Assembly (NCBI GenBank): GCA_030698405.1
Contig: JAUYMU010000137.1
Coordinates: 1 to 64,000, forward strand
Origin: Bacteroidota bacterium
GTDB taxonomy: Bacteria; Bacteroidota; Bacteroidia; Bacteroidales; Prolixibacteraceae
Direction: 5' to 3'
Length of the DNA stretch: 64,000 bases
The notes beneath the pieces are model-generated. The model worked only from the letters and a program-made list of their open reading frames with translations, searched no databases and was not told the origin of the DNA. The translations under genes were made by a program, and so were the position numbers. Below, in pieces: positions 1 through 64,000 of the stretch (within the stretch, counting starts at the first letter, position 1; each line of letters starts with the position of its first letter).

Positions 1-148
1 GCCAACGCAACCTTTGGGTGGTATCTGTAATCTTCACTATATGTTTATTCATTCACTAATCACACTAAAAACCAAAACATGGAACGACCACCACCTTCAC
101 AATTTCGATTTACTCAAAAAACAAATTCATTTACAAAAAAATAAAAAC

Positions 149-607
149 ATGAAAACAACACTTTTTAAAATCAGTTTTATTTTCCTGTTCCTAAGTTTAA
201 TGGGGGCAGGGTGCGAAAAAGACGAAAATAATGACAATAATCTGGTTGTTAAGGAATTTCCAACCTTGTCCATGGGATATAATTTAAAACCCGGAGAAAC
301 TGTAATTATTCGTAATCAGGACACTTTTGAAAAAATATTTTCCAAAGATTTAATAGCACAGATTACATCATTACAGAACATTGACTTTACAAAGTATGAT
401 GTCCTTGCAGGTGAAAACTTTTATACAAGAGGTATTGCTAAGTTAGAGCACAAGTTTATCAAAATGGGAAATTATTCATATTTATACAAACTGGATATCT
501 TTCACAATCTGACTCTACCAGCAGGTAGCTTCTGCTATGGTATTATCATCAACAAGCTTCCAACGGAAGCTATCGTTAAATTTGAAGTAACTAAAATAAA
601 CGAATAA
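149..607 (+). CDS. small lipoprotein of unknown function
   Basis: A 152-residue protein whose start at 149 is chosen because it begins a classic lipoprotein signal (MKTTLFK, a hydrophobic stretch, then MGAGC with the lipid-anchor Cys at residue 22). An in-frame upstream ATG at 14 would bury this signal behind 45 low-complexity residues, so it is rejected. After the Cys comes an acidic, Asn-rich linker (EKDENNDNN) and a globular part of about 120 residues with alternating hydrophobic strands. I recognise no family. The broken S8 protease begins 11 bp downstream on the same strand, so the two may have been co-transcribed. Placement in the outer or inner membrane facing the periplasm is inferred from the lipobox. 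Confidence 0.7.
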   Translation: MKTTLFKISFIFLFLSLMGAGCEKDENNDNNLVVKEFPTLSMGYNLKPGETVIIRNQDTFEKIFSKDLIAQITSLQNIDFTKYDVLAGENFYTRGIAKLEHKFIKMGNYSYLYKLDIFHNLTLPAGSFCYGIIINKLPTEAIVKFEVTKINE

Positions 608-618
608 ATTTTTAAATT

Positions 619-3112
619 ATGAGAAAACATATTACGTTACTATACCTGCTTGTATTCATGGCAATATATGGTTTTGCCCAAAATGAGAGTAGCAAATATT
701 ACTATTATTACAAAACCGAAAAGTAGTTTTTAGAATTAAACACCGATTTTGTTTTTGTTTCGGTAACTGGTGATGAGGCAAAAAATGCCAATTTACTTAG
801 AGTTGGTGAGGGAACGTTCAAAAAAGAAAGATTGTCGGATAAAATGAAGCAAAAGTTAAACTTATCTGAGGACTTTTATTGGGCTGAACTAAAGCTTGGA
901 GAGAATACTGCCAAAGCAATATACAACGAAAAGGTAACAGCATTAAAACAAAACAGAAGCGTACAAATAGTTTCACCATATTTTAAGTCGGCAAGCTGCA
1001 AAAAGATTGGCTTAACTAATTTCTTTTATGTGAAACTAAAATCAACCGCTGATGTTGCGATTATGGAACAATATGCAAAACAAACCAATAGCATCATTGT
1101 AAAGCAAGATGATTTTATGCCGTTATGGTATGTATTGTCTTGTACAAAAGTGTCAGACAAAAATGCAATGGAATTGGCCAATCAGTTTTTCGAAAGCGAC
1201 TTATTTCAATATGCCGAACCTGATTTAATGCTTGATAACATCCTGAATTGTGTAAATGACACCTATTTCCCGCAGCAATGGGGTTTGAGAAATACGGGGC
1301 AATACGGCGGAAATTCGGGTATAGATATCAGAGCATGTGATGCCTGGAACTTATCGACCGGATCAAATATAAATGTGGCAGTTGTTGATGAGGGAATCCA
1401 ATTAAATCATCCTGATCTACAAGCTAACATCCATTCTCTAAGTTATGATGGTGAAAATGGTACATCACCAAGCATTATTCGGGGGGATCACGGAACAGCC
1501 TGTGCCGGGATTATTGGGGCAGTTGGAAATACAGCCGGAATAAGAGGAGTTGCGCCCAATTGCAGATTGATGTCTGTAAGCAATATTATGAATGCAGGAA
1601 CACCAAATATCAAACAGAAGTTAGCGAATGGTATTAACTGGGCTGTTCAAAATGGAGCACATATTATTAGCAATTCATGGGGAAGTGATCTTTTAATTAG
1701 TAGCTTAATCGACGATGCAATAACCAATGCCTTAACCAACGGCCGTGGTAGTTTAGGCTGCGTTGTTGTATTTGCAACAGGTAATGATAATGGGGCAGTA
1801 CAATACCCGGCTAATAGTAATCCTAATATTTTAGCCGTTGGGGCTATGAGCCAATGTGGTCAGCGCAAAAGCCCAACGTCATGTGATACTGAGTTTAGAT
1901 GGGGAAGTAATTTTGGGGCGACCTTAGATATTGTTGCACCAGGAGTGCTCATTCCAACAACAGACAGAACCGCAAACGATGGGTACAATCTAAATACCGA
2001 AAAAGCTTTACATCCTCGAAGTGGAGGCACATTGTTAACAACTGATTACGCCAACGATGATTATACTGTTTGGTTTAATGGTACTTCTTCGGCATGTCCC
2101 CACGTGGCAGGGGTTGCAGCACTAATATTATCTGTTAATCCATCATTAACAGGGCAGCAGGTCAGAGATATTATTGAGCAAACTGCCCAAAAAGTAGGGG
2201 GATATAACTACACTACGACAACAGGACGGACAAATGGAACTTGGCAAAATGATATGGGATACGGATTAGTAAATGCACTATGCGCAGTACAAAATGCATT
2301 AATGCGGTTGGCATCCATTTCCGGCCCTTCTACCGTCTGTTCTTCCGGTGCTACATTTACCATAAACAATTTTCCTGCCGGGGCAACAATCACCTGGGCT
2401 GTATCAGAAAATCTTCAAATAATAAATAGGCAAGATACCATACAAGTTACTGTTAACCGTATTTCCGGGGGTAATGCAACAATTTCGTCAACTATAACAA
2501 GTTCTTGTGGTAATATAATAACATTAACACGGACATTCAATTCATTCGTTTCTCTTTCAAAAGAATATGATTACTTAAATTGTAATGACATTATTGTTAC
2601 AGCAACTGCTTCTTCAGGAGCTTCAATAATCTGGGAGACCACAAACGGACTTCTTATTAACGGGATGTCATCTCCCCAATCAGGTATTGGAAATACAGTA
2701 ACAATTTCATCTCCTTATGGAACTGCTGGTGAGGTTACTGCAAGAAATTGTTATGAGTATAGTACGATAGATTTCAGCCCATGCGTTGAATGGTCTGCTA
2801 ATCTTAGGTTTATTAATTCTTCTTCTCCAGGAAATCCTATGCAGGGGGAACCATTGCAAGCAGAGGCAGACCCCGCCCCCTGGGATGGCAGTAGAATCCT
2901 CTGCAACTAATCAAGCAAACAGAGACAATAGACTTAATAATATCTTTACGGTACGGGTGTTCAATGCTTATGGTGTGCAGGTTTATAGTTCGCAAAAAGC
3001 AGGCAACAAGTTTAATATACCCATATCCAACCTTAAAGAAGGAGTATATGTTGTTGAAGTGAGCGAGGGCAAAAAGATAACCCGTAAACAATTGATTGTA
3101 AAAAAGAATTAA
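619..3112 (+). pseudogene. secreted subtilisin-like S8 protease with T9SS-type tail, disrupted
   Basis: Reading from the ATG at 619 gives a signal peptide (MRKHITLLYLLVFMAIYGFAQ) and a Tyr-rich start, then an in-frame TAG at 724-726. The same frame continues without another stop to 2910. The downstream part has the complete S8 triad: Asp in VVDEG (codon at 1387), His in GDHGTACAG (codon at 1489) and Ser in GTSSACPHVAG (codon at 2086). Near 2860-2890, around two C-runs, the frame must shift by one base to reach a C-terminal domain ending at 3112 (VRVFNAYGVQVYSS, LKEGVYVVEV, KQLIVKK), which resembles T9SS type A sorting domains. The gene therefore needs two corrections. It could be a real pseudogene or carry sequencing errors in homopolymers; the TAG is not in a homopolymer. 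Confidence 0.8.
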
Positions 3113-3141
3113 ACCCAGCCAATTGCCTTATCTACAAACCC

Positions 3142-3184
3142 ACAGCACCCATTTTTCTGAAAAAAAAAATGGGTGCTGTTTTTA
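3142..3184 (+). terminator. rho-independent terminator after the S8 protease
   Basis: ACAGCACCCATTTTT pairs with AAAAATGGGTGCTGT and is followed by a T-run, 30 bp after the end of the protease reading frame. Confidence 0.85.
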
Positions 3185-3397
3185 TTTGCCGTTATTGGTG
3201 GATTAGAAACCGCCAGAAGTTGAGAGTTTTAGCGCATATCCGGAAAAGCTTGGTTTGGTAATTTCTTCCGTCACTCCGTTTCATTGGTTCGGCATTCCGA
3301 TCATGTTGAACACTTATCCGATGGATTCAACCGCACCATGGAAGCTTTGGCTCGCCTTTCAGATGATTCGCTGCGCCACTTGGATGATTCGCTACAC

Positions 3398-3462
3398 CAC
3401 TCCGAAGCATATTTACGATGGCGTAAAACATCTTCAGAGTGGCGTGAAATTACTTCGGAGTG
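3398..3462. repeat. inverted repeat in a gene-free stretch
   Basis: The 594-bp stretch 3185-3778 has no convincing gene. It contains CACTCCGAAG (3398-3407) and its exact complement CTTCGGAGTG (3453-3462), and just before it a direct repeat beginning GATGATTCGCT (about 3363 and 3383). Short open frames here overlap one another, lack homology I can recognise and have no good ribosome-binding context. I read it as repeat-derived intergenic DNA. Confidence 0.5.
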
Positions 3463-3669
3463 CCAGTTTTTTCGTTCATTGATTAAACCTGAAAGTATAA
3501 GGGTGGATCAGCAAGAATTTGGGTCCTGTCAAGTTCAACTATTTGCCCATACTCATCAGGATATGCTCAGAAGTTCAAGGCGGCTTGTGCTGTGGATTTG
3601 TAATCCCAACAGACCCATTAAGAATGAGGTTTCTAAAACCTTGGAGGTTTGAATTTTTCAAAACAACTG

Positions 3670-3704
3670 AAAACTCCGGAGTAATTTTACTTCGGAGTTT
3701 TTTT
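3670..3704 (+). terminator. terminator-like hairpin upstream of the NIPSNAP gene
   Basis: AAAACTCCGGAGTAA and TTACTTCGGAGTTTT form a 15-bp stem with one G-T pair, followed by T's. No gene immediately precedes it, so it may belong to the repeat-like intergenic DNA. Confidence 0.5.
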
Positions 3705-3778
3705 ATGCCAATTATTTATATTCCGATGTTCCTTTCCTGAAAAATGGCTATTTTCGACAAACTAAATCAACATCAATC

Positions 3779-4555
3779 ATGCAAAGACGAAATTTTTTAA
3801 AAGGTACAGCCGCTATGGCAGCAGTAACTGTAACAGGCAGTTCAATAAATGCAAATAACCTTCCGGCACAAGACAACGAATTCTATGAATTCAGGGTTTA
3901 TCAGTTAACCGGTGGCGGCGCTAAAAACACACTAAAATCTTATTTGACTGAAGCTTTAATGCCCTTATTCAGCAAGTCAGGCATCAAACTCGGGGCATTT
4001 GAAGAACTCGATAAGGAAGAGCCACCAAAGGTTTATACACTTTTTGTTTATCCGTCTGCCGAAGTCTATTTCAAACTTCAAAAAGAACTTTCAACCGACA
4101 AAGATTACCTGGCAGCAGCCAAATCCTATTTCGAATTACCTGCTTCGAAACCAGTTTTCGAACGCTTCGAAACTTATCTGATGGAAGCTTTTGACGGAAT
4201 TCCAAAGTTGAAATTTCCGGAGAAAAACAGGGGATTGCTGGAACTACGTACCTATGAAAGTTACAACGAAGATGCCGCCCGGCGAAAGATCAACATGTTC
4301 AATGACGAGGAATTGCCATTGTTTGAAAAAGTAGGACTTCATCCTGTATTTTTCGGTAAAATACTGGCAGGCAAGCTTATGCCTGCGTTAATGTACATGC
4401 TTTGGTTTACCAATATGGAACAAAGGGAAGCAAACTGGAAAAAATTCGGAGAAAGTCCGGAATGGAAAGCAATGTCGGGCAAAGCAATTTATGCCGATAC
4501 AGTGAGCAAAGTCCGCAAGAAATTCCTCGTACCAACCGACTATTCACAAATTTAA
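3779..4555 (+). CDS. NIPSNAP family protein with Tat-type signal
   Basis: A 258-residue protein starting MQRRNFLKGTAAMAAVTVTG, a twin-arginine export signal (RRNFLK) with a hydrophobic, Ala/Thr-rich stretch. Two NIPSNAP-like halves follow: one beginning EFYEFRVYQL near residue 35 and one beginning LLELRTYES near residue 150. NIPSNAP domains are small ferredoxin-like modules of unclear biochemical role; many Bacteroidota exported members lie near sugar-metabolism genes. The stop overlaps the ATG of the following lipoprotein (TAATG), so the two are probably translated from one mRNA. The family call is firm; the role is unknown. Confidence 0.85.
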   Translation: MQRRNFLKGTAAMAAVTVTGSSINANNLPAQDNEFYEFRVYQLTGGGAKNTLKSYLTEALMPLFSKSGIKLGAFEELDKEEPPKVYTLFVYPSAEVYFKLQKELSTDKDYLAAAKSYFELPASKPVFERFETYLMEAFDGIPKLKFPEKNRGLLELRTYESYNEDAARRKINMFNDEELPLFEKVGLHPVFFGKILAGKLMPALMYMLWFTNMEQREANWKKFGESPEWKAMSGKAIYADTVSKVRKKFLVPTDYSQI

Positions 4556-5052
4556 TGAACAGAAATATCTTCCTATCAATAATATTGGCAGTCATCATTT
4601 GTTTTGGTGGCTGCACCAATACCCGTTATTTAACCGACTCATTGAGTATTGGCCGACAGCACGATATGCGCAAACACCGCACTGGACGAAACCTTGGCGA
4701 TGTTTGCAAATATTTTGTCTATTCATGTATATCCTGGGCCTCGGATTCGGAAAGTAGCTTTCGCCCAAGCGAACGCAATTTTAAGCGGATTACTTTGAGA
4801 AACGAATCGGCAGATTCATTATTTGTAAACATGGTTACCGACATTGTCTGGAAAGAAACTGGATATTGCGATATCATGGGAATTGCACTTCCTCCACAGG
4901 CGCATCAAAAGCTACTTGCTCCATTCCCCGCAGCTTATAATGTTTTCTTCAAGACTCGATTTTCTGATGAAGAAAAGTTCGAAATACGTACCGACAATAA
5001 ACATCCGGTATTCAGACTTAGAGCTGGAATGACTATATTGAAAGTTGATTAA
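4555..5052 (+). CDS. small lipoprotein, intact copy of a local duplicate
   Basis: The start at 4555 overlaps the stop of the NIPSNAP gene and gives a 165-residue protein with a lipoprotein signal (MNRNIFLSIILAV, then CFGGC, Cys-20). An in-frame ATG at 4402 lies inside the upstream gene and is rejected. The mature part has conserved blocks shared with the broken copy at 8132-8628: SIGRQHDMRKHRT, CISWASDSESSF, LFVNMVTD, GYCD-MGI and LRAGMT. I do not recognise the family. The lipobox places it on the periplasmic side of a membrane. Tight coupling to the NIPSNAP gene suggests a shared function. Confidence 0.75.
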   Translation: MNRNIFLSIILAVIICFGGCTNTRYLTDSLSIGRQHDMRKHRTGRNLGDVCKYFVYSCISWASDSESSFRPSERNFKRITLRNESADSLFVNMVTDIVWKETGYCDIMGIALPPQAHQKLLAPFPAAYNVFFKTRFSDEEKFEIRTDNKHPVFRLRAGMTILKVD

Positions 5053-5422
5053 CAGGTATCAATATTGAAAACCAAACGATTATCAAAAAAAAACAATTAA
5101 ATCTATCGTTTTTTTCTCACTCAATGTACTGTTCTATCATACAGTTATAGCCATCAATCAAAATCTTAACACACCTAAGTTGAAAATCAAAAAAATTTAT
5201 TTCCGAATGACATTATGGGCAAAATATTGGGTGATTCCTGATATAAATGCTGTATCAAATTGATTAATATCAGAAGCTTTCACCGCTTCTTCAATTTACA
5301 TTATAATTCAAATCATTCAGACAAGTTGGTTTAATCTATGATTTTAAAGCCAAGTGCGGTTAAAATATTTAACACACAAAATGCCATAATCAAAACATGT
5401 ACTTTGAGCTATGAGCATTTTG

Positions 5423-5457
5423 ACAAAGGGTGCTGGCTATAGACCAGCACCCTTTGT
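5423..5457 (-). terminator. terminator of the 5476-7499 reverse operon
   Basis: ACAAAGGGTGCTGG and CCAGCACCCTTTGT form a perfect 14-bp stem with a 7-base loop, just beyond the 3' end of the reverse-strand gene. It could also stop forward transcription. The rest of the gap 5053-5475 shows nothing I can identify. Confidence 0.8.
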
Positions 5458-5475
5458 TATTGTTGAATATATAGA

Positions 5476-6027
5476 TTACCATTTTTTTAGATCAAATCCA
5501 ATGTTCAATTGTAGAACGATTGGAAAGAATCCGTTATTCCCAATCATATCAAAATAATATACGGGTCCAACATCAAATAATAAATGAAAATTGCCATAGG
5601 ATCGTTGAATACCCCAAGTCGGACCAAAAGCAAGATCTATGTCATTTTTTCGTATTATGTTCTCTGAGGTTATGTCCTTAAAATTGGTCAGTAATCTTGC
5701 TCCCCAATAATTACCTGAATTTGATGAGATATTTTTTCCTTTACGTACCCTTATATCCCGATTATAAAACTTTTTATACGACAGGTCTAAGAATGGAGCA
5801 ATGAAATATGTAAAGCCAGAATTGGTATAGCTCAAGTTCATATAGCTGCCACTTACTCCGATTCCTGTATTTGCAGATAACGTAGATTTATTTGATATAG
5901 GTAGTTCCATTTCAATACCAGGGCTAACTAAATTTGCTCTGACAATCTTTTGTAAATTATCAGTAGTTTCTTGCGCCCAAGATGTAATACCAATAAAAAT
6001 AAACAACATATAGAATATCGTTTTCAT
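5476..6027 (-). CDS. exported beta-rich protein, putative outer-membrane barrel
   Basis: A 183-residue protein with a signal peptide (MKTIFYMLFIFIGITSWAQ). The mature part is rich in alternating strands with aromatic residues (GVSGSYMNLSYT, FIAPFLDLSYKKF, FHLLFDVGPVYYF) and ends in a strand, LQLNIGFDLKKW. This is the look of a small Bacteroidota outer-membrane beta-barrel, but I recognise no specific family. It is the second gene of a two-gene reverse-strand unit, 17 bp after the lipoprotein gene, suggesting that the lipoprotein and barrel work together at the outer membrane. Confidence 0.65.
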   Translation of the reverse strand: MKTIFYMLFIFIGITSWAQETTDNLQKIVRANLVSPGIEMELPISNKSTLSANTGIGVSGSYMNLSYTNSGFTYFIAPFLDLSYKKFYNRDIRVRKGKNISSNSGNYWGARLLTNFKDITSENIIRKNDIDLAFGPTWGIQRSYGNFHLLFDVGPVYYFDMIGNNGFFPIVLQLNIGFDLKKW

Positions 6028-6044
6028 CGCTTTAATTTTTCATG

Positions 6045-7499
6045 TTAATCAAAAGTAATTCTAACACCTCTCCATATTCCCCCTCTGCGAGCAGCGCCAT
6101 ACAATATGGAATTTTGCAAAAAAGTATATTTTGCTGTTAAGTTGGTGAAATCTTTAAGGGGATCAGGCCATCCAATCTCATTGTATCCAGTTATATTTAT
6201 ACTTATTGTTCCCCCCGAACTATTCGCAATAATTGTTGTATGCATATCGGTTAAAGTTCTTCCTTCTGAATATGGAGCTAATGAAATTTTTGTTTTAGAG
6301 ATATCATAATTTCGAACGAAACCATTATTTTCTAATACATATAAACTAGGAATTAATCGAATTGCTTCTAATGAATTAGTTGGATTCTGGAATTTATTGT
6401 TCAAAAAACTAACGGTAGACTTGCCAGCTATTTTACTGGCATTCCATAATGCACCAATCTTCTCTTTCTGTGTAAAATCTAACTCTAACCCCAATATGTC
6501 AAATGTTTTCCATGTTTTCTTTAAAAACACAGATTGACTATAACCTAAATTTTTTGCAGCCTGAGTTTGAAAATTAAAATCTGGAAGCCCATTCGTAGTG
6601 GCGAACGGGCCAAAAAGGCTTCTAGGCCACTTTTCCTCCAAATTTAATATTTCCCATCCATTAATGATTTCGTCACAATCTGCTTTTCTCCAAAGACCAG
6701 TCCACCCCTTATATTGAGTTTTTGTTTTAATTCCCATTTCTGAATAAAAAGGAAATCTTTGTGCATAAAACTTTACATCAACTACGTTTCTGCTGTCAAA
6801 ATGATTCTCTACGCTTTTTGAAAATCCCCAGATTCCATCCCATGCCTTACCAGCTAATGTTCTACCATCATTGACATCAACCCAATCTGATTCTAATGGT
6901 AATGTTGCAGATTTAAGAGCTTGTAAATTGACCGTTGGGATTTCTGCAGATGGATCCTTTTTTCGAAAAGTATCGTAAAAGAAGAGATTATTGTAATCTT
7001 TCAACTTGTACATGCCATTTGGAAAAGAATAACCTAGCGCATAATTTATCGATTCGGTGTTAACCAATGTTGTATCATTAATATTTAATTCTCTTAACCA
7101 AACGTAATTTTCTCTTGGCGTAAAAAAAGTGCCAAGTTCTGATATTTTAAAGAACACATCGCCTATGACAATCTCATAACGCTCGTTAAGTAATTCTTTC
7201 AATAATTCACTATAAATTAATGTGTCCGCTAATGTGTCCGTTATTTCTCCTTCAACAGATTTTAAATTTTTCTCTAATCGTACTATATTATCTATCCTTT
7301 TTGAAATAAGGCCAGTACTTTTCAGAGATTCAATTGATTCATTAAAATGTTGTTGTGATAAAAAGATTGGTACGTCTGTTATTTTAGTATTTGATAATGA
7401 TATTTCACTATCAGAAATCAATTGTTTTTTACAGGAACAAAATATAATTATTGAAACTATTAAAAAACATAGAATGAGCATATTTTTTTTATTCATCAT
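6045..7499 (-). CDS. large lipoprotein of unknown function
   Basis: A 484-residue protein with a lipoprotein signal (MMNKKNMLILCFLIVSIIIF, then CSCKK). Either of the first two Met codons could be the start. The mature part is globular, with Trp/Gly-rich segments (KAWDGIWGFSK, QYKGWTGLWRKADC) and a C-terminal block ending RGGIWRGVRITFD. No catalytic signature is recognisable. It leads the two-gene unit with the putative barrel protein. The unit lies between the two copies of the duplicated small lipoprotein (4555 and 8132) and has no similarity to its flanks, so it may be an insertion. Confidence 0.65.
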   Translation of the reverse strand: MMNKKNMLILCFLIVSIIIFCSCKKQLISDSEISLSNTKITDVPIFLSQQHFNESIESLKSTGLISKRIDNIVRLEKNLKSVEGEITDTLADTLIYSELLKELLNERYEIVIGDVFFKISELGTFFTPRENYVWLRELNINDTTLVNTESINYALGYSFPNGMYKLKDYNNLFFYDTFRKKDPSAEIPTVNLQALKSATLPLESDWVDVNDGRTLAGKAWDGIWGFSKSVENHFDSRNVVDVKFYAQRFPFYSEMGIKTKTQYKGWTGLWRKADCDEIINGWEILNLEEKWPRSLFGPFATTNGLPDFNFQTQAAKNLGYSQSVFLKKTWKTFDILGLELDFTQKEKIGALWNASKIAGKSTVSFLNNKFQNPTNSLEAIRLIPSLYVLENNGFVRNYDISKTKISLAPYSEGRTLTDMHTTIIANSSGGTISINITGYNEIGWPDPLKDFTNLTAKYTFLQNSILYGAARRGGIWRGVRITFD

Positions 7500-8131
7500 A
7501 TTTGCTTTAATCGTGATTTGTTTTGAGTTTAACCGTATTCTTTATGACTATTGGAAACCAGCCTTTAAAATCCTATTTTTCAGTCATGTAAATGATTTTG
7601 GATCTCTGTAAAAAAAGACTTGAACTAATTAAATTTATATCATAGGCATTTAGTTTGTTTATTAATATTGCGAAAGTAAATTTTTTTGCAAAATATTATA
7701 TACAACACAGACATTCTCTCTATGAATTTACAATTTCATAATACTTGTTATTTAATTTTTATCATCGGGTTATAAAAGGATTTAAATATCATTAATCCCT
7801 AATTCGTTATTCTTTCTTTGTTGGTGGCTCCTGTCTTGAAAACGAATACCAAAAGAATCCAAATGTGTTTTAATCACTTGCCTTTCATCGAAAATTCAAT
7901 TAGTAAATGTGAATTTTGTAATAGATAGATTATAAAAATACTGATGATTCTGTGTTGTGATTAGGCAAATCAAATGCGACAAAAGTAGAATCAGACTTCC
8001 TGATCTCCCTATGGTTAGGTAAAACCAATACTTTTGATTTGAAATGAAAAAGGAATAGTTAATCTCGGTGTGAAGGAATCAAATCGAGGTGTAAAGTCAG
8101 TATGATGTTTCTGACCCCAACCGATTATTTA
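7500..8131. other. gene-free stretch upstream of the reverse operon
   Basis: About 630 bp of AT-rich DNA without a supportable gene. It must hold the promoter of the 7499 lipoprotein gene on the reverse strand; I could not assign a clear TAnnTTTG box. The last 25 bp before 8132 resemble the end of the NIPSNAP gene (CCAACCGATTATTTAATG against CCAACCGACTATTCACAAATTTAATG near 4530-4557), showing that the downstream duplicate carries a remnant of that gene. Confidence 0.5.
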
Positions 8132-8628
8132 ATGAATCGAAAGATCTTCATATCAATAATATTGGCAGTCACCATTTGTTCTGGTGGCTGCACCAATTCC
8201 CGTTTTTAACCGACTCATTGAGTATTGGCCGACAGCACGATATGCGCAAACACCGCACTGAACGAAACCTTGGCGATGTTTACAAATATTTTGTCTATTC
8301 ATGTATATCCTGGGCCTCGGATTCGGAAAGTAGCTTTCGCCCAAGAGAACGCAATTTTAAGCTGATTACTTTGAGAAACGAATCAACCGATACGTTGTTT
8401 GTTAATATGGTCACAGATGTTGTATGGAAAGAAGCTGGCTACTGCGATGTCATGGGAATAGTACTTCCACCGGCAGCCAAACAAAAATTGCTACTTCCCT
8501 ATCCTGCCGCCTACAATATTTATTTCCAAACACCTTTTACTGAAGAGGAAAAACTCGAGGTCCGAACCGACAGTAAACTTCGCCGGATCAGACTAAGAGC
8601 AGGCATGACGGTATTTGACATCGAATAG
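8132..8628 (+). pseudogene. frameshifted second copy of the small lipoprotein
   Basis: The ATG at 8132 opens a lipoprotein signal nearly identical to the intact copy (MNRKIFISIILAV, then CSGGC), but one base is missing near 8205: CGTTTTTAACC here against CGTTATTTAACC at 4624. This creates an immediate TAA. In the shifted frame the rest is closely related to the intact copy up to 8628 (SIGRQHDMRKHRT, CISWASDSESSF, LRAGMTVFDIE). Differences elsewhere are mostly conservative or silent, so the frame was under selection until recently. Either the lesion is recent or it is a base-call error. Confidence 0.8.
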
Positions 8629-8687
8629 GAAGCGCAAAAAACTATCAGATTCCTTATTCAGAATTTAAAAACATACGCAGAACTTAT

Positions 8688-9536
8688 TTACTGAAATAGG
8701 TTCTGCGTTTTTAGATAATTATCTATCATGCTGTTATATTGATTCATTATTTCTTTTAGCACCAGCCATTGTGTATTGAACACCTGTTTACCGATTGATC
8801 TTACAGGTAAAACTTTTGGTGAAGTTCCGGTTAAAAAAACGGCATCGTATTTATTTATTTCTGATGCCAAAACAGCTTCTTCTATGATTGCAAATCCCAA
8901 TTCGGTGAGGCATTGTAAAACTTTCTGTCGGGTAACGCCAACCAGTACCTGATAAGCCGGAGCTGTATAAAACCTGTTTCCCTTCACAAAAAAAACATTC
9001 GAACGACTTCCTTCGGTGATCAATCCATCGCGATCGACCAGCAAAACTTCATAAAGTTCCTGATCTGCAATCATCTGATTTGCCCGTTCACGAATGACAT
9101 TTTGGATAATTTTAGCATTCGGATTTTCGCGTTCGGCAAAAAGAAGTTCGGCTTTAACGCCCTGTTCGTAATCATTCGTATCAGGATAACTATGCGAAAT
9201 AAACGAAAATGACCACTGGTTCACTTTTTTAAATTCAGCAAGAATAAATTTCACATTGCCATTTTTAATTTGGTTAAGTCTCACGAGCTCCAGTATATTA
9301 TGCCTGAATTCAGGTAAATCCATTTCAAAATTAAAACCGCTCATTTGAACAGAAGAAACTAACCGGGTATAATGATCTTCCAGAAAAAGCGCAATACCGT
9401 CAATAATACGAATTACTTCATAAACAGACTGATCGGAGTTCAACAGCGTGGCATTTAATTCAGAATTGAACAAATTTCCATGATTGGTAATAACGTATTT
9501 TTTCCTTTTATCAACTGTTTCTTTTCTGGCGTTCAT
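8688..9536 (-). CDS. class IV PLP aminotransferase (BCAT/ADC-lyase type)
   Basis: A 282-residue fold-type IV PLP enzyme, the group that includes branched-chain aminotransferase, D-amino-acid aminotransferase and aminodeoxychorismate lyase. The likely PLP lysine is K142 in NAKIIQNVIRERAN, and the cofactor-site block LLVDRDGLITEGSRSNVFFV has E175. The phosphate-binding region is KYDAVFLTGTSPKVLPV near the C-terminus. Length fits the family. Sequence alone does not separate the subfamilies, so the substrate is left open. It is transcribed divergently from the histidine kinase at 9656, with about 120 bp between them. Confidence 0.85.
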   Translation of the reverse strand: MNARKETVDKRKKYVITNHGNLFNSELNATLLNSDQSVYEVIRIIDGIALFLEDHYTRLVSSVQMSGFNFEMDLPEFRHNILELVRLNQIKNGNVKFILAEFKKVNQWSFSFISHSYPDTNDYEQGVKAELLFAERENPNAKIIQNVIRERANQMIADQELYEVLLVDRDGLITEGSRSNVFFVKGNRFYTAPAYQVLVGVTRQKVLQCLTELGFAIIEEAVLASEINKYDAVFLTGTSPKVLPVRSIGKQVFNTQWLVLKEIMNQYNSMIDNYLKTQNLFQ

Positions 9537-9655
9537 ATATGCAATTGTGGTTTACAGTCTTTATTATTCAGGTCATCATGAAAAAACAATGAATTAATCC
9601 GATATCTTAGCAAACTAATACAATAACTGTTTTGTTTAGTATATAAAAACCTAAA

Positions 9656-10621
9656 ATGAAAAACAGAATCGCCATAAAAATAACGTTAATATACTTTATT
9701 ACCGGTTTTCTGTGGATTCTTTTTTCCGATCATCTGCTTCATGATATCTCTGGTTCTTCTGAAACTTTAACTCATCTGCAAACATACAAAGGTTGGTTTT
9801 ATGTAAGTATAACTGCTTTCTTATTGTTTATTTTAATCAGGAACGAAATAAATAAGAAAAACAAAATCGCAGCTAATTTAATAAAAGCCAAGGAAAAAGC
9901 GGAAGAATCAGACCGGCTAAAATCAGCATTTTTAGCAAACATGTCACACGAAATACGAACTCCGTTAAACGGGATTATGGGTTTTTGCGAACTAATGGTT
10001 GATGAATCGTACAACAATGAGGACAAGCAAATATTTGCAAAACACATTATCAACAATGGGAATGAGTTGCTTAAGCTCATCAATGATATAATGGATATTT
10101 CCAAAATACAGGAAAATCAGTTTGAGATCACAAAAAGTAGTTTCTTTTTAAATTCAATTCTCGAAAATTTTTACAATGAACTTCAGAAATCGGAACTTAG
10201 ATTAATGCGAAGCCATGTAGAATTCAAACTGATAAAAGGGAATGAAAATGACATTGAATTGTTTACCGATCCGCAAAGACTTACCAGCATATTGCAAAAC
10301 TTAATCAACAACTCCTTTTTCTTTACGAAAGAAGGTTTTGTACGTTTTGGATACCGGGAACTTGCTTCAGGAATTGAATTCTTTGTAGAAGATTCAGGCA
10401 GCGGAATTGAAGATGGAAACAAAGAAATGATTTTCAGGCCATTCTTCAAAGGCAACAATCCTGTAATTGGAAATAAAGGTTTCGGATTAGGATTGGCAAT
10501 TAGCAAAGGCATGGTAAGTTTACTTGGAGGCGAACTTAAATTCGAATCTACTCCGAATGTTGGCAGCCGTTTTTATTTTGAATTAGACAATGGACATATT
10601 CTGGTCAAAAGCATAAAATAA
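9656..10621 (+). CDS. membrane sensor histidine kinase
   Basis: A 321-residue kinase with two N-terminal membrane segments (about residues 7-24 and 46-62) flanking a short loop of about 20 residues. A short linker (KEKAEESDRLKSAF) leads into HisKA with the phospho-acceptor H98 (ANMSHEIRTPLNG). The HATPase_c domain has the N box (LQNLINNS), G1 (VEDSGSGIED) and G2 (NKGFGLGLAIS). No receiver is attached and no cognate regulator gene is adjacent. With so small an external loop it may sense the membrane itself or a partner. Complete and apparently functional. Confidence 0.9.
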   Translation: MKNRIAIKITLIYFITGFLWILFSDHLLHDISGSSETLTHLQTYKGWFYVSITAFLLFILIRNEINKKNKIAANLIKAKEKAEESDRLKSAFLANMSHEIRTPLNGIMGFCELMVDESYNNEDKQIFAKHIINNGNELLKLINDIMDISKIQENQFEITKSSFFLNSILENFYNELQKSELRLMRSHVEFKLIKGNENDIELFTDPQRLTSILQNLINNSFFFTKEGFVRFGYRELASGIEFFVEDSGSGIEDGNKEMIFRPFFKGNNPVIGNKGFGLGLAISKGMVSLLGGELKFESTPNVGSRFYFELDNGHILVKSIK

Positions 10622-10663
10622 AGTAAGCGATCGCCAATAATAAATCAAATTCAGATCAAATAC

Positions 10664-10701
10664 AAAAAGCCGCCACTTCTATTAAGCGACGGCTTTTTGT
10701 A
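10664..10701. terminator. bidirectional terminator
   Basis: AAAAAGCCGCCACTT and AAGCGACGGCTTTTT form a stem with T-runs on both sides, between the convergent kinase and sugar isomerase-like genes. Confidence 0.8.
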
Positions 10702-10722
10702 AATATTTAAACTGAAACAGTT

Positions 10723-11562
10723 TTATTTTGTAGTGGCAATTACACCTCTGAAATATCCGATTGATTCGGCGATACCCATAAAAGGATCGGTCATGTCTTT
10801 TTCATGTTCGAGGCTGCAAACGCCGGTATAACCAACCTTTCTCAACATTTTTACAAATGCAGGAAAGTCGATAACTCCGCGACCTATTTCCAGCGAATAA
10901 CCAAGTTTGGTTGTCCCGGTAACATCTTTAATGTGAATATCGAAAACGCGTGAAATGTATTTTTTCAGGTCTTTCACCGGATCTTTGCCATTTCTGGTAT
11001 CGTGTCCAATGTCCAGACACATACCGATGCGCGGATCAAGGTCTTTCACATGGTTCCAAACATCTTCGGCATCCGGGTAAAGTTTAATGTCAGGACCATG
11101 AAGGTGAATGGCATAATTATAGCCATATTCTTTTACCTTTTTATCGACATAAGGAAGAAGTTCAACGTTTGGTACTCCAACGATAAGTTTCACACCAACC
11201 CGTTTGGCATACTCGAAAGCATTGTCTATTTCTGCTTCTGTTTTCATATAAATTGGCCCCACGGCATAACCGGTTACCCCTTTTTCTTTCAATTTGGCAT
11301 GAAAAGCGGCAATTTCGTCATCGGTACTTTTAAATGGCAAATGGAAATCTTTGATACAGAGATAATGTACATCAGCCTTTTGCAATGTTTCCAGTGTTTT
11401 ATCCAGATCAAACTTTACAAATGTGTAACCAGCCATTCCAACTTTAAATTTTTCGCCAGTTTCAGGGGCTGGTTGCTGGCCCGGACGTTCCGGCTGTTGT
11501 GCATGAACAGAAACACCTGTCATCAACGCAAACATTAGAAAAACAACTATTTTTTTCATCAT
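10723..11562 (-). CDS. exported sugar phosphate isomerase/epimerase-like TIM barrel
   Basis: A 279-residue protein of the xylose isomerase-like (AP endonuclease 2) TIM-barrel superfamily with a signal peptide (MMKKIVVFLMFALMTGVSVHAQ) and a Pro/Gln-rich linker before the barrel. Candidate metal and substrate residues are in GMCLDIGHD, DIHIKDV and CSLEHE. Exported members are frequent in Bacteroidota, often near carbohydrate or hydroxypyruvate-isomerase-like genes, but the substrate is unknown. It is downstream of murI with a 28-bp gap on the same strand. The second Met is an equally possible start. Confidence 0.85.
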   Translation of the reverse strand: MMKKIVVFLMFALMTGVSVHAQQPERPGQQPAPETGEKFKVGMAGYTFVKFDLDKTLETLQKADVHYLCIKDFHLPFKSTDDEIAAFHAKLKEKGVTGYAVGPIYMKTEAEIDNAFEYAKRVGVKLIVGVPNVELLPYVDKKVKEYGYNYAIHLHGPDIKLYPDAEDVWNHVKDLDPRIGMCLDIGHDTRNGKDPVKDLKKYISRVFDIHIKDVTGTTKLGYSLEIGRGVIDFPAFVKMLRKVGYTGVCSLEHEKDMTDPFMGIAESIGYFRGVIATTK

Positions 11563-11590
11563 GGTAAATTATTTTTAATCGATTTAATAC

Positions 11591-12427
11591 TTATTTCAGG
11601 ATAATTTTCTCGCCTTTTATAACTTTTCCAATGAATGTAGTGGCATTCTTTTCAAAAACTTCGGTGTTCTCTGTAGAGAAATACTTTACATTTCCAGATT
11701 TCGAGCATTCCTGGTCCATTTCAGGATGACGAAATAAATACTCCTTCAATTTAACGCTAACCACTTTCCCCTGTTCAAGAATATGAATCCCTTCAGGAAC
11801 AAATTTTTTAATTACCGGCATTAGCAAAGGATAATGTGTACAACCTAAAATGATAGAATCAATTTCAGGATCGGCATTCATCAAATTGCGGATATTCTTC
11901 GCTACAAAGTATTCGGTTCCAGATGAATCAAGTTCATTGTTCTCGACCAAAGGAACCCAAATCGGACAGGCTTCCTGAGTGGTTTTGACCACCTTTCCAC
12001 CCGCCCATTTTTCAAGCTCAATCGGATATGAGTTGGAAAGTACGGTTCCAACAGTTCCCAAAATTCCGACATGACCATTGCTGGTATAATCGCCTATTGA
12101 TTCAACTGCCGGGCGGATTACTCCCAAAACCCTTCTGTCAGGAAATAACCGGGGAAGGTCGTTTTGCTGAATGGTACGCAATGCTTTTGCAGAAGCAGTA
12201 TTGCATGCCAAAATTACCAGCTGACAACCCATTCCGAAGAGTTTCTGCACTGCCTGCAAGGTATATTCGTAAACAACTTCAAACGATCGGGAACCATAAG
12301 GAGCACGCGCATTATCGCCTAAATAGACAAAATCGTAATTTGGCATATCCTGAATAAATTCCTTCAGGATGGTCAATCCGCCATATCCTGAATCGAATAC
12401 TCCGATGGGTTGAAATTTATCTGTCAT
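11591..12427 (-). CDS. murI: glutamate racemase
   Basis: Interconverts L- and D-glutamate for peptidoglycan synthesis in the cytoplasm. The start is taken at the ATG at 12427 (MTDKFQPIGVFDSGYGG), giving 278 residues; an upstream in-frame ATG at 12463 lies in the terminator stem of the preceding gene and would add 12 non-conserved residues. Both catalytic cysteines are present, C75 in LACNTASA and C196 in LGCTHYP (with H198), plus the substrate-binding D12-S13. It ends the conserved bamA-ompH-ompH-murI cluster. Confidence 0.95.
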   Translation of the reverse strand: MTDKFQPIGVFDSGYGGLTILKEFIQDMPNYDFVYLGDNARAPYGSRSFEVVYEYTLQAVQKLFGMGCQLVILACNTASAKALRTIQQNDLPRLFPDRRVLGVIRPAVESIGDYTSNGHVGILGTVGTVLSNSYPIELEKWAGGKVVKTTQEACPIWVPLVENNELDSSGTEYFVAKNIRNLMNADPEIDSIILGCTHYPLLMPVIKKFVPEGIHILEQGKVVSVKLKEYLFRHPEMDQECSKSGNVKYFSTENTEVFEKNATTFIGKVIKGEKIILK

Positions 12428-12453
12428 TTGAATTTGAGTTTTAACAAAAATAA

Positions 12454-12485
12454 AAAAAGCCACCTTAAAAAGATGGCTTTTATAT
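12454..12485 (-). terminator. terminator between the second ompH-like gene and murI
   Basis: AAAAAGCCACCTT and AAGATGGCTTTTT pair around a short A-rich loop with a T-run on the reverse strand. It lies only about 26 bp upstream of the murI start, so murI expression depends on read-through or on a start site inside this gap. Confidence 0.7.
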
Positions 12486-12501
12486 GCATTAATAATAATA
12501 T

Positions 12502-13017
12502 CTACTTGATACCCAATTTTGTTTTTACAAGAGGCAATAAATCAAGACTTTCTTTCGAGTTGTAAAGAATAGTTCTTGAACTCATGTCAAAAACATAAAT
12601 AAGTCCTTTTTCAGCGCCAACTTCTTTCACCGCTTTATCGGCTTTATCAAACACCGGTTTTAACAGTTCGCCTTGTTTGGTCTGAAGTTGTTGCTGTGCA
12701 GTAGTCTGGTATGTTTGAATCCTTTCATTCATGGCATTCAAATCCTCCTCTTTCAGTTTGCGCAAAGTTTCCGACAAAGAATCTCTTTTGGTAGCATATT
12801 CCATGTATTTTGTCTGGAACTCTTTCTGCATCATGCCCAAAGCATCTTCCAATTCCTTCTGGTAAGCTACAAATTGTTTTTCTGCAGTGGCTCTTTCAGG
12901 CATTACTTCAATCAAAGCCTGTAAGTCAACATGACCAAATTTTGGAGCCTGCGCCTGAACAAAACTTGCTGAAAACAACAATATTCCTAAAACACAAATT
13001 TTCAAAACACTTTTCAT
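12502..13017 (-). CDS. OmpH/Skp-like periplasmic chaperone, second copy
   Basis: A 171-residue exported protein (signal MKSVLKICVLGILLFSASFVQAQA) of the OmpH/Skp family, periplasmic holdases that keep outer-membrane proteins unfolded on the way to BamA. After a first strand (FGHVDLQALIEVMPE), a long charged helical hairpin runs from about residue 45 to 115 (EKQFVAYQKELEDALGMMQKEF and on), followed by the closing strands GLIYVFDMSSRTILY. It follows a paralogue 39 bp upstream and bamA before that, the usual Bacteroidota order. The two copies share architecture but are quite divergent in sequence. Confidence 0.9.
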   Translation of the reverse strand: MKSVLKICVLGILLFSASFVQAQAPKFGHVDLQALIEVMPERATAEKQFVAYQKELEDALGMMQKEFQTKYMEYATKRDSLSETLRKLKEEDLNAMNERIQTYQTTAQQQLQTKQGELLKPVFDKADKAVKEVGAEKGLIYVFDMSSRTILYNSKESLDLLPLVKTKLGIK

Positions 13018-13056
13018 ACTTTTCTAGTTTAAATTTTTTTTGACAAAATTATAATA

Positions 13057-13572
13057 TTAATTTTTATAACCAAGTTTTGCCAAAACCTGATCAGACAGAT
13101 CAAATTTCGGATTGGTATAGATAAGGGTAATTCCGTTTGCTTTATCAAAGATAACTGCATAATTTCCTTCGTTTGAGATGGTTTGGATTGCATTAAAAAC
13201 GTCGTCCTGAATGGGCTTTATCAAACCCTGACGCTTTTTAAACAAATCGCCTTCCCTTCCAAAGTATTTACGCTGTAATTCTTTGTATTCCTTTTCTTTG
13301 GTAATAATTACATCTTCACGTTTTCTTTTCATCTCGTCAGAAAGCAAAACACTCTCCGATTGAAAATCCTTGTACATCTGCTCAACTTCTGCGTGCATTG
13401 ATTCGAGTTCCTTCTGATATTGAGCCGAAAGCTGATCCAATTGCTCCTGAGCTGCATTGTATGAAGGAATGTTTTCGAGAATATACTCCGTATCAACGTA
13501 GCCAAATTTCTGTGCAAATGTTGTTGCTGCCCCAAGCAATAAAATTCCGGTAATAATAAACAGTTTCCTCAT
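13057..13572 (-). CDS. OmpH/Skp-like periplasmic chaperone, first copy
   Basis: A 171-residue OmpH/Skp family protein. The start at 13572 gives a clean signal peptide (MRKLFIITGILLLGAATTFAQ); an upstream in-frame start at 13623 adds 17 residues ahead of it and is rejected. It begins KFGYVDTEYILENIPSY, has a long coiled-coil hairpin (residues about 40-110) and ends with strands that include NYAVIFDKANGITLIY. It is 62 bp downstream of bamA and probably delivers unfolded outer-membrane proteins to it. Confidence 0.9.
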   Translation of the reverse strand: MRKLFIITGILLLGAATTFAQKFGYVDTEYILENIPSYNAAQEQLDQLSAQYQKELESMHAEVEQMYKDFQSESVLLSDEMKRKREDVIITKEKEYKELQRKYFGREGDLFKKRQGLIKPIQDDVFNAIQTISNEGNYAVIFDKANGITLIYTNPKFDLSDQVLAKLGYKN

Positions 13573-13634
13573 GATGGTATGTTTTAAATTGTTTCTTCGA
13601 GTTTTAATCAAATACCAGACCAAATCAAAAAAGA

Positions 13635-16289
13635 TTAAAATTGTTGTCCGATTACAAAATGGAACTGACTTCCGGCAGCATCGCTTTGGTTCGAAACTTT
13701 ATCAAATCCATAACCCCAGTCGATACCCATTAAACCAAACATTGGCAGGAAGATACGAACACCTGCACCAGCCGAACGATGAAGTTTGAACGGATTGTAA
13801 TCGCTGAAATTATTCCATGCATTACCGGCTTCAAGGAAACCAAGCACATAAATCGTTGAAGACGGCTTGAGGATTACCGGGTATCTGAGTTCCATAGAAA
13901 GCTTGTTATAAATGTTTGATCCGTAGCCGGTACTCAAACTGTAATCCTTGTAACCGCGAAGTGAAACAATATCACTTCCGTATAAATTGTAACCCGACAT
14001 TCCTGAACCTCCAACACGGAAACCTTCGAATGGTGATTTGCGGTTGACATCGTAGTAACCCAAAAATCCATATTCAAATTTGGTATGAACAACCAAATTC
14101 CTGTTTTTCGAAATCGGAGAATACCAGTCGCCCTTGAACATCCATTTATGGTATTCAATCCATTGGTAACGTTCCTGATTTGAAAGGGTTGGATCGCTGT
14201 AATCAACACCATTCATTAAAGAATATGGCGGAGTCAACTGAAGCGCAAGTGAAAAACTTGATCCGCTTCTTGTATATAACGGATTATCCAAAGAGTTTCG
14301 ACCAAAGGCAGTTTTAAAGCTGAAGTTATTAAATCCACCGTTGCCACTGCTGGTTCCATCGTTCAGGAAATAATAATATCCAGCCATATTTTGCAATTTA
14401 TAGTGTTGAAACGAAAGTTCGTGGTACATGGTGAAATAATCGTCAGGCCAAGACAAACGGTAGCCATAACCCAACGCCGCAGCCGAAGTTACCTGTATTT
14501 GGTCGTCAGCCTCGGCCTGATTATCGTAGGTGTAATTTGTTCCATAGTCGTAACCACTGTAGCCGCCATAGCCATAACCACCGTAGCTGCCATAAGGATT
14601 ATATCCACCTCCATAACTACTACCATATCCACTACCGTAACTGCTGTACGGATCGTTGTACATACTGCTGTATGAGTTATTGGCCGAATAATTCACTTTC
14701 GAATGCGACAATGAAAGTGTAAAGGAGTTTGGTTTTTTACCGCCCAACCATGGTTCTGTAAATGTAAGGCTGTACGATTTGTAGAATTTACCACTTGTTT
14801 GAGCCCTGATGCTCAGTGTTTGTCCATCGCCGGTTGGCAAAGGCCTCCACGCTTCTTTATTCAGGATATTGCGTACCGAGAAATTGGAAAATTTCAACCC
14901 AACTGTTCCTACAAACATTTTCGCGCCCCAACCTCCGGAAAGCTCAATCTGGTCGTTCGCTTTCTCAACAAGTTCGTAATTTATATCCACAGTTCCGTTT
15001 TCAGGATGTGGCCGCACATCAGGATTAATTGCTTCAGGATCAAAGTGTCCCAATTGCGACAATTCCCTCACTGTACGTATAATATCAGATTTGCTGAACA
15101 AATCGCCGGGCAATGTGCGAAGTTCGCGACGGGCAACATGTTCGTTTGTTTTTGTATTTCCTGAAATAATTATTTTATCGATGGTTGCCTGCCTGCCTTC
15201 CTGAATCCTCATTTCAAGATCAATAGAGTCGGCCTCAACCCGCGTTTCCATTGGCGAAAGGTTAAAGAATAAATAACCATGATCGAGATAGACATTGCTT
15301 ACTGCATCCTCATCGTCGCGGGTACGCTTGTCCAATAATTTCTGATCGAACACATCGCCTTTTTTAATCCCTAAAACGGATGTCAGGTAATCAGCAGGAT
15401 AAACTGTATTTCCAACCCATTTGATATCACGGAAATAGTATTTATTTCCCTCGTCAATCCAAATATCCAGCCGAACCCGGTCATCTTCCAACTTGGTAAT
15501 CGAATCTTTTACAATGGTGGCATCTCGGTATCCTTTCTCGTTGTATTTTTTAATCAGGTTAATTTTATCTTCCGAATACTTTTCAGCCAAAAATTTCTTC
15601 GAACTGAAAAAATTCATGAGTTTTTTTGATTTGGTTTTCTTCATCGATTTATCAAGAACACCCGGTTTCAGGTTGTCATTTCCGTGATAAACAATTTCAC
15701 TGATTTTAACCTTTTCCTTCTTATCAACCATGATATCGAGAATAACACTGTTACTCTGAGCGGTATCATCGCGTTGAATAATGTTGACTTCGGTATTTAA
15801 AAACCCTTTTTCGAGAAAAATATTTTTGATGGTTTTACTGGCAGAATTCACTTGATTGTCGGTAACCTGACTGCCCTTTAGCAGTAATACCTTTGCAGTG
15901 ATATCGTCCTTTTCTGATTTACTGACCCCGCTAAAATTAACTTCAGCCAATCTCGGACGTTCCTGCAAATTGATCCTCAGCCAAATGCTGTCGCCAATAA
16001 TTTTATCCGCAGTAATTTTTACGTCAGAAAACAATCCATGATTCCATAGTTTTTTAATCGAATTGGTAATTTCATCACCCGGAATCATTATTTTATCACC
16101 CAAACTCAATCCTGAAATCTGAATAAGTACCTGGGTATCCAGATAACGAATTCCCTGAACTTCCAACCCTGCAATGGTGTAATCATTTGGACTTGAATAA
16201 TCGATGGAGAAATAAGTGCTGTCGGCTTCCTGAGAAAAGACTTTCGCGCTGATTAACAGCAAAATAATAAACAGTTTTACGCTTTGCAT
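13635..16289 (-). CDS. bamA: outer-membrane protein assembly factor BamA
   Basis: An 884-residue Omp85 protein, the core of the machine that folds and inserts beta-barrel proteins. It has a signal peptide (MQSVKLFIILLLISAKVFSQ), an N-terminal region of about 400 residues with repeated POTRA-like units (for example YTIAGLEVQGIRYLDTQVL near residue 37), and a C-terminal 16-stranded barrel with an RGF-type motif (VSLRGYKDYSL) and the C-terminal Phe (FVIGQQF) used as a sorting signal. A Gly/Tyr/Ser-rich low-complexity insert lies at about residues 543-585, probably in a surface loop. It lies between uppS and the ompH-like genes, as in most Bacteroidota. Confidence 0.97.
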   Translation of the reverse strand: MQSVKLFIILLLISAKVFSQEADSTYFSIDYSSPNDYTIAGLEVQGIRYLDTQVLIQISGLSLGDKIMIPGDEITNSIKKLWNHGLFSDVKITADKIIGDSIWLRINLQERPRLAEVNFSGVSKSEKDDITAKVLLLKGSQVTDNQVNSASKTIKNIFLEKGFLNTEVNIIQRDDTAQSNSVILDIMVDKKEKVKISEIVYHGNDNLKPGVLDKSMKKTKSKKLMNFFSSKKFLAEKYSEDKINLIKKYNEKGYRDATIVKDSITKLEDDRVRLDIWIDEGNKYYFRDIKWVGNTVYPADYLTSVLGIKKGDVFDQKLLDKRTRDDEDAVSNVYLDHGYLFFNLSPMETRVEADSIDLEMRIQEGRQATIDKIIISGNTKTNEHVARRELRTLPGDLFSKSDIIRTVRELSQLGHFDPEAINPDVRPHPENGTVDINYELVEKANDQIELSGGWGAKMFVGTVGLKFSNFSVRNILNKEAWRPLPTGDGQTLSIRAQTSGKFYKSYSLTFTEPWLGGKKPNSFTLSLSHSKVNYSANNSYSSMYNDPYSSYGSGYGSSYGGGYNPYGSYGGYGYGGYSGYDYGTNYTYDNQAEADDQIQVTSAAALGYGYRLSWPDDYFTMYHELSFQHYKLQNMAGYYYFLNDGTSSGNGGFNNFSFKTAFGRNSLDNPLYTRSGSSFSLALQLTPPYSLMNGVDYSDPTLSNQERYQWIEYHKWMFKGDWYSPISKNRNLVVHTKFEYGFLGYYDVNRKSPFEGFRVGGSGMSGYNLYGSDIVSLRGYKDYSLSTGYGSNIYNKLSMELRYPVILKPSSTIYVLGFLEAGNAWNNFSDYNPFKLHRSAGAGVRIFLPMFGLMGIDWGYGFDKVSNQSDAAGSQFHFVIGQQF

Positions 16290-16305
16290 TCTATACGTTA
16301 TTGGA

Positions 16306-17046
16306 TTAGCTTACTAATTGTTGACTTGTTTTTCCAAACCTTCTTTCTCTGTTCTGAAAGTCAAAAATGGCCTCAAATAAATCTTCTTTTCTAAAATCGG
16401 GCCACAATTTAGGTGTAAAATATAATTCGGCATAGGCAATTTGCCACAATAAAAAATTGCTGATGCGACATTCGCCACTGGTACGAATAAGCAATTCAGG
16501 ATCAGGCATTTCAGAAGTATTCAAATAACAATTCATCAAATCGTAATCAATCTCCGAAGGATCCAGTTTACCCAGTTTTACCTGTTCTGCAATTCGCTTA
16601 ACGGCTTCAACGATTTCCCATTTTGAACTGTAGCTAAGGGCTAAAACCAATGTCAGACCAGTGCTGCCACTTAATTTATCAATCGACCATGCCAGTTTTT
16701 CCTGAACATTATCCGGAAGGCTTTTTACGTCGCCAATAACCTGAAGCCGAACATTGCTTTTTTTCAATTCATCAGTTTCATCCGAAATTGCCTGTACCAA
16801 AAGCCCCATCAGGGCATCCACTTCTTCCTTCGGACGCGACCAGTTTTCGGTTGAAAAAGCATAAAGGGTCAGAAAATCGATTCCGATTTCTCCAGCACCT
16901 TCAACAACCGATCTAACAGCCTCCACCCCATGCTCGTGGCCAAAGCTGCGCTCATTTCCAAACTGGGCGGCCCATCTGCCATTCCCATCCATAATGATGG
17001 CAACATGCTTAGGTATTCTTTCTTTTATCAGTTTGTCTTTAAACAT
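16306..17046 (-). CDS. uppS: isoprenyl transferase (undecaprenyl diphosphate synthase)
   Basis: A 246-residue cis-prenyltransferase that makes the undecaprenyl carrier for cell-wall synthesis from farnesyl and isopentenyl diphosphates. The signature HVAIIMDGNGRWA contains D20, N22, G23 and R24 of the active site, and FLTLYAFSTENW and the C-terminal ELLIRTSGECRISNFLLWQ blocks are intact. Length is normal. It is 16 bp upstream of bamA on the reverse strand, in a unit linking lipid-carrier supply with outer-membrane assembly. Confidence 0.97.
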   Translation of the reverse strand: MFKDKLIKERIPKHVAIIMDGNGRWAAQFGNERSFGHEHGVEAVRSVVEGAGEIGIDFLTLYAFSTENWSRPKEEVDALMGLLVQAISDETDELKKSNVRLQVIGDVKSLPDNVQEKLAWSIDKLSGSTGLTLVLALSYSSKWEIVEAVKRIAEQVKLGKLDPSEIDYDLMNCYLNTSEMPDPELLIRTSGECRISNFLLWQIAYAELYFTPKLWPDFRKEDLFEAIFDFQNRERRFGKTSQQLVS

Positions 17047-17107
17047 TGTATCCGTTTAAACTATTTTGACACCAGACCAATTTAATCCGGTTCTCAATTC
17101 TATTTAA

Positions 17108-17893
17108 TTATTTTCTGTTCTTCGAATTATTTTCAATACCCCAATCCAATATATTTTGTTTCGGTGTTCTCAAAGTCCATTCCTTGTTTCCGTATATCAA
17201 TTTATAAACCAGATGAACCCCCAAATAAGCAGTCCAATCGTTGTTATGAGTCTGGTCCGTATATTTAACCTGAGTAACCTCCACCACATTGGAAAGATTA
17301 TCAGTAATCTCATAGGATAAAGGATCATCAAGGTTATCAAGTTTGTCGGAGAAGGTTTTCCTCATGCCAGCTTCAATTCCCAATCCAATCCGTTTGCTCA
17401 GATTAAACTTAAAACCTAAACCGAAAGGAATGGTTGGGGTAATTTCAGAACCTGACTGACCTATATACTGAAGGTCGTAACTATACGACTGCATTCCTAC
17501 ACCACCAAAAACATAGGTAGAATAAGGGGTTGCCTTATCACCAACAATGTATTTGAAATAATTAAATTCAAACTGAAGTGAAATATCCAGTACGTTTGTA
17601 TTGAAACCCGAGTATATTTCTTCAGGATTAACAGGATTCAATGGCCAGGTATCAAATTCTCCGACAGCGCCTATATTGCTATTAAAAACATTAAAACGCA
17701 AACCATATCTTGGATTAAAATTAAACCTCATAAATGCTCCATAAGCCGGATTGATTGACTTTTGCCATTCCGTTTTCGTCATATCACCGAAATAAGTGCC
17801 TGATCCTCCGAAAAAACCAATATCAACGCTCTGCTGTCCATGGGCTTCAAAAACCATTAATCCTATCAAAAAAACCATTAATAATTGCTTCAT
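17108..17893 (-). CDS. porG: PorG-like DUF6089 outer-membrane protein
   Basis: A 261-residue exported protein with a signal peptide (MKQLLMVFLIGLMVFEAHGQ) and the features of DUF6089: an opening DIGFFGGSGTYFGDM, a NFNPRYGLRFNV block and repeated amphipathic strands (LQFEFNYFKYIVG, YSTYVFGGVGMQ). PorG is a T9SS outer-membrane component in Porphyromonas. The family is widely conserved between nadK and uppS in Bacteroidota, exactly as here. A link to the T9SS-type tail of the broken S8 protease at 3112 is plausible but inferred. Confidence 0.8.
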   Translation of the reverse strand: MKQLLMVFLIGLMVFEAHGQQSVDIGFFGGSGTYFGDMTKTEWQKSINPAYGAFMRFNFNPRYGLRFNVFNSNIGAVGEFDTWPLNPVNPEEIYSGFNTNVLDISLQFEFNYFKYIVGDKATPYSTYVFGGVGMQSYSYDLQYIGQSGSEITPTIPFGLGFKFNLSKRIGLGIEAGMRKTFSDKLDNLDDPLSYEITDNLSNVVEVTQVKYTDQTHNNDWTAYLGVHLVYKLIYGNKEWTLRTPKQNILDWGIENNSKNRK

Positions 17894-18069
17894 TGAAATA
17901 CAATTTTGAAAGGGTTTTAAACTCTGTAAATCATTCAGGCTCTATCATTTATATTCTGAACATAACACCTTTCAAGTGCTACAAAAGTAATACAATTCTG
18001 ATATATCCATGCCTGATGCATATTATAAAACCCAAATAGAGGTTAAAAATTGTTAAGCTTGGTCTGAAA

Positions 18070-18951
18070 TTAATTTCGTTTATCAACACCCCACATCAGT
18101 TTATTCCTTAAAGTCGAAAAGAAACTGTGGTCTTTTAACCTGACAGTCTTGACATTAAAGGAAGCCTTCCGAATTTTTAACATAACCGAAAAATAAATTG
18201 GTTCTGATTGGGAGTCAACCGAAGTTAGGAAATGAAGACCGCGGCCTTCAACCTGCAAAGTAATAGAATGGTGGTCGGGCACAACAATTGGTCGAACGGT
18301 CAGATGATGTGCAGCAATCGGACTAATTACAAAATTCCGCGAATCGGGAGTAAGAATCGGGCCTCCAACACTAAGCGAATAGGCAGTCGAACCTGTGGGA
18401 GTTGCAATAATCAAACCATCAGCCCAATAGGTATTCAGGTATTCATCATTAATGAAGGTGTTGATACTAATCATCGACGATGAATCGAGCTTGGTAACTG
18501 TTATTTCATTCAATGCATATTGGAAATCAGAATGGTTGTTGTGCACAATTTCCAATTCCAGAACCGTTCGTTCGTCAATAATTACATTTCCTGAAATAAT
18601 ATCATCAAGCGCCTGTTCTATTTCAATGCGCGAAATATCTGAAAGGAATCCAAGGCGGCCTGAATTGATACCCACCAATGGGATAGAACTTTTTTGCGCC
18701 ACCATAAATGATTTTAGCAAGGTTCCATCCCCACCGAGGCTGAAAATATATGACACATCATCGGGCAAATCTTCGCCATTCTCAAATATTCCTGCAAATT
18801 CAGGTTTCAGGCAACAATCTTGTTGCATGTATTCCAAAAATGGCCTGTAAATGAAATACTCTACTTGTTTCTCCTTCAACAAGTCTAAAAGTCTGGCAAA
18901 CTCATCAATAAAATCAGGATTGACAGTAAGGCCGTAAAGTGCTATCTTCAT
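18070..18951 (-). CDS. nadK: NAD kinase
   Basis: A 293-residue cytoplasmic enzyme that phosphorylates NAD to NADP. The diagnostic GGDGT lies at residues 73-77 (FSLGGDGTLLKSF), followed by GINSGRLGFL and the TPTGSTAYSLSVGGP block that contacts the substrate. Length is typical. It follows the CBS-domain gene by 40 bp on the reverse strand. Confidence 0.96.
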   Translation of the reverse strand: MKIALYGLTVNPDFIDEFARLLDLLKEKQVEYFIYRPFLEYMQQDCCLKPEFAGIFENGEDLPDDVSYIFSLGGDGTLLKSFMVAQKSSIPLVGINSGRLGFLSDISRIEIEQALDDIISGNVIIDERTVLELEIVHNNHSDFQYALNEITVTKLDSSSMISINTFINDEYLNTYWADGLIIATPTGSTAYSLSVGGPILTPDSRNFVISPIAAHHLTVRPIVVPDHHSITLQVEGRGLHFLTSVDSQSEPIYFSVMLKIRKASFNVKTVRLKDHSFFSTLRNKLMWGVDKRN

Positions 18952-18991
18952 TGGAAATAATAGAGTTGATTGGTTGATTATTTGGCTTGAA

Positions 18992-19657
18992 TCAGATATT
19001 CATAAATTTCATCAATTGATCGTACCGGTCGTCATATAAGTTTTGTATGATTGACTCATCCATATAAACCGCTTTAATGTTGTAATCGTACCGCACAAAT
19101 GTCTGAATTATTGACGACAAATCCACGATATTTATTTTCAGTGTTACATCCATCATTTTCGAATCCTCTTCCTGATTGACATAAAAACTCAGAATCTTTG
19201 CATCATTGCCTTCAACTATTTGTGCAATTTGCGACAATGAATAATCGATCGAATTCAATTCCAACACAATAACTCCACCAGGCTCACGTACTGCAACCAA
19301 ATCAGCAAATTTTTGTGCCAGTTCGAACACTGTAATTACTCCACAATACTCGTGATGAAGGTCGAGTACCGGTACTGCACTTAGTTTAAGTACCGAAATA
19401 GCCGAAAAAACTTCATATATATGCTGATTGGTGTGAACATGCGGCGTAAGTAAATGCTCCACATAATCACCAACCGGTTTCTCTGCAATGTTTAAATCGT
19501 AAATAATCTTGTCTGAAATCAAACCGATTAGTTCTTTCCCATTAACCACAGGCAAATGCGAAATCCTGAATATCTCCATCCAATTGAGCGCTTTCTGACC
19601 GCTGTCAGTAAGGCGCAACGAAGGAACAACTTCAGAAAGGAGGTTTTGTGCTATCAT
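18992..19657 (-). CDS. CBS-domain pair protein
   Basis: A 221-residue protein with two CBS modules (roughly residues 5-60 and 72-125; strands [16 protein letters not shown] and [17 protein letters not shown]), which usually bind adenosyl nucleotides. The C-terminal 90 residues resemble an ACT-like regulatory fold ([18 protein letters not shown]). Position between pdxJ and nadK is conserved in Bacteroidota, which suggests a role in sensing cofactor or adenylate state, but the ligand is unknown. Divergent from pdxJ with a 67-bp shared promoter region. Confidence 0.88.
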
Positions 19658-19724
19658 CTTTTTAAGTTTTCATTATCAGCCAATCGGATCAAAAATCGTA
19701 CCTTGCGCCCATAAAATTCAGATC

Positions 19725-20438
19725 ATGACCAGACTTAGCGTAAATATAAACAAAATAGCAACATTAAGAAATTCAAGGGGCGGAACCACGCCGAGTGTTC
19801 TTGAAGCCGCGATTAATTGTCAAAATTTTGGTGCACAAGGAATTACAATTCACCCAAGACCAGATGAACGGCACATTCGAAAGCAAGATGTTTTTGACAT
19901 TAAACCTTATATTACCACTGAGTTAAATATAGAAGGCTATCCGGGCGAAGATTTTATTCAATTGGTAATAGCTGTAAAGGCAAACCAGGTAACCCTGGTT
20001 CCCGACGATCCAAATCAACTCACATCCGATCATGGTTGGGATACTATCAGGCACGCTTCGTTCCTGAAAGAAGTGATTGCACGTTTCAAGGCTGCCGGAA
20101 TCCGCACTTCAATTTTTGTCGATCCGGATATGGCAATGATCGAAGGCGCGAAAGAAACCGGCACCGACCGGATTGAGCTTTATACCGAACCATTTGCAAA
20201 GGTGTATCCCGTCGATCCGATAAAAGCGGTTGCCCCTTTCAAAGAATCTGCCAATCTTGCCCACAAACTTGGTTTGGGAATCAATGCCGGTCACGATCTA
20301 AGCCTGAAAAATCTTCGCTTTTTCAGCGACCACGTAGCATATCTCGATGAAGTTTCCATCGGGCATGCATTAATTGCTGATGCACTTTATCTGGGCATGA
20401 GAAACACCATTCAGGAATATCTTTCCTGCCTGAAATAA
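19725..20438 (+). CDS. pdxJ: pyridoxine 5'-phosphate synthase
   Basis: A 237-residue TIM-barrel enzyme of the DXP-dependent vitamin B6 pathway, joining 1-deoxyxylulose 5-phosphate with aminoacetone 3-phosphate. Recognised by [16 protein letters not shown] at the N-terminus, [13 protein letters not shown] (H43, R45, H50) and the C-terminal [15 protein letters not shown] block. An esterase gene follows 8 bp downstream, so they are probably co-transcribed. Confidence 0.96.
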
Positions 20439-20445
20439 ACTATCG

Positions 20446-21252
20446 ATGAAACTCTTTTTCAGAGAAGAAGGCGAAGGCTTTCCAATTGTTATTGTACATG
20501 GATTGTATGGATCGTCGGACAACTGGCTGACCGTGGGCAAAAAATTAAGCGCACGTTTCAAGGTATATATGATCGACCAGCGCAATCACGGACGCTCGCC
20601 AAATTCAGGGGAACACAGCTACGAATCCTTGAAAAATGATCTGGCAGATTTTTTTGATCAGCATAAAATTGAAAAAGCCATTGTGATGGGACACAGCATG
20701 GGCGGGAAAACTGCCATGTGTTTTGCTGCCGATTATCCTGAACGGATCGAAAAGCTGATCGTTGTTGATATTGCCCCAAAAAACTACTTTTTACTGAACG
20801 ACGAAAGCCAGTATTTCCTGCACAAGAACATACTGCAAGCCATGCTCGAAATCGATTTCAGCAGAATGGAATCGCGAAAAGAAGTAGAAAATTATCTGCT
20901 TCAAAAGATTGACAGTGCTCAAATCGTTCAATTTCTATTGAAAAATGTACACCGCAGCAAGGAAACCCACCATTTTGAATGGCGGTTGAATGTAAATGCA
21001 TTGTTTGACAATCTTGATGAAATCATCAGTGGCGTGAACGAAAGATGGTTTGAAGACCGGCTGCCAATTTTTAATTATCCGGTTCTGTTTATCAAGGGTG
21101 CAAAATCGAATTATATACTTCCTGAAGACGAAAAAACAATCAAACGTATTTATCCTGAAGTAATTATCAGCGAAATTCCGAATGCCGGCCACTGGCTTCA
21201 CGCCGAACAGCCGGAACTGTTTATGGAAGCGGTTCAAAAATTTTTAAAATAG
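20446..21252 (+). CDS. alpha/beta hydrolase (YbfF-like esterase)
   Basis: A 268-residue hydrolase with the oxyanion block VHGLYGSSDNW, nucleophile S84 in GHSMGGKTA, likely acid D108 in LIVVDIAP and a C-terminal His in NAGHWLHAEQPE. The set matches YbfF-type acyl esterases, whose natural substrates are uncertain. Cytoplasmic, with no signal peptide. It follows pdxJ in the same direction with an 8-bp gap; this pairing recurs in Bacteroidota but no functional link to B6 synthesis is established. Confidence 0.88.
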   Translation: MKLFFREEGEGFPIVIVHGLYGSSDNWLTVGKKLSARFKVYMIDQRNHGRSPNSGEHSYESLKNDLADFFDQHKIEKAIVMGHSMGGKTAMCFAADYPERIEKLIVVDIAPKNYFLLNDESQYFLHKNILQAMLEIDFSRMESRKEVENYLLQKIDSAQIVQFLLKNVHRSKETHHFEWRLNVNALFDNLDEIISGVNERWFEDRLPIFNYPVLFIKGAKSNYILPEDEKTIKRIYPEVIISEIPNAGHWLHAEQPELFMEAVQKFLK

Positions 21253-21264
21253 TTCAGCATCCTC

Positions 21265-22740
21265 CTACCGGTTATACTTCTTCGTTATTTCCCTTAAAAA
21301 ATGGTGGTGATTTGAACGTACCTGAGGCCAGGCAAAACGCCATGTCCAGTTTCCGGTTGCCGTTCCCGGAGTGTTCATTCGGGCTTCTGTGTCCAGCCCC
21401 AACAAATCCTGCATCGGAATCAGCGCCATCATTGCTGATGATGCCCACGCATATTCAGTCATCTGCCGAACCATTTCTTTTCCGTTGCCCTTCAAATACT
21501 TGCGGAGCATTTTACGTTCTGATTTTTCTATCGAATTAAACCAACCCAGCGTGGTATCATTGTCATGTGTTCCGGTATAAACCACAAAATTCGAGTCATA
21601 ATTGTGCGGCAAATTTTCATTCGCTGCATCCGATCCAAAAGCAAACTGAAGGATTTTCATTCCGGGAAATCCAAAATCATCCCGTAATTTTTCCACTTCA
21701 GGAGTAATAACACCCAAATCTTCAGCAATAATATTTAGTTTCCCGAACTTTTCCTTTAATTTCCTGAAAAGTTCATGGCCTTTTGCCGGAAGCCACTCTC
21801 CCACTACTGCCGTTTTTGCTTCGGCAGCTACCGACCAGAAAGATTCCAATCCGCGAAAATGATCCACCCGAACCTGATCGAACATTCGGAGGTTAAAATG
21901 AATGCGTGCCAGCCACCAGTCGAAATCGCGTTCGGCCACCCTTTCCCAATCGAACACGGGATTTCCCCAAAGCTGACCGGTCTCGCTAAAATAATCGGGT
22001 GGAACTCCGCCAACCTGGGTGGGTTTTGAATCTGAGTCGAGCAGGAAAATATCCTGATTGGCCCAAACATCGGCGCTATCGAGCGAAACATACAATGGAA
22101 TATCGCCGATGATCGAAATACCTTTCGTGTTGGCATAGGTTTTCAGTTTAAACCACTGCCTAAAAAAAATGAATTGCAGAAACCGGTGAAAATCAATCTC
22201 AACATGCAATTCTTCAAAAGCCTCCTGAAGTGCATGTTTGTCGCGGGTTACCAGTTTTTTCTTCCATGTATTCCAAACGGTTTCGCCATATTTGGATTTT
22301 AACGAACGAAACAGTGCATAATCGTCGAGCCACCACGAGTTATGACTCATAAACGCAACATATTCAAATTTGTAGCGGTCAAAATTATTTTTAAAACTGG
22401 CAAAGGCTTCGTGAAAAAGGAACATTTTCCATTCCTCAACCCTTTCGAATTCTACTTTTTTGGTTTTAAAAAGCTGATCGGTTACCGAAGCTTTTGAGAT
22501 CAAACGATCGGCCACCAATTGCTGAATATCAATAAACATCGGATCGCCTGCAAATGCAGAATAACACTGATAGGGAGAATTGCCATAACCGGTCGGGCAG
22601 AGCGGCAATATCTGCCACAACTTTTGTTTTGTTTTTGCCAGAAAATCGACAAACAAAAATGCATCTTTACCCAAACTTCCAATTCCATCGCTGCCTGGTA
22701 ATGAACTGATATGCAACAATATTCCGCTACTTCTTTCCAT
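21265..22740 (-). CDS. malQ: 4-alpha-glucanotransferase
   Basis: A 491-residue GH77 amylomaltase that transfers alpha-1,4-glucan chains during glycogen and maltodextrin metabolism. The start is the ATG at 22740 (MERSSGILLHISSLPG); the extension to 22779 has no family support. The nucleophile is D293 (VRVDHFRGLESFW), the acid/base is E340 (IIAEDLGVITPEV), and the third carboxylate is D393 (TGTHDNDTTLGW). Cytoplasmic. Length is standard. Confidence 0.95.
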   Translation of the reverse strand: MERSSGILLHISSLPGSDGIGSLGKDAFLFVDFLAKTKQKLWQILPLCPTGYGNSPYQCYSAFAGDPMFIDIQQLVADRLISKASVTDQLFKTKKVEFERVEEWKMFLFHEAFASFKNNFDRYKFEYVAFMSHNSWWLDDYALFRSLKSKYGETVWNTWKKKLVTRDKHALQEAFEELHVEIDFHRFLQFIFFRQWFKLKTYANTKGISIIGDIPLYVSLDSADVWANQDIFLLDSDSKPTQVGGVPPDYFSETGQLWGNPVFDWERVAERDFDWWLARIHFNLRMFDQVRVDHFRGLESFWSVAAEAKTAVVGEWLPAKGHELFRKLKEKFGKLNIIAEDLGVITPEVEKLRDDFGFPGMKILQFAFGSDAANENLPHNYDSNFVVYTGTHDNDTTLGWFNSIEKSERKMLRKYLKGNGKEMVRQMTEYAWASSAMMALIPMQDLLGLDTEARMNTPGTATGNWTWRFAWPQVRSNHHHFLREITKKYNR

Positions 22741-22754
22741 ATACTCTATTTTTA

Positions 22755-22819
22755 AACCACATAGGCACATAGAAAACATAGTTATTATTTTTCTATGTGA
22801 ACTATGTGTCTATGTGGTT
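22755..22819 (+). repeat. 65-bp palindromic dispersed element, copy 1
   Basis: Begins AACCACATAGGCACATAG and ends CTATGTGTCTATGTGGTT, forming an imperfect palindrome. Its reverse complement differs from 62204-62268 at only 2 of 65 positions. Confidence 0.9.
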
Positions 22820-22830
22820 ATAATTTATTT

Positions 22831-22915
22831 TTTAATTGCCACAAGGAACCCGCCATCCCGAATGCCCGGGATCATTTCTTTGTGTGAGAAATAATTCTAA
22901 TGGCTCGTTTCATAA
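22831..22915. repeat. dispersed intergenic repeat, related to 43778-43850
   Basis: Contains TTAATTGCCACAAGGAACC, CGCCA, a CCCG..CGGG hairpin, a TTTCTTTGTGT block and ATGGCTCGTTTCA in the same order as the 43.8-kb copy. It abuts the 3' end of the oxidoreductase gene. Confidence 0.6.
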
Positions 22916-24007
22916 CTATTGAATTAAATTACGGTAAGCCTTCAGGAAACCGGCTGTTTCCCGGACTATTCGCTGAACAGCCAAACCGTGTTTAAGTTCA
23001 GGCACAAAGGCTTTTACATCGTTGCCACCCAAAAAGATATAATGCGCATGAATCATCGACCGCAACCAGCCCGGCGGAACATGGCCGGAAGGAAAACTGG
23101 TTAAAGGCAAATAATTGCTTCCAACAACCTGACGAGTCCACTGTCCGGTTTCTTCAAGATAGTATTCGAAGAAATCAACCGAATGCGACGAATACCTCAG
23201 CATTCCCTTTTCAGCATAAATTTCGAGCGAAACCAGATCGCCGGTACCCGAACTGATCCGACTGGCCGACATTGTTCCGGCTGCATAATTTTCAGGATGA
23301 ACCAGCGACAAAGAACTGAATAAATCTGAATCTTCGGGAACATCTTCAAAACGGCCAGCCTGAAAAGCGCTTGTAATTTGCAGGTTTTCGCCCAGAAAAG
23401 CCATCAGCAAACTGATTCCGTGCGAACCCAAATCGGCCATTGCACCACCATCGGGAGCAGGAGTTAATCGGGTTACACGTTTTTCGCGGTACGCCTGCTG
23501 CAAATAATCGCCATGATAATATTTCAGGTCGAAATGAATCGGTTTTCCAAGTTTTCCGGAGTGCCAGAAAGCCAAAGCCTCACGCACCGAAGCTGTCTGC
23601 AAATACTGAAATCCAACCTGAATAACTTTTCCTGATTCAACCGCAATTTTAGCCATTTGCTGCTCTTCCTCCAGATTTGAACAAACCGGCTTTTCAATGT
23701 AAATCCGTTTGACAGAAGGCATTTGAAGCGCCAATTTCAGGTGCTCAAAATGAACCTTGTTGGAACCTAAAATCAGCGCTGTATTGATTTCTGAATTGAT
23801 TTTGAATTCTTCAATGGAAAGCGATTTCTTAAAATTGAACTTTTCAGCGAAAGCATCGCGACTTTCCTTACGGGCCGAACAAACAGCTTCAAACACAATT
23901 TCAGGAACTTCAGGATAAAAATACCTGAGCGAATTCAGCGCAAAAGCATGCGCCCGCGCTATTCCGCCAGCCCCTAAAAAACCAATAACCATTTTTTCTG
24001 GATTCAT
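22916..24007 (-). CDS. Gfo/Idh/MocA family oxidoreductase
   Basis: A 363-residue NAD(P)-dependent oxidoreductase. The start at 24007 (MNPEKMVIGFLGAGGIARAHA) begins right before the Rossmann glycine motif; the open frame continues upstream for 129 codons only because the satellite array there lacks stops. The EKP motif (IYIEKPVCSNLEEE) and a C-terminal DGGAMADLGSHGISLL block are typical. Family members act on sugars, inositols or other polyols; the substrate here is unknown. It may work with the neighbouring GH51 and malQ genes in sugar metabolism, though the intervening array makes co-transcription uncertain. Confidence 0.88.
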   Translation of the reverse strand: MNPEKMVIGFLGAGGIARAHAFALNSLRYFYPEVPEIVFEAVCSARKESRDAFAEKFNFKKSLSIEEFKINSEINTALILGSNKVHFEHLKLALQMPSVKRIYIEKPVCSNLEEEQQMAKIAVESGKVIQVGFQYLQTASVREALAFWHSGKLGKPIHFDLKYYHGDYLQQAYREKRVTRLTPAPDGGAMADLGSHGISLLMAFLGENLQITSAFQAGRFEDVPEDSDLFSSLSLVHPENYAAGTMSASRISSGTGDLVSLEIYAEKGMLRYSSHSVDFFEYYLEETGQWTRQVVGSNYLPLTSFPSGHVPPGWLRSMIHAHYIFLGGNDVKAFVPELKHGLAVQRIVRETAGFLKAYRNLIQ

Positions 24008-24073
24008 AAAATAAGTTCTGCATTTGGAGATTTCAAAATTAAGCGATTTAGTGAGAGTTTTGAAAATTATTTT

Positions 24074-24366
24074 GAGGGATTGAAAAAGATTGAAGGGATT
24101 GAAGGGATTGAAGGGATTGAAGGGATTGAAGGGATTGAGGAAGATTGATGGGATTGATGGGATTGATGGGATTGATGGGATTGAGGGATTGAAAAAGATT
24201 GAAGGGATTGAAGGGATTGAAGGGATTGAGGGGATTGAAAAAGATTGATGGGATTGAGGGATTGAAAAAGATTGAAAAAGATTGAAGGGATTGAAGGGAT
24301 TGAGGAAGATTGATGGGATTGAGGAAGATTGATGGGATTGATGGGATTGATGGGATTGACTGATTG
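24074..24366. repeat. decamer satellite array (GGGATTGAAG type)
   Basis: About 29 tandem copies of a 10-bp unit, RRGATTGANR, mainly GGGATTGAAG, GGGATTGATG and AAGATTGAAA, in locally homogeneous blocks. Because 10 is not a multiple of 3, each frame cycles through 10 codons. Two reverse frames lack stops and give spurious ORFs rich in PSI, NPF and SHQ triplets. It sits about 65 bp upstream of the oxidoreductase start, in its promoter or leader region. Confidence 0.95.
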
Positions 24367-24468
24367 AAACTAAAAATGGCCGGACTGCTTTCACAATTTG
24401 GCCATTTTACAATAATCATTTCCGTCGGCTAAAGCCAGACGGCAAAGGATATTTTCTCTATTTACAGA

Positions 24469-26013
24469 TTATTCGAGCTCTAAAACTACTACTGATTTAG
24501 AAGGAATACTCACTTCCAACTTGCTGTCAGATAGTTTCTTTGCATTTTTAAATGCAACAGGTTTTACAGCTTCAGGCTTGTCGAATGTATTGACAGCATT
24601 GAAGGCGGCAGCAGTTAATACTGTTCCTGAATTGATTTCTGTAAACCCTTTTCCTGAAAGATTGATCTCCAGTTTTATCTCTTTGTTTGGGTTCAGGTTG
24701 CTAAGGGTAACATGGATTTTTCCGTTTTTGTCAACCGATGCAGAGCTGCTGATGGCAGGAATCTGATCGTTTCCCAGTTTGTATTGCTCGCAAAACAGGC
24801 TCGATGGCAGCAAAGTTGCATCCTGGTGCACATTGTACATTTTGAAAACATGATAAGTTGGTGTAAGCACCATTTTGTTTCCTTCAGTTAAAATCATTGC
24901 CTGCAATACATTTACGATCTGCGCAATATTGGCCATTTTTACACGATCGGCATGTTTATTCAGAATATCAAGAGTTGTTGAAGCAATCAAAGCATCGCGC
25001 ATCGAATTTTGCTGAAAAAGGTGACCGGGAATAGTTCCGGGTTCAACATCAGTCCAGATTCCCCACTCGTCAACAAGCAAATCAACGCGTTTATCTCTGT
25101 CGTACTGATCCATAATAGATGAATGTTTACTCACCAACTCATCCATGTACAAACCCTTTTTCAGTCCGTTGAAATACAATTCTTCGCCAAAACCAGTTGC
25201 TGCCGATTTATTGTTCCAGCCTTCGCCGGCAATCGTATAATAATGCAGCGACAAACCATCCATGTTGTTACGGCCTTTTTCCATCAGCACTTTGGTCCAG
25301 TTAAAATCGCTTCCGTTCGAACCACAACCAATACGGTCGAATTTATCGCCACCATACATTTTTGCATAATTGGAAAACTGCCTCATCAGGTCAGCATAAA
25401 ACTCAGGAGTCATATCACCACCGCAACCCCAGCTTTCGTTGCCAATACCAAGAAATTTTACATCCCATGGTTTATCGCGGCCATTTTTCCGGCGGAGGTT
25501 GGCCATCGGAACATCATCATCCGAAGTCATGTATTCGATCCATTCTACCATTTCAACCACAGTTCCTGAACCAACATTGGCTGAGATGTATGGATCACAT
25601 TTCAGTAATTCACAAAGATCGAGAAATTCGTTGGTACCAAAACTATTGTCTTCAACGGTTCCTCCCCAGAATACATTTTTAATTTGCGGACGCTGGTTCA
25701 GTGGGCCAATACCGTCTTTCCAATGATAAGTATCTGCAAAACAACCTCCCGGCCAGCGAAGTACCGGAACTTTCAATGCCTGAAGCGCTTCAAGTATGTC
25801 TTTGCGGTAACCGTTTACATTCGGAATCGGAGAATCTTTACCTACCCAAATTCCATCGTAAATACAACGGCCAAGATGTTCGGCAAACTGACCGTAAATG
25901 TTTTTATTGATCTGGGTTTTCCCCCCGGCAACATCAATCGAAAGTACATTGACCTGAGCTTTTACCGTAAAAGCAGCAAGCAGAATAAACAGAAATAAAG
26001 AGATCTTCTTCAT
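24469..26013 (-). CDS. exported GH51 alpha-L-arabinofuranosidase
   Basis: A 514-residue glycoside hydrolase removing alpha-L-arabinofuranosyl groups from plant or microbial polysaccharides and oligosaccharides. It has a signal peptide ([20 protein letters not shown]), the opening [23 protein letters not shown] typical of GH51, the acid/base E193 in [11 protein letters not shown] and the probable nucleophile E316 in [11 protein letters not shown]-terminal beta domain follows from about residue 400. Periplasmic by inference. No SusC/D pair is adjacent. Confidence 0.92.
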
Positions 26014-26132
26014 GTTGAGTAATTTTATTGGTTATATATTAGTTTTCAAGTTCAGAACTCAAAACAACAAAAAAATAATTGTCTTTCAAACACTTTATTT
26101 TTTATAACACAAAAAAAGTATCAACATAGGTA

Positions 26133-27365
26133 TTAATTGTTGCTGTTGGTGTATTCATTTAACGCGAATTCTTCAATGGCGGTGAGCAAAAGTCCATTAT
26201 ATGGGGCAAATTTCTCTTTCCTTTTCTGAATAAATGAAAAACTGAACGGTGAGTGATTTTCCATTTCGAATACATACTTTTCAGTATAATAATCTGGATT
26301 TTGCGCGATGGCTTCGATGATAAAAAGATCCATACTTTTTCGCATCAACGATTGAAATACATCAATTTGCTGACCTCCAAAAAGTGGCAGGCTTTTCATA
26401 ACCTGCTCGCCAAACCAGTAAGTTTTGTTTAGCCTGGTATCCAACAACTGATTACTTCCTGAAAAAACCGTTTTCAAACCGGCAGCCTGATCTTCATTAA
26501 CATCCTGAATATCATCCAATAATTGCAAATATGCGCCGTACCCAAACAGAAAGTGTTCCTGATCTTTACTAAGCCGGCCAGCAACAAGATAACCGTCGGC
26601 CAAAACCGATGCACCACCTTTTGCAATACATATCTTTAGAATTTCGGTTTCAGAAAGAGCATCGCCAGAATGAATTAAATACATGCTTTGCGTTTGGGCC
26701 TGATGTATTGCAAGTAAACTCTGGTAAACTTCAGGATAACCTGATCGCGGATATTCATCTTCAATCATCGATACCAAACTAAAAATGGTTTGTTCAGCCG
26801 AATTGTTCGGCTCCGGATGTTCACCATTCAAACGCAAATAAAAATTATTGCTGAAAATCAACTTGTCAGATGAGCTAATCGTAGGATTATCAATCAGATT
26901 GTCGGTATATGGGTACAACAAACTATAAGCAAACATAGACGGGGTTTGCCGGATCGGTAACCCCAAAACAATTTGCAATCCATTCATAATCCACATATTC
27001 CGGCAAGCCTGAAAAATATCGTGAAATGTCAAAGTTGGATCGAACCGTCTTGCCTTTCTTACAAATTGCCGTGTAACCTCAGTTAATTCGTCTGAGAACA
27101 TTACCTGAAGTTGTATTTGGGTAAAGTCGAGCCCATCCCTGAAAAAAGTTCGTGTATTTTCAAAAAACAATCGTTCGTCCTTTTCATTGAAATTCTTCCG
27201 GGTTAACTTTCCATTTCTGACGACTTTTACCGACTGAATGTACTTATCAAGAATTTCTTCACGCGATTGCTTCTCGTTATGGTTGAATTTTTGGGCTATA
27301 AATGGAAAATCAGATTTGCTGTCTTCCCAAAATACAGCATAATCTTCAAGATACTTTTGAATCAT
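26133..27365 (-). CDS. class 1 isoprenoid biosynthesis-type enzyme
   Basis: A 410-residue all-helical protein with two Asp-rich motifs of the trans-prenyltransferase/terpene synthase fold: DNLID at residues 155-159 (SLLYPYTDNLIDNP) and DDIQD at 284-288 (YLQLLDDIQDVNED). Spacing of about 130 residues fits metal-binding motifs facing each other across an active site. It does not look like standard chain-elongating synthases (no FARM/SARM blocks nearby), so product and substrate are unknown; a squalene/phytoene-like or terpene-type reaction is possible. Transcribed alone, with the tRNA-Leu gene divergent. Confidence 0.7.
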   Translation of the reverse strand: MIQKYLEDYAVFWEDSKSDFPFIAQKFNHNEKQSREEILDKYIQSVKVVRNGKLTRKNFNEKDERLFFENTRTFFRDGLDFTQIQLQVMFSDELTEVTRQFVRKARRFDPTLTFHDIFQACRNMWIMNGLQIVLGLPIRQTPSMFAYSLLYPYTDNLIDNPTISSSDKLIFSNNFYLRLNGEHPEPNNSAEQTIFSLVSMIEDEYPRSGYPEVYQSLLAIHQAQTQSMYLIHSGDALSETEILKICIAKGGASVLADGYLVAGRLSKDQEHFLFGYGAYLQLLDDIQDVNEDQAAGLKTVFSGSNQLLDTRLNKTYWFGEQVMKSLPLFGGQQIDVFQSLMRKSMDLFIIEAIAQNPDYYTEKYVFEMENHSPFSFSFIQKRKEKFAPYNGLLLTAIEEFALNEYTNSNN

Positions 27366-27591
27366 TGCGAACCGGATTTAATTGTTCGGGCAAAAAGAAA
27401 CATTTATATTCACTGAAGCACAACAAAAACGGCTAATTGCTGAATTCCGCCGATAAACGAACCTGACGGATCTAATCTACATGTCGGGAGAATCAAAGTC
27501 TGTATCAAAAATAATTCAAAATAGCACAACAAAACAATCTTCAAATTGATAAATGTTTTTATATTTGCAGCGCTTTAAAAGAAAAGCAAAT

Positions 27592-27675
27592 GCCCGGATG
27601 GTGAAATTGGTAGACACGCTAGTTTCAGGGACTAGTGATCGCAAGGTTGTGCAAGTTCGAGTCTTGTTCCGGGCA
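27592..27675 (+). tRNA. tRNA-Leu (anticodon CAG)
   Basis: Acceptor GCCCGGA pairs with TCCGGGC, discriminator A at 27675. The D-loop has GGTAGAC, the anticodon stem CTAGT/ACTAG encloses TTCAGGG with CAG at 27626-27628, a long variable arm (TGATCGCAAGGTTGT) marks a class II tRNA, and the T arm is GCAAG-TTCGAGT-CTTGT. CCA is not encoded. Confidence 0.97.
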
Positions 27676-27691
27676 CTTTAAGGAAAATTAC

Positions 27692-27726
27692 AACCGCTGA
27701 AGACATTGATCTTCAGCGGTTTTTTT
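27692..27726 (+). terminator. terminator of tRNA-Leu
   Basis: ACCGCTGAAGA and TCTTCAGCGGT with a short loop, followed by seven T's. Confidence 0.9.
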
Positions 27727-28061
27727 AGCTTATCTCTCACAATATTCATTCATCACAAATAATTACAAATTAGAATTCGGTTTTTCTCCACTTCTAATTC
27801 ATCTTCTTCCTGCGGCACGATCTTTGACAATGACCATTCATCATAAATTAAATGAGAAGTATGAATTTCAAACAGCCGCTGAAGGTATTTCAATGTTAAC
27901 TTTATGGCAAATAGAAATCCCGGTTATTATCCACAGAAAGACCTTGTGGTCAGGAGTTCCCTGAAAAAGTATGAATTATGTAATTCATATACATAGCATT
28001 GCATTAGTGATTTAAATTATACATCTTTGCAAATATCCAACTAATAAAAAAACAAAATCAA
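27727..28061 (+). promoter_or_regulatory. gene-free leader of the AraC-type gene, weak operator candidate
   Basis: A 335-bp gap. It contains GAATTATGTAA (27973-27983) and, 21 bp on, CATTGCATTAG, resembling the two half-sites of the shared stress element, with CTTTG at 28025-28029. The spacing to TTTG is 21 rather than 26 bp, so this is at most a degenerate or differently arranged site, perhaps for autoregulation. Nothing else is visible. Confidence 0.3.
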
Positions 28062-28634
28062 TTGAAATTATATATTAAATACATGGTCAGCAACCGTTGC
28101 AAAGTCGCGGTAAAAGAAGAGTTGAAAAAACTTGGGCTGCATTACATGCTGGTTGATTTAGGAGAAGTTGAGATCATGGAGAATATCTCTGACGAGGTTC
28201 GTGAACAAGTGAAAATTGGATTGCTCAACTCCGGGTTTGAACTAATGGATGACAAACGTTCGGTATTGATTGAAAGGATAAAGAACACGATTATTGAAAT
28301 GATCCATCATTCGAACGAAGTAATTAAAACAAATTTCTCCATTTTTTTAAGCGAAAAATTAAACTACGATTATACTTATCTGGCCAATTTATTTTCTGAA
28401 GTTCAGGGAACCACCATTGAGCAATTCATTATCTCTCACAAAATTGAAAAGATTAAAGAATTGATTATTTACGGAGAACTGAACATTACCGAAATTGCAT
28501 GGAAAATGAATTACAGCAGCGTAGCCCACCTTTCCAACCAATTTAAAAAAATGACAGGACTCTCCCCTTCTCATTTTAAACAACTGAAAGAAAAAAGACG
28601 CAGCCCGATTGACGAGATTGGGAATATTAAATAA
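28062..28634 (+). CDS. AraC-type regulator with HMA-like N-terminal domain
   Basis: A 190-residue protein. The TTG start at 28062 (MKLYIKYMVSNRCK) is chosen because the paralogue at 63065 starts at the matching residue with ATG; the next ATG at 28083 would cut the first strand. Residues 1-65 look like a beta-alpha-beta-beta-alpha-beta heavy-metal-associated fold, with MVSNRC in the place of MxCxxC. Residues about 85-180 are an AraC/XylS helix-turn-helix pair (LNYDYTYLANLFSEVQGTTIEQFI, LNITEIAWKMNYSSVAHLSNQFKKMTG - read as two segments). The hybrid-kinase gene follows by 31 bp, so regulator and kinase are probably one operon. Leading candidate to bind the 21-bp-period elements; this is inference. 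Confidence 0.8.
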   Translation: MKLYIKYMVSNRCKVAVKEELKKLGLHYMLVDLGEVEIMENISDEVREQVKIGLLNSGFELMDDKRSVLIERIKNTIIEMIHHSNEVIKTNFSIFLSEKLNYDYTYLANLFSEVQGTTIEQFIISHKIEKIKELIIYGELNITEIAWKMNYSSVAHLSNQFKKMTGLSPSHFKQLKEKRRSPIDEIGNIK

Positions 28635-28665
28635 TTGAAACAAAAGGCATTACAGAAGGACTAAA

Positions 28666-31600
28666 ATGGAAAGAACAATCGCTCACGATTCTCAATATGC
28701 CAGCAGTTTAATAGAAGCCAGTCTGGATCCCTTAATTACCATCAGTATCGATGGTAAAATTACGGATATGAACCAGGCTCAGGTAAATATTACCGGTTAT
28801 TCACGTAAAAACCTAGTCGGCACCAACTTTTACGACTATTTTACTGAACCGCAAAAAGCGCGTGAAGGTTATATGAAAGTCTTTGAAAATGGGTCGCTTA
28901 CAGACTTTCCTCTTACTTTTATACACAAAGATGGAAAATTAACCGATGTGTTGTTCAACGGATCGGTCTATAAGGACGCCAATGGAATTGTACTTGGTGC
29001 CGTGGTAGTGGCGAGAGACATCTCCAGACAAAAATGGGCAATGGAACTGCAGATTGCAAATAAAGAACTTGCATTTCAGAACAAAGAAAAAGAAAAAAGA
29101 GCGGCAGAATTAATCATCGCCAACAAAGAACTGGCGTTTCAGAATGATGAAAAAGGAAAACGCGCTGATGAATTGAGTATTGCGAACAAAGAACTTGCAT
29201 TTCAGAATGATGAAAAGGAGAAGCGAGCCGATGAGCTGATTATTGCCAACAAAGAACTTGCATTTCAGAACAAAGAAAAAGAAAAAAGAGCGGCAGAATT
29301 AATCATCGCCAACAAAGAACTGGCGTTTCAGAACGATGAAAAAGGAAAACGCGCTGATGAGTTAATCCTCGCCAACAAAGAACTTATTTTTCAGAACGAA
29401 GAAAAAGAAAAACGGGCTGCTGAATTAATTCTTGCAAACGAAGAACTTGTATTTCAAAATAAAGAGAAAGAAAAACGCGCTGCTGAATTAATTCTTGCCA
29501 ACGAAGAACTTGTATTTCAAAATAAAGAGAAAGAAAAACGGGCAGCTGAATTGATTATTGCTGACAAAGAACTGATTTTTCAAAACGAAGAAAAAGAAAA
29601 ACGGGCTGCAGAATTAATCATTGCCGACAAAGAATTAGTCTATCAAAACGAAGAGAAAGAAAAACGTTCAGTAGAAAATAAAGAACTTGAAGCATCCAGC
29701 TATACTTTAAAATTAGCTTCTCAGTATTCGCTCAGCCTTATTGAAGCAAGTCGTGACCCGTTGGTGGTTATTAGCTCTGCGGGGAAAATAACCGATATGA
29801 ACGAAGCATTGGTGAAAATAACCGGTGTGTCGCGCGAGGAATTGAAAGATACCGATTTCCTCGATTATTTTACCGAACCGCAAAAAGCACGGAAAGTTTA
29901 CCAGGAAGTGTTTGCAAACGGATCGGTTTCCGATTCGCCATTGACACTTCGCCATGAAAATGGAAAACTTACCGATGTATTGTTTAACGGATCGGTTTAT
30001 AAAGATGATCGTGGAAATGTATTGGGCATTGTGATTGTGGCGAGGGATGTTACCGAACAGAAAAGAATTTCGACCGAATTGACCGAAGCAATTGTTTTTG
30101 CCGAGCTGGCTGTAGGAATTGCCGAAGAAGCAAAATCGAAAGCTGAAAAAGCAACAATACTTGCTGAAAATGCAGTAAAAGCGAAACAGCAGTTTTTGTC
30201 GAATATGAGCCATGAAATCCGAACTCCGATGAATGCGATCATCGGATTTACAAAGGTGATGTTGAAAACCGAATTGAATGCAAAACAAAAAGAATATTTG
30301 CATGCCGTCAAATTGAGTGGCGATGCCTTAATTGTCCTCATTAATGACATTCTTGATTTGGCAAAAGTGGATGCTGGTAAAATGATTTTTGAAAAAACAC
30401 CCTTTAAACTGTCCTTATCTATTGCAGCCATGCTGCACCTGTTTGAGACCAAAATCTGGGAAAAGAATTTGTTGCTGGTTAAAGAATACGACAAAAGAAT
30501 TCCGGAAGTGCTGGTTGGCGACCCGGTACGTTTGCACCAGATTATTCTGAATTTGGTAAGCAATGCTGTAAAATTTACGAACAAAGGAAAAATCACCGTC
30601 AGCATTCGTTTGCTGAAAGAAGATGAAGAGAATGTAACCATTGAATTTGCAGTTACCGATACCGGAATTGGAATTCCAAAGGACAAGATAGCCAATATTT
30701 TCGAAAATTTCCAGCAGGCAACAAGCGGCACATCGCGCATATATGGCGGAACCGGCTTGGGTCTTGCAATTGTTAAACAATTGGTAGAATCGCAGGGTGG
30801 TAGTATCAAGGTAAATAGCAAAGTGGATGAAGGATCTACTTTCAGCTTGATATTACAATTTCAGAAAACAAAAGAAACGGTTGAAGCAGAACCTGAATTA
30901 GCAGAATTAGACAAAAAAATCAGCAATATAAAAGTATTGGTGGCCGAAGACATTGCCCTCAATCAATTACTCATGAGAACACTATTGGACGATTTTGGGT
31001 TTGATTGTGACATTGCAGCAAACGGAAGAATAGCAGTCGAAAAACTAAAGGCCAATTCGTACGATATTATTCTGATGGACTTGCAGATGCCCGAAATGAA
31101 CGGGTTTGAAGCCACCGAATATATTCGGCATGAAATGAAATGTAACATTCCGATCATCGCCCTGACAGCAGATGTTACCACGGTTGATCTGGCAAAATGC
31201 AAATACGTTGGAATTGATGATTACATTCCGAAACCTGTCGATGAAAGATTATTGTACAGTAAAATAATCAATTCAGTCAAAAAAACCGCAACTAAAAAAA
31301 GAAAATGTATAGTTGAAAATATTGTTACTGAAGAAGAACATGAAAAATTTACGGATCTGGAATACTTAAACCAGCGAACAAAGTCAAATCCTAAACTGAT
31401 GATGGAAATGATTTCAGCTTACCTGGAACAAACCCCGCCATTGGTTAGCGCCATGAAACAAAGTTACCATGATAAAGATTGGAATTTACTGTATTCGGCA
31501 GTACATAAAATGATCCCGTCATTTTCAATCATGGGTATCAGCGAAGATTTTGAAACCATGGCAAAAAAAGTTCAGGAATATGCAAGTACACAGAAACAGA

Positions 31601-31701
31601 CAGATGGAATATCAGATATGGTAGTTCAGCTTGAAAATGTTTGTGAACAGGCCTGTAAAGAATTAGAAATAGAGTTTAATATAATAAAAGATACTAACTA
31701 A
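28666..31701 (+). CDS. hybrid histidine kinase: PAS, coiled-coil array, PAS, HisKA, HATPase, REC, HPt
   Basis: A 1011-residue cytoplasmic kinase without membrane segments. Order: PAS (about 8-125); ten tandem 21-residue repeats of type NKELAFQNEEKEKRAAEL (about 130-340); second PAS (about 350-465), closely similar to the first; HisKA with H516 (NMSHEIRTPMNAI); HATPase_c with VTDTGIGIPKD and TGLGLAIV; receiver with D805 (LMDLQMPEMNG); and an HPt domain with H947 (AVHKMIPSF). All phosphorelay residues are present. The stop overlaps the ATG of the single-receiver protein at 31701, an obvious output partner. Confidence 0.93.
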   Translation: MERTIAHDSQYASSLIEASLDPLITISIDGKITDMNQAQVNITGYSRKNLVGTNFYDYFTEPQKAREGYMKVFENGSLTDFPLTFIHKDGKLTDVLFNGSVYKDANGIVLGAVVVARDISRQKWAMELQIANKELAFQNKEKEKRAAELIIANKELAFQNDEKGKRADELSIANKELAFQNDEKEKRADELIIANKELAFQNKEKEKRAAELIIANKELAFQNDEKGKRADELILANKELIFQNEEKEKRAAELILANEELVFQNKEKEKRAAELILANEELVFQNKEKEKRAAELIIADKELIFQNEEKEKRAAELIIADKELVYQNEEKEKRSVENKELEASSYTLKLASQYSLSLIEASRDPLVVISSAGKITDMNEALVKITGVSREELKDTDFLDYFTEPQKARKVYQEVFANGSVSDSPLTLRHENGKLTDVLFNGSVYKDDRGNVLGIVIVARDVTEQKRISTELTEAIVFAELAVGIAEEAKSKAEKATILAENAVKAKQQFLSNMSHEIRTPMNAIIGFTKVMLKTELNAKQKEYLHAVKLSGDALIVLINDILDLAKVDAGKMIFEKTPFKLSLSIAAMLHLFETKIWEKNLLLVKEYDKRIPEVLVGDPVRLHQIILNLVSNAVKFTNKGKITVSIRLLKEDEENVTIEFAVTDTGIGIPKDKIANIFENFQQATSGTSRIYGGTGLGLAIVKQLVESQGGSIKVNSKVDEGSTFSLILQFQKTKETVEAEPELAELDKKISNIKVLVAEDIALNQLLMRTLLDDFGFDCDIAANGRIAVEKLKANSYDIILMDLQMPEMNGFEATEYIRHEMKCNIPIIALTADVTTVDLAKCKYVGIDDYIPKPVDERLLYSKIINSVKKTATKKRKCIVENIVTEEEHEKFTDLEYLNQRTKSNPKLMMEMISAYLEQTPPLVSAMKQSYHDKDWNLLYSAVHKMIPSFSIMGISEDFETMAKKVQEYASTQKQTDGISDMVVQLENVCEQACKELEIEFNIIKDTN
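29053..29682 (+). repeat. 63-bp tandem repeat (10 units) in the hybrid kinase
   Basis: Ten in-frame 63-bp units, each encoding 21 residues of consensus IANKELAFQNEEKEKRAAEL plus one. Units 1 and 4, 2 and 5, and 7 and 8 are nearly identical, indicating recent duplications of one or three units. Confidence 0.95.
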
Positions 31702-32132
31702 TGAACAAACAAAAAATAAAACTTTTTCTGGTAGATGACGATGCTGTGTATTTAAAATCACTGGAAATTGAGTTCATGGAACTTGGCGATTTTAAAATTG
31801 AAACATATCCTACCGGTGAACTTTGCATTGAAAATCTATCCCACAATCCTGATGTAATTATTCTGGATTATGAGCTCAGCGGCATTGATAAAAAAGCAAT
31901 GAACGGAATAGACGTACTGGATAAAATAAAGGCGTTCAATCCTGAAACTCCGGTAGTGATGCTTTCTTCGCAGGATAAAATAGAGGTGGCAATAAACTGT
32001 ATGCACCACAAAGCTTTCGACTATGTTGTTAAGAGCGAAACAGCTTTCTTACGATTGAAAAAAATTATCCCTGCCATTTTCCGTTACAAAAAAATGGAAA
32101 AACAATTAAGTTGGTACATGGAGCGGATGTAA
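31701..32132 (+). CDS. stand-alone receiver (response regulator) A
   Basis: A 143-residue CheY-like receiver: acidic pocket DDD at 12-14, phospho-acceptor D56 (VIILDYELSG) and conserved K111 (YVVKSE). An insert GIDKKAMNGIDVL follows the phospho-site. After the receiver fold only a short basic helix remains (FRYKKMEKQLSWYMERM), with no DNA-binding domain. Translation is coupled to the upstream hybrid kinase (TAATG). It is about 80% identical to the receiver at 33456, so output is probably by protein-protein contact or phosphotransfer to another kinase in the block. Confidence 0.93.
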   Translation: MNKQKIKLFLVDDDAVYLKSLEIEFMELGDFKIETYPTGELCIENLSHNPDVIILDYELSGIDKKAMNGIDVLDKIKAFNPETPVVMLSSQDKIEVAINCMHHKAFDYVVKSETAFLRLKKIIPAIFRYKKMEKQLSWYMERM

Positions 32133-32159
32133 GCAATTGACAGTAAACATTTACTGATA

Positions 32160-32208
32160 AAAAAAAGGAGTGTTGTTGGTTTTATTACCGACAACACTCC
32201 TTTTTTTT
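32160..32208 (+). terminator. strong terminator after receiver A
   Basis: AAAAAAAGGAGTGTTGT and ACAACACTCCTTTTTTT form a near-perfect stem with a long T-run. Confidence 0.92.
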
Positions 32209-32240
32209 GCGCAATTAGCTAAACATAAAAGCCCATAATC

Positions 32241-32304
32241 AGTGAATTTTGCAAGTATCGAACAGAACTTTGCAACTTTACCGGCAATAAAGGCCTCACC
32301 TTTG
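32241..32304 (+). promoter_or_regulatory. shared stress element K, upstream of the ice-binding gene
   Basis: Half-sites GAATTTTGCAA (TTGCAA at 32249-32254) and GAACTTTGCAAC (TTGCAA at 32270-32275), 21 bp apart, then 25 bp to TTTG at 32301-32304. The gene starts 36 bp further on. Confidence 0.7.
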
Positions 32305-32340
32305 AGTCGTGGCAATACTGTCACCAACAAAACAAAAAAA

Positions 32341-33171
32341 ATGAACCTTGTAAAACTAATGCCAATCATGGCTATGCTATTGGTTGGATTAATCACCGGT
32401 TGTAGTAAAAGTGCAGATAGCGTTTATGGATTAAACGAAACTTCAGTTTCAAATCAAACTGCCATTTCTTCAGAAAATTCCACCAATCTGAAGTCAGCTG
32501 TGATTTTACCACAAGAAGGAAATTTAAAAGGTGTAAATCTGGGAGTTTCAGGCGATTTCGTAATTCTATCGAAAACCGGAGTTACCAGTGTGTATAAATC
32601 CAGCATTACCGGAGATATTGGAACAAGTCCGATTACAGGGGCCGCAATGGTTTTCAGTTGTGGTGAAGTGACAGGAAATGTATATTCAGTTGATGCTGCC
32701 GGCCCTGCATGTAAAATTACCAGCGCCACCAGATTAGGAATTGCAGTTCTTGATATGCAGGCTGCCTACACTGATGCCGCCGGACGTGTTAACCCTGATT
32801 TTCTGAATTTAGGAGCCGGAAATATTGGTGGCAAAACACTTACTCCTGGTTTGTACAAATGGACAAGCGCACTTGTTATCCCAACGGATATTACTATTTC
32901 GGGCAGCCCGACTGATGTTTGGATTTTCCAGGTTGCCGGAACCCTAATAATGAGTTCAGCTGTAAGAATTACGCTGGCCGGTGGCGCTCAGGCAAAAAAT
33001 ATTTTCTGGCAGACATCTGGTGCCGTTACTTTAGGAACCACCAGCCACTTTGAAGGTATCATAATAAGCCAGACAGGAATTAATTTGCAGACAGGCGCAT
33101 CAATAAACGGAAGATTGTTGGCGCAAACTGCTGTAACATTACAAATGAATGCTGTTACACAGCCAAAATAA
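32341..33171 (+). CDS. ice-binding-like DUF3494 lipoprotein
   Basis: A 276-residue lipoprotein; the start at 32341 is set by the signal MNLVKLMPIMAMLLVGLITGC. The in-frame ATG at 32242 falls inside the promoter element and is rejected. From about residue 70 it matches the DUF3494 ice-binding fold: LGVSGDFVILSKTGV, SSITGDIGTSPITG, AAYTDAAGRVNP, LGAGNIGGKTLTPGLYKW, VWIFQVAGTL, AQAKNIFWQTSGAVTLG, HFEGIIISQTGINLQTGAS and NGRLLAQTAVTLQ. DUF3494 proteins form a beta-solenoid that binds ice or acts as an adhesin. The lipid anchor suggests display on the cell envelope. It sits between two near-identical receivers. Confidence 0.92.
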   Translation: MNLVKLMPIMAMLLVGLITGCSKSADSVYGLNETSVSNQTAISSENSTNLKSAVILPQEGNLKGVNLGVSGDFVILSKTGVTSVYKSSITGDIGTSPITGAAMVFSCGEVTGNVYSVDAAGPACKITSATRLGIAVLDMQAAYTDAAGRVNPDFLNLGAGNIGGKTLTPGLYKWTSALVIPTDITISGSPTDVWIFQVAGTLIMSSAVRITLAGGAQAKNIFWQTSGAVTLGTTSHFEGIIISQTGINLQTGASINGRLLAQTAVTLQMNAVTQPK

Positions 33172-33187
33172 ATTTCTCTTATCACCA

Positions 33188-33230
33188 AAACACAAAAAGG
33201 CGGTTCCGGTGGGATCGCCTTTTTGTGTTT
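33188..33230 (+). terminator. terminator of the ice-binding gene
   Basis: AAACACAAAAAGGCG and CGCCTTTTTGTGTTT form a 15-bp perfect stem. Confidence 0.9.
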
Positions 33231-33260
33231 AAGTGTAGGAATGACTGGCCGGATTAAATG

Positions 33261-33325
33261 TGTGAATATTGCAAATAAATAACGAAATTATGTAACGATA
33301 TCCCATGCAATGGGTTGCAACTTTA
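33261..33325 (+). promoter_or_regulatory. shared stress element A, upstream of receiver B operon
   Basis: GAATATTGCAA (TTGCAA 33269-33274) and GAAATTATGTAAC (ATGTAA 33290-33295), 21 bp apart, then exactly 26 bp to TTTA at 33322-33325. Confidence 0.8.
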
Positions 33326-33426
33326 CAGCACAAAATTATATTTCAATAATGCCCGTTTGCAAAGGTTATATGAAGGTGAAAATATCTTCATAAGAAACAT
33401 GCAACATATAAAACAGACCGTGGAAA

Positions 33427-33459
33427 ATGAATAATCTGATTAAAAGCGCAAATCAATGA
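33427..33459 (+). CDS. possible 10-residue leader peptide
   Basis: ATG at 33427 encodes MNNLIKSANQ and its TGA overlaps the ATG of receiver B (ATGA). The arrangement could couple translation of the receiver. The peptide itself shows no known attenuation pattern and may be chance. Confidence 0.3.
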   Translation: MNNLIKSANQ

Positions 33460-33887
33460 ACAACGAAAAAATTAAAATATTTCTGGTCGATGATGATGCC
33501 CTGTATTTAAAATTACTTGAAATTGAATTGTTGGAGCATGAGGATTTCGATATTCAAACTTATTCAACAGGTGAACTTTGCCTGGAAAATCTGAAATATA
33601 ATCCCGATGTGATCATTTTGGATTATGAACTTAATGGCATTGATAAAAAAGCTATGAACGGATTAGATATTCTTGATAAAATAAAAGCCTACAATCCTTT
33701 AATTCCGGTGGTAATGCTTTCGTCGCAGGATAAAATAGAGATTGCAATAAATTGTATGCATCACAAAGCTTTCGACTATGTTGTTAAAAGCGAGACTGCT
33801 TACCTTCGGCTGAGAAAAATCATCCCTGCCGTTTTCCGATTCAAAAAAATGGAAAAAGAACTGAACTGGTACATGGAGCGGATGTAA
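33456..33887 (+). CDS. stand-alone receiver (response regulator) B
   Basis: A 143-residue receiver about 80% identical to receiver A, with the same D56 (VIILDYELNG), the same KKAMNG insert and the same basic C-terminal helix. No output domain. A CHASE3 kinase gene follows after 13 bp, so here the receiver precedes its kinase, a mirror image of the 28666-32132 pair. Duplication of the receiver on both sides of the ice-binding gene is evident. The promoter element A lies 130 bp upstream. Confidence 0.93.
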   Translation: MNNEKIKIFLVDDDALYLKLLEIELLEHEDFDIQTYSTGELCLENLKYNPDVIILDYELNGIDKKAMNGLDILDKIKAYNPLIPVVMLSSQDKIEIAINCMHHKAFDYVVKSETAYLRLRKIIPAVFRFKKMEKELNWYMERM

Positions 33888-33900
33888 TACAATTTTTAAA

Positions 33901-35526
33901 ATGAAATCGAGTATCCGTATGAAACTTATAATACTGGCAGGCATAATTTTGGCCGGCAATGTGTTCATAGGTTTTGCCGTATATATCACCAACCAAAAGC
34001 GCATTGAATCGCAACAACTGGTAAAAAAATCTGAGAAAATTATTTCCAATTTAGGCAATATACACTTACTTGGCAAAGACATAGAATCAGCTTCGCGGGG
34101 CTTTATTATTACCAACGACAGTTCATTTCTTAAGCCACTATTTACTGCCGAAAAATTGATCTTTAAAAATATTGGCCAACTCCGGCAACAATTTCAAAAC
34201 AATGCTATCCAGACCCAGCGTGTTGATTCGATTCATTATTATATGGAAAAGCGATTGGCCTTTTCGTTGCATCAGGCCGAATTAAGGAGCAATCAGGGAT
34301 TAGCGGCTGCAATAGCTTTTGCTTCAACCAATCAGGGCTTACATTATTCCGACAATTTGCGACAGATTATCACTGCAATTGAGCAACACGAGGACACAAA
34401 TCTCAAACAACTTCAGCAGGCAAACATGTATAGCGTGAAGGCATTCAACTGGATTTCACGAATTATGGTTGTTCTAATTTCCTTAATTACAATTCTATTA
34501 TTAATTGTTACAGGCAAAAATTTACAGCAAAATGAAAAGAGAGAAAAAAAAGCTGCAGAATTAGTTGTTGCCAACAAGGAACTTGCATTTCAAAATTCAG
34601 AGAAAGAAAACCGGGCGGCTGAATTGATCGTTGCCAACAAGGAACTTGCATTTCAGAACAAAGAAAAAGAGAACCGGGCAGCAGAATTGATCCTCGCCAA
34701 CAAAGAACTCGTATTTCAAAACGAAGAAAAAGGGAAAAGGGCCGCAGAATTAATCATTGCTGATAAAGAACTTGTTTTTCAGAATGAAGAAAAAGAAAAA
34801 CAGGAAGCTGCCAACAAAGAACTCGAAGCGTTCAGCTATTCTGTGTCGCATGATTTACGCGCCCCATTAAGACATATCGGAGGATTTGTTGACCTGCTGA
34901 TTAAAAATAGTTCAAATCAGCTCGACGAAAAAGGCACGAGATATTTGAACATCATTTCGGAATCTTCACATGAAATGGGCAACCTGATAGATGCATTACT
35001 GACATTTTCCAGATTAAGCCGTACCGAACTTAAGAAAACCAATATCAACTCCCAAAACATAGTAAACCAGGTTTTAAAAAGTTTCGACAAAGAATTGGCA
35101 GGGCGCGATGTTGAAATAATTGTTTCTGAATTGCCGGATACAACTGGTGACGAAACATTGATTCACCAGGTATGGGAAAATTTGATCTCCAACGCTTTGA
35201 AATATTCAAAGAACAAGCAAACAGCAACCATCGATATTGGATATGAATTACTGGACAACAAAACAGTTTTTCACATCAGGGACAACGGTGCAGGATTTGA
35301 TATGAAGTATGCTGATAAACTTTTCGGGGTTTTCCAGCGATTGCATAGTGCTTCTGATTTTGAAGGAATCGGAATCGGACTGGCCAATGTAAATAGAATT
35401 GTGGTGAGGCATGGAGGAACTTGCCGGGCAGAAAGTGAAGTTGGAAATGGAGCCACGTTTTTCTTTAGCATTCCGAACGAGGAAGTGTTCAGTCGCAGTG
35501 ATCAGTCTCAGAAAAGCTTGCAATAA
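33901..35526 (+). CDS. CHASE3-type membrane histidine kinase with coiled-coil repeats
   Basis: A 541-residue sensor kinase: membrane segment at about 8-28, a helical periplasmic CHASE3-like domain (residues about 35-175; SASRGFIITNDSSFL is typical), a second membrane segment (about 185-205), four 21-residue repeats (about 220-300), then HisKA with H317 (SYSVSHDLRAPLRH) and HATPase_c (IRDNGAGFD, GIGIGLANVNRIV). The SHDLRAPLR variant places it with phytochrome-type kinases that commonly partner Rcp1-like receivers, and such a receiver gene follows at 35604. No attached receiver. Confidence 0.93.
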   Translation: MKSSIRMKLIILAGIILAGNVFIGFAVYITNQKRIESQQLVKKSEKIISNLGNIHLLGKDIESASRGFIITNDSSFLKPLFTAEKLIFKNIGQLRQQFQNNAIQTQRVDSIHYYMEKRLAFSLHQAELRSNQGLAAAIAFASTNQGLHYSDNLRQIITAIEQHEDTNLKQLQQANMYSVKAFNWISRIMVVLISLITILLLIVTGKNLQQNEKREKKAAELVVANKELAFQNSEKENRAAELIVANKELAFQNKEKENRAAELILANKELVFQNEEKGKRAAELIIADKELVFQNEEKEKQEAANKELEAFSYSVSHDLRAPLRHIGGFVDLLIKNSSNQLDEKGTRYLNIISESSHEMGNLIDALLTFSRLSRTELKKTNINSQNIVNQVLKSFDKELAGRDVEIIVSELPDTTGDETLIHQVWENLISNALKYSKNKQTATIDIGYELLDNKTVFHIRDNGAGFDMKYADKLFGVFQRLHSASDFEGIGIGLANVNRIVVRHGGTCRAESEVGNGATFFFSIPNEEVFSRSDQSQKSLQ

Positions 35527-35603
35527 ACAATTTCACAGCTCCAGAGGAGCGGAATATTTGTAGCATAAAAGAATCAAAGAAAAAACAATAAACCACCCAA
35601 ATT

Positions 35604-36050
35604 ATGAAAGCAGAAGTTAGAAAAATCCTAATTGTTGATGACAGCCATAAAGATGTTGAACTTGCCATTGCGGCCCTTGCCGAAAATAATCTTGCCAACG
35701 AAGTTGTTGTTGCCGAAGATGGAGTTGAAGCATTGGATTTTTTGTATAAACGCGGTAAATTCAGCAATGATCATGGCGATCCTGCCGTTATTTTACTGGA
35801 TATTAAAATGCCGAGAATGAATGGGATTGAAGTACTCAAACACATCCGTTCCGTTGAAAAATTTAAATTAATTCCGGTAATAATGGTTACCTCATCGGGC
35901 GAAGAAAAAGATCTGGTGGAGAGCTACAAACTTGGGGCTAATTCGTATGTGGTGAAACCCATTGATGTGGCCCAGTTTCTTGATGCCATTAAAGTTTTGG
36001 GACAATACTGGGCAATTATCAACCAACCGCCACCAGTGAATTTTAAGTGA
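35604..36050 (+). CDS. Rcp1-like single-domain response regulator
   Basis: A 148-residue receiver with the features of Rcp1-type regulators: ILIVDDSHKDVEL, the extended loop RGKFSNDHGDP, phospho-acceptor Asp in VILLDIKMPRMNG, and K in YVVKPID. No output domain. This type usually takes phosphate from SHDLRAPL kinases, such as the one 77 bp upstream. A GTAGC box with TATTTG at about 35555-35560 could supply its own promoter, but the distinct 21-bp-period element is absent here. Confidence 0.9.
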   Translation: MKAEVRKILIVDDSHKDVELAIAALAENNLANEVVVAEDGVEALDFLYKRGKFSNDHGDPAVILLDIKMPRMNGIEVLKHIRSVEKFKLIPVIMVTSSGEEKDLVESYKLGANSYVVKPIDVAQFLDAIKVLGQYWAIINQPPPVNFK

Positions 36051-36069
36051 TTTAAAATCAGAAACCATT

Positions 36070-37191
36070 TTGAACTCTAATTTCATGAACAGAAAGATAA
36101 AAATACTGCACCTTGAAGACTCTTTCAAAGATTCTGAATTAATTAAATCATTGATTGAAAGTGGTGAAATCGACCATGATTATTTTGTGGCCGAAAACGA
36201 AAAAGAATACACCAATATTCTTGAAACCGAAAACATCGATATCATTTTATCTGATTACAGCCTGCCCGATTTTAATGGCAACGAAGCATTAAGAATTGCA
36301 AAGGAACAATATCCCAATATCCCATTCCTGTTCGTATCAGGAGCAATGGGTGAAAACAGGGCTATTGACGCAATGTTAAACGGAGCCACGGATTACGTGC
36401 TCAAAAACAAACTTGAGCGTCTGGTTCCGGCGATTAAAAGGGCTCTGAACGAACAGAAACTTACCACTGAACGTCAACAAGCCGGGGAGGAGCTAAAAAG
36501 CGCCAACAGAGAACTTGTTTTTCAGATAGAAGAAAAAGAAATACGACAGGCTGAATTATTGGTTTTGAACGAGATGCTGATCTGTCAGTATAAAGAGAAG
36601 GAAAAACTTGCAATAGAGTTAATAGCGGCCAAGGAGAAAGCAGAAGAAAGCGACCGGTTAAAATCCTCTTTTCTGGCCAATATGAGCCATGAGATCAGAA
36701 CACCATTGAACGGAATCCTGGGTTTCACTGAACTGCTGAAAGAACCTGATCTTTCATGTAAACAACAAGCGTATTACATCAGCATCATTGAGAAAAGCGG
36801 CGCACGTCTGCTCAATATCATCAACGATATCATGTGCATTTCAAAAATCAATTCGGGGCAAATGGGGGTTTCAATTTCTGAAATAAACGTAAATGAGCAA
36901 ATGAATGAAATATTTTCTTTCTTCAAGCCGGAGGCTGAACAAAAAGGCATTAAGATATCCTGTAAAAACAGCATGAGGTTAAACGAAACTTTCATAAAAA
37001 CTGATAAAGATAAATTACTGGCCATTCTTTCCAATTTGGTTAACAATGCCATTAAATTCACCAACAAGGGTTCTTTTGGGAAAGGATCGGCCATTTATTT
37101 TACCCTGCCATCGATGAACCTGAAGGAAGTAAAAACAGACAACAAAAATATTATCTGGAACGAAACAATAATAAGGGAAATGAATCTATGA
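36070..37191 (+). CDS. REC-histidine kinase with deleted ATP-binding core
   Basis: A 373-residue protein: receiver (residues about 8-125, D62 in ILSDYSLPDFNG), two degenerate 21-residue repeats (about 145-190), HisKA with H207 (ANMSHEIRTPLNG), then only the first part of HATPase_c. The N box (LAILSNLVNNAIKFTNKGS) runs straight into GKGSAIYFTLPSM, which is normally the last strand of the domain. About 70 residues with the G1, F and G2 boxes are missing in frame. The protein can probably dimerise and accept phosphate but not bind ATP. The stop overlaps the start of the next kinase (ATGA). The first Met pair (36070 or 36085) is ambiguous. Confidence 0.85.
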   Translation: MNSNFMNRKIKILHLEDSFKDSELIKSLIESGEIDHDYFVAENEKEYTNILETENIDIILSDYSLPDFNGNEALRIAKEQYPNIPFLFVSGAMGENRAIDAMLNGATDYVLKNKLERLVPAIKRALNEQKLTTERQQAGEELKSANRELVFQIEEKEIRQAELLVLNEMLICQYKEKEKLAIELIAAKEKAEESDRLKSSFLANMSHEIRTPLNGILGFTELLKEPDLSCKQQAYYISIIEKSGARLLNIINDIMCISKINSGQMGVSISEINVNEQMNEIFSFFKPEAEQKGIKISCKNSMRLNETFIKTDKDKLLAILSNLVNNAIKFTNKGSFGKGSAIYFTLPSMNLKEVKTDNKNIIWNETIIREMNL

Positions 37192-37646
37192 ACGACAAAA
37201 TAGGAATTCTGCACCTTGAAGATTCGTTCAAAGATTCCGAAATAATTAACGCCAAAATTGAAAGCGCCAAAATTGAATACAATTATTTTCTGGCCGATTG
37301 CGAAAAAGATTTTCTGAATTTTCTTGAAACTGAAAATATCCACCTTATACTATCGGATTACAACCTGCCCGATTACAATGGGAACGAAGCGTTACGAGTG
37401 GCCAGGGAAAAATATCCGCATATCCCATTCATTTTCGTTTCAGGAAAAATAATGGAAGGCGTGGCCATTGAAAAAATGTTAAACGGAGCAACCGATTATG
37501 TGTTCAAGAACAATCTGGAAAGGCTGGTTCCGGCAATTAGAAGAGCTTTGAATGATTATGAACTTGAGACAAAACGCAAACAGGCAGAGATAAGCCTTCA
37601 GGAAAAAAGGGAAATAATTATCGCGCAAAGCGGAAAGTATTTTGAA

Positions 37647-38279
37647 ATCAATAAAGAACTCGACTTTCAAAACGAAGAGAAAGAAAAACGGGCGGCAGAA
37701 TTAATCATTGCCAATAAGGAACTTGCTTTTCAGAACAGGGAAAAAGAAAAACGGGCCGATGAATTATACATTGCCAACAAAGAACTAATATATCAGAATC
37801 AGGAGAAAGAAAACCGGGCTGCTGAATTAATCATTGCGAACAAGGAACTTCTTTATCAAAACGAAGAGAAAGAAAAACGGGCGGCAGAGTTAAGGATTGC
37901 CAACAAAGAACTTGCATTTCAAAACCGGGAAAAAGAAAAACGGGCCGATGAATTGTTTATTGCCAACAAAGAACTTGCTTATCAGAATGAAGAAAAAGAA
38001 AAACGGGCAGCGGAGTTGATAATTGCGAACAAGGAACTTCTTTATCAAAACGAAGAAAAAGAAAAACGGGCGGCAGAGTTAAGGATTGCCAACAAAGAAC
38101 TTGCATTTCAAAACCGGGAAAAAGAAAAACGGGCCGATGAGCTGATTATAGCCAATAAAGAACTTGCATATCAGAACAAAGAGAAAGAAAACCGGGCGGC
38201 GGAACTAATCATTGCCAACAAAGAACTTCTGTTTCAAAATGAAGAAAAAGAAAATCGGGCGGCAGAACTGATTATTGCA
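37647..38279 (+). repeat. 63-bp tandem repeat array (10 units) in the 37188 kinase
   Basis: Ten 63-bp units encoding NKELAFQNREKEKRADEL-type repeats. Units 4-5 and 7-8 encode identical stretches, so a 189-bp (three-unit) higher-order duplication is visible. Confidence 0.95.
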
Positions 38280-38739
38280 AAAGATAAAGCGGAAGAAAGT
38301 GACCGTTTGAAATCGGCATTTCTGGCCAATATGAGCCACGAAATAAGAACGCCCATGAACGGAATCCTTGGTTTTGCCGAGCTGCTAAAAGAACCTGAAC
38401 TTACCGGCGAATTGCAGCATGAATACATTGACATCATACAGAAAAGTGGCACACGAATGATGAATATCATCAGCGATATCATGAGCATCTCGAAAATTGA
38501 ATCGGGACACATGGGAATTTCCTTGTCAGAAGTGAATATAAATGAACAAATGAAAGAATTATACACTTTCTTCAAGCCTGAAGTCGAACAGAAAGGATTA
38601 CAGATTTTCCTGAAAAACAACCTGGAATCAGAAGAAACCATCGTTAAAACCGACCGGGATAAAGTGTATGCCATTTTGACCAACCTGATTAAAAATGCCA
38701 TTAAATTCACCAACAAAGGTTCGATAGAATTTGGATATG

Positions 38740-38784
38740 GTTCGACAGGCTCACCATCCGGTTCGGTCAGTGAGCCTGTCGAAC
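38740..38784. repeat. 45-bp palindromic element inserted in frame in a kinase
   Basis: GTTCGACAGGCTCAC (38740-38754) and its perfect complement GTGAGCCTGTCGAAC (38770-38784) around a 15-bp centre. It adds exactly 15 codons (GSTGSPSGSVSEPVE) between the strands IEFGY and LEFYVKDTG of HATPase_c. Confidence 0.9.
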
Positions 38785-39066
38785 TGGAATTTTACGTGAA
38801 AGATACAGGCATCGGGATTGATCCTCAAAAAATAGAAACGATTTTTGAAAGGTTCAGGAAGGCAATGAAACACTGAACAAAAAATATGAAGGAGCAGGTC
38901 TTGGATTATCCATATCGAAGGCTTTTGTTGAAATGCTTGGCGGAAAAATATGGGTAGAAAAAGATCCTGAACTGTTGGTTACAAGGAACAAACGGGATGG
39001 AACAGGCACCACCATTTGTTTTACAATTCCATATCACACTTAGCAAAAAGTAAAAATCAGACAAGG

Positions 39067-39131
39067 TGTGAATCATGTAACTTTTCGCCGGAATTGTGTA
39101 ACGCTTATCGAGTTAGCAATGATGATCTTTG
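39067..39131 (+). promoter_or_regulatory. shared stress element B
   Basis: GAATCATGTAAC (39070-39081) and GAATTGTGTAAC (39091-39102), period 21 bp, then 26 bp to TTTG at 39128-39131. A palindrome GTGAA-N6-TTCAC (39136-39151) follows at the likely transcript start. Confidence 0.9.
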
Positions 39132-39169
39132 TAAGGTGAAAATTAATTCACAAATTAAATTTATCTAAA

Positions 39170-39496
39170 ATGAAAAAATTAACTCTTGGCTTAATGACTG
39201 GTTGCATGTTGCTATTATGCAATCCAACCTTATTGAAAGCAGAAACAGAAACTGCAACAACTGCAACAACAGTAACTGCAACAGCTAAATCAGCAGAGAT
39301 CTCTAAAATGGAAATCAGGTTAAATGAAATCAAGGAGATGGATATGAAAACACTGAATTCGGCAGAAAAGAAAGAATTACGCAAAGAAGTTCGCACAATA
39401 AAGAGCGACATCAAGGCAGTAAACAATGGTGGTGGAGTTTATATTTCTGTTGGAGCTGCAATTCTTATCGTTCTTTTATTAATCCTTTTATTATAA
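39170..39496 (+). CDS. exported C-tail-anchored small protein, paralogue 1
   Basis: A 108-residue protein with a signal peptide (MKKLTLGLMTGCMLLLCNPTLLKAE), a Thr/Ala-rich linker, a charged helix (EIKEMDMKTLNSAEKKELRKEV) and a C-terminal membrane anchor (GGGVYISVGAAILIVLLLILLL read as one hydrophobic tail). It shares this plan, and the AEK-ELRKE and GG-YIS-G motifs, with the protein at 48222. Both are first genes behind a shared stress element. Function unknown; the family looks like an envelope-stress component. Confidence 0.75.
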   Translation: MKKLTLGLMTGCMLLLCNPTLLKAETETATTATTVTATAKSAEISKMEIRLNEIKEMDMKTLNSAEKKELRKEVRTIKSDIKAVNNGGGVYISVGAAILIVLLLILLL

Positions 39497-39502
39497 GATA
39501 TC

Positions 39503-39661
39503 ATGGGAAATTTACTTTATGTCATCGCAGTCATATTAATTATTTTATGGCTCATCGGATTTGTTGGGGTTGGATATAGTGGAGGCATCATACATGTGTT
39601 GCTGGTAATTGCAATAATTGCAGTAATTCTCAGAGTTATTCAGGGAAGAAGGATACTTTAA
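39503..39661 (+). CDS. lmo0937-family small membrane protein
   Basis: A 52-residue protein, MGNLLYVIAVILIILWLIGF followed by VGVGYSGGIIHVLLVIAIIA and a basic end RVIQGRRIL. Two membrane segments separated by a Gly-rich turn match the lmo0937 family of stress-associated membrane peptides. It starts 6 bp after the stop of the upstream gene and belongs to the five-gene unit controlled by element B. Confidence 0.85.
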   Translation: MGNLLYVIAVILIILWLIGFVGVGYSGGIIHVLLVIAIIAVILRVIQGRRIL

Positions 39662-39670
39662 AAAATAAAA

Positions 39671-39880
39671 ATGAAAACAATTGGAATTGTCCTTATAGGA
39701 CTTGGAATCCTTATGATGGTATATACCGGATTCAATTATGTGACCAAGGAGAAGGTGGTTGATTTAGGCCCGATTCAAATCAATGCTGAAAAGAACCACC
39801 CAGTACAATGGTCGCCAATAGTTGGTTTGGTGCTTATCGTTGGGGGCATTGTTGTTGTTGCTGTTGATAAGAAAAAGTAG
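39671..39880 (+). CDS. two-segment small membrane protein
   Basis: A 69-residue protein: membrane segment MKTIGIVLIGLGILMMVYTG, a short extracytoplasmic loop (KEKVVDLGPIQINAEKNHPV) and a second segment (PIVGLVLIVGGIVVVAV) with a basic tail. The loop motif resembles DUF3185-like proteins that occur with stress genes. Third gene of the unit, 9 bp after the previous stop. Confidence 0.7.
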   Translation: MKTIGIVLIGLGILMMVYTGFNYVTKEKVVDLGPIQINAEKNHPVQWSPIVGLVLIVGGIVVVAVDKKK

Positions 39881-39916
39881 AATTACCATTGAGCTTAACT
39901 TTTAAATTAATCTATT

Positions 39917-40102
39917 ATGCCACTATTATCCATTTTAATTGCAATAATTGTCGTAGGTGTTCTTTTATGGATCATCAATACATTCATCCCAATGGACCGC
40001 AAGATCAAACAGATCTTCAACATTGTGGTGGTGATCGCTCTAATTATCTGGCTTCTCAAGGTTTTTGGCCTGTTCACTTACCTGACGAATGTTAGCATTT
40101 AA
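39917..40102 (+). CDS. Thivi_2564-family membrane protein
   Basis: A 61-residue protein with two membrane segments (PLLSILIAIIVVGVLLWIIN and FNIVVVIALIIWLLKVFGLF) and the linking motif PMDRKIKQIFN, characteristic of the Thivi_2564 family. Function unknown. Fourth gene of the unit. Confidence 0.8.
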   Translation: MPLLSILIAIIVVGVLLWIINTFIPMDRKIKQIFNIVVVIALIIWLLKVFGLFTYLTNVSI

Positions 40103-40135
40103 TTAGGTTTCACTCCACTCAAAAAATTAAAAATT

Positions 40136-40330
40136 ATGAATCTAAAAAGAATCTTTGGGGCAGTACTAACTGTACTCGGAATTGTTGGCCTTATTTATGC
40201 CGCAGTATTATTTGTAAATGGTGCAGGTGATACGAAGGATTTTAAGGCGCTGGCTATTTATGGAATACTAGGTTTTGTATTCTTCATAGCAGGTATCAGC
40301 CTGGTGCGCACCACAAAAGATGAATCATAG
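40136..40330 (+). CDS. two-segment small membrane protein
   Basis: A 64-residue protein: MNLKRIFGAVLTVLGIVGLI, a loop (FVNGAGDTKDFKALAIYG) and a second segment (ILGFVFFIAGISLV) with an acidic tail. The plan is shared with small stress-linked membrane proteins of Bacteroidota. Last gene of the element B unit; the terminator is 78 bp beyond. Confidence 0.7.
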   Translation: MNLKRIFGAVLTVLGIVGLIYAAVLFVNGAGDTKDFKALAIYGILGFVFFIAGISLVRTTKDES

Positions 40331-40407
40331 AAGTCTCTGTTTTATTTAGCTTTTATTATCAATCTGATAAAATAATTGCTAAATATTTAAATAGATGCTC
40401 TGGTCAA

Positions 40408-40446
40408 TATAAAAGCCGGCTACTTTTTTTGGAGCTGGCTTTTATG
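40408..40446 (+). terminator. terminator of the small membrane protein operon
   Basis: ATAAAAGCCGGCT and AGCTGGCTTTTAT form a stem; the loop contains a T-run. Confidence 0.8.
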
Positions 40447-40569
40447 TGTTAACATACGAGCCTATTTTGGACCAAAACTCAGAATATTGCAGATAAACCC
40501 CCGGTACAACTCCATAAACACTACTTTAGCAGTTCAAATTACAACAGTATAATCAAAAAACTGAAACTC

Positions 40570-42174
40570 ATGCTAGTAACCATTACCAGAAAAAAATATA
40601 CATTTTCTCCTGATTCCAGCCGGGTAATTGCCCGTTTTCTTTACCTTGACGACGAAAGATCTGCAAACATTATCAGGAAAGTATTGGCCATGCCCGAAAA
40701 GGAAGTAAACCTTGCCATGAGCCAGGTACTGAGAGGTTTTTCGCGCCGTCACCGTAATATTTCGAAAATATTTGAAAAACATTTTGACAGGCTTGCCCCT
40801 ATTTTTGATAAAATAGAAGTGAATGAAGAAGATCTCAGTATGCCTCAGAAATCGTTGATAGGCTCGTATTTCACATTGGAATATTCAATTGAATCGGCTG
40901 CTTTCTTTAATCCATCAATTGTTGAACATCCCGATCAGTCAGAATTAAGGTCAGATGAGAAAAGGGTCATTTTCAGTTTTCGGGCAACCGGTGAAGGACA
41001 TATTTCGTCCGTTGTTTTCCGTTCAGGAATACTCGACAAGCACAATAACCTGACGATAGAACCTGTTGGGAAAATGCTGGCCGAAGCAGATAAAATTATA
41101 CGCAATACTTACAATAAAAAAAAATTTCGGAAGAAACTGGATGGAATGCAAGACCACGGAACTGTTATTCCACCTGCTGTTGTTGATAATATTGATGAAA
41201 TACAAGATCCTGAAAATATGATCCCTTCGGGTATCCTTGAAAACCATGAAAAAACGATTGAGAAGGGAAATGTCATTTCTCCGGACTTTATCCTGGATAA
41301 GTTAGGTGACAGCTTTACCTATGGTGAATTGATGAAAAACCTTGAAAAAGCAGTAAAGGATCCGGATCTTACCGAGGATCAGATAAAAATTATCAATCAA
41401 ATGATGTGGCTGGCTTCATCGCACTATGAGATTCATTTCTCTATTGATTCGTCTATTTCAGAAAGGGTTATTTTCCCCATTTCAGCAACCGAGCAAAGAG
41501 GGATAGAAGATGCCCGTTTCGTTAAATTTACTGATGACGATGGCGAAATTACTTATTATGCCACCTATACGGCTTTCGATGGAATGACTATTCTTCCGAA
41601 GTTAATCAGCACAAAAGACTTTTATGATTTTAAGGTATTGCCGATTAATGGCGAGATTGCCCGGAACAAGGGTATGGCTCTGTTTCCCCGGAAAATAAAC
41701 GGAAAATACGCCATGCTTTGCCGAATTGACGGCGTAAATAATTACATCGCTTATTCCGACAGTATCAATATCTGGCGCGAAGCAAAAATAATAATGGAAC
41801 CCAAATACTCCTGGGAACTGGTGCAGGTTGGCAATTCCGGTTCACCAATCGAGACAAAAGACGGCTGGCTGGTTATTACACACGCCGTAGGATCGATGAG
41901 AGAATATACTTTGGGCGCGGCATTGTACGAACTTGATAATCCGGAGAAAGAAATTGGAAGGCTGAGTAGTCCGCTGATGGTTCCCAACGAAGAAGAACGT
42001 GAAGGTTATGTGCCAAACGTAATTTATTCGTGTGGTTCGATGATCCATAATGACGACCTTATTATCCCTTATGCCATGTCTGATCATGCATCAACTTATG
42101 CAACCGTTAATCTTAAGGAACTGCTCGATGTATTAAAAGCCTCCGGAAACAAAAAGGAAGAAGACAATGTGTGA
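40570..42174 (+). CDS. GH130-type glycoside phosphorylase/hydrolase
   Basis: A 534-residue protein. The C-terminal 350 residues have the five-bladed propeller signatures of GH130: EQRGIEDARFVKFTDDDGE, YATYTAFDG, NKGMALFPRKINGKYAMLCR, GSGSP-like VGNSGSPIETKDGWLVITHAV and YVPNVIYSCGSMIHNDDLIIPY. Most GH130 enzymes act on beta-1,2- or beta-1,4-mannosides using phosphate. The N-terminal 190 residues are helical and typical of the longer GH130 subgroup. The GT4 fusion at 45922 is a frequent partner, suggesting mannan-like oligosaccharide turnover. The stop codon TGA lies inside element C. Confidence 0.88.
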   Translation: MLVTITRKKYTFSPDSSRVIARFLYLDDERSANIIRKVLAMPEKEVNLAMSQVLRGFSRRHRNISKIFEKHFDRLAPIFDKIEVNEEDLSMPQKSLIGSYFTLEYSIESAAFFNPSIVEHPDQSELRSDEKRVIFSFRATGEGHISSVVFRSGILDKHNNLTIEPVGKMLAEADKIIRNTYNKKKFRKKLDGMQDHGTVIPPAVVDNIDEIQDPENMIPSGILENHEKTIEKGNVISPDFILDKLGDSFTYGELMKNLEKAVKDPDLTEDQIKIINQMMWLASSHYEIHFSIDSSISERVIFPISATEQRGIEDARFVKFTDDDGEITYYATYTAFDGMTILPKLISTKDFYDFKVLPINGEIARNKGMALFPRKINGKYAMLCRIDGVNNYIAYSDSINIWREAKIIMEPKYSWELVQVGNSGSPIETKDGWLVITHAVGSMREYTLGAALYELDNPEKEIGRLSSPLMVPNEEEREGYVPNVIYSCGSMIHNDDLIIPYAMSDHASTYATVNLKELLDVLKASGNKKEEDNV

Positions 42175-42234
42175 ATGATGTAATTAATTTCAAAAATTGT
42201 ATAAGGTTTTTCTGATGTTAGATCTTCAAATTTG
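42170..42234 (+). promoter_or_regulatory. shared stress element C, overlapping the GH130 stop
   Basis: GAATGATGTAAT (ATGTAA 42178-42183) and AAATTGTATAAG (GTATAA 42199-42204), period 21, then 26 bp to TTTG at 42231-42234. The GH130 stop TGA (42172-42174) is part of the element. Confidence 0.85.
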
Positions 42235-42235
42235 T

Positions 42236-42259
42236 AGTGGTGAAAATGTTTTCACCACT
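42236..42259 (+). promoter_or_regulatory. perfect palindrome at the CsbD transcript start
   Basis: AGTGGTGAAAA and TTTTCACCACT separated by TG: an 11-bp perfect stem 1 bp after the TTTG box and 14 bp before the csbD-like ATG. Shorter versions lie at the same place in elements B and D. It could be a 5' mRNA stabiliser or a repressor site. Confidence 0.7.
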
Positions 42260-42273
42260 ATAATTTTAACGAG

Positions 42274-42459
42274 ATGAACCAAACTGAAGCAAAAGGAAAT
42301 CTGACAGAGCAGAAAGGTAAACTCAAACAGAAATTTGCAGGTTTAGTAAATGACGACCGGTTGTTTGCTGAAGGCAAGAATGACGAAGTATTCGGAAAAC
42401 ATCAGGTCGGACTTGGCCAGCTGAAAGAAAAACTGAAGAAAATTACTTCATCACTTTAG
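42274..42459 (+). CDS. CsbD-family stress protein 1
   Basis: A 61-residue soluble protein (MNQTEAKGNLTEQKGKLKQK, then FAGLVNDDRLFAEGKNDEVF) that fits the CsbD family: N-terminal GK/KGKLKQKF helix, then an E-G-K turn and a C-terminal helix. CsbD proteins are general-stress markers (sigma-B controlled in Bacillus) of unknown biochemical role. Single-gene unit behind element C. Confidence 0.85.
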   Translation: MNQTEAKGNLTEQKGKLKQKFAGLVNDDRLFAEGKNDEVFGKHQVGLGQLKEKLKKITSSL

Positions 42460-42586
42460 TATTCGCCCAACGAAATTCCTGTAATACCTTTCAATCTAAA
42501 ATCATACTTCAAAGATTATTCAGACTGTAATAAAAGCAGGAATAGGTAAAAAACATAAAGAAAAAGGTGATTCAAACCCTCCATTC

Positions 42587-42651
42587 TGTGAATGATGTAA
42601 CTTTTTCCCGGAATTGTGTAACGCTTTTCAGTCAACAGAACCTCACCTTTG
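42587..42651 (+). promoter_or_regulatory. shared stress element D
   Basis: GAATGATGTAAC (ATGTAA 42595-42600) and GAATTGTGTAAC (GTGTAA 42616-42621), period 21, then 26 bp to TTTG at 42648-42651. A palindrome GTGAAA-N4-TTTCAC lies at 42656-42671. Confidence 0.9.
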
Positions 42652-42688
42652 TAACGTGAAAATTATTTCACCTCCTGATTTAAATGTT

Positions 42689-42874
42689 ATGACAGATTCC
42701 GAAGTAAAGTCAAACTGGAACACAATGAAAACCAAACTGCACCAGAAATTTACTGGTCTAAATAAAAATGAAAAGATGCTACTGAAAGACAAGAAAGATG
42801 AAGTGATTACAAGACTGCAGATTAAACTTGGTATTTCAAAAGAAGATTTACAAGAAATTATTGCAGGACTTTAA
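42689..42874 (+). CDS. CsbD-like stress protein 2
   Basis: A 61-residue protein; the start at 42689 (MTDSEVKSNWNTMKTKLHQK) is chosen because the in-frame ATG at 42614 lies inside the promoter element. It resembles the first CsbD copy in length and in the blocks K-KLKQKF-GL / KTKLHQKFTGL and KDEV, but has an acidic C-terminus (ISKEDLQEIIAGL). Likely first gene of a unit with 42935 and 43426. Confidence 0.8.
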   Translation: MTDSEVKSNWNTMKTKLHQKFTGLNKNEKMLLKDKKDEVITRLQIKLGISKEDLQEIIAGL

Positions 42875-42934
42875 AAATCAGATAAAACTAATCATTAATA
42901 GAATTACTCTTTTTCTCACTTTAACTCAATCAAA

Positions 42935-43384
42935 ATGAAAACATTAAAAATGAATGCCTTTACAAAAAGATTTCTCTTAGGAATTCTTACACTTATGTTG
43001 CTGTTTTCTGTTGAATCGCAAGCAAAAAAATACAAATTTTTAACTTCATCGGTCGTACCGGCTGCACGAGGTTTTGCACAAATAACCCGCGACAACAACC
43101 GGAATTACGTTATCAAAATGAAGATATCAAATCTGGCAGAAGTACAGCGATTGGATCCCTCAAAACTATCCTATGTTGTCTGGATGGTTACCGACCGTGA
43201 AGAAACAAAAAACATCGGGCAGGTAGATAGTTCTACGAAGTTCATGTCGAAAAAATTGAAAGCATCGTTCAAAACAGTATCGTCGTTTACACCAGCACAA
43301 ATATTTATAACAACGGAAGATGATGCAAGTGTTCGGTATCCAAGCTCACAGGTTGTATTAACCACAAACAGGTTCACAAATTAA
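42935..43384 (+). CDS. exported protein of unknown function
   Basis: A 149-residue protein with a signal peptide (about residues 1-30, ending SVESQAKK) and a compact beta domain with motifs SSVVPAARGFAQI, NYVIKMKISNLAEV, LSYVVWMVTDR and PAQIFITTEDD. The pattern recalls anti-sigma-factor C-terminal domains of the RskA type, but this is a weak resemblance. Start could also be the Met at 42950. Co-oriented between CsbD and YtxH genes. Confidence 0.6.
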   Translation: MKTLKMNAFTKRFLLGILTLMLLFSVESQAKKYKFLTSSVVPAARGFAQITRDNNRNYVIKMKISNLAEVQRLDPSKLSYVVWMVTDREETKNIGQVDSSTKFMSKKLKASFKTVSSFTPAQIFITTEDDASVRYPSSQVVLTTNRFTN

Positions 43385-43425
43385 TTTTAATCATCACATT
43401 ATAAATCAACATTAAAACAAAAGTT

Positions 43426-43680
43426 ATGAATTCAGGAAAAGTATTGTTAAGTGTATTGGCTGGCGCAGCCGCCGGTGCATTGGTAGGCGTTTTGTTCGCA
43501 CCACACAGAGGTAAGGTTACCCGCAAAAAAATAGCAAGACAAAGTGGAGCTTACGCTGACTCCGTGAAAGAAAAATTGAGCGAGATAGTTGACAACATCA
43601 CCGAAAAATTAGAAAAAGTAAAAGGTGAAGTTACCGAATATGCCGATCAAAAAATGCACAAAACAGAAAACCTTAAATAA
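43426..43680 (+). CDS. YtxH-domain protein
   Basis: An 84-residue protein with one Gly/Ala-rich membrane segment (VLLSVLAGAAAGALVGVLFAP), the diagnostic APHRGK motif, and a charged helix (VKEKLSEIVDNITEKLEKVK). YtxH-type proteins are general-stress markers, probably anchored in the inner membrane with a cytoplasmic coiled coil. Follows the exported protein by 41 bp. Confidence 0.9.
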   Translation: MNSGKVLLSVLAGAAAGALVGVLFAPHRGKVTRKKIARQSGAYADSVKEKLSEIVDNITEKLEKVKGEVTEYADQKMHKTENLK

Positions 43681-43777
43681 GGAAATTCAAATTGAAATGT
43701 TACGAAAGTAATATTTGCAATGAACCTGCTTCGGAAAATTTTAACGTGAAGATTTTCATCTGTTTATAATTTGATTC

Positions 43778-43850
43778 TTAATTGTCAGATGGAACTCGCC
43801 AATAATCATTCTCTTGTGTCCCGATATATCGGGATGGCTCGTTTCACGTT
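43778..43850. repeat. dispersed intergenic repeat, related to 22831-22915
   Basis: Shares TTAATTGTCAGATGGAAC-type start, CGCCA, CTCTTGTGT, a CCCGATATATCGGG hairpin and ATGGCTCGTTTCA with the 22.8-kb copy. The 392-bp gap 43681-44072 holds this repeat and no convincing gene; an open frame from 43771 to 44046 crosses it and is rejected. Confidence 0.6.
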
Positions 43851-44072
43851 CATAGTTTCCGGAGCGGATTCAATTTTTCAAAAAAATAAACCCGGCAATA
43901 TGAAAGATATTTCCTTGAGACCTATATTTTCATTGAGAAAGTTTAACCGATCTCACAAAGGTACTTTGATTGTTATCAACATTTTAACCTCTATTGATTT
44001 GGGTAAAAACAGGAAAGTAATTCTTCCGGATCAAATGATCAAATGACATTTAAACAACAGAAGACAATAGCC

Positions 44073-44414
44073 ATGGAAGACAATACAAATTTATTTGAAA
44101 CACTGTTTGCAAGTGCAACCGATTACAGCAAAACAGGCTTTGAGCTTATAAAACTCAAAGCGCTCGATAAATTTTCAGAGGTGGTTTCTTCTCTGATTTC
44201 CCATTATATTGTATTGATTGTAATTGCTTCGTTCACCCTTTTTGTATCGCTGGGACTGGCCTATTGGCTCGGCGAAATCCTCGGAAAAATCTATTTCGGA
44301 TTCTTTGCGGTTGCAGTTCTTTATGGCATTTCAGGGCTTGTTATAAACTTCCTTTTCCATAAAACAATCAAAAGAATTGTTGCTGATTATCTCATTAAAA
44401 AGGTGCTTAAATAA
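44073..44414 (+). CDS. phage-holin-family-like membrane protein
   Basis: A 113-residue protein; start at 44073 (MEDNTNLFETLFASATDY), as the upstream start at 44043 overlaps nothing conserved. Two membrane segments (YIVLIVIASFTLFVSLGLAY and IYFGFFAVAVLYGISGLVIN) after an amphipathic N-terminus (KTGFELIKLKALDKFSEV), and a basic tail. The plan is that of the YqjE/holin-3_6 type, common in stress operons. First gene of a four-gene unit ending at 48141. Confidence 0.75.
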   Translation: MEDNTNLFETLFASATDYSKTGFELIKLKALDKFSEVVSSLISHYIVLIVIASFTLFVSLGLAYWLGEILGKIYFGFFAVAVLYGISGLVINFLFHKTIKRIVADYLIKKVLK

Positions 44415-44420
44415 AACAAC

Positions 44421-44819
44421 ATGGAAAACATCACAACCTCTGCCGGATTAAAAAATGCAATTCAAAGGCTGAAATTTCAGCAAGTAGAAAACGGCCAGCG
44501 TTTGGAAGAAGATTTTTACAATGTTGTGGAGAGCTTAAAACCTGCCAACCTCATCAGAAATGCGATGGGTAACATATCTGCCAATCCCGGATTGATCGAC
44601 AATATTTTGGGCGGTGCCCTTGGGTTGGTTACAGGCTATCTTTCAAAAAAAATAGCCATAGGTGGTTCCGGCAATATCATCAAAAAACTTTTAGGGACTA
44701 TTTTACAGTTTGGGGTAACCAGCGTGGTTGCTACACACCCCCGGACTATTCGGGTAGTTGGTCAGTTTATTCTTCAAAAAATACTTCGCAAAAAAGAATA
44801 TAAAACTGAGATATCGTGA
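44421..44819 (+). CDS. small membrane-associated protein, YqjK-neighbourhood type
   Basis: A 132-residue protein with an N-terminal soluble helix pair (LKNAIQRLKFQQVENGQRLE) and a hydrophobic Gly-rich second half (GLIDNILGGALGLVTGYLSK, ILQFGVTSVVATHP) that may form a hairpin in the membrane. I recognise no named family. The gene lies 6 bp after the holin-like gene and its TGA overlaps the GTG start of the AI-2E permease. Confidence 0.65.
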   Translation: MENITTSAGLKNAIQRLKFQQVENGQRLEEDFYNVVESLKPANLIRNAMGNISANPGLIDNILGGALGLVTGYLSKKIAIGGSGNIIKKLLGTILQFGVTSVVATHPRTIRVVGQFILQKILRKKEYKTEIS

Positions 44820-45925
44820 CAGCTACCGGTAAAGAACTGCAACTTCCGTTTTATGCCAAGGCATCACTCATTTTAATCGGGTTGTATGTTCTTATCAACA
44901 TGTTATACATCGCGCAAGACATTATAGTGCCTCTTGTTTTTGCTGTAATTATTTCAATTGTTCTTCATCCGGTAGTAAATTTTTTTGTACGCAAGAAGAT
45001 AAACCGGATTGTTTCAATTGTAATTACCATATTCCTCACTTTTATAATCATTGGCTCAATTGCCACCCTGCTCATTTCGCAGGCAAGCCAGTTTAGTCAA
45101 TCATGGCCCATGCTGGTCGAAAAATTTACCGGCATACTCAACCAAACAGTTTCCGCTGCATCCGGCTATACCGATATAAGTCCGGAAGCGATCAATGAAT
45201 ACATTGACAAAGGCAAGGATGAAATGCTCAATGTAGGGAAAGCCGCAATTGGCGAAACACTCATAACCATCGGCGGAATCATATTGGTATTGCTTCTGGT
45301 TCCTGTATATGTCTTCATCATATTATTTTACCATTCGCTCCTGATTGAGTTTATTCACAAAGTATTCGGAAGAAGCGATCAAAGTCAGGTAAGCGCAATC
45401 GTTTCCGAAACGAAAACTGTTATTCAGCTATACCTTGTTGGTCTCATTATCGAAGCCGCAATAATTGCGGTTCTGAATTCTGTCGCACTGCTGGCACTTG
45501 GAATTGAATATGCCATCCTGATTGGAATTATTGGTGCATTGCTCAACGTCATTCCATACATTGGCGGCCTTGTTGCAGTCGCCTTGCCGATGATCGTCGC
45601 ACTTGCCACCAAATCTTCGGGCATGTATGCCGTTTACGTCTTAATCGTTTATTACATCATACAATTGATTGACAATAACTACATCGTTCCAATCATCGTT
45701 TCCTCAAAAGTAAAGATCAATGCACTGTTCTCAATTATTGTGGTTTTTGCCGGAAATGCCTTGTGGGGAATATCCGGCATGTTTCTGTCAATACCACTGC
45801 TTGCAATTATAAAACTCATTTTCGACCATATCGAACCGCTAAAACCCTGGGGATTTTTATTGGGTGACACCATGCCATCTTTACTAAAAATGAAACCATT
45901 TACCAGAAAAACTAAACTATCATGA
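44816..45925 (+). CDS. AI-2E-family transporter
   Basis: A 369-residue inner-membrane protein with about eight membrane segments and the family pattern: N-terminal pair (LILIGLYVLINMLY, IIVPLVFAVIISIVLHP), a soluble central region (SQFSQSWPMLVEKFTGIL) and a C-terminal set with GIIGALLNVIPYIGGLVAV, DNNYIVPIIVSSKVKINAL and GNALWGISGMFLSIPLLAI. Family members have been linked to quorum signal export, Na+/H+ antiport and polymer export; substrate unknown. GTG start overlaps the previous stop; the stop overlaps the next ATG. Confidence 0.9.
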   Translation: MTATGKELQLPFYAKASLILIGLYVLINMLYIAQDIIVPLVFAVIISIVLHPVVNFFVRKKINRIVSIVITIFLTFIIIGSIATLLISQASQFSQSWPMLVEKFTGILNQTVSAASGYTDISPEAINEYIDKGKDEMLNVGKAAIGETLITIGGIILVLLLVPVYVFIILFYHSLLIEFIHKVFGRSDQSQVSAIVSETKTVIQLYLVGLIIEAAIIAVLNSVALLALGIEYAILIGIIGALLNVIPYIGGLVAVALPMIVALATKSSGMYAVYVLIVYYIIQLIDNNYIVPIIVSSKVKINALFSIIVVFAGNALWGISGMFLSIPLLAIIKLIFDHIEPLKPWGFLLGDTMPSLLKMKPFTRKTKLS

Positions 45926-48141
45926 TAAAAGAAGCCAGTACTGAAATTCTAATTATCACCTCCTATCCGCCCAGGGAATGCGGCATAGCAACTTATTCGC
46001 AGGATTTAATCAGATCGTTGAATAATAAATTCAGCAATTCCCTGTCGGTAAAAGTATGTGCGATGGAAGCTGATGAAGTGGATTATGAATATCCCGATGA
46101 AGTGAAATACATCCTGAAAACCTCCATCGCCGCCGAATATGAAAAACTGGCAATCACAATAAATAATGACAAAAACATCAAAATTGTGTTGATACAGCAC
46201 GAGTTTGGTTTTTTTCACGTTCAGGAACAGGCATTCCTGAAATTTCTGACGGAAGTTTCAAAACCCGTTGTGGTTGTTTTTCATACTGTCTTGCCTAATC
46301 CTGACGAAAAATTCAAAAAAAACGTACAGCGCATTGCGGCTGCCTGCGAATCAATCATTGTAATGACCAACACTTCCGCCGGACTTTTAACAAGCGATTA
46401 TGGCGTGCCAACGCAGAAAATTTCTGTAATCGCGCACGGAACACATTTGATTCCACGTTTAAGCAAGAAATCTTTAAAACTGAAATATAAACTAAAAGGC
46501 CGCAGGGTGCTGACCACCTTTGGCTTACTAAGTTCAGGAAAAGGAATTGAAACCACCATTGAAGCGATGCCGGCCATTGTTGAAAAATGTCCTGAAGTAA
46601 TGTTCCTGGTAATTGGAAAAACCCATCCTGAAGTGGTGAAAAACGAAGGCGAAAAGTACCGGGAAATGCTCGTCAAAAGAGTGGAAGAACTTGGGCTTAA
46701 CAACAATGTACGATTTATCAACAAATATCTGGATTTGCCAGAACTGCTTGAATATTTGCAGCTTACCGACATTTACCTGTTTACGACCAACGATCCGAAC
46801 CAGGCAGTAAGCGGTACTTTTGTTTACGCAATGAGTTGTGGGTGCCCAATTATTTCGACACCGATACCACATGCAAAAGAAATATTGACGAAGGATACAG
46901 GTATTATTTTTGATTTTCGGAATTCACAGCAATTGGCTACTGCTGTAATCAAGCTCCTTCGAAATGATAAATTACGAAGGAGCATCGGCATAAATACCTT
47001 GCAGAAAATAGTTTCAACAGCCTGGGAAAATTCTGCAGTTGCCCATGCGATGTTGTTCAGTAAAATTATGGGCGATAAAATTACCATTCGGTACAATTTG
47101 CCGCCGATCAACCTGAAGCATTTAAACAACATGACAACCAGTATCGCTATGATCCAGTTTTCAAGAATCAATCAACCGGATATTGGATCAGGATATACCC
47201 TCGATGACAATGCCAGGGCACTGGTTGCATCTTGCATGTATCTGGAAACGACGGGCGACAGGAAAATCGTTTACAAGATCAAAAAATACCTCCGCTTTAT
47301 AAAGTATTGCCAAAAGCCTGATGGCGACTTTTTAAATTATGTTGATAAATATCTTGATTTTACCGGTCAAAACGAAGAGGATAATTTAGATGATTCGAAT
47401 GGCCGTGCTATTTGGGCTTTGGGCTATCTGACTTCGTTACCAGGCCTTTTGCCCGCCAAACTCATATCAGATGCCGGATCAATGATTGAAAAATCAATGC
47501 CGCACATACGAACAGTAAGCTCCACAAGGTCGATGGCATTTGCAGTAAAAGGCTTATATCATTATCAAACCGTGGTAAATTCTCCTGAAATTGTCGAACT
47601 TATAAAAACCTTTGCCAATCGGATGGTTCAGATGTACAGGCACGAATCAGGTAAAGGTTGGGAGTGGTTTGAAAGTTACCTCACCTATGGAAACAGCACC
47701 TTGCCCGAAGCGATGCTTTACGCATGGTTGCTGACAAAAGATGCGGTTTATAAAGACATTGCCCTTGCTTCGTTCAATTTTTTGCTCAAACAAATTTTCA
47801 ATGAGAACGGGATTGAAGTAATTTCGAACAAGCACTGGCTGCAAAAAGGACAAAAACCAGGGAAATTTGGAGAACAGCCGATTGACGTTGCTTACACAAT
47901 AATGACATTGAGTACCTTTTACCATATATTTAACGACGACGATTACCGTATAAAAAAGGAAACCGCTTTTAACTGGTTTCTGGGAAGCAACCGTTTGCAC
48001 CAGATTGTTTACAATCCATGTACCGGCGGTTGTTACGACGGGCTGGAGGATACGCATGTGAACCTTAACCAGGGCGCTGAATCAACGGTAAGTTACCTGA
48101 TGGCAAGATTAACTCTGGAGAAGAATGTGGCAATAATGTAA
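45922..48141 (+). CDS. GT4 glycosyltransferase fused to an alpha/alpha toroid domain
   Basis: A 739-residue two-part enzyme. Residues 1-385 are a GT-B glycosyltransferase of GT4 type (PRECGIATYSQDL at the N-terminus, FGLLSSGKGIETTIEAMP and the nucleotide-site region GTFVYAMSCGCPIISTPI). Residues about 400-739 are a helical toroid (GSGYTLDDNARALVA, DDSNGRAIWALGYL, GWEWFESYLTYGNSTLPEAML), as in glycan lyases and hydrolases. The fusion is typical beside GH130 genes, suggesting synthesis and trimming of a mannose-type oligosaccharide. The stop TAA is inside element E (ATGTAA). Confidence 0.88.
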   Translation: MIKEASTEILIITSYPPRECGIATYSQDLIRSLNNKFSNSLSVKVCAMEADEVDYEYPDEVKYILKTSIAAEYEKLAITINNDKNIKIVLIQHEFGFFHVQEQAFLKFLTEVSKPVVVVFHTVLPNPDEKFKKNVQRIAAACESIIVMTNTSAGLLTSDYGVPTQKISVIAHGTHLIPRLSKKSLKLKYKLKGRRVLTTFGLLSSGKGIETTIEAMPAIVEKCPEVMFLVIGKTHPEVVKNEGEKYREMLVKRVEELGLNNNVRFINKYLDLPELLEYLQLTDIYLFTTNDPNQAVSGTFVYAMSCGCPIISTPIPHAKEILTKDTGIIFDFRNSQQLATAVIKLLRNDKLRRSIGINTLQKIVSTAWENSAVAHAMLFSKIMGDKITIRYNLPPINLKHLNNMTTSIAMIQFSRINQPDIGSGYTLDDNARALVASCMYLETTGDRKIVYKIKKYLRFIKYCQKPDGDFLNYVDKYLDFTGQNEEDNLDDSNGRAIWALGYLTSLPGLLPAKLISDAGSMIEKSMPHIRTVSSTRSMAFAVKGLYHYQTVVNSPEIVELIKTFANRMVQMYRHESGKGWEWFESYLTYGNSTLPEAMLYAWLLTKDAVYKDIALASFNFLLKQIFNENGIEVISNKHWLQKGQKPGKFGEQPIDVAYTIMTLSTFYHIFNDDDYRIKKETAFNWFLGSNRLHQIVYNPCTGGCYDGLEDTHVNLNQGAESTVSYLMARLTLEKNVAIM

Positions 48142-48192
48142 CTTTTTTTCGGAATTGTGTAACAAGTCAAAACTTGTTATTTCACAACTTTA
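48128..48192 (+). promoter_or_regulatory. shared stress element E, overlapping the GT4 stop
   Basis: CAATAATGTAAC (ATGTAA 48136-48141) and GAATTGTGTAAC (GTGTAA 48157-48162), period 21, then 26 bp to TTTA at 48189-48192. The GT4 stop TAA is 48139-48141. Confidence 0.88.
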
Positions 48193-48221
48193 GACACACA
48201 AATAAATTAAAAAGAAACAAT

Positions 48222-48533
48222 ATGAAAAAGACCATTTTTATTGCATTAATGATGATTTTCACATTGGGTGCAACGTCATTTGCAAACAATTCTGATTCGA
48301 AAACTGCTCCGGTTGCAACTGAAAACAAATTATCCACTGAAGAAATTACCCGCATGAACAACCGTGTTGAAGAAATTCGCGACATGGACAAATCGGACAT
48401 GACGGTTGCAGAAAAACGTGAATTAAGAAAAGAAAGCAAGGGAATTAAGGAAAATGTACGCAAAGGTGGCGAAGTGATTTACATCAGCGGTGGTACCATT
48501 TTACTGATTATCCTGATCCTTATTTTGATCTAA
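48222..48533 (+). CDS. exported C-tail-anchored small protein, paralogue 2
   Basis: A 103-residue protein; start at 48222 gives the signal peptide MKKTIFIALMMIFTLGATSF, while an upstream ATG at 48174 lies in the promoter element. It repeats the plan of the 39170 protein: charged helix (VEEIRDMDKSDMTVAEKREL), Gly pair and C-terminal anchor (VIYISGGTILLIILILILI). Single-gene unit with its own stress element and terminator. Confidence 0.75.
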   Translation: MKKTIFIALMMIFTLGATSFANNSDSKTAPVATENKLSTEEITRMNNRVEEIRDMDKSDMTVAEKRELRKESKGIKENVRKGGEVIYISGGTILLIILILILI

Positions 48534-48617
48534 TCAGATAATTCAGGGTAAAGTGATATTGCTGCTATAAATGCAGAATCAATGGATCATAAAATAATAT
48601 GGTATGATTCCCTTTAT

Positions 48618-48658
48618 ATAAATATGCAATACGGCCAGTATTGCATATTTATTTTTTA
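48618..48658 (+). terminator. terminator-like hairpin
   Basis: AAATATGCAATAC and GTATTGCATATTT form a stem around GGCCA, followed by A/T-rich sequence with a T-run. Confidence 0.65.
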
Positions 48659-48820
48659 TAAGTATTCGATTGTTTACCCATGTTATCAATTGCATCCCGA
48701 TTCATCAGCGATTTATTTAATGTAGTTCATTTTAATTAAGCTTTGCAAATTAAATTGATTGACAATGATTTATGAAAATATTTACTAGAATTAAATATGG
48801 CCGATGCCTTTTTCGTGAAT

Positions 48821-48883
48821 CTTTGTGGCTTGGTGACTTAGTGGCAGTTTTCTTTAATGCCACAAAGACACCAAGCCACAAAG
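48821..48883. repeat. GCCACAAAG-type palindromic repeat
   Basis: CTTTGTGGCTTGGTG and CACCAAGCCACAAAG are perfect 15-bp arms, with a second inner pair (GTGGCA/TGCCAC). The 540-bp gap 48534-49073 holds this element and the terminator-like hairpin, and no gene. Confidence 0.85.
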
Positions 48884-49073
48884 TAACACTAAGGCCGCCA
48901 CATTTTATTTTTAATTTATAATTTTATTATCTCATATTCAATAATTTACATTTCATACGACTAAAACAAATAGAGCCTGAAAAATTACTGATGAAAATCG
49001 TGGGCAAAGGATATTTTTCATTATTTAACTGTATAGGCACATAACCGGATATTTATTTTTTATAAGCTAAACA

Positions 49074-52000
49074 ATGCAAAAAAACCACTCCTATATCGTT
49101 CATCTGAAGCCACTTATCCCCTCCCCGAAAATCATGCAACTCTTGCTTGTTTGCTTCATTTTTATCCTGTCAATTTCCGAAGTTTCGGCTCAGGAATATA
49201 TTCAGCAGGAAGTCAATTTCAGGATAAATGTTACGCTGAACGATAAATTGCACGAATTAAACGCCTTTGAAACAATCGAATACATCAACAACTCACCCGA
49301 CGCGCTTCATTCGCTTTATTTTCATTTGTGGCCAAATGCCTATTCAAACAATAAAACCGAATTGGGCAAACAGTTGTTCCTCATCAATGGAAAACAAAAA
49401 CTTTTTAACGATCCTGAATTGCAGGGATACATCGATTCGCTCGACTTTAAAGTTGACAACCAGCAGGTTCAGTGGAATTTACTGGCAGATCAACCGGATA
49501 TTTGCAAAATATTCCTGAATGCTCCGCTTAAATCAGGCGACACGATACTGATCACCACACCGTTTCATGTTAAAATACCCAAAGGTGTAACCTCCAGATT
49601 GGGACATATCGGCGAATCCTATCAGATTTCGCAATGGTATCCAAAACCGGCTGTTTACGACCGCAACGGCTGGCATCCGATGTCGTATCAGGATCAGGGC
49701 GAATTTTATTCCGAATTCGGAAGTTTCGATGTAAGCATTACTTTGCCTGAAAATTACATCGTAGGCGCAACCGGAATACTGCACAATACCGACGAACTTG
49801 ACATGCTTGACAAACTGGCTGCCGACACTGCATGGATCAAAACAATACCTTCTGAAGAAGCAGCCTTTCCGTCGTCTTCAGAAAAAATGAAAACACTCCG
49901 ATATACAGAAAGCAACATTCACGATTTTGCATGGTTTGCCGATAAGCGGTTCCATGTTTTGAAAGGTAAAGTGAAACTTCCGAATTCAGGAAAAGAGGTA
50001 ACCACGTGGGCAATGTTTACAAATCAGCAGGCAGAACTTTGGAAAGATGCCATTCCTTACATAAATAATGCGCTCTGGTATTTTTCGAAATGGAACGGCG
50101 ATTATCCCTACGAAAGTTTTACCGCCCTGCAAAGCGCACTGAGCGCCGGAAACGGCATGGAATATCCCGGAATTACAGTAATTGGTATGGCAAGTGATGC
50201 TTATGCGCTGGATGATGTGATTGCGCACGAAGTAGGGCACACGTGGTTTTACGGCGTATTGGGATCGAACGAACGAAGGTATCCGTTTTTGGACGAAGGC
50301 ATTACCAGCGCAAACGAAGTCCGGTATATGACTGAAAGATATCCCGACAAAAAACTTTGGGAGGTCATGATCAGAAACACGAAACTGGCCAGATTTTTTA
50401 ACATCGACCAAATGCCCGTAAAACTAAAGAGCGAACTCGAATGGCTTTCGCATGCCCGCGACAACCTTGAGCAACCCATTGATTTACACGCAAACGATTA
50501 CACCACTTTAAACTATGGCCTGATAATTTATACCAAAGCCGGAATGGTCTTTAACTATCTGCGCGCTTACCTTGGCGATTCGGTTTACGATTCGGCCATG
50601 CACGAATTTTACCGCGAATGGAAATTCAGGCATCCCCAACCCGACGATTTGCGCAAAACATTTGAAACCGTTACCGGCAAAGACCTCGACTGGTTTTTCA
50701 GTGATTTGATTGGCATCACCAAAAGACTGGACTATAAAGCGGTTCGTTTTGAGAACCAGAAGCTGCTCGTACAAAACAATGGCGAGTTGGCATCGCCACT
50801 GGTTATTGCCGGAATGACCGGTGATTCCGTTTGTTTTGAAAAATGGGTGGATGGTTTTGAGGGACAGCAGTGGATCGAACTTCCGCCGGGAAATTATTCT
50901 GAACTGAAAATCGACCCAAAACATGTTTCGCCCGAACTTTTCAGGCTCAACAACAACATTCGCACAACCGGACTTTTTCCAAAGGCTGACCCAATCCGGA
51001 AACAGCTTTACTTTACACTTGAAGATCCGGAGAAAAGGTATCTGAGTTATTTCCCCGCATTTAACTGGAACCGCGAAAACGGACTGATGTTTGGAATGGC
51101 TGTACACAGCGGTTTTCTGATGCCCAAACCGTTCGAATATTTTGTGATGCCGTTTGTATCGTTCAAAAATGGCGGATTGGCCGGTTTCGGGAAAGTGGCC
51201 TACAACTTTACTCCCTTCGAAAACTTCATCCGAAAGGCTACCATTTCGCTGGAAGGAACACAATTCGGCGCTCCCGGCAATCAGAATTATCAAAAGGCAA
51301 AAGTTGGATTGGACCTGTACTTCAGGAACTACAAAGCAAACAGTCCTTTGTCGCAAATGGTATTCGGGAACTACATAACAGCATCAAACCTGCATCAGAT
51401 TCAACTTCAGGAAAAAGCAGCGATGAGTTCTTTTCTGCAATTTGGCTACCAGTTGGAAAAATCGGCCATCATCAACCCGTTCAGGCTACTGGTTTCATCT
51501 GAATCCACTCAGTCGTTCCTGAAAACATCCATGGAGTTGAATTACCGGGTAAGTTATTACGGAAAGAAAAAAGGTCTGGATATTCGCTTGTTTGCCGGAA
51601 CCATGCTGAAAAATAATCCTGAGGTTCCCTTTTATGCGCTTTCGCCGAGCGGCCGGAGCGGATCGGAGCAATATCTGTACGAAGGTACTTTCCCCGATCG
51701 TTTCAGCGAATTTCCTTCGACTTTATGGTCGCGACAAATGAGCTTTTCCGAAGGTGGTTTGGTATCGCCGGTGAACGAGCAGCTTGGATACAGCCAATGG
51801 CTTGTTTCATTGTCGTTCACAAGCAGTTTGCCCGGAAATGCCAACCGGCTACCTGTAAAACCGTTTGTAAATTTCCTCCTGAACGATCACGGAAACGGAT
51901 CGGAAAACAATTCGCCCTTATTTTACGAAGCAGGCCTGAAAGCAGGGTTATGGAACTTTTTAGAAATTTACATCCCCATTGTAGTTTCCGAAAACATCGA

Positions 52001-52103
52001 ATCAATTACCGGATCGTTCAAAGATCGGATTCGTTTGGTTTTTAGCCTGAATGCAATCAATCAGGTAAAGTTAAATTCAGGGGTGGGTTTTGAGGTAAGG
52101 TAA
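49074..52103 (+). CDS. M1-family metallopeptidase with C-terminal barrel-like domain
   Basis: A 1009-residue exported protein. The start may be 49074 or, giving a cleaner signal peptide (MQLLLVCFIFILSISEVSAQ), 49134. The N-terminal domain binds substrate (QQEVNFRINVTLNDKLHELN); the zinc motif HEVGH is at 385-389 (counted from 49074), followed by DEGITSANE with the third ligand. The exopeptidase motif GAMEN is represented by GNGMEYPG. From about residue 650 the chain becomes strand-rich and aromatic (LMFGMAVHSGFLM, KVGLDLYFRNYK, YRVSYYGKKKGLDIRLFAGTM) and ends VKLNSGVGFEVR, like an outer-membrane barrel. That would tether an aminopeptidase to the outer membrane. Confidence 0.85.
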   Translation: MQKNHSYIVHLKPLIPSPKIMQLLLVCFIFILSISEVSAQEYIQQEVNFRINVTLNDKLHELNAFETIEYINNSPDALHSLYFHLWPNAYSNNKTELGKQLFLINGKQKLFNDPELQGYIDSLDFKVDNQQVQWNLLADQPDICKIFLNAPLKSGDTILITTPFHVKIPKGVTSRLGHIGESYQISQWYPKPAVYDRNGWHPMSYQDQGEFYSEFGSFDVSITLPENYIVGATGILHNTDELDMLDKLAADTAWIKTIPSEEAAFPSSSEKMKTLRYTESNIHDFAWFADKRFHVLKGKVKLPNSGKEVTTWAMFTNQQAELWKDAIPYINNALWYFSKWNGDYPYESFTALQSALSAGNGMEYPGITVIGMASDAYALDDVIAHEVGHTWFYGVLGSNERRYPFLDEGITSANEVRYMTERYPDKKLWEVMIRNTKLARFFNIDQMPVKLKSELEWLSHARDNLEQPIDLHANDYTTLNYGLIIYTKAGMVFNYLRAYLGDSVYDSAMHEFYREWKFRHPQPDDLRKTFETVTGKDLDWFFSDLIGITKRLDYKAVRFENQKLLVQNNGELASPLVIAGMTGDSVCFEKWVDGFEGQQWIELPPGNYSELKIDPKHVSPELFRLNNNIRTTGLFPKADPIRKQLYFTLEDPEKRYLSYFPAFNWNRENGLMFGMAVHSGFLMPKPFEYFVMPFVSFKNGGLAGFGKVAYNFTPFENFIRKATISLEGTQFGAPGNQNYQKAKVGLDLYFRNYKANSPLSQMVFGNYITASNLHQIQLQEKAAMSSFLQFGYQLEKSAIINPFRLLVSSESTQSFLKTSMELNYRVSYYGKKKGLDIRLFAGTMLKNNPEVPFYALSPSGRSGSEQYLYEGTFPDRFSEFPSTLWSRQMSFSEGGLVSPVNEQLGYSQWLVSLSFTSSLPGNANRLPVKPFVNFLLNDHGNGSENNSPLFYEAGLKAGLWNFLEIYIPIVVSENIESITGSFKDRIRLVFSLNAINQVKLNSGVGFEVR

Positions 52104-52116
52104 ATATTTCAGAATG

Positions 52117-52181
52117 TGTGAATAATGCAATTATTATTAAAAAAAATGTAACAGAAGAATGCTCAGATATTCCGATTTTTG
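52117..52181 (+). promoter_or_regulatory. shared stress element F
   Basis: GAATAATGCAAT (ATGCAA 52125-52130) and AAAAAAATGTAAC (ATGTAA 52146-52151), period 21, then 26 bp to TTTG at 52178-52181. The second half is the weakest in its AATT part. Confidence 0.75.
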
Positions 52182-52234
52182 CTGTGTGATATTTTATATC
52201 CGGCAAATAAGGCTAACAAATTAGAAACACAATT

Positions 52235-52813
52235 ATGACAGTAATTAAAATTGAAAAGAAAAAACCGGTTTGGCCATTGATATTGGGTATTGGCGTTGTT
52301 GCCGTGCTTATTTATTTTTTTGCTTTTAATGAAAAAGAAGAAACAGTGCAGGAAGTTCAGTTTACCGAAGATCTGATAAACGTGACTGAATTCAACAGAA
52401 CAGTTGCTGCCTATGTGAGTTTCATAAATGAGGATACCCTGAAAATGGAGTTTAACGATTCGTTCAGTAAAGAGGCATTTCTGAAATTGGTTGACGCAAC
52501 AAATGCAATGGCTGAAGAAATTAATATGGACATTCATTCGAATATGGCCAGAGTAGTAAAGTACGTTAACAGAATAAAAGCTGATCCCATTGAAACCGCC
52601 CATGCCGACGATTTCCGAAAAGCTGCCGATCTTTTAACCAGCTCAGTTTTGAAAAGTATGCAGCAGTCAAAATATCCTGATTTGGCCAGCGATATTGTGG
52701 AACTCGAAAATGCATCCGCCTCCATTGATCCGAATATACTGATACTCGATCAGATATACCAGATTAAAACGTTTTTCAGAGAAGCTTCCGACCTGCTTCT
52801 GAAGATGAATTAA
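52235..52813 (+). CDS. single-span protein with helical extracytoplasmic domain
   Basis: A 192-residue protein with a basic N-terminus (MTVIKIEKKKPVW), one membrane segment (PLILGIGVVAVLIYFFAF) and an acidic, all-helical remainder (residues about 35-192) in which short helices alternate with loops (NVTEFNRTVAAYVSFI, FRKAADLLTSSVLKSM). No family recognised. It is the only gene between elements F and G. Confidence 0.65.
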   Translation: MTVIKIEKKKPVWPLILGIGVVAVLIYFFAFNEKEETVQEVQFTEDLINVTEFNRTVAAYVSFINEDTLKMEFNDSFSKEAFLKLVDATNAMAEEINMDIHSNMARVVKYVNRIKADPIETAHADDFRKAADLLTSSVLKSMQQSKYPDLASDIVELENASASIDPNILILDQIYQIKTFFREASDLLLKMN

Positions 52814-52826
52814 ACTTTCTAAAATG

Positions 52827-52891
52827 TGTGAATCTTATAATTTTTCCCAAAAATTGTGTAATACATTTTTTTACCTCCACATTTATCTTTA
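52827..52891 (+). promoter_or_regulatory. shared stress element G
   Basis: GAATCTTATAAT (TTATAA 52835-52840) and AAATTGTGTAAT (GTGTAA 52856-52861), period 21, then 26 bp to TTTA at 52888-52891. Confidence 0.8.
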
Positions 52892-52914
52892 GGGTATTCT
52901 AATAATTATGAGCG

Positions 52915-54084
52915 ATGAATGTATTATTGGTATATCCGCAATACCCCGATTCTTTTTGGAGTTTCAAAAATATAATGAAATTTATCTCAAAGAAAGCGAC
53001 GGTGCCGCCACTCGGGCTGATAACCGTTTCGGCAATGCTCCCGAAAACATGGAAGAAAAAACTCGTTGACATGAATGTTTCAGCGCTGCTACCGGCTGAT
53101 CTGATTTGGGTCGATTATGTTTTTATCAGCGCCATGCACATACAGCAGGAATCGGTTGACAAAATTATTGACCTTTGCCTGAAGTATGAAGTTAAAATTA
53201 TTGCAGGCGGCTCGCTGTTTACCCAGGAATACATGAAATATCCGCAAATTGACCATTTCATACTGAACGAAGCAGAAATTACAATGCCTTTGTTCCTGAA
53301 AGATTTAAATGCCGGAAAGACTCCGGAAAAAGTTTACAGAACCGATCATCATGCGGATATCACATTGACTCCCCTGCCCGATTTCAATTTGTTGTCGATG
53401 AAAGACTATGTCACTTCCACATTTGTTGGCATCGAAACTCCTGACGAAAAATCACTTCAGGAATGTAACAAGGGGCAAAACAATAACAGGGACCTGCTGC
53501 ACAGTGTGAAAAAGATACAAAATGCCGGGTTGCAGGTTTCAGGCGGATTTATCGTAGGTTTCGATACGGATACAGCCTCTGTATTTCAGAAACAAATTGA
53601 TTTTATACAGCAAAGTGGAATTGTATCGGCGATGGTCGGGTTGTTAAATGCCCCAAAGAATACGGTGCTTTACAACCGGCTGAAAGCTGAAAACCGGCTG
53701 ACATCCGAATCATCGGGAAACAATACCGATACATCCATGAATTTTATCCCGGTGATGAATCGTCAGGAACTTTTAGACGGGTATAAAAGCATCATTCAGA
53801 ATATTTATGCAACAAAGCCCTATTACAAACGAATCCGCAGGTTCCTGCTAAACTACCGGCAAATTTATAAACAGAAAAAGAAAATGGAATTTTCGTATCT
53901 CGTCAGTTTTTTCAAATCGCTTTTTGTCATCGGTATTGTAAGCAAAGGCCGGGGCGAATACTGGAAACTGTTGATTTGGACTCTTTTCAGGAGGCCTGCA
54001 TTATTAAAAGACGCTCTGACATTTGCTGTATATGGATACCATTTCAGAACTGTTTATGGGATAAGCAACACGAATAGTAATTAA
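52915..54084 (+). pseudogene. B12-binding radical-SAM-type protein lacking the iron-sulfur region
   Basis: A 389-residue open frame. Residues 1-150 match a B12-binding domain (VPPLGLITVSAMLPKTWKKK, KIIAGGSLFT), and residues about 175-389 match the C-terminal half of the family with MVGLLNAPKNT-type motifs. Between them, MKDYV joins directly to TSTFVGIETPDEKSL. Relatives have about 100 residues here, including the CxxxCxxC motif that holds the 4Fe-4S cluster. The deletion keeps the frame, but without those cysteines the protein cannot do radical SAM chemistry. It still has element G and is followed by 54102, 17 bp on. It may be a pseudogene, a repurposed B12-binding protein or an assembly error. 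Confidence 0.75.
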
Positions 54085-54101
54085 AAATAAACAAACAACA
54101 C

Positions 54102-54485
54102 ATGAAAACAACAAAACGTTTAGGCATTTGGATGGATCATTCGACCGCCAATTTAATTGAATTTACAGATGACAACACTGAAACAACTGAGGTTGAAGTA
54201 CAGGTTGGGGAACAGGACGAACCGCTAAATGCACGCGATGAAACCATGATTCAAAATAAAGATCAGAATGAACTCGCTGATTTTTACAAGAGAATAAGCG
54301 AAGTTATCAAAGGTTATGATGAAGTACTTCTTTTCGGCCCAACCCATGCAAAAGATGAATTAAACAACATTTTAAAGGATGATCGTCATTTTGATGAAGT
54401 GAAAATTGAAATAAAACCGGCAGACAATATGACAGAAAACCAACAGCAGGCTTTTGTCAAAGAACATTTTGATATCAACGGATAG
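54102..54485 (+). CDS. small acidic eRF1/host-attachment-like protein
   Basis: A 127-residue soluble acidic protein beginning KRLGIWMDHSTANLIEF and containing VLLFGPTHAKDELNNIL, the core of a ribonuclease-H-like or eRF1-domain-3-like fold seen in bacterial host-attachment-type and BaeRF proteins. The family link is a resemblance, not a firm assignment. Similar small WMDHS proteins occur with Dps and CsbD-type stress genes. Probably co-transcribed with the radical-SAM remnant. Confidence 0.55.
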   Translation: MKTTKRLGIWMDHSTANLIEFTDDNTETTEVEVQVGEQDEPLNARDETMIQNKDQNELADFYKRISEVIKGYDEVLLFGPTHAKDELNNILKDDRHFDEVKIEIKPADNMTENQQQAFVKEHFDING

Positions 54486-54551
54486 ATGTGCAACAACTTT
54501 CGAAATTGTACGCCCCATGTAAATGGGCTTAGTTTTTATCGATAAACATTC

Positions 54552-54590
54552 AAAGAGATGCTTTACTGTAATTCAGTACAGCGTCTCTTT
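54552..54590 (+). terminator. terminator-like hairpin after 54102
   Basis: AAAGAGATGCT and AGCGTCTCTTT pair, with an inner ACTGTA/TACAG-type pairing, then A/T-rich sequence. Confidence 0.6.
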
Positions 54591-54629
54591 ACTTTAATAA
54601 ATACAATGTCTTAAAAAACCTTATTTTTG

Positions 54630-54792
54630 AGTCCACTGCGAAAACCCTAAAACAAGGAAATGCCACTAAGTCACCAAGACACAATCCGCCAACTGGCGGA
54701 CACAAAGCCTTGTTTTTCAATTTTTTAAACTTGGTGTAGCTTAGAGTTTTCGTGCCTTTGTGGCAAAAAAGTACTTTTCGGAGTGAACTCAT
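54630..54792. repeat. nested inverted repeat, GCCACAAAG type
   Basis: ATGCCACTAAGTCACCAAG (about 54660) pairs with CTTGGTGTAGCTTAG (about 54730), and outer parts CACTGCGAAAAC and TTTTCGGAGTG also pair. GCCACTAAGTCACCAAG is closely related to the arm at 48861. The 400-bp gap 54486-54884 holds this, the terminator and no gene. Confidence 0.7.
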
Positions 54793-54884
54793 TTTTAAAT
54801 AAAAGGCAATCAATGCTATTTGTTTCTTAAATCATGCAACACTATTCACTGTTAAAAGATTCAATTTTGCCAATCACAATCTAA

Positions 54885-55160
54885 ATGAAAATATTGATGG
54901 AAAAAAATCAAAAAGACCAACGCATTCAGCAATCTGATGGAAAGTCAAAACAACCTTTAACCGGAAACGAAAGACAAAATCCGGCAAAAAGACCGAGGAT
55001 TCCACGTCCTGACAAACCAGTGACTCCTCCATCGAAGCCGGAAATAAATCCGGAACCCGCCATCCCTGCACCGGGTATACAGGAACCAGAAATTAACGAC
55101 CCAACCCGAATAGATGAACCACCTCCGGTTTTTAATCATAAAAATGTGAGAATCATGTAA
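54885..55160 (+). CDS. small proline-rich protein
   Basis: A 91-residue soluble protein with a charged start (MEKNQKDQRIQQSDGKSKQ; the Met at 54897 may be the true start) and a proline-rich region (RPRIPRPDKPVTPPSKP, PEPAIPAPGIQEPE) likely disordered. The last codons KNVRIM and the stop lie within element H, so the C-terminus is formed by the regulatory sequence. Function unknown. Confidence 0.55.
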   Translation: MKILMEKNQKDQRIQQSDGKSKQPLTGNERQNPAKRPRIPRPDKPVTPPSKPEINPEPAIPAPGIQEPEINDPTRIDEPPPVFNHKNVRIM

Positions 55161-55210
55161 ATATCAACAAGAATTCTGTAATTTTTTCAAGTGTCATCTC
55201 AATAAATTTG
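55147..55210 (+). promoter_or_regulatory. shared stress element H, overlapping the proline-rich gene stop
   Basis: GAATCATGTAAA (ATGTAA 55155-55160) and GAATTCTGTAAT (CTGTAA 55176-55181), period 21, then 25 bp to TTTG at 55207-55210. The stop TAA is 55158-55160. Confidence 0.75.
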
Positions 55211-55327
55211 ATGAAAACTTATTAAGGCGAGAGAAAGAAATGTTTGAACAGCAGTAACATAAGCTTGGAATAACAAAATCGGAACTGGCAAGTCATAGAA
55301 GTGCTTCAACAAATTAAAATTGGTGGA

Positions 55328-57076
55328 ATGAAAAAATTACTTTCAAAAACAGACATAACAAAGAAAGATTCTCCGGAAGATTTCAGGACACAAGGTACAA
55401 CTGACAAAAATGAAGATGTACAGCCTGATGAAAAACTGAAAGAATCGGAAATGCGATACCGGCGGTTGTTCGAATCGGCAAAAGACGGAATCCTGATTCT
55501 CGATTTCAAAACAGGCGATATAGTTGATGCAAATCCATTTATCGTTAAAATTATTGATTTGCCTTTAGAAGAAGTACTCGGAAAAAAACTTTGGGAAATC
55601 GGACTTTTCAGCAATAAAGAAGATTCTGAACTTGCCTTTATCGAGTTGAAAACGAATGGCTATATCCGTTTTGAAGACATGCCAATACAAAGGCGAAATG
55701 GGAAAGCTATTCAGGTTGAATTTATAAGCAATGTTTATTTAGAAAACAGAACAAACGTTATTCAATGTAATATCAGGGATATAACAGAACGGGTTAAGCA
55801 AGAATTTGCCTTAAAAGAAAGTGATCAGAACCTAAAGAAGCAAAACACAGAATACGCTAATCTTAATAAAGAATACACAGCACTTAATAAAGAATTAAAG
55901 AAAAAATTTGATCAAATTCAGCAAATCAACAATGATTTGATTTTGGCAAAAAATAAGGCTGAAGAGTCGGATCAGCTAAAATCTGCATTCCTGTCCAATA
56001 TGAGCCATGAAATTCGGACACCCATGAACGCAATAACCGGATTTTCAGAATTACTTTTGCATCTGGGATCATCATCGGAAGATAAACTTGAAAAGTACCT
56101 TAATATTATTAATGCCAGCAGCAGGCAGCTTTTATCAGTTATAAACGATATAATTGACATTTCAAAAATAGAATCCGGTCAGTTGTCTATTGAATCAGAA
56201 TCAGTTAACATCAATAAGTTAATGGATGAATTATGCGTTACGTACACTCATTTGGTCGATTTAAAGAAAGTAAAATTAATTTGTCAGCTTGTTAATCCCA
56301 ATAAACTTATTCAGGTTAAAACAGATGGGAACCGAATCAGACAGGTGATTTGTAATTTATTGAACAATGCCATCAAATTTACGAAAGAAGGTGAAATCAG
56401 CTTTGGATATACTGTTCAGGAAAATTTCATTGAGTTTTATGTTAGTGATACCGGTATGGGCATCGCACCTGAAAACCTGTCACTTATTTTTAATCGCTTC
56501 AGACAGGTGAAAGCAACCAACAGTCAGGTAAATGAAGGCAATGGATTAGGATTGGCCATTGCAAAAGCTTTGGTTGAAAAGCTTGGCGGAACCATTGGCG
56601 TTGATTCGAAACCCGGGATAGGTTCAAATTTTAAATTTACAATTCCCTACGAAAATAAAACAGTTGATACTGTGTCAAAACCTATTGAAACAGACAATTA
56701 CAATTGGGAAGATAAAACCATTCTAATTGCTGAAGATGAAGCAATTAACCATACATATATTAAAGAAATACTTTCAGATACAAATGCAAAAATACTTCAG
56801 GCGTGGGATGGGAAGCAGGCTGTTGATTTTGTAAAAACCGACCCTGAAATTTCATTGGTTTTAATGGATCTGAAAATGCCTGTAATGGATGGGCACGAAG
56901 CCTTGCACATAATTAAACAAATTAAGCCGGATCTGCCTGTTATTGCTCAAACGGCTTATGCAAACAGCGACAGCAGGAAAAGTGCCTTGAAAGGTGGTTT
57001 TGATAATTATATCACAAAACCCATTGACAGCGCCCTACTCATGGAGGTATTAGACAATTATCTTTCAGAAGATTGA
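55328..57076 (+). CDS. hybrid histidine kinase: PAS, HisKA, HATPase, REC
   Basis: A 582-residue cytoplasmic kinase. The ATG at 55328 (MKKLLSKTDITKKD) is preferred to the GTG at 55301. A PAS domain (about residues 40-160; YRRLFESAKDGILILDFKTG) is followed by a coiled coil of another type (EYANLNKEYTALNKELKKKF), HisKA (SNMSHEIRTPMNAITGF), complete HATPase_c (VSDTGMGIAPENL, GNGLGLAIAKALVEKLGGT) and a receiver (LVLMDLKMPVMDG, ITKPID). All catalytic residues are present. Behind element H; followed by an AraC-type gene. Confidence 0.92.
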   Translation: MKKLLSKTDITKKDSPEDFRTQGTTDKNEDVQPDEKLKESEMRYRRLFESAKDGILILDFKTGDIVDANPFIVKIIDLPLEEVLGKKLWEIGLFSNKEDSELAFIELKTNGYIRFEDMPIQRRNGKAIQVEFISNVYLENRTNVIQCNIRDITERVKQEFALKESDQNLKKQNTEYANLNKEYTALNKELKKKFDQIQQINNDLILAKNKAEESDQLKSAFLSNMSHEIRTPMNAITGFSELLLHLGSSSEDKLEKYLNIINASSRQLLSVINDIIDISKIESGQLSIESESVNINKLMDELCVTYTHLVDLKKVKLICQLVNPNKLIQVKTDGNRIRQVICNLLNNAIKFTKEGEISFGYTVQENFIEFYVSDTGMGIAPENLSLIFNRFRQVKATNSQVNEGNGLGLAIAKALVEKLGGTIGVDSKPGIGSNFKFTIPYENKTVDTVSKPIETDNYNWEDKTILIAEDEAINHTYIKEILSDTNAKILQAWDGKQAVDFVKTDPEISLVLMDLKMPVMDGHEALHIIKQIKPDLPVIAQTAYANSDSRKSALKGGFDNYITKPIDSALLMEVLDNYLSED

Positions 57077-57152
57077 ACCTAAATAAGTACCAGATAATTG
57101 ATGAGTTATTTAATCCATTCAACTATTAATTTCACCCATATTCTACTATAAA

Positions 57153-57671
57153 ATGAAAAACGAGATCCAAGTAACAATCGAAATAAACGGGCAGAATAAT
57201 CCGGAACAGCATGGTGAAATTGCAGAATTACTTAAAGTAGAATCAGAAGTAAAAATTTCGAATGACAATAAACAAATTTCTACTTCAGATCAGTTAGATA
57301 CTGAGTTATATAAGCTGATTGAAGAAATTAAAACTGCCGTTCATCAGTTAATTTATCTTTCTGACAAACTTCCGGATCAGAAAACTTCAAACTATATCAT
57401 TAATAAAGTCAACCGCGAATATTCCTATCTGAACGAACTTTTTATAAGCAATACAGGCATTTCGATTAAAAAGTACATCAATATCCAGAAAATTGAACTC
57501 GTTAAAGAAATACTGTTTTACGACGAAACCGATCTGTTTGTAATTGCCCGTAAATTAAATTTTCGAAGTGTATCGAAATTAGAAGACAAGTTTATTAAAC
57601 AAACCGGTGTATCTGTTGCTTTTTACAAACTACTTCGAAAAACCAGTGCAGGAAAATCCAAAAATGTGTGA
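57153..57671 (+). CDS. AraC-type DNA-binding protein, divergent
   Basis: A 172-residue protein. Residues about 70-165 match the AraC/XylS helix-turn-helix of the 28062 and 63065 proteins (VNREYSYLNELFISNTGISIKKYIN, DETDLFVIARKLNFRSVSKLEDKFIKQTG - read as two segments), but the N-terminal 65 residues are unrelated, beginning as a strand (IQVTIEINGQN) and then charged. No HMA-type motif. It follows the hybrid kinase by 76 bp. The stop TGA is inside element I. Confidence 0.8.
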   Translation: MKNEIQVTIEINGQNNPEQHGEIAELLKVESEVKISNDNKQISTSDQLDTELYKLIEEIKTAVHQLIYLSDKLPDQKTSNYIINKVNREYSYLNELFISNTGISIKKYINIQKIELVKEILFYDETDLFVIARKLNFRSVSKLEDKFIKQTGVSVAFYKLLRKTSAGKSKNV

Positions 57672-57731
57672 ATTATGCAATTATTTTCAAAAATTGTGTA
57701 AGCCTTTGGTCGGTGCATCGCAGTATATTTA
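57667..57731 (+). promoter_or_regulatory. shared stress element I, upstream of dps and overlapping an AraC-type gene stop
   Basis: GAATTATGCAAT (ATGCAA 57675-57680) and AAATTGTGTAAG (GTGTAA 57696-57701), period 21, then 26 bp to TTTA at 57728-57731. Confidence 0.88.
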
Positions 57732-57773
57732 TACAGATATAATTTTGTGAGTCTAAATGTAAATCAATAATTT

Positions 57774-58313
57774 ATGAAACCAGTAAACGAAATTCCAGAC
57801 CAAAACAACGAAGTTGTTGTTACTTTTCTCAATCTTCTGCTGGCTGATGAATATGTACTATATACCAAAACCAGAACTGCACACTGGAACGTTGATGGTT
57901 CAAACTACTTCGAACTGAATGTTTTTCTGGAACACCAATATAATTTACTGGACGTGATCATTGATGATCTGGCAGAACAGATCAGATCGCTCGGATATTT
58001 TGCATTGGGCTCACTCAAAGATTTCCTGAGTGTTGCACAAATGGGTGAAGATAATCGCAACTATGAAAACTCATCGCAAATTCTCGGTTCGCTTTTACAC
58101 GATCACGAAGCAATTATCAGTATTATTGAACATGAGATACCACCAATTTCAGATGAACTTAAAAGCATGGAAACTGCCTCTTTTTTAGCCGGAATATTGG
58201 ACAAACAAAGGAAATCGGCCCGCCAGATCAAGGCATATTTATCAAGTCCTGAATTAAATTCAGACAACCATCTTCGAATTGTTTATAACCAATCAGTCGA
58301 ACAGCAGTTATAA
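57774..58313 (+). CDS. dps: Dps-family ferritin-like DNA-protection protein
   Basis: A 179-residue protein with the Dps four-helix bundle: ferroxidase ligands in KTRTAHWNVDGSNYFELNVF and HQYNLLDVIIDDLAEQIRSLG are the conserved His and Asp/Glu residues. Dps oligomers oxidise and store iron and protect DNA under starvation and oxidative stress. Slightly longer than average because of a C-terminal tail. Under element I, which gives a direct stress link to the regulon. Confidence 0.93.
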   Translation: MKPVNEIPDQNNEVVVTFLNLLLADEYVLYTKTRTAHWNVDGSNYFELNVFLEHQYNLLDVIIDDLAEQIRSLGYFALGSLKDFLSVAQMGEDNRNYENSSQILGSLLHDHEAIISIIEHEIPPISDELKSMETASFLAGILDKQRKSARQIKAYLSSPELNSDNHLRIVYNQSVEQQL

Positions 58314-58407
58314 ATTCAAATTGAATTCAAAACCTCAACCATATTACAGGAAACTGGCTGGAGGAAATAATAACCATGAATAAAATATCTGAGCTTAATA
58401 AAAAATT

Positions 58408-58614
58408 ATGAGAAAATTTTCAAACAACACCCTGCTCTATGCAGTTGCGATATTGGTTATTATAGTAGCTTTTTTACTACTGGGCGGTGGCTCAATGCTC
58501 AAAGGAAACAGATCATTGGGTCTGGAAAATCTTAGATGGTTGCAGATTTTGATTAGTTTAGCGATCGGATTCGGACTGGGCTTGTTATACTCCCGAAGGA
58601 GGAGATGGTGGTAG
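58408..58614 (+). CDS. two-segment small membrane protein with RRRRWW tail
   Basis: A 68-residue protein: membrane segments LLYAVAILVIIVAFLLLGGG and LQILISLAIGFGLGLLYS, ending in the basic-aromatic tail RRRRWW. Unknown family. It lies between dps and 58705 on the same strand and may be in the dps transcript. Confidence 0.65.
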   Translation: MRKFSNNTLLYAVAILVIIVAFLLLGGGSMLKGNRSLGLENLRWLQILISLAIGFGLGLLYSRRRRWW

Positions 58615-58704
58615 TCCGCAATCTAAAACTATTTTAATCAATTATTCATGATTGCAAACTCAAAATCGGCCAATGTCACAAGATGGACTGGAGCCAAACG
58701 AAAA

Positions 58705-59070
58705 ATGAAAAAATTCTTTTTTGGTATTATCTTCCTGATTGTAATTATTTCAGGCCCCTTTATTTACGTGAAGTATTTTTATACTTACAGCGAAGGATAC
58801 CGTGCCGGACTGTTGCAGAAATTTTCGCGCAAGGGCAATCTGTTCAAAACCTACGAGGGTGAGATGATACTCAGCAGCGTAACAGGAAATCAGAACGTCG
58901 CGATTGCATCTGAAAAATTCTTTTTTTCGGTAACCGACAAGAATGTGGCAAATCACCTTGATACGATACAGGGGCAAATGGTGATCGTTCATTACAATCA
59001 GAAAAACGGCGCATTGTTCTGGAAGGGCGAATCGGAATACATAGTTGACAGCGTAAAGCCAATACCCTAG
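58705..59070 (+). CDS. single-span membrane protein of unknown function
   Basis: A 121-residue protein; start at 58705 (MKKFFFGIIFLIVIISGPF) is preferred to 58648, which adds 19 unrelated residues before the membrane segment. After one span, an exposed domain begins YTYSEGYRAGLLQKFSRKGN and has KTYEGEMILSS and HYNQKNGALFWKGES. This looks like a Bacteroidota-specific family. Function unknown. Confidence 0.7.
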   Translation: MKKFFFGIIFLIVIISGPFIYVKYFYTYSEGYRAGLLQKFSRKGNLFKTYEGEMILSSVTGNQNVAIASEKFFFSVTDKNVANHLDTIQGQMVIVHYNQKNGALFWKGESEYIVDSVKPIP

Positions 59071-59113
59071 CGAATTTTTCGTATCTTTCAGTGAATTTTC
59101 AACATAGATAACG

Positions 59114-62086
59114 GTGAAACAAGTGCAGGATAAATTGACAAAAATGTTAAGAAAAAAACCTTCTGAACCGGAGACCGTTAATTTCCCAATTGTTTGTATT
59201 GGGGCGTCTGCCGGAGGTTTGGAGGCCCTGGAACAATTTCTGAGCCATGTTCCCGGGAACAGCGGAATGGCGTATGTTGTTATCCAGCACCTCGATCCGA
59301 CACAAAAAGGAATGTTGCCCGAATTACTTCAGCGAGTTTCAACCATGGAAGTTTTTCAGGTGAGAGACCGTATGGCAGTTAAGCCGAACAAAGTGTATGT
59401 GATTCCGCCCAACAAAAGTATGTCAATATCCCAGGGAATTCTTCATCTGGTCGCTCCGGTCGAAATAAGAGGACTTCGTCTTCCAATCGATTTTTTCATG
59501 CTTTCGCTTGCTGACGACCAGCAGGAAAGGGCTGTAGGTGTGGTTCTTTCAGGAATGGGCTCCGACGGCAGCCTGGGACTTGGCGCCATAAAAGAACAAA
59601 ACGGTATTGTAATGGTACAGGAACCCTCCACTGCAAAATTCGACAGTATGCCGCGCAATGCCATCGCCTCGGTGATTGTAGATATTTTGGCTCCGGCCGA
59701 AGAGCTGCCTGAAAGACTGCTTAAACTTCTGAATCATATTCCCGAAATAAAATCAGTTTCTGACACAGAAGTTCAGAACAAAAATTCGCTCGAAAAAATC
59801 ATTGCCATTCTGCGCAAACAAACCGGAAACGATTTTTCGCTGTATAAGAAAAATACAATGTACCGTCGTATCGAAAGACGAATGGCAGTTCACCAAATCA
59901 AAAGAATAACTTCGTATGTCAGTTTTTTGAAAGAAAATCCACAGGAAGTGGAAATTCTTTTCAAGGAGCTGATGATTGGCGTAACCAATTTTTTCCGCGA
60001 CCCAACTGTTTGGGAAAAGCTGAAAGAGGCTTTTATCCCGGATTTGATTGCCGGTCTTCAGGAAGGTTCTACACTTAGGGCTTGGGTGGCAGGATGTTCA
60101 ACCGGAGAAGAAGCCTATTCGCTTGCCATCGTGTTTAAAGAAACACTCGAAAAAATAAAACCACACGGAGGTATTTTATTACAGATATTTGCCACCGATC
60201 TCGACAATGAAGCTATTGACGCTGCCAGAAAAGGAGTTTTCCCGGCAAATATTACTGCCGATGTATCGCCTGAACGACTGAACCGGTTTTTTATCCTTCA
60301 GGATGAGAATTACCGGGTAACCACCGAAATAAGGGAAATGGTTGTGTTTGCGCAACACAATATCATTATGCACCCTCCATTTACAAACCTCGATATTCTT
60401 ACCTGCCGTAATCTGCTGATTTATATGGATCAGGAACTGCAAAAGAAAATACTTGGGCTGTTTTATTATAGTCTTAATCCTGAAGGAATTATGGTGCTTG
60501 GCAGTTCTGAATCACTCGGGACCCAAAGTCATTTGTTCAAGGTGGCAGATAATAAACTGAAGATATACAAACCGTTGGACAAAATTTCAGCAACGCGCGA
60601 ATTATTCGATTTTCCCTCATCATTTTCCCGGTCTAGATCTACTGATATGGAGAAACAAATTCAAGTTAAATTGCCCCAAAATATTGAATCGCTTGCCGAT
60701 AAAATGTTGTTGCAGCATTTTTCGCCTCCCGGAGTTTTGGTAACTGAAAAAGGCGACATCGTTTACATTAGCGGACGCACCGGAAAATATCTGGAACCGG
60801 CAGTTGGCAAGGCAAACCTGAATATCTTCGCGATGCTTCGCGAAGGTTTGCGCAACGATTTCCCCATCGCGTTCCGTAAAGCCATCCTGACCAAAGAGGC
60901 TGTGGTTTTGCACAACATTAAAGTTGGCACAAACGGAGGCACACAAAACATCAATGTTACCCTGAAGTGGATCGATAAACCTGAACCTTTAAACGGGATG
61001 GTAATGATTATTTTCAATGATTTGCCAAAGGTTCCGGATGCTGAACTTCAGAAAAAAAAAGGTAATAAAACCATCGTTAATATTACGCAATCGGAGCTTG
61101 AGGCAGAGTTGCAGCATACGCGCGAAGAAATGCATTATACGCTCGAAGAAATGCAAACTTCGCAGGAAGAACTTAAATCGACCAACGAAGAATTGCAATC
61201 AACCAACGAAGAATTGCAATCGACCAATGAAGAACTTACGAGTTCGAAGGAAGAAATGCAAAGCCTGAACGAAGAATTGCAAACGGTAAACGCCGAATTA
61301 CAATCGAAGATCGATGATTATTCGAGGGTGAACAATGACATGAGGAACCTGCTCAACAGTACCGATATTGCCACCCTGTTTCTCGACAACAAATTACATA
61401 TCAGGCAATACACCCCACAGGCAACAAATATTTTTAAACTCATAAAAAGCGATATCGGACGGCCATTCACCGACCTGGTTTCTGACCTGATTTATCCTGA
61501 AATGGTTGAAGATACTGTAGAAGTAATAAAGACACTGGTTTTTATAAAAAAACAAATCCCAACAAAGGACGGACGTTGGTTTTCGGTACGAATCATGCCA
61601 TACCGCACCTTCGAAGACCGGATTGACGGACTGGTTATCACGTTTTTCAACATCACCGATCTAAAACAACTGGAAGCCAAATTATACGAAAACGAACAGG
61701 TACACCAGTTGATTTTGAATTCATCGTCTGATGTAATCATTAAATTATCAAAAGATTGCAACATTCTGGAATTTAATCCAGAAGCAGAAATATTTTTTGG
61801 AAAGAAACGGAAAGATGCAATCGGCCAGAGTTATATCCGGCAGTTTGTTCCGGAACCACTTCAGAAAAAAACTGAAAAAGACTTCCATAAACTATTGAAA
61901 GAAAGGGTGGTTGCCAATTTTAAAATGAAGATGACAGCAGCCGAAGGAAAAGAGTGCGAAGTTGAATGGACGGTAAATATCCTGCTCAACAGCTTACAGG
62001 CTGCAACAGAAATAATTTTGATAGCGAAAAAGAAGGGAGACGGGAGTCGGAAGTCAGAATACGGGAGACGGGAGTCGGAAGTTTGA
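59114..62086 (+). CDS. CheB-CheR-PAS fusion signalling protein
   Basis: A 990-residue cytoplasmic protein with GTG start (the Met at 59144 is an alternative). CheB methylesterase: S32 (CIGASAGG), H59 (VIQHLDPTQ), D151 (SGMGSDGSLG). CheR methyltransferase (about residues 215-480): NFFRDPTVW, AWVAGCSTGEEAYSLAI, FATDLDNEAIDAARKG, CRNLLIYM. A coiled coil of ELQSTNEEL repeats (about 650-730) leads to two PAS domains (about 740-980). No kinase or receiver. Such fusions regulate kinases in non-flagellar pathways; no receptors are present in the window. The C-terminus runs into a satellite. Confidence 0.92.
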   Translation: MKQVQDKLTKMLRKKPSEPETVNFPIVCIGASAGGLEALEQFLSHVPGNSGMAYVVIQHLDPTQKGMLPELLQRVSTMEVFQVRDRMAVKPNKVYVIPPNKSMSISQGILHLVAPVEIRGLRLPIDFFMLSLADDQQERAVGVVLSGMGSDGSLGLGAIKEQNGIVMVQEPSTAKFDSMPRNAIASVIVDILAPAEELPERLLKLLNHIPEIKSVSDTEVQNKNSLEKIIAILRKQTGNDFSLYKKNTMYRRIERRMAVHQIKRITSYVSFLKENPQEVEILFKELMIGVTNFFRDPTVWEKLKEAFIPDLIAGLQEGSTLRAWVAGCSTGEEAYSLAIVFKETLEKIKPHGGILLQIFATDLDNEAIDAARKGVFPANITADVSPERLNRFFILQDENYRVTTEIREMVVFAQHNIIMHPPFTNLDILTCRNLLIYMDQELQKKILGLFYYSLNPEGIMVLGSSESLGTQSHLFKVADNKLKIYKPLDKISATRELFDFPSSFSRSRSTDMEKQIQVKLPQNIESLADKMLLQHFSPPGVLVTEKGDIVYISGRTGKYLEPAVGKANLNIFAMLREGLRNDFPIAFRKAILTKEAVVLHNIKVGTNGGTQNINVTLKWIDKPEPLNGMVMIIFNDLPKVPDAELQKKKGNKTIVNITQSELEAELQHTREEMHYTLEEMQTSQEELKSTNEELQSTNEELQSTNEELTSSKEEMQSLNEELQTVNAELQSKIDDYSRVNNDMRNLLNSTDIATLFLDNKLHIRQYTPQATNIFKLIKSDIGRPFTDLVSDLIYPEMVEDTVEVIKTLVFIKKQIPTKDGRWFSVRIMPYRTFEDRIDGLVITFFNITDLKQLEAKLYENEQVHQLILNSSSDVIIKLSKDCNILEFNPEAEIFFGKKRKDAIGQSYIRQFVPEPLQKKTEKDFHKLLKERVVANFKMKMTAAEGKECEVEWTVNILLNSLQAATEIILIAKKKGDGSRKSEYGRRESEV

Positions 62087-62165
62087 AGACGGAAGACCGA
62101 AGACGGAAGACGGAAGTCAGAAGACCGAAGTCAGAAGACCGAAGACGGAAGATTAAAGACAGGAA
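62035..62165 (+). repeat. GACGGAAG-type minisatellite at the CheB-CheR gene end
   Basis: Irregular tandem copies of GACGGGAGTCGGAAGTC and GACGGAAGACCGAAG cross the stop codon (62084-62086). The last 18 or so residues of the protein (GDGSRKSEYGRRESEV) are repeat-encoded. Confidence 0.85.
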
Positions 62166-62203
62166 ACCAGTAATGAAAATAAATTTATAAACAGGTAAAA
62201 AAT

Positions 62204-62268
62204 AACCACATAGGCAGATAGTTCACATAGAAAAATAATAACTATGTTTTCTATGTGCCTATGTGGTT
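62204..62268 (-). repeat. 65-bp palindromic dispersed element, copy 2
   Basis: Begins AACCACATAGGCAGATAG and ends CTATGTGCCTATGTGGTT. It matches the reverse complement of 22755-22819 at 63 of 65 positions. Confidence 0.9.
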
Positions 62269-62327
62269 CAAAATTATAAACACATGAAAGACCAGAAAAT
62301 ACAGTCTTCCTACAAATTTTTAAAACC

Positions 62328-62897
62328 ATGAATTTAAACTATTTTGCCATGAACGAGGAACTGGATTATACAAATGCACAGACGTTACGAAAGAGTGCCG
62401 AAGAAAAACTGAAGGTAAGGCAAGATAAAACGAGCACTTCCACAATAGAAACCGATGTGAAAAGGCTCGTCCACGAACTTCAGGTGCACCAGATTGAACT
62501 GGAAATGCAGAACGAAGAACTGGTACAGGCAAACGAAAGGGCAGAGTCGTCGCTGAAAAAATACACCATGATGTACGATTTTGCACCCATGGGTTATTTT
62601 ACCCTCGATCAGAGCGGAATGATATGCGAGTTGAATTTTACCGGCGCAGAATTGCTTGGCGACAGGCGCTTTTCTCTTATCAACAGCAACTTTAAGTTAT
62701 TCGTTTCAGAAGAGACACTGCCCGTATTCAACAATTTCTTAAACCTGATTTATTTGGGCAGGTCGAAAGAATCGTGCAAAATAATGCTGGGGAGCGACTC
62801 CGAAAACCGGTGCCAGGTTTATATGGAAGGCATTGTAACAGGCGACAATGGTAAATGTCTTTTATCGGTAGTAGATATTACGAATTTCTATAAATAG
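62328..62897 (+). CDS. single PAS-domain protein
   Basis: A 189-residue protein (the Met at 62349 is an alternative start). A helical N-terminus with a coiled-coil linker (VHELQVHQIELEMQNEELVQ) leads into one PAS domain (about residues 78-185; YDFAPMGYFTLDQSGMICEL). The HELQVHQIELEMQNEEL linker is typical of PAS kinases of the ATPase-containing type, but no kinase domain follows. Possibly a truncated kinase or an adaptor for the CheB-CheR protein upstream. Confidence 0.8.
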   Translation: MNLNYFAMNEELDYTNAQTLRKSAEEKLKVRQDKTSTSTIETDVKRLVHELQVHQIELEMQNEELVQANERAESSLKKYTMMYDFAPMGYFTLDQSGMICELNFTGAELLGDRRFSLINSNFKLFVSEETLPVFNNFLNLIYLGRSKESCKIMLGSDSENRCQVYMEGIVTGDNGKCLLSVVDITNFYK

Positions 62898-63064
62898 GAC
62901 AATTTTATATCTTTATCAATTAATTGTATCAAAAGTAACCTTTGCCATTAAAAAGAGGTATAAATCAACAATGTTACTCAGTATGATATGGTAATCAGTC
63001 AGTAATACAACGGTTTTTAAAACCGGATAATTAAAGGATATGATTTTTCACTAACATTAGCAGC

Positions 63065-63625
63065 ATGGAGCTCCACATCAAAAATATGGTTAGTAATCGC
63101 TGCAAACTGATTTTAAAATCAGAACTTGAAAAACTTGAGATAAATTATACCGACATAAATCTGGGCAGTGCAGAAATTACCGAAGACATCACCCCGGAAA
63201 GGAAAAACCTGCTGGACTTCAATCTGAAAAAATTCGGGCTTTCGCTAATTGAAGACAAGAAAGGGATGTTGGTTGAAAAAATAAAAAATATCATCATTGA
63301 ATTGGTTCATTATTCAGAAAATCAGATCAAGCTAACCTTCTCTGATTATTTAAGCGAAAGACTAAATTACGATTACACCTATCTGGCCAATCTCTTTTCG
63401 GAACACCAGGGAATATCCATTGAACACTACTTTCTGAGCCACAAAATTGAACGGGTAAAGGAATTGCTGATTTACGACGAACTCAACATTACCGAAATAG
63501 CCTACAGATTGCATTACAGCAGTGTTGCGCATTTGTCGAACCAATTCAAAAAAATCACCGGATTAACCCCGTCCCACTACAAACATCTCAAGTCGAAAAA
63601 ACGTATTCCACTCGAAAAGGTGTGA
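63065..63625 (+). CDS. AraC-type regulator with HMA-like N-terminal domain, paralogue
   Basis: A 186-residue homologue of the 28062 regulator, with the same plan: MELHIKNMVSNRCKLILKSE (HMA-like strand-helix with MVSNRC), an acidic middle, and an AraC-type helix-turn-helix pair (LNYDYTYLANLFSEHQGIS, LNITEIAYRLHYSSVAHLSN). MVSNRC keeps the spacing of the HMA metal motif but has Ser for the first Cys in both copies. The stop TGA is inside element J, 4 bp upstream of its first ATGTAA. Candidate regulator of the element series. Confidence 0.82.
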   Translation: MELHIKNMVSNRCKLILKSELEKLEINYTDINLGSAEITEDITPERKNLLDFNLKKFGLSLIEDKKGMLVEKIKNIIIELVHYSENQIKLTFSDYLSERLNYDYTYLANLFSEHQGISIEHYFLSHKIERVKELLIYDELNITEIAYRLHYSSVAHLSNQFKKITGLTPSHYKHLKSKKRIPLEKV

Positions 63626-63685
63626 ATAATGTAACTCCTCTCTGCAATTGTGTAACACTTTCACGTAATTTCAGACCCATCTTTG
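63621..63685 (+). promoter_or_regulatory. shared stress element J, overlapping the AraC-type gene stop
   Basis: GAATAATGTAAC (ATGTAA 63629-63634) and CAATTGTGTAAC (GTGTAA 63650-63655), period 21, then 26 bp to TTTG at 63682-63685. The controlled gene lies beyond the window. Confidence 0.88.
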
Positions 63686-63773
63686 TTTCAATTAAGAATG
63701 AACCTATTTGAAAATTCATTCAATGAGGCCACTCCGAAAAGTCAAAGTGTCAAAAAATAGTCCTGAAAGGACT

Positions 63774-63939
63774 AAATTTGAATAACCGTCCCGATTTACT
63801 ATCGGGACGGAAAAACGAAAGATGAACACGCAACACTGAAAGTGCTGAATATTAACACACTAAAAATTCAACCCCTTCAGGGTTGTGGTTTTGATTTCAT
63901 TTTCTTCCATCCCGATTCTCGGGATGGTTATTCAAATTT
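63774..63939. repeat. large inverted repeat with CCCGAT..ATCGGG hairpins
   Basis: AAATTTGAATAACC (63774-63787) and GGTTATTCAAATTT (63926-63939) are perfect 14-bp arms; inside are CGTCCCGAT..ATCGGGACG and CATCCCGATTCTCGGGATG, and an AACCCCTTCAGGGTT palindrome. No gene is visible in 63686-64000; this looks like a dispersed non-coding element common in Bacteroidota. Confidence 0.75.
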
Positions 63940-64000
63940 TATCCCTTCGGGATAAGTATATTTTCATCAGATCGATAAAACAAACCTTTATGAAAATTTG

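Follow-up and report, generated by a model that had tools for sequence, protein, structure and literature searches.

In many Bacteroidota, a 35-bp direct repeat with a period of 21 bp stands at a fixed distance before what appear to be promoters of genes for stress and the cell envelope; its likely reader is a small, uncharacterised AraC-type protein of about 186 aa with a predicted metal-chaperone-like N-terminal domain, here called HMA-AraC. Based on the evidence described below, we consider it probable, with good confidence, that the element is the operator of HMA-AraC, a putative AraC-family activator that would sit as a dimer on direct half-sites and replace the -33 box of sigma-A promoters. 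The sequence-only reading that preceded this work had regarded the regulon as undescribed, in agreement with the literature search: among the matches listed in PMC, no prior description was recognised by title or abstract.

In the window, that is the whole stretch of 64,000 nucleotides that was analysed, all 11 copies noted earlier were confirmed, with the exact 21-bp period, although their half-sites begin one base later than had been reported (39076, not 39075). A matrix scan at 22 bits or more returned exactly these 11 sites and therefore none in the 8–27 kb block, whose genes had been described as free of the element; it also agreed with the earlier reading on the TTTR box, which starts 26 bp after the second half in nine sites and 25 bp after it in two (32241 and 55147). 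In some copies a half-site is more degenerate than GAATNRTGTAAC: the first half at 52835 reads GAATCTTATAAT, and the second halves at 42178 and 52125 read AATTGTATAAG and AAAAAATGTAAC, respectively.

All the copies lie on the forward strand. The first (32241–32304; repeat 32241–32275, TTTG at 32301, +25), the lowest-scoring of the 11 window sites with 25 bits, precedes an ice-binding-like protein (32341–33171), and the second (33261–33325; repeat 33261–33295, TTTA at 33322, +26) a receiver-type ORF recognised by eye (33456–33887). Small membrane-type ORFs follow the third (39067–39131; repeat 39067–39101, TTTG at 39128, +26; ORF 39170–39496) and the sixth (48128–48192; repeat 48128–48162, TTTA at 48189, +26; ORF 48222–48533), while the fourth (42170–42234; repeat 42170–42204, TTTG at 42231, +26) and the fifth (42587–42651; repeat 42587–42621, TTTG at 42648, +26) are 5′ of CsbD (42274–42459) and of an ORF judged CsbD-like by eye (42689–42874). 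The seventh (52117–52181; repeat 52117–52151, TTTG at 52178, +26) precedes an ORF without a Pfam match (52235–52813), the eighth (52827–52891; repeat 52827–52861, TTTA at 52888, +26) a DUF4070/B12-binding protein (52915–54084), and the ninth (55147–55210; repeat 55147–55181, TTTG at 55207, +25) a hybrid-kinase-type ORF, again by eye (55328–57076). The tenth (57667–57731; repeat 57667–57701, TTTA at 57728, +26) includes the stop codon of an AraC-like gene (57153–57671) and is 5′ of a ferritin-like (Dps) gene (57774–58313), and the eleventh (63621–63685; repeat 63621–63655, TTTG at 63682, +26) includes the stop codon of the regulator gene at 63065–63625.

Over the source genome, a pattern search allowing at most three mismatches gave 28 matches, 15 of them on contig 23 and 6 on contig 10, and the reversed pattern gave none. 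A sequence model, for which 150 of 6270 first-look candidates were scored, found 34 sites at E ≤ 1e-3, the lowest at 22.1 bits and the next candidates at 20.1 and then 16.4; contig 23 holds 17 of them, contig 10 holds 8, and the remaining 9 lie elsewhere. TTTR starts at +26 in 26 of the 34, at +25 in 5 and at neither position in 3; for the first 30 genome sites, 19 of which were absent from the earlier list, these figures are 23, 5 and 2. The sites stand 5′ of genes: the gene-start table (36 rows; the 34 sites, two listed twice) has an ATG-start ORF 37–291 bp after the site in 34 rows, and in the other two the available DNA stops, at the end of the fetched piece or of the contig, before such an ORF. 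Three of the 34 sites overlap short opposite-strand ORFs alone (66, 72 and 151 aa), none lies within a longer ORF, and no source-genome site falls within a convincing gene. Downstream of the sites are genes for CsbD, ferritin-like (Dps), Usp, M48 protease, P-type ATPase, OmpA and YkuD proteins, and an ice-binding-like protein is also among the targets. Judged from these families, stress genes are placed under one control element, the trait of a general stress regulon, and the regulated set would be a stress and cell-envelope regulon, with the label "general stress" taken solely from the target gene families.

Other genomes supplied 209 more sites for a view of the promoter architecture (212 before L243, which shares its contig with L171, was dropped); TTTR begins at +26 in 159 of them and at +25 in 31. 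Among those with TTTR at +26 the -7 box has A at 99% and C at 81%, and in the logo of the 209 sites the downstream box reads xAnCTTTG. The first half-site is conserved over about 15 bp in two blocks about one helical turn apart, and the T-rich stretch that follows it recurs after the second half-site; the spacer up to the -7 box is near-random, conservation being limited to the operator and the -7 positions. Members of the AraC/XylS family have half-sites of about 17 bp that adjoin or overlap the -35 region, and the logo and the spacing of the 209 sites agree with this arrangement. The sigma-A -7 consensus of Bacteroidota is given as TAnnTTTG (PMC9723704), of which the first T is not conserved here, and the logo has no TTG consensus at -33. 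Given the fixed distance to xAnCTTTG, the missing TTG at -33 and an intergenic position 5′ of genes for stress and envelope functions, the element has the appearance of an operator for an activator at sigma-A promoters; the earlier suggestion that it abuts or replaces the -33 box as an activator site is supported.

The sequence-only reading had left the regulator unnamed; when genomes are compared, one particular AraC-type protein emerges as the candidate. In the window the candidate activator HMA-AraC is encoded at 63065–63625 (forward strand; 186 aa), with an HMA-like domain, SxxC at residues 10–13 and an AraC HTH (HTH_18, E 3.6e-18), and its AF2 model has a mean pLDDT of 90.6. A second candidate-activator copy at 28062–28634 (forward strand; 190 aa) is 58% identical to it and matches the regulator profile, which itself contains this copy, with E 5.1e-93. 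A full autoregulatory site was not found 5′ of 28062, and autoregulation is not claimed there, as a single weak half-site is present (27970) and TTTG is missing at +26. The AraC-like copy at 57153–57671 (forward strand; 172 aa) is diverged, with 29% identity to the 63065 protein, no M[V]C/SxxC motif and an HTH_18 match (E 4.4e-7) below the Pfam cut-off. Padloc gave no match for two regulator copies.

At E ≤ 0.01 the C-terminal AraC HTH matches HTH_18 in 20 of 20 members and HTH_AraC in 19 of 20, and Foldseek searches of the PDB with the predicted model rank AraC-type folds at the top (6swi, 3lsg and MarA). The N-terminal domain is predicted, from the model only, to adopt a ferredoxin-like beta-alpha-beta-beta-alpha-beta fold (strands 2–6, 28–32, 35–38 and a last strand of two residues; helices 11–23 and 44–55), for which Foldseek returned TTHA1718, CopZ, Atx1 and Atox1 with probabilities of 0.97–1.00 yet weak E values (0.07–0.18). 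The likeness to the HMA metallochaperones CopZ, Atx1 and Atox1 is one of predicted fold (TM 0.58–0.67 by target length, probability 0.97–1.00, E 0.15–0.18). At the position of their metal site, 38 of 80 HMA-AraC loci have CxxC and the other 42, including both window copies (63065 and 28062), have SxxC; none of 20 members is matched by Pfam HMA at E ≤ 0.01. The second Cys of the motif is invariant in 58 of 58 aligned members; L181 and L236, whose regulator reading contains a stop codon, and 22 further loci are not in this alignment.

The regulator gene and the element are linked. In 80 loci fetched with a regulator profile, itself built from genes adjoining sites, a site is present in 77, and these loci (1.25 Mb) contain 212 sites vs none with the reversed matrix. 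The site is just 3′ of the regulator gene in 41 loci, just 5′ in 14 and in neither position in 25; in 35 of the 41 it begins at one exact position, two bases ahead of the regulator stop codon, which it includes. Sites were found in 69 of 120 family genomes: in all 51 that have a close regulator (E ≤ 1e-75) and in 18 of the 69 lacking one (Fisher p 7.7e-19, with related genomes treated as independent and the cut-off picked once the data had been seen). Relaxing the cut-off to E ≤ 1e-35 gives 62 of 85 with a regulator vs 7 of 35 without (p 1.3e-7). Where a genome has few sites, an HMA-AraC gene is present in 10 of the 16 site neighbourhoods fetched and absent from 6. Among 140 ORFs that come first after a site, 15 match HTH_18; this census leaves out sites scoring below 30 bits, 16 sites that no ORF follows, one ORF listed twice and 7 more that fell to a length limit or to random choice. 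In 40 diverged paralogs, one of them (L308) read with a shortened start, the best 21-bp repeat with TTTR at +25 or +26 is at most 5 bp from the stop codon in 25, 61–158 bp beyond it in 8 and elsewhere in 7; the mean match is 9.4 of 14 at 21 bp vs 6.6–7.8 for five other periods, and the half-sites are unlike those of the stress clade while the geometry is the same. Linkage of a gene and a site can exist without the gene product binding that site.

Exceptions occur in both directions. G061, with an estimated completeness of 100%, carries 8 sites but lacks an HMA-AraC at E ≤ 1e-15, and G018 and G106 (both 97% complete, the latter with an HTH-only match) as well as G055, G076, G079 and G100 (82–85% complete) have one to five sites each and no HMA-AraC; G311 has two sites while lacking a regulator at E ≤ 1e-35. 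Of the 22 genomes in the phylum sample that have a close regulator (E ≤ 1e-75), 13 are without a site at E ≤ 1e-4; weaker matches (E ≤ 0.1) exist in 12 of these 13, and in 7 they lie no more than about 600 bp from an HMA-AraC gene. These absences are weak evidence, because the phylum-wide search used stricter filters and a model from one genome, recovering 21 of the 34 source-genome sites at E ≤ 1e-4.

Starting from site, geometry, linkage and co-occurrence, which are visible in the DNA itself, we infer that HMA-AraC, which is widespread in Bacteroidota, would occupy the element as a dimer on two direct half-sites, TGTGAATNATGTAAC and then the looser AARTTNTGTAAC, with centres 21 bp or two helical turns apart. 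The two blocks of the first half-site are what a single AraC domain, with its two HTH motifs, would be expected to contact. If the sigma-A -7 box is placed at -12 to -5, the operator would cover about -69 to -35 and the proximal half-site would stand in for the -33 box, so that the bound protein could recruit RNA polymerase and activate promoters without one. The HMA-like domain would likely be the sensing and/or dimerisation part, for a signal that we likewise infer.

LytTR-type response regulators recognise direct repeats about two turns apart, with which the 21-bp spacing agrees, and 13 LytTR genes exist in the source genome, a single one of which could still be the binder. That such a protein reads the element is nevertheless improbable: LytTR is found in 119 of 120 family genomes and sites in 69, so that a family that is near-universal with and without sites cannot explain which genomes have them; the linkage favours HMA-AraC, and the conserved first half-site, with its two blocks, is longer than the short LytTR repeat. 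It is unlikely, if less so, that HMA-AraC binds the element and mainly represses, or activates some promoters and represses others. AraC itself is described as both activating and repressing (PMC4760080), and negative autoregulation could account for the sites seen 5′ of the regulator gene in 14 of the 80 loci, but a repressor tolerates many positions, whereas a fixed -7 box distance in 190 of 209 sites together with the lack of TTG at -33 is what an activator requires.

The strength of the motif and its fixed distance from the start region could also be expected if the repeat were part of an alternative sigma factor promoter, which is very improbable, as the downstream box fits the sigma-A TAnnTTTG described in PMC9723704, apart from the first T, and a 35-bp repeat with a 21-bp period is no sigma -35 element. 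Finally, the copies are many and clustered on contigs 23 and 10, as remnants of a dispersed mobile repeat might be; the confinement of conservation to operator and -7 positions around a near-random spacer, the same geometry in other families and the placement of sites 5′ of genes leave this explanation hardly credible.

The proposed operator of HMA-AraC resembles araI1–araI2 of Escherichia coli araBAD, a direct repeat with 21-bp spacing that overlaps the -35 region: both involve an AraC HTH and two adjacent half-sites, the proximal one by the core promoter. AraC bound at araI2 recruits RNA polymerase (PMC4760080). The HMA-AraC element differs in that one genome has 34 sites, the -7 box is of the Bacteroidota type and, for 35 of the 80 loci, the stop codon of the regulator gene lies inside the operator. 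The predicted ferredoxin-like, HMA-type N-terminal domain also contrasts with the arabinose-binding cupin of AraC. MarA, SoxS and Rob, which control stress regulons, share the AraC domain fold (Foldseek 1bl0, 7w5w and 1d5y); unlike the proposed HMA-AraC dimer, they bind as monomers to one site each, and a sensor domain is absent from MarA and SoxS. The target families CsbD, Dps and Usp recall the sigma-B and RpoS general stress regulons; unlike these, the HMA-AraC system would rely on a transcription factor at sigma-A promoters and no sigma factor.

To our knowledge, no general stress regulator is established in environmental Bacteroidota. More tentatively, and with slightly less than even confidence, HMA-AraC could be the master regulator of a general or envelope stress response in much of the phylum, in the role of sigma-B or RpoS, with paralogs that have their own diverged 3′-end operators and an HMA-like domain that gave up metal handling for the sensing of thiols or something else when the first Cys became Ser. 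Together, the element and HMA-AraC give a putative stress regulon a candidate operator, a promoter geometry and a candidate regulator, all recognisable from sequence in many environmental Bacteroidota. Small genes so far unexplained (CsbD, ice-binding-like, gly-zipper OmpA, YtxH and DUF5670) would become one testable gene set, and the family of putative regulator-operator pairs may serve as material for studying how AraC specificity diverges.

All 11 direct repeats that the sequence-only reading had described in the window (32241-63685) are present, although the coordinates it gave were one base off. The 21-bp period holds throughout and, as claimed, TTTG or TTTA (TTTR), the candidate -7 box, starts 26 bases past the 35-bp site in nine of them and 25 bases past it in two. 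At ≥22 bits, a matrix scan of the window returned these 11 sites and no others. In the genome from which the window derives (5.49 Mb, 138 contigs), 28 matches were obtained with a pattern that tolerated three or fewer mismatches, against none with the reversed pattern. Thirty sites were used to build a sequence-only model, from which the -7 spacing was left out; at E≤1e-3 it detected 34 sites, below which the best-scoring match had 20.1 bits. Of the 30 sites examined, 19 were absent from the initial list. In 23 of these 30 sites TTTR was located at +26 and in 5 at +25, with 2 having it at neither position (26, 5 and 3, respectively, for all 34). An ORF start lies 37-291 bp downstream in every case with enough sequence, and none of the 34 sites falls within a convincing ORF; short ORFs on the opposite strand overlap three of them. 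The genome-wide scan proposed earlier places the sites upstream of genes, and not equally often inside them. On contig 10 (64131-64221; 6131-6221 of locus L032), two operators stand back to back with a few bases between them; one putatively drives a CsbD-like gene and the other, in the opposite direction, an OmpA/gly-zipper gene.

The downstream genes of this genome with Pfam assignments encode ice-binding-like (DUF3494), CsbD, ferritin-like (Dps), DUF4070/B12-binding, M48 protease, baeRF, Usp, cation P-type ATPase, two OmpA, DUF4382, MlaE, patatin, YkuD transpeptidase and alpha/beta hydrolase proteins, and several others had no Pfam match. Two more CsbD-like ORFs, hybrid kinases, a receiver and a second MlaE-like permease were named by eye only. 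Among 140 first downstream ORFs in other genomes, the most frequent families (top 25 of 92) included HTH_18 (15), CsbD (12), ice-binding (9), OmpA (9), Cupin_2 (7), DUF5670 (5), histidine-kinase ATPase (4), gly-zipper (4), YtxH (3) and MlaE (2). The families of the downstream genes support the view that the site-bearing genes would constitute a stress and envelope regulon. By eye, the kinase-type ORFs at 28666-31701, 33901-35526 and 37188-38876 of the window carry many near-identical short coiled-coil-like units (ELIIANKELAFQNEEKEKR), whose copy number varies among the paralogs, and the neighbouring receiver-kinase ORFs (36070-37191 and 37188-38876) show an ATP-binding end that looks incomplete, as if decaying.

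In 10 of 16 site neighbourhoods fetched from few-site genomes, the genes listed included a small AraC-type gene belonging to a single family, in most cases immediately preceding a site on the same strand; among the genes listed in the other six there was none. The window encodes two members of this family (28062-28634 and 63065-63625) and a diverged third AraC-type gene (57153-57671). A profile from 12 of these proteins was searched against a collection with one genome per species, and the best 80 of at least 580 matching loci, by their titles mostly Bacteroidota (plus one Ignavibacteria MAG and one “uncultured bacterium”), were analyzed. A site was present in 77 of these 80 (the exceptions being L172, L173 and L236), amounting to 212 sites in 1.25 Mb vs none for the reversed matrix. 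In 35 loci the site begins two bases before the regulator stop codon and includes it (gene end GTG TGA, site start TGTGAAT), so that the last residue of the protein is tied to the operator sequence; in 6 more it lies within 83 bp after the gene, in 14, all of the SxxC type, 20-220 bp upstream of its start, and in 25 neither just after nor just before it. The same arrangement, with the stop codon contained in the operator of the next gene, is seen at 63065-63655 of the window, and the first half-site often reads V-stop-I/M-M-stop across the gene end. An in-frame stop codon was read in the regulator copies at 4313-4870 of L181, which holds four sites, 10001-10546 of L236, which holds none, and 458-1012 of G084:C155.

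In the 120 Prolixibacteraceae genomes sampled, sites (E≤1e-3) were present in 69. Every one of the 51 genomes whose regulator match reaches E≤1e-75 carries a site, vs 18 of the other 69; at E≤1e-35 the figures are 62/85 vs 7/35, in both cases for related genomes uncorrected for phylogeny. Five genomes have at least five sites and lack a close regulator. A more distant homolog is present in G082, G084 and G109 (the G084 copy contains a stop codon), and none was found in G079 (82% complete) or G061 (estimated 100% complete). The sites of G061, eight scattered over separate contigs, stay unexplained by regulator presence; TTTR is at +26 in three of the four examined (L253, L258, L264, L269). Across the phylum sample, the regulator (E≤1e-35) occurs in 16 of 17 site-bearing genomes vs 136 of all 296. 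Of the 22 genomes in this sample whose regulator match was close (E≤1e-75), 13 had no site at E≤1e-4; when the search was made more sensitive, 12 of these 13 gave matches at E≤0.1, and by coordinate comparison seven of the 13 (G372, G152, G376, G404, G270, G180, G269) have a weak match within ~600 bp of a regulator gene.

The regulator (HMA-AraC, ~186 aa) was modeled by AlphaFold2 from 58 aligned sequences (mean pLDDT 90.6) as beta-alpha-beta-beta-alpha, a two-residue last strand, a long helix and the AraC domain. Foldseek matched the latter to 6swi, 3lsg and MarA with DNA, and the N-terminal part to TTHA1718, CopZ, Atx1 and Atox1 (probability 0.97-1.00, E only 0.07-0.18). As the Pfam HMA family does not match this part, the domain is HMA-like by predicted fold, not an HMA member by sequence. 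Cys13 is invariant in all 58 sequences; in the best 80 of at least 580 loci the leading residue of the CxxC motif is Cys in 38 loci and Ser in 42, and both window copies are SxxC.

For forty diverged HMA-AraC genes, drawn from lower-scoring profile matches, ~500 bp of flanking sequence on both sides was inspected for direct repeats of 21-bp period correctly spaced from TTTR. For 25 of the genes the best such repeat was no more than 5 bp from the stop codon; for 8 it was 61-158 bp past it, and for the remaining 7 it was elsewhere. Half-site agreement averages 9.4 of 14 at the 21-bp period vs 6.6, 6.8, 7.1, 7.3 and 7.8 at periods of 26, 24, 16, 18 and 30. The half-sites vary by clade (e.g., TGTAAATTGTATAAC or CCAAAATCTTATAA) and the geometry is kept, which is what regulator-operator pairs within one family should look like. 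In G059 (L131, contig 180), two paralogs with diverged direct repeats alongside lie among genes that by eye appear copper/heavy-metal-like, possibly a metal-sensing branch.

Public genome records contributed 209 sites in 79 loci; of these sites, 159 have TTTR at +26 and 31 at +25. Alignment of the +26 group gives a -7 box of xAnCTTTG (A 99%, C 81%, G 76%), whose TTT is fixed by the selection on TTTR; the first T of TAnnTTTG is unconserved. No TTG consensus was found at the -33 place in these loci, and the bases 3′ of the second half-site are T-rich, the same as those 3′ of the first. With the Flavobacterium psychrophilum sigma-A box (TAnnTTTG, -12 to -5 in the available text of PMC9723704) as ruler, the operator would span about -69 to -35.

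Most likely, an HMA-AraC dimer would bind the two half-sites on one helix face and contact RNA polymerase at promoters lacking a -33 box. This is likened to AraC at araI1-I2, with its 21-bp spacing and -35 overlap. Binding of AraC to araI2 recruits polymerase, as stated in the accessible portion of PMC4760080. Our guess is that the signal is a metal or thiol acting via Cys13; the receivers and hybrid kinases of the stress/signalling block may act upstream of the regulator or be outputs only. Altogether, the element is real and conserved, and HMA-AraC is, from comparative evidence, its strongly supported candidate regulator. The six neighbourhoods lacking the gene, the 25 loci with no site next to it, the counts at E≤1e-35 and the weak Foldseek E-values count against this reading, with too little weight to shift its odds. 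AraC-type control is of an already-known kind; as far as our searches go, the HMA-like fusion, the stop-codon operator and a putative Bacteroidota-wide stress regulon are undescribed in the literature searched.
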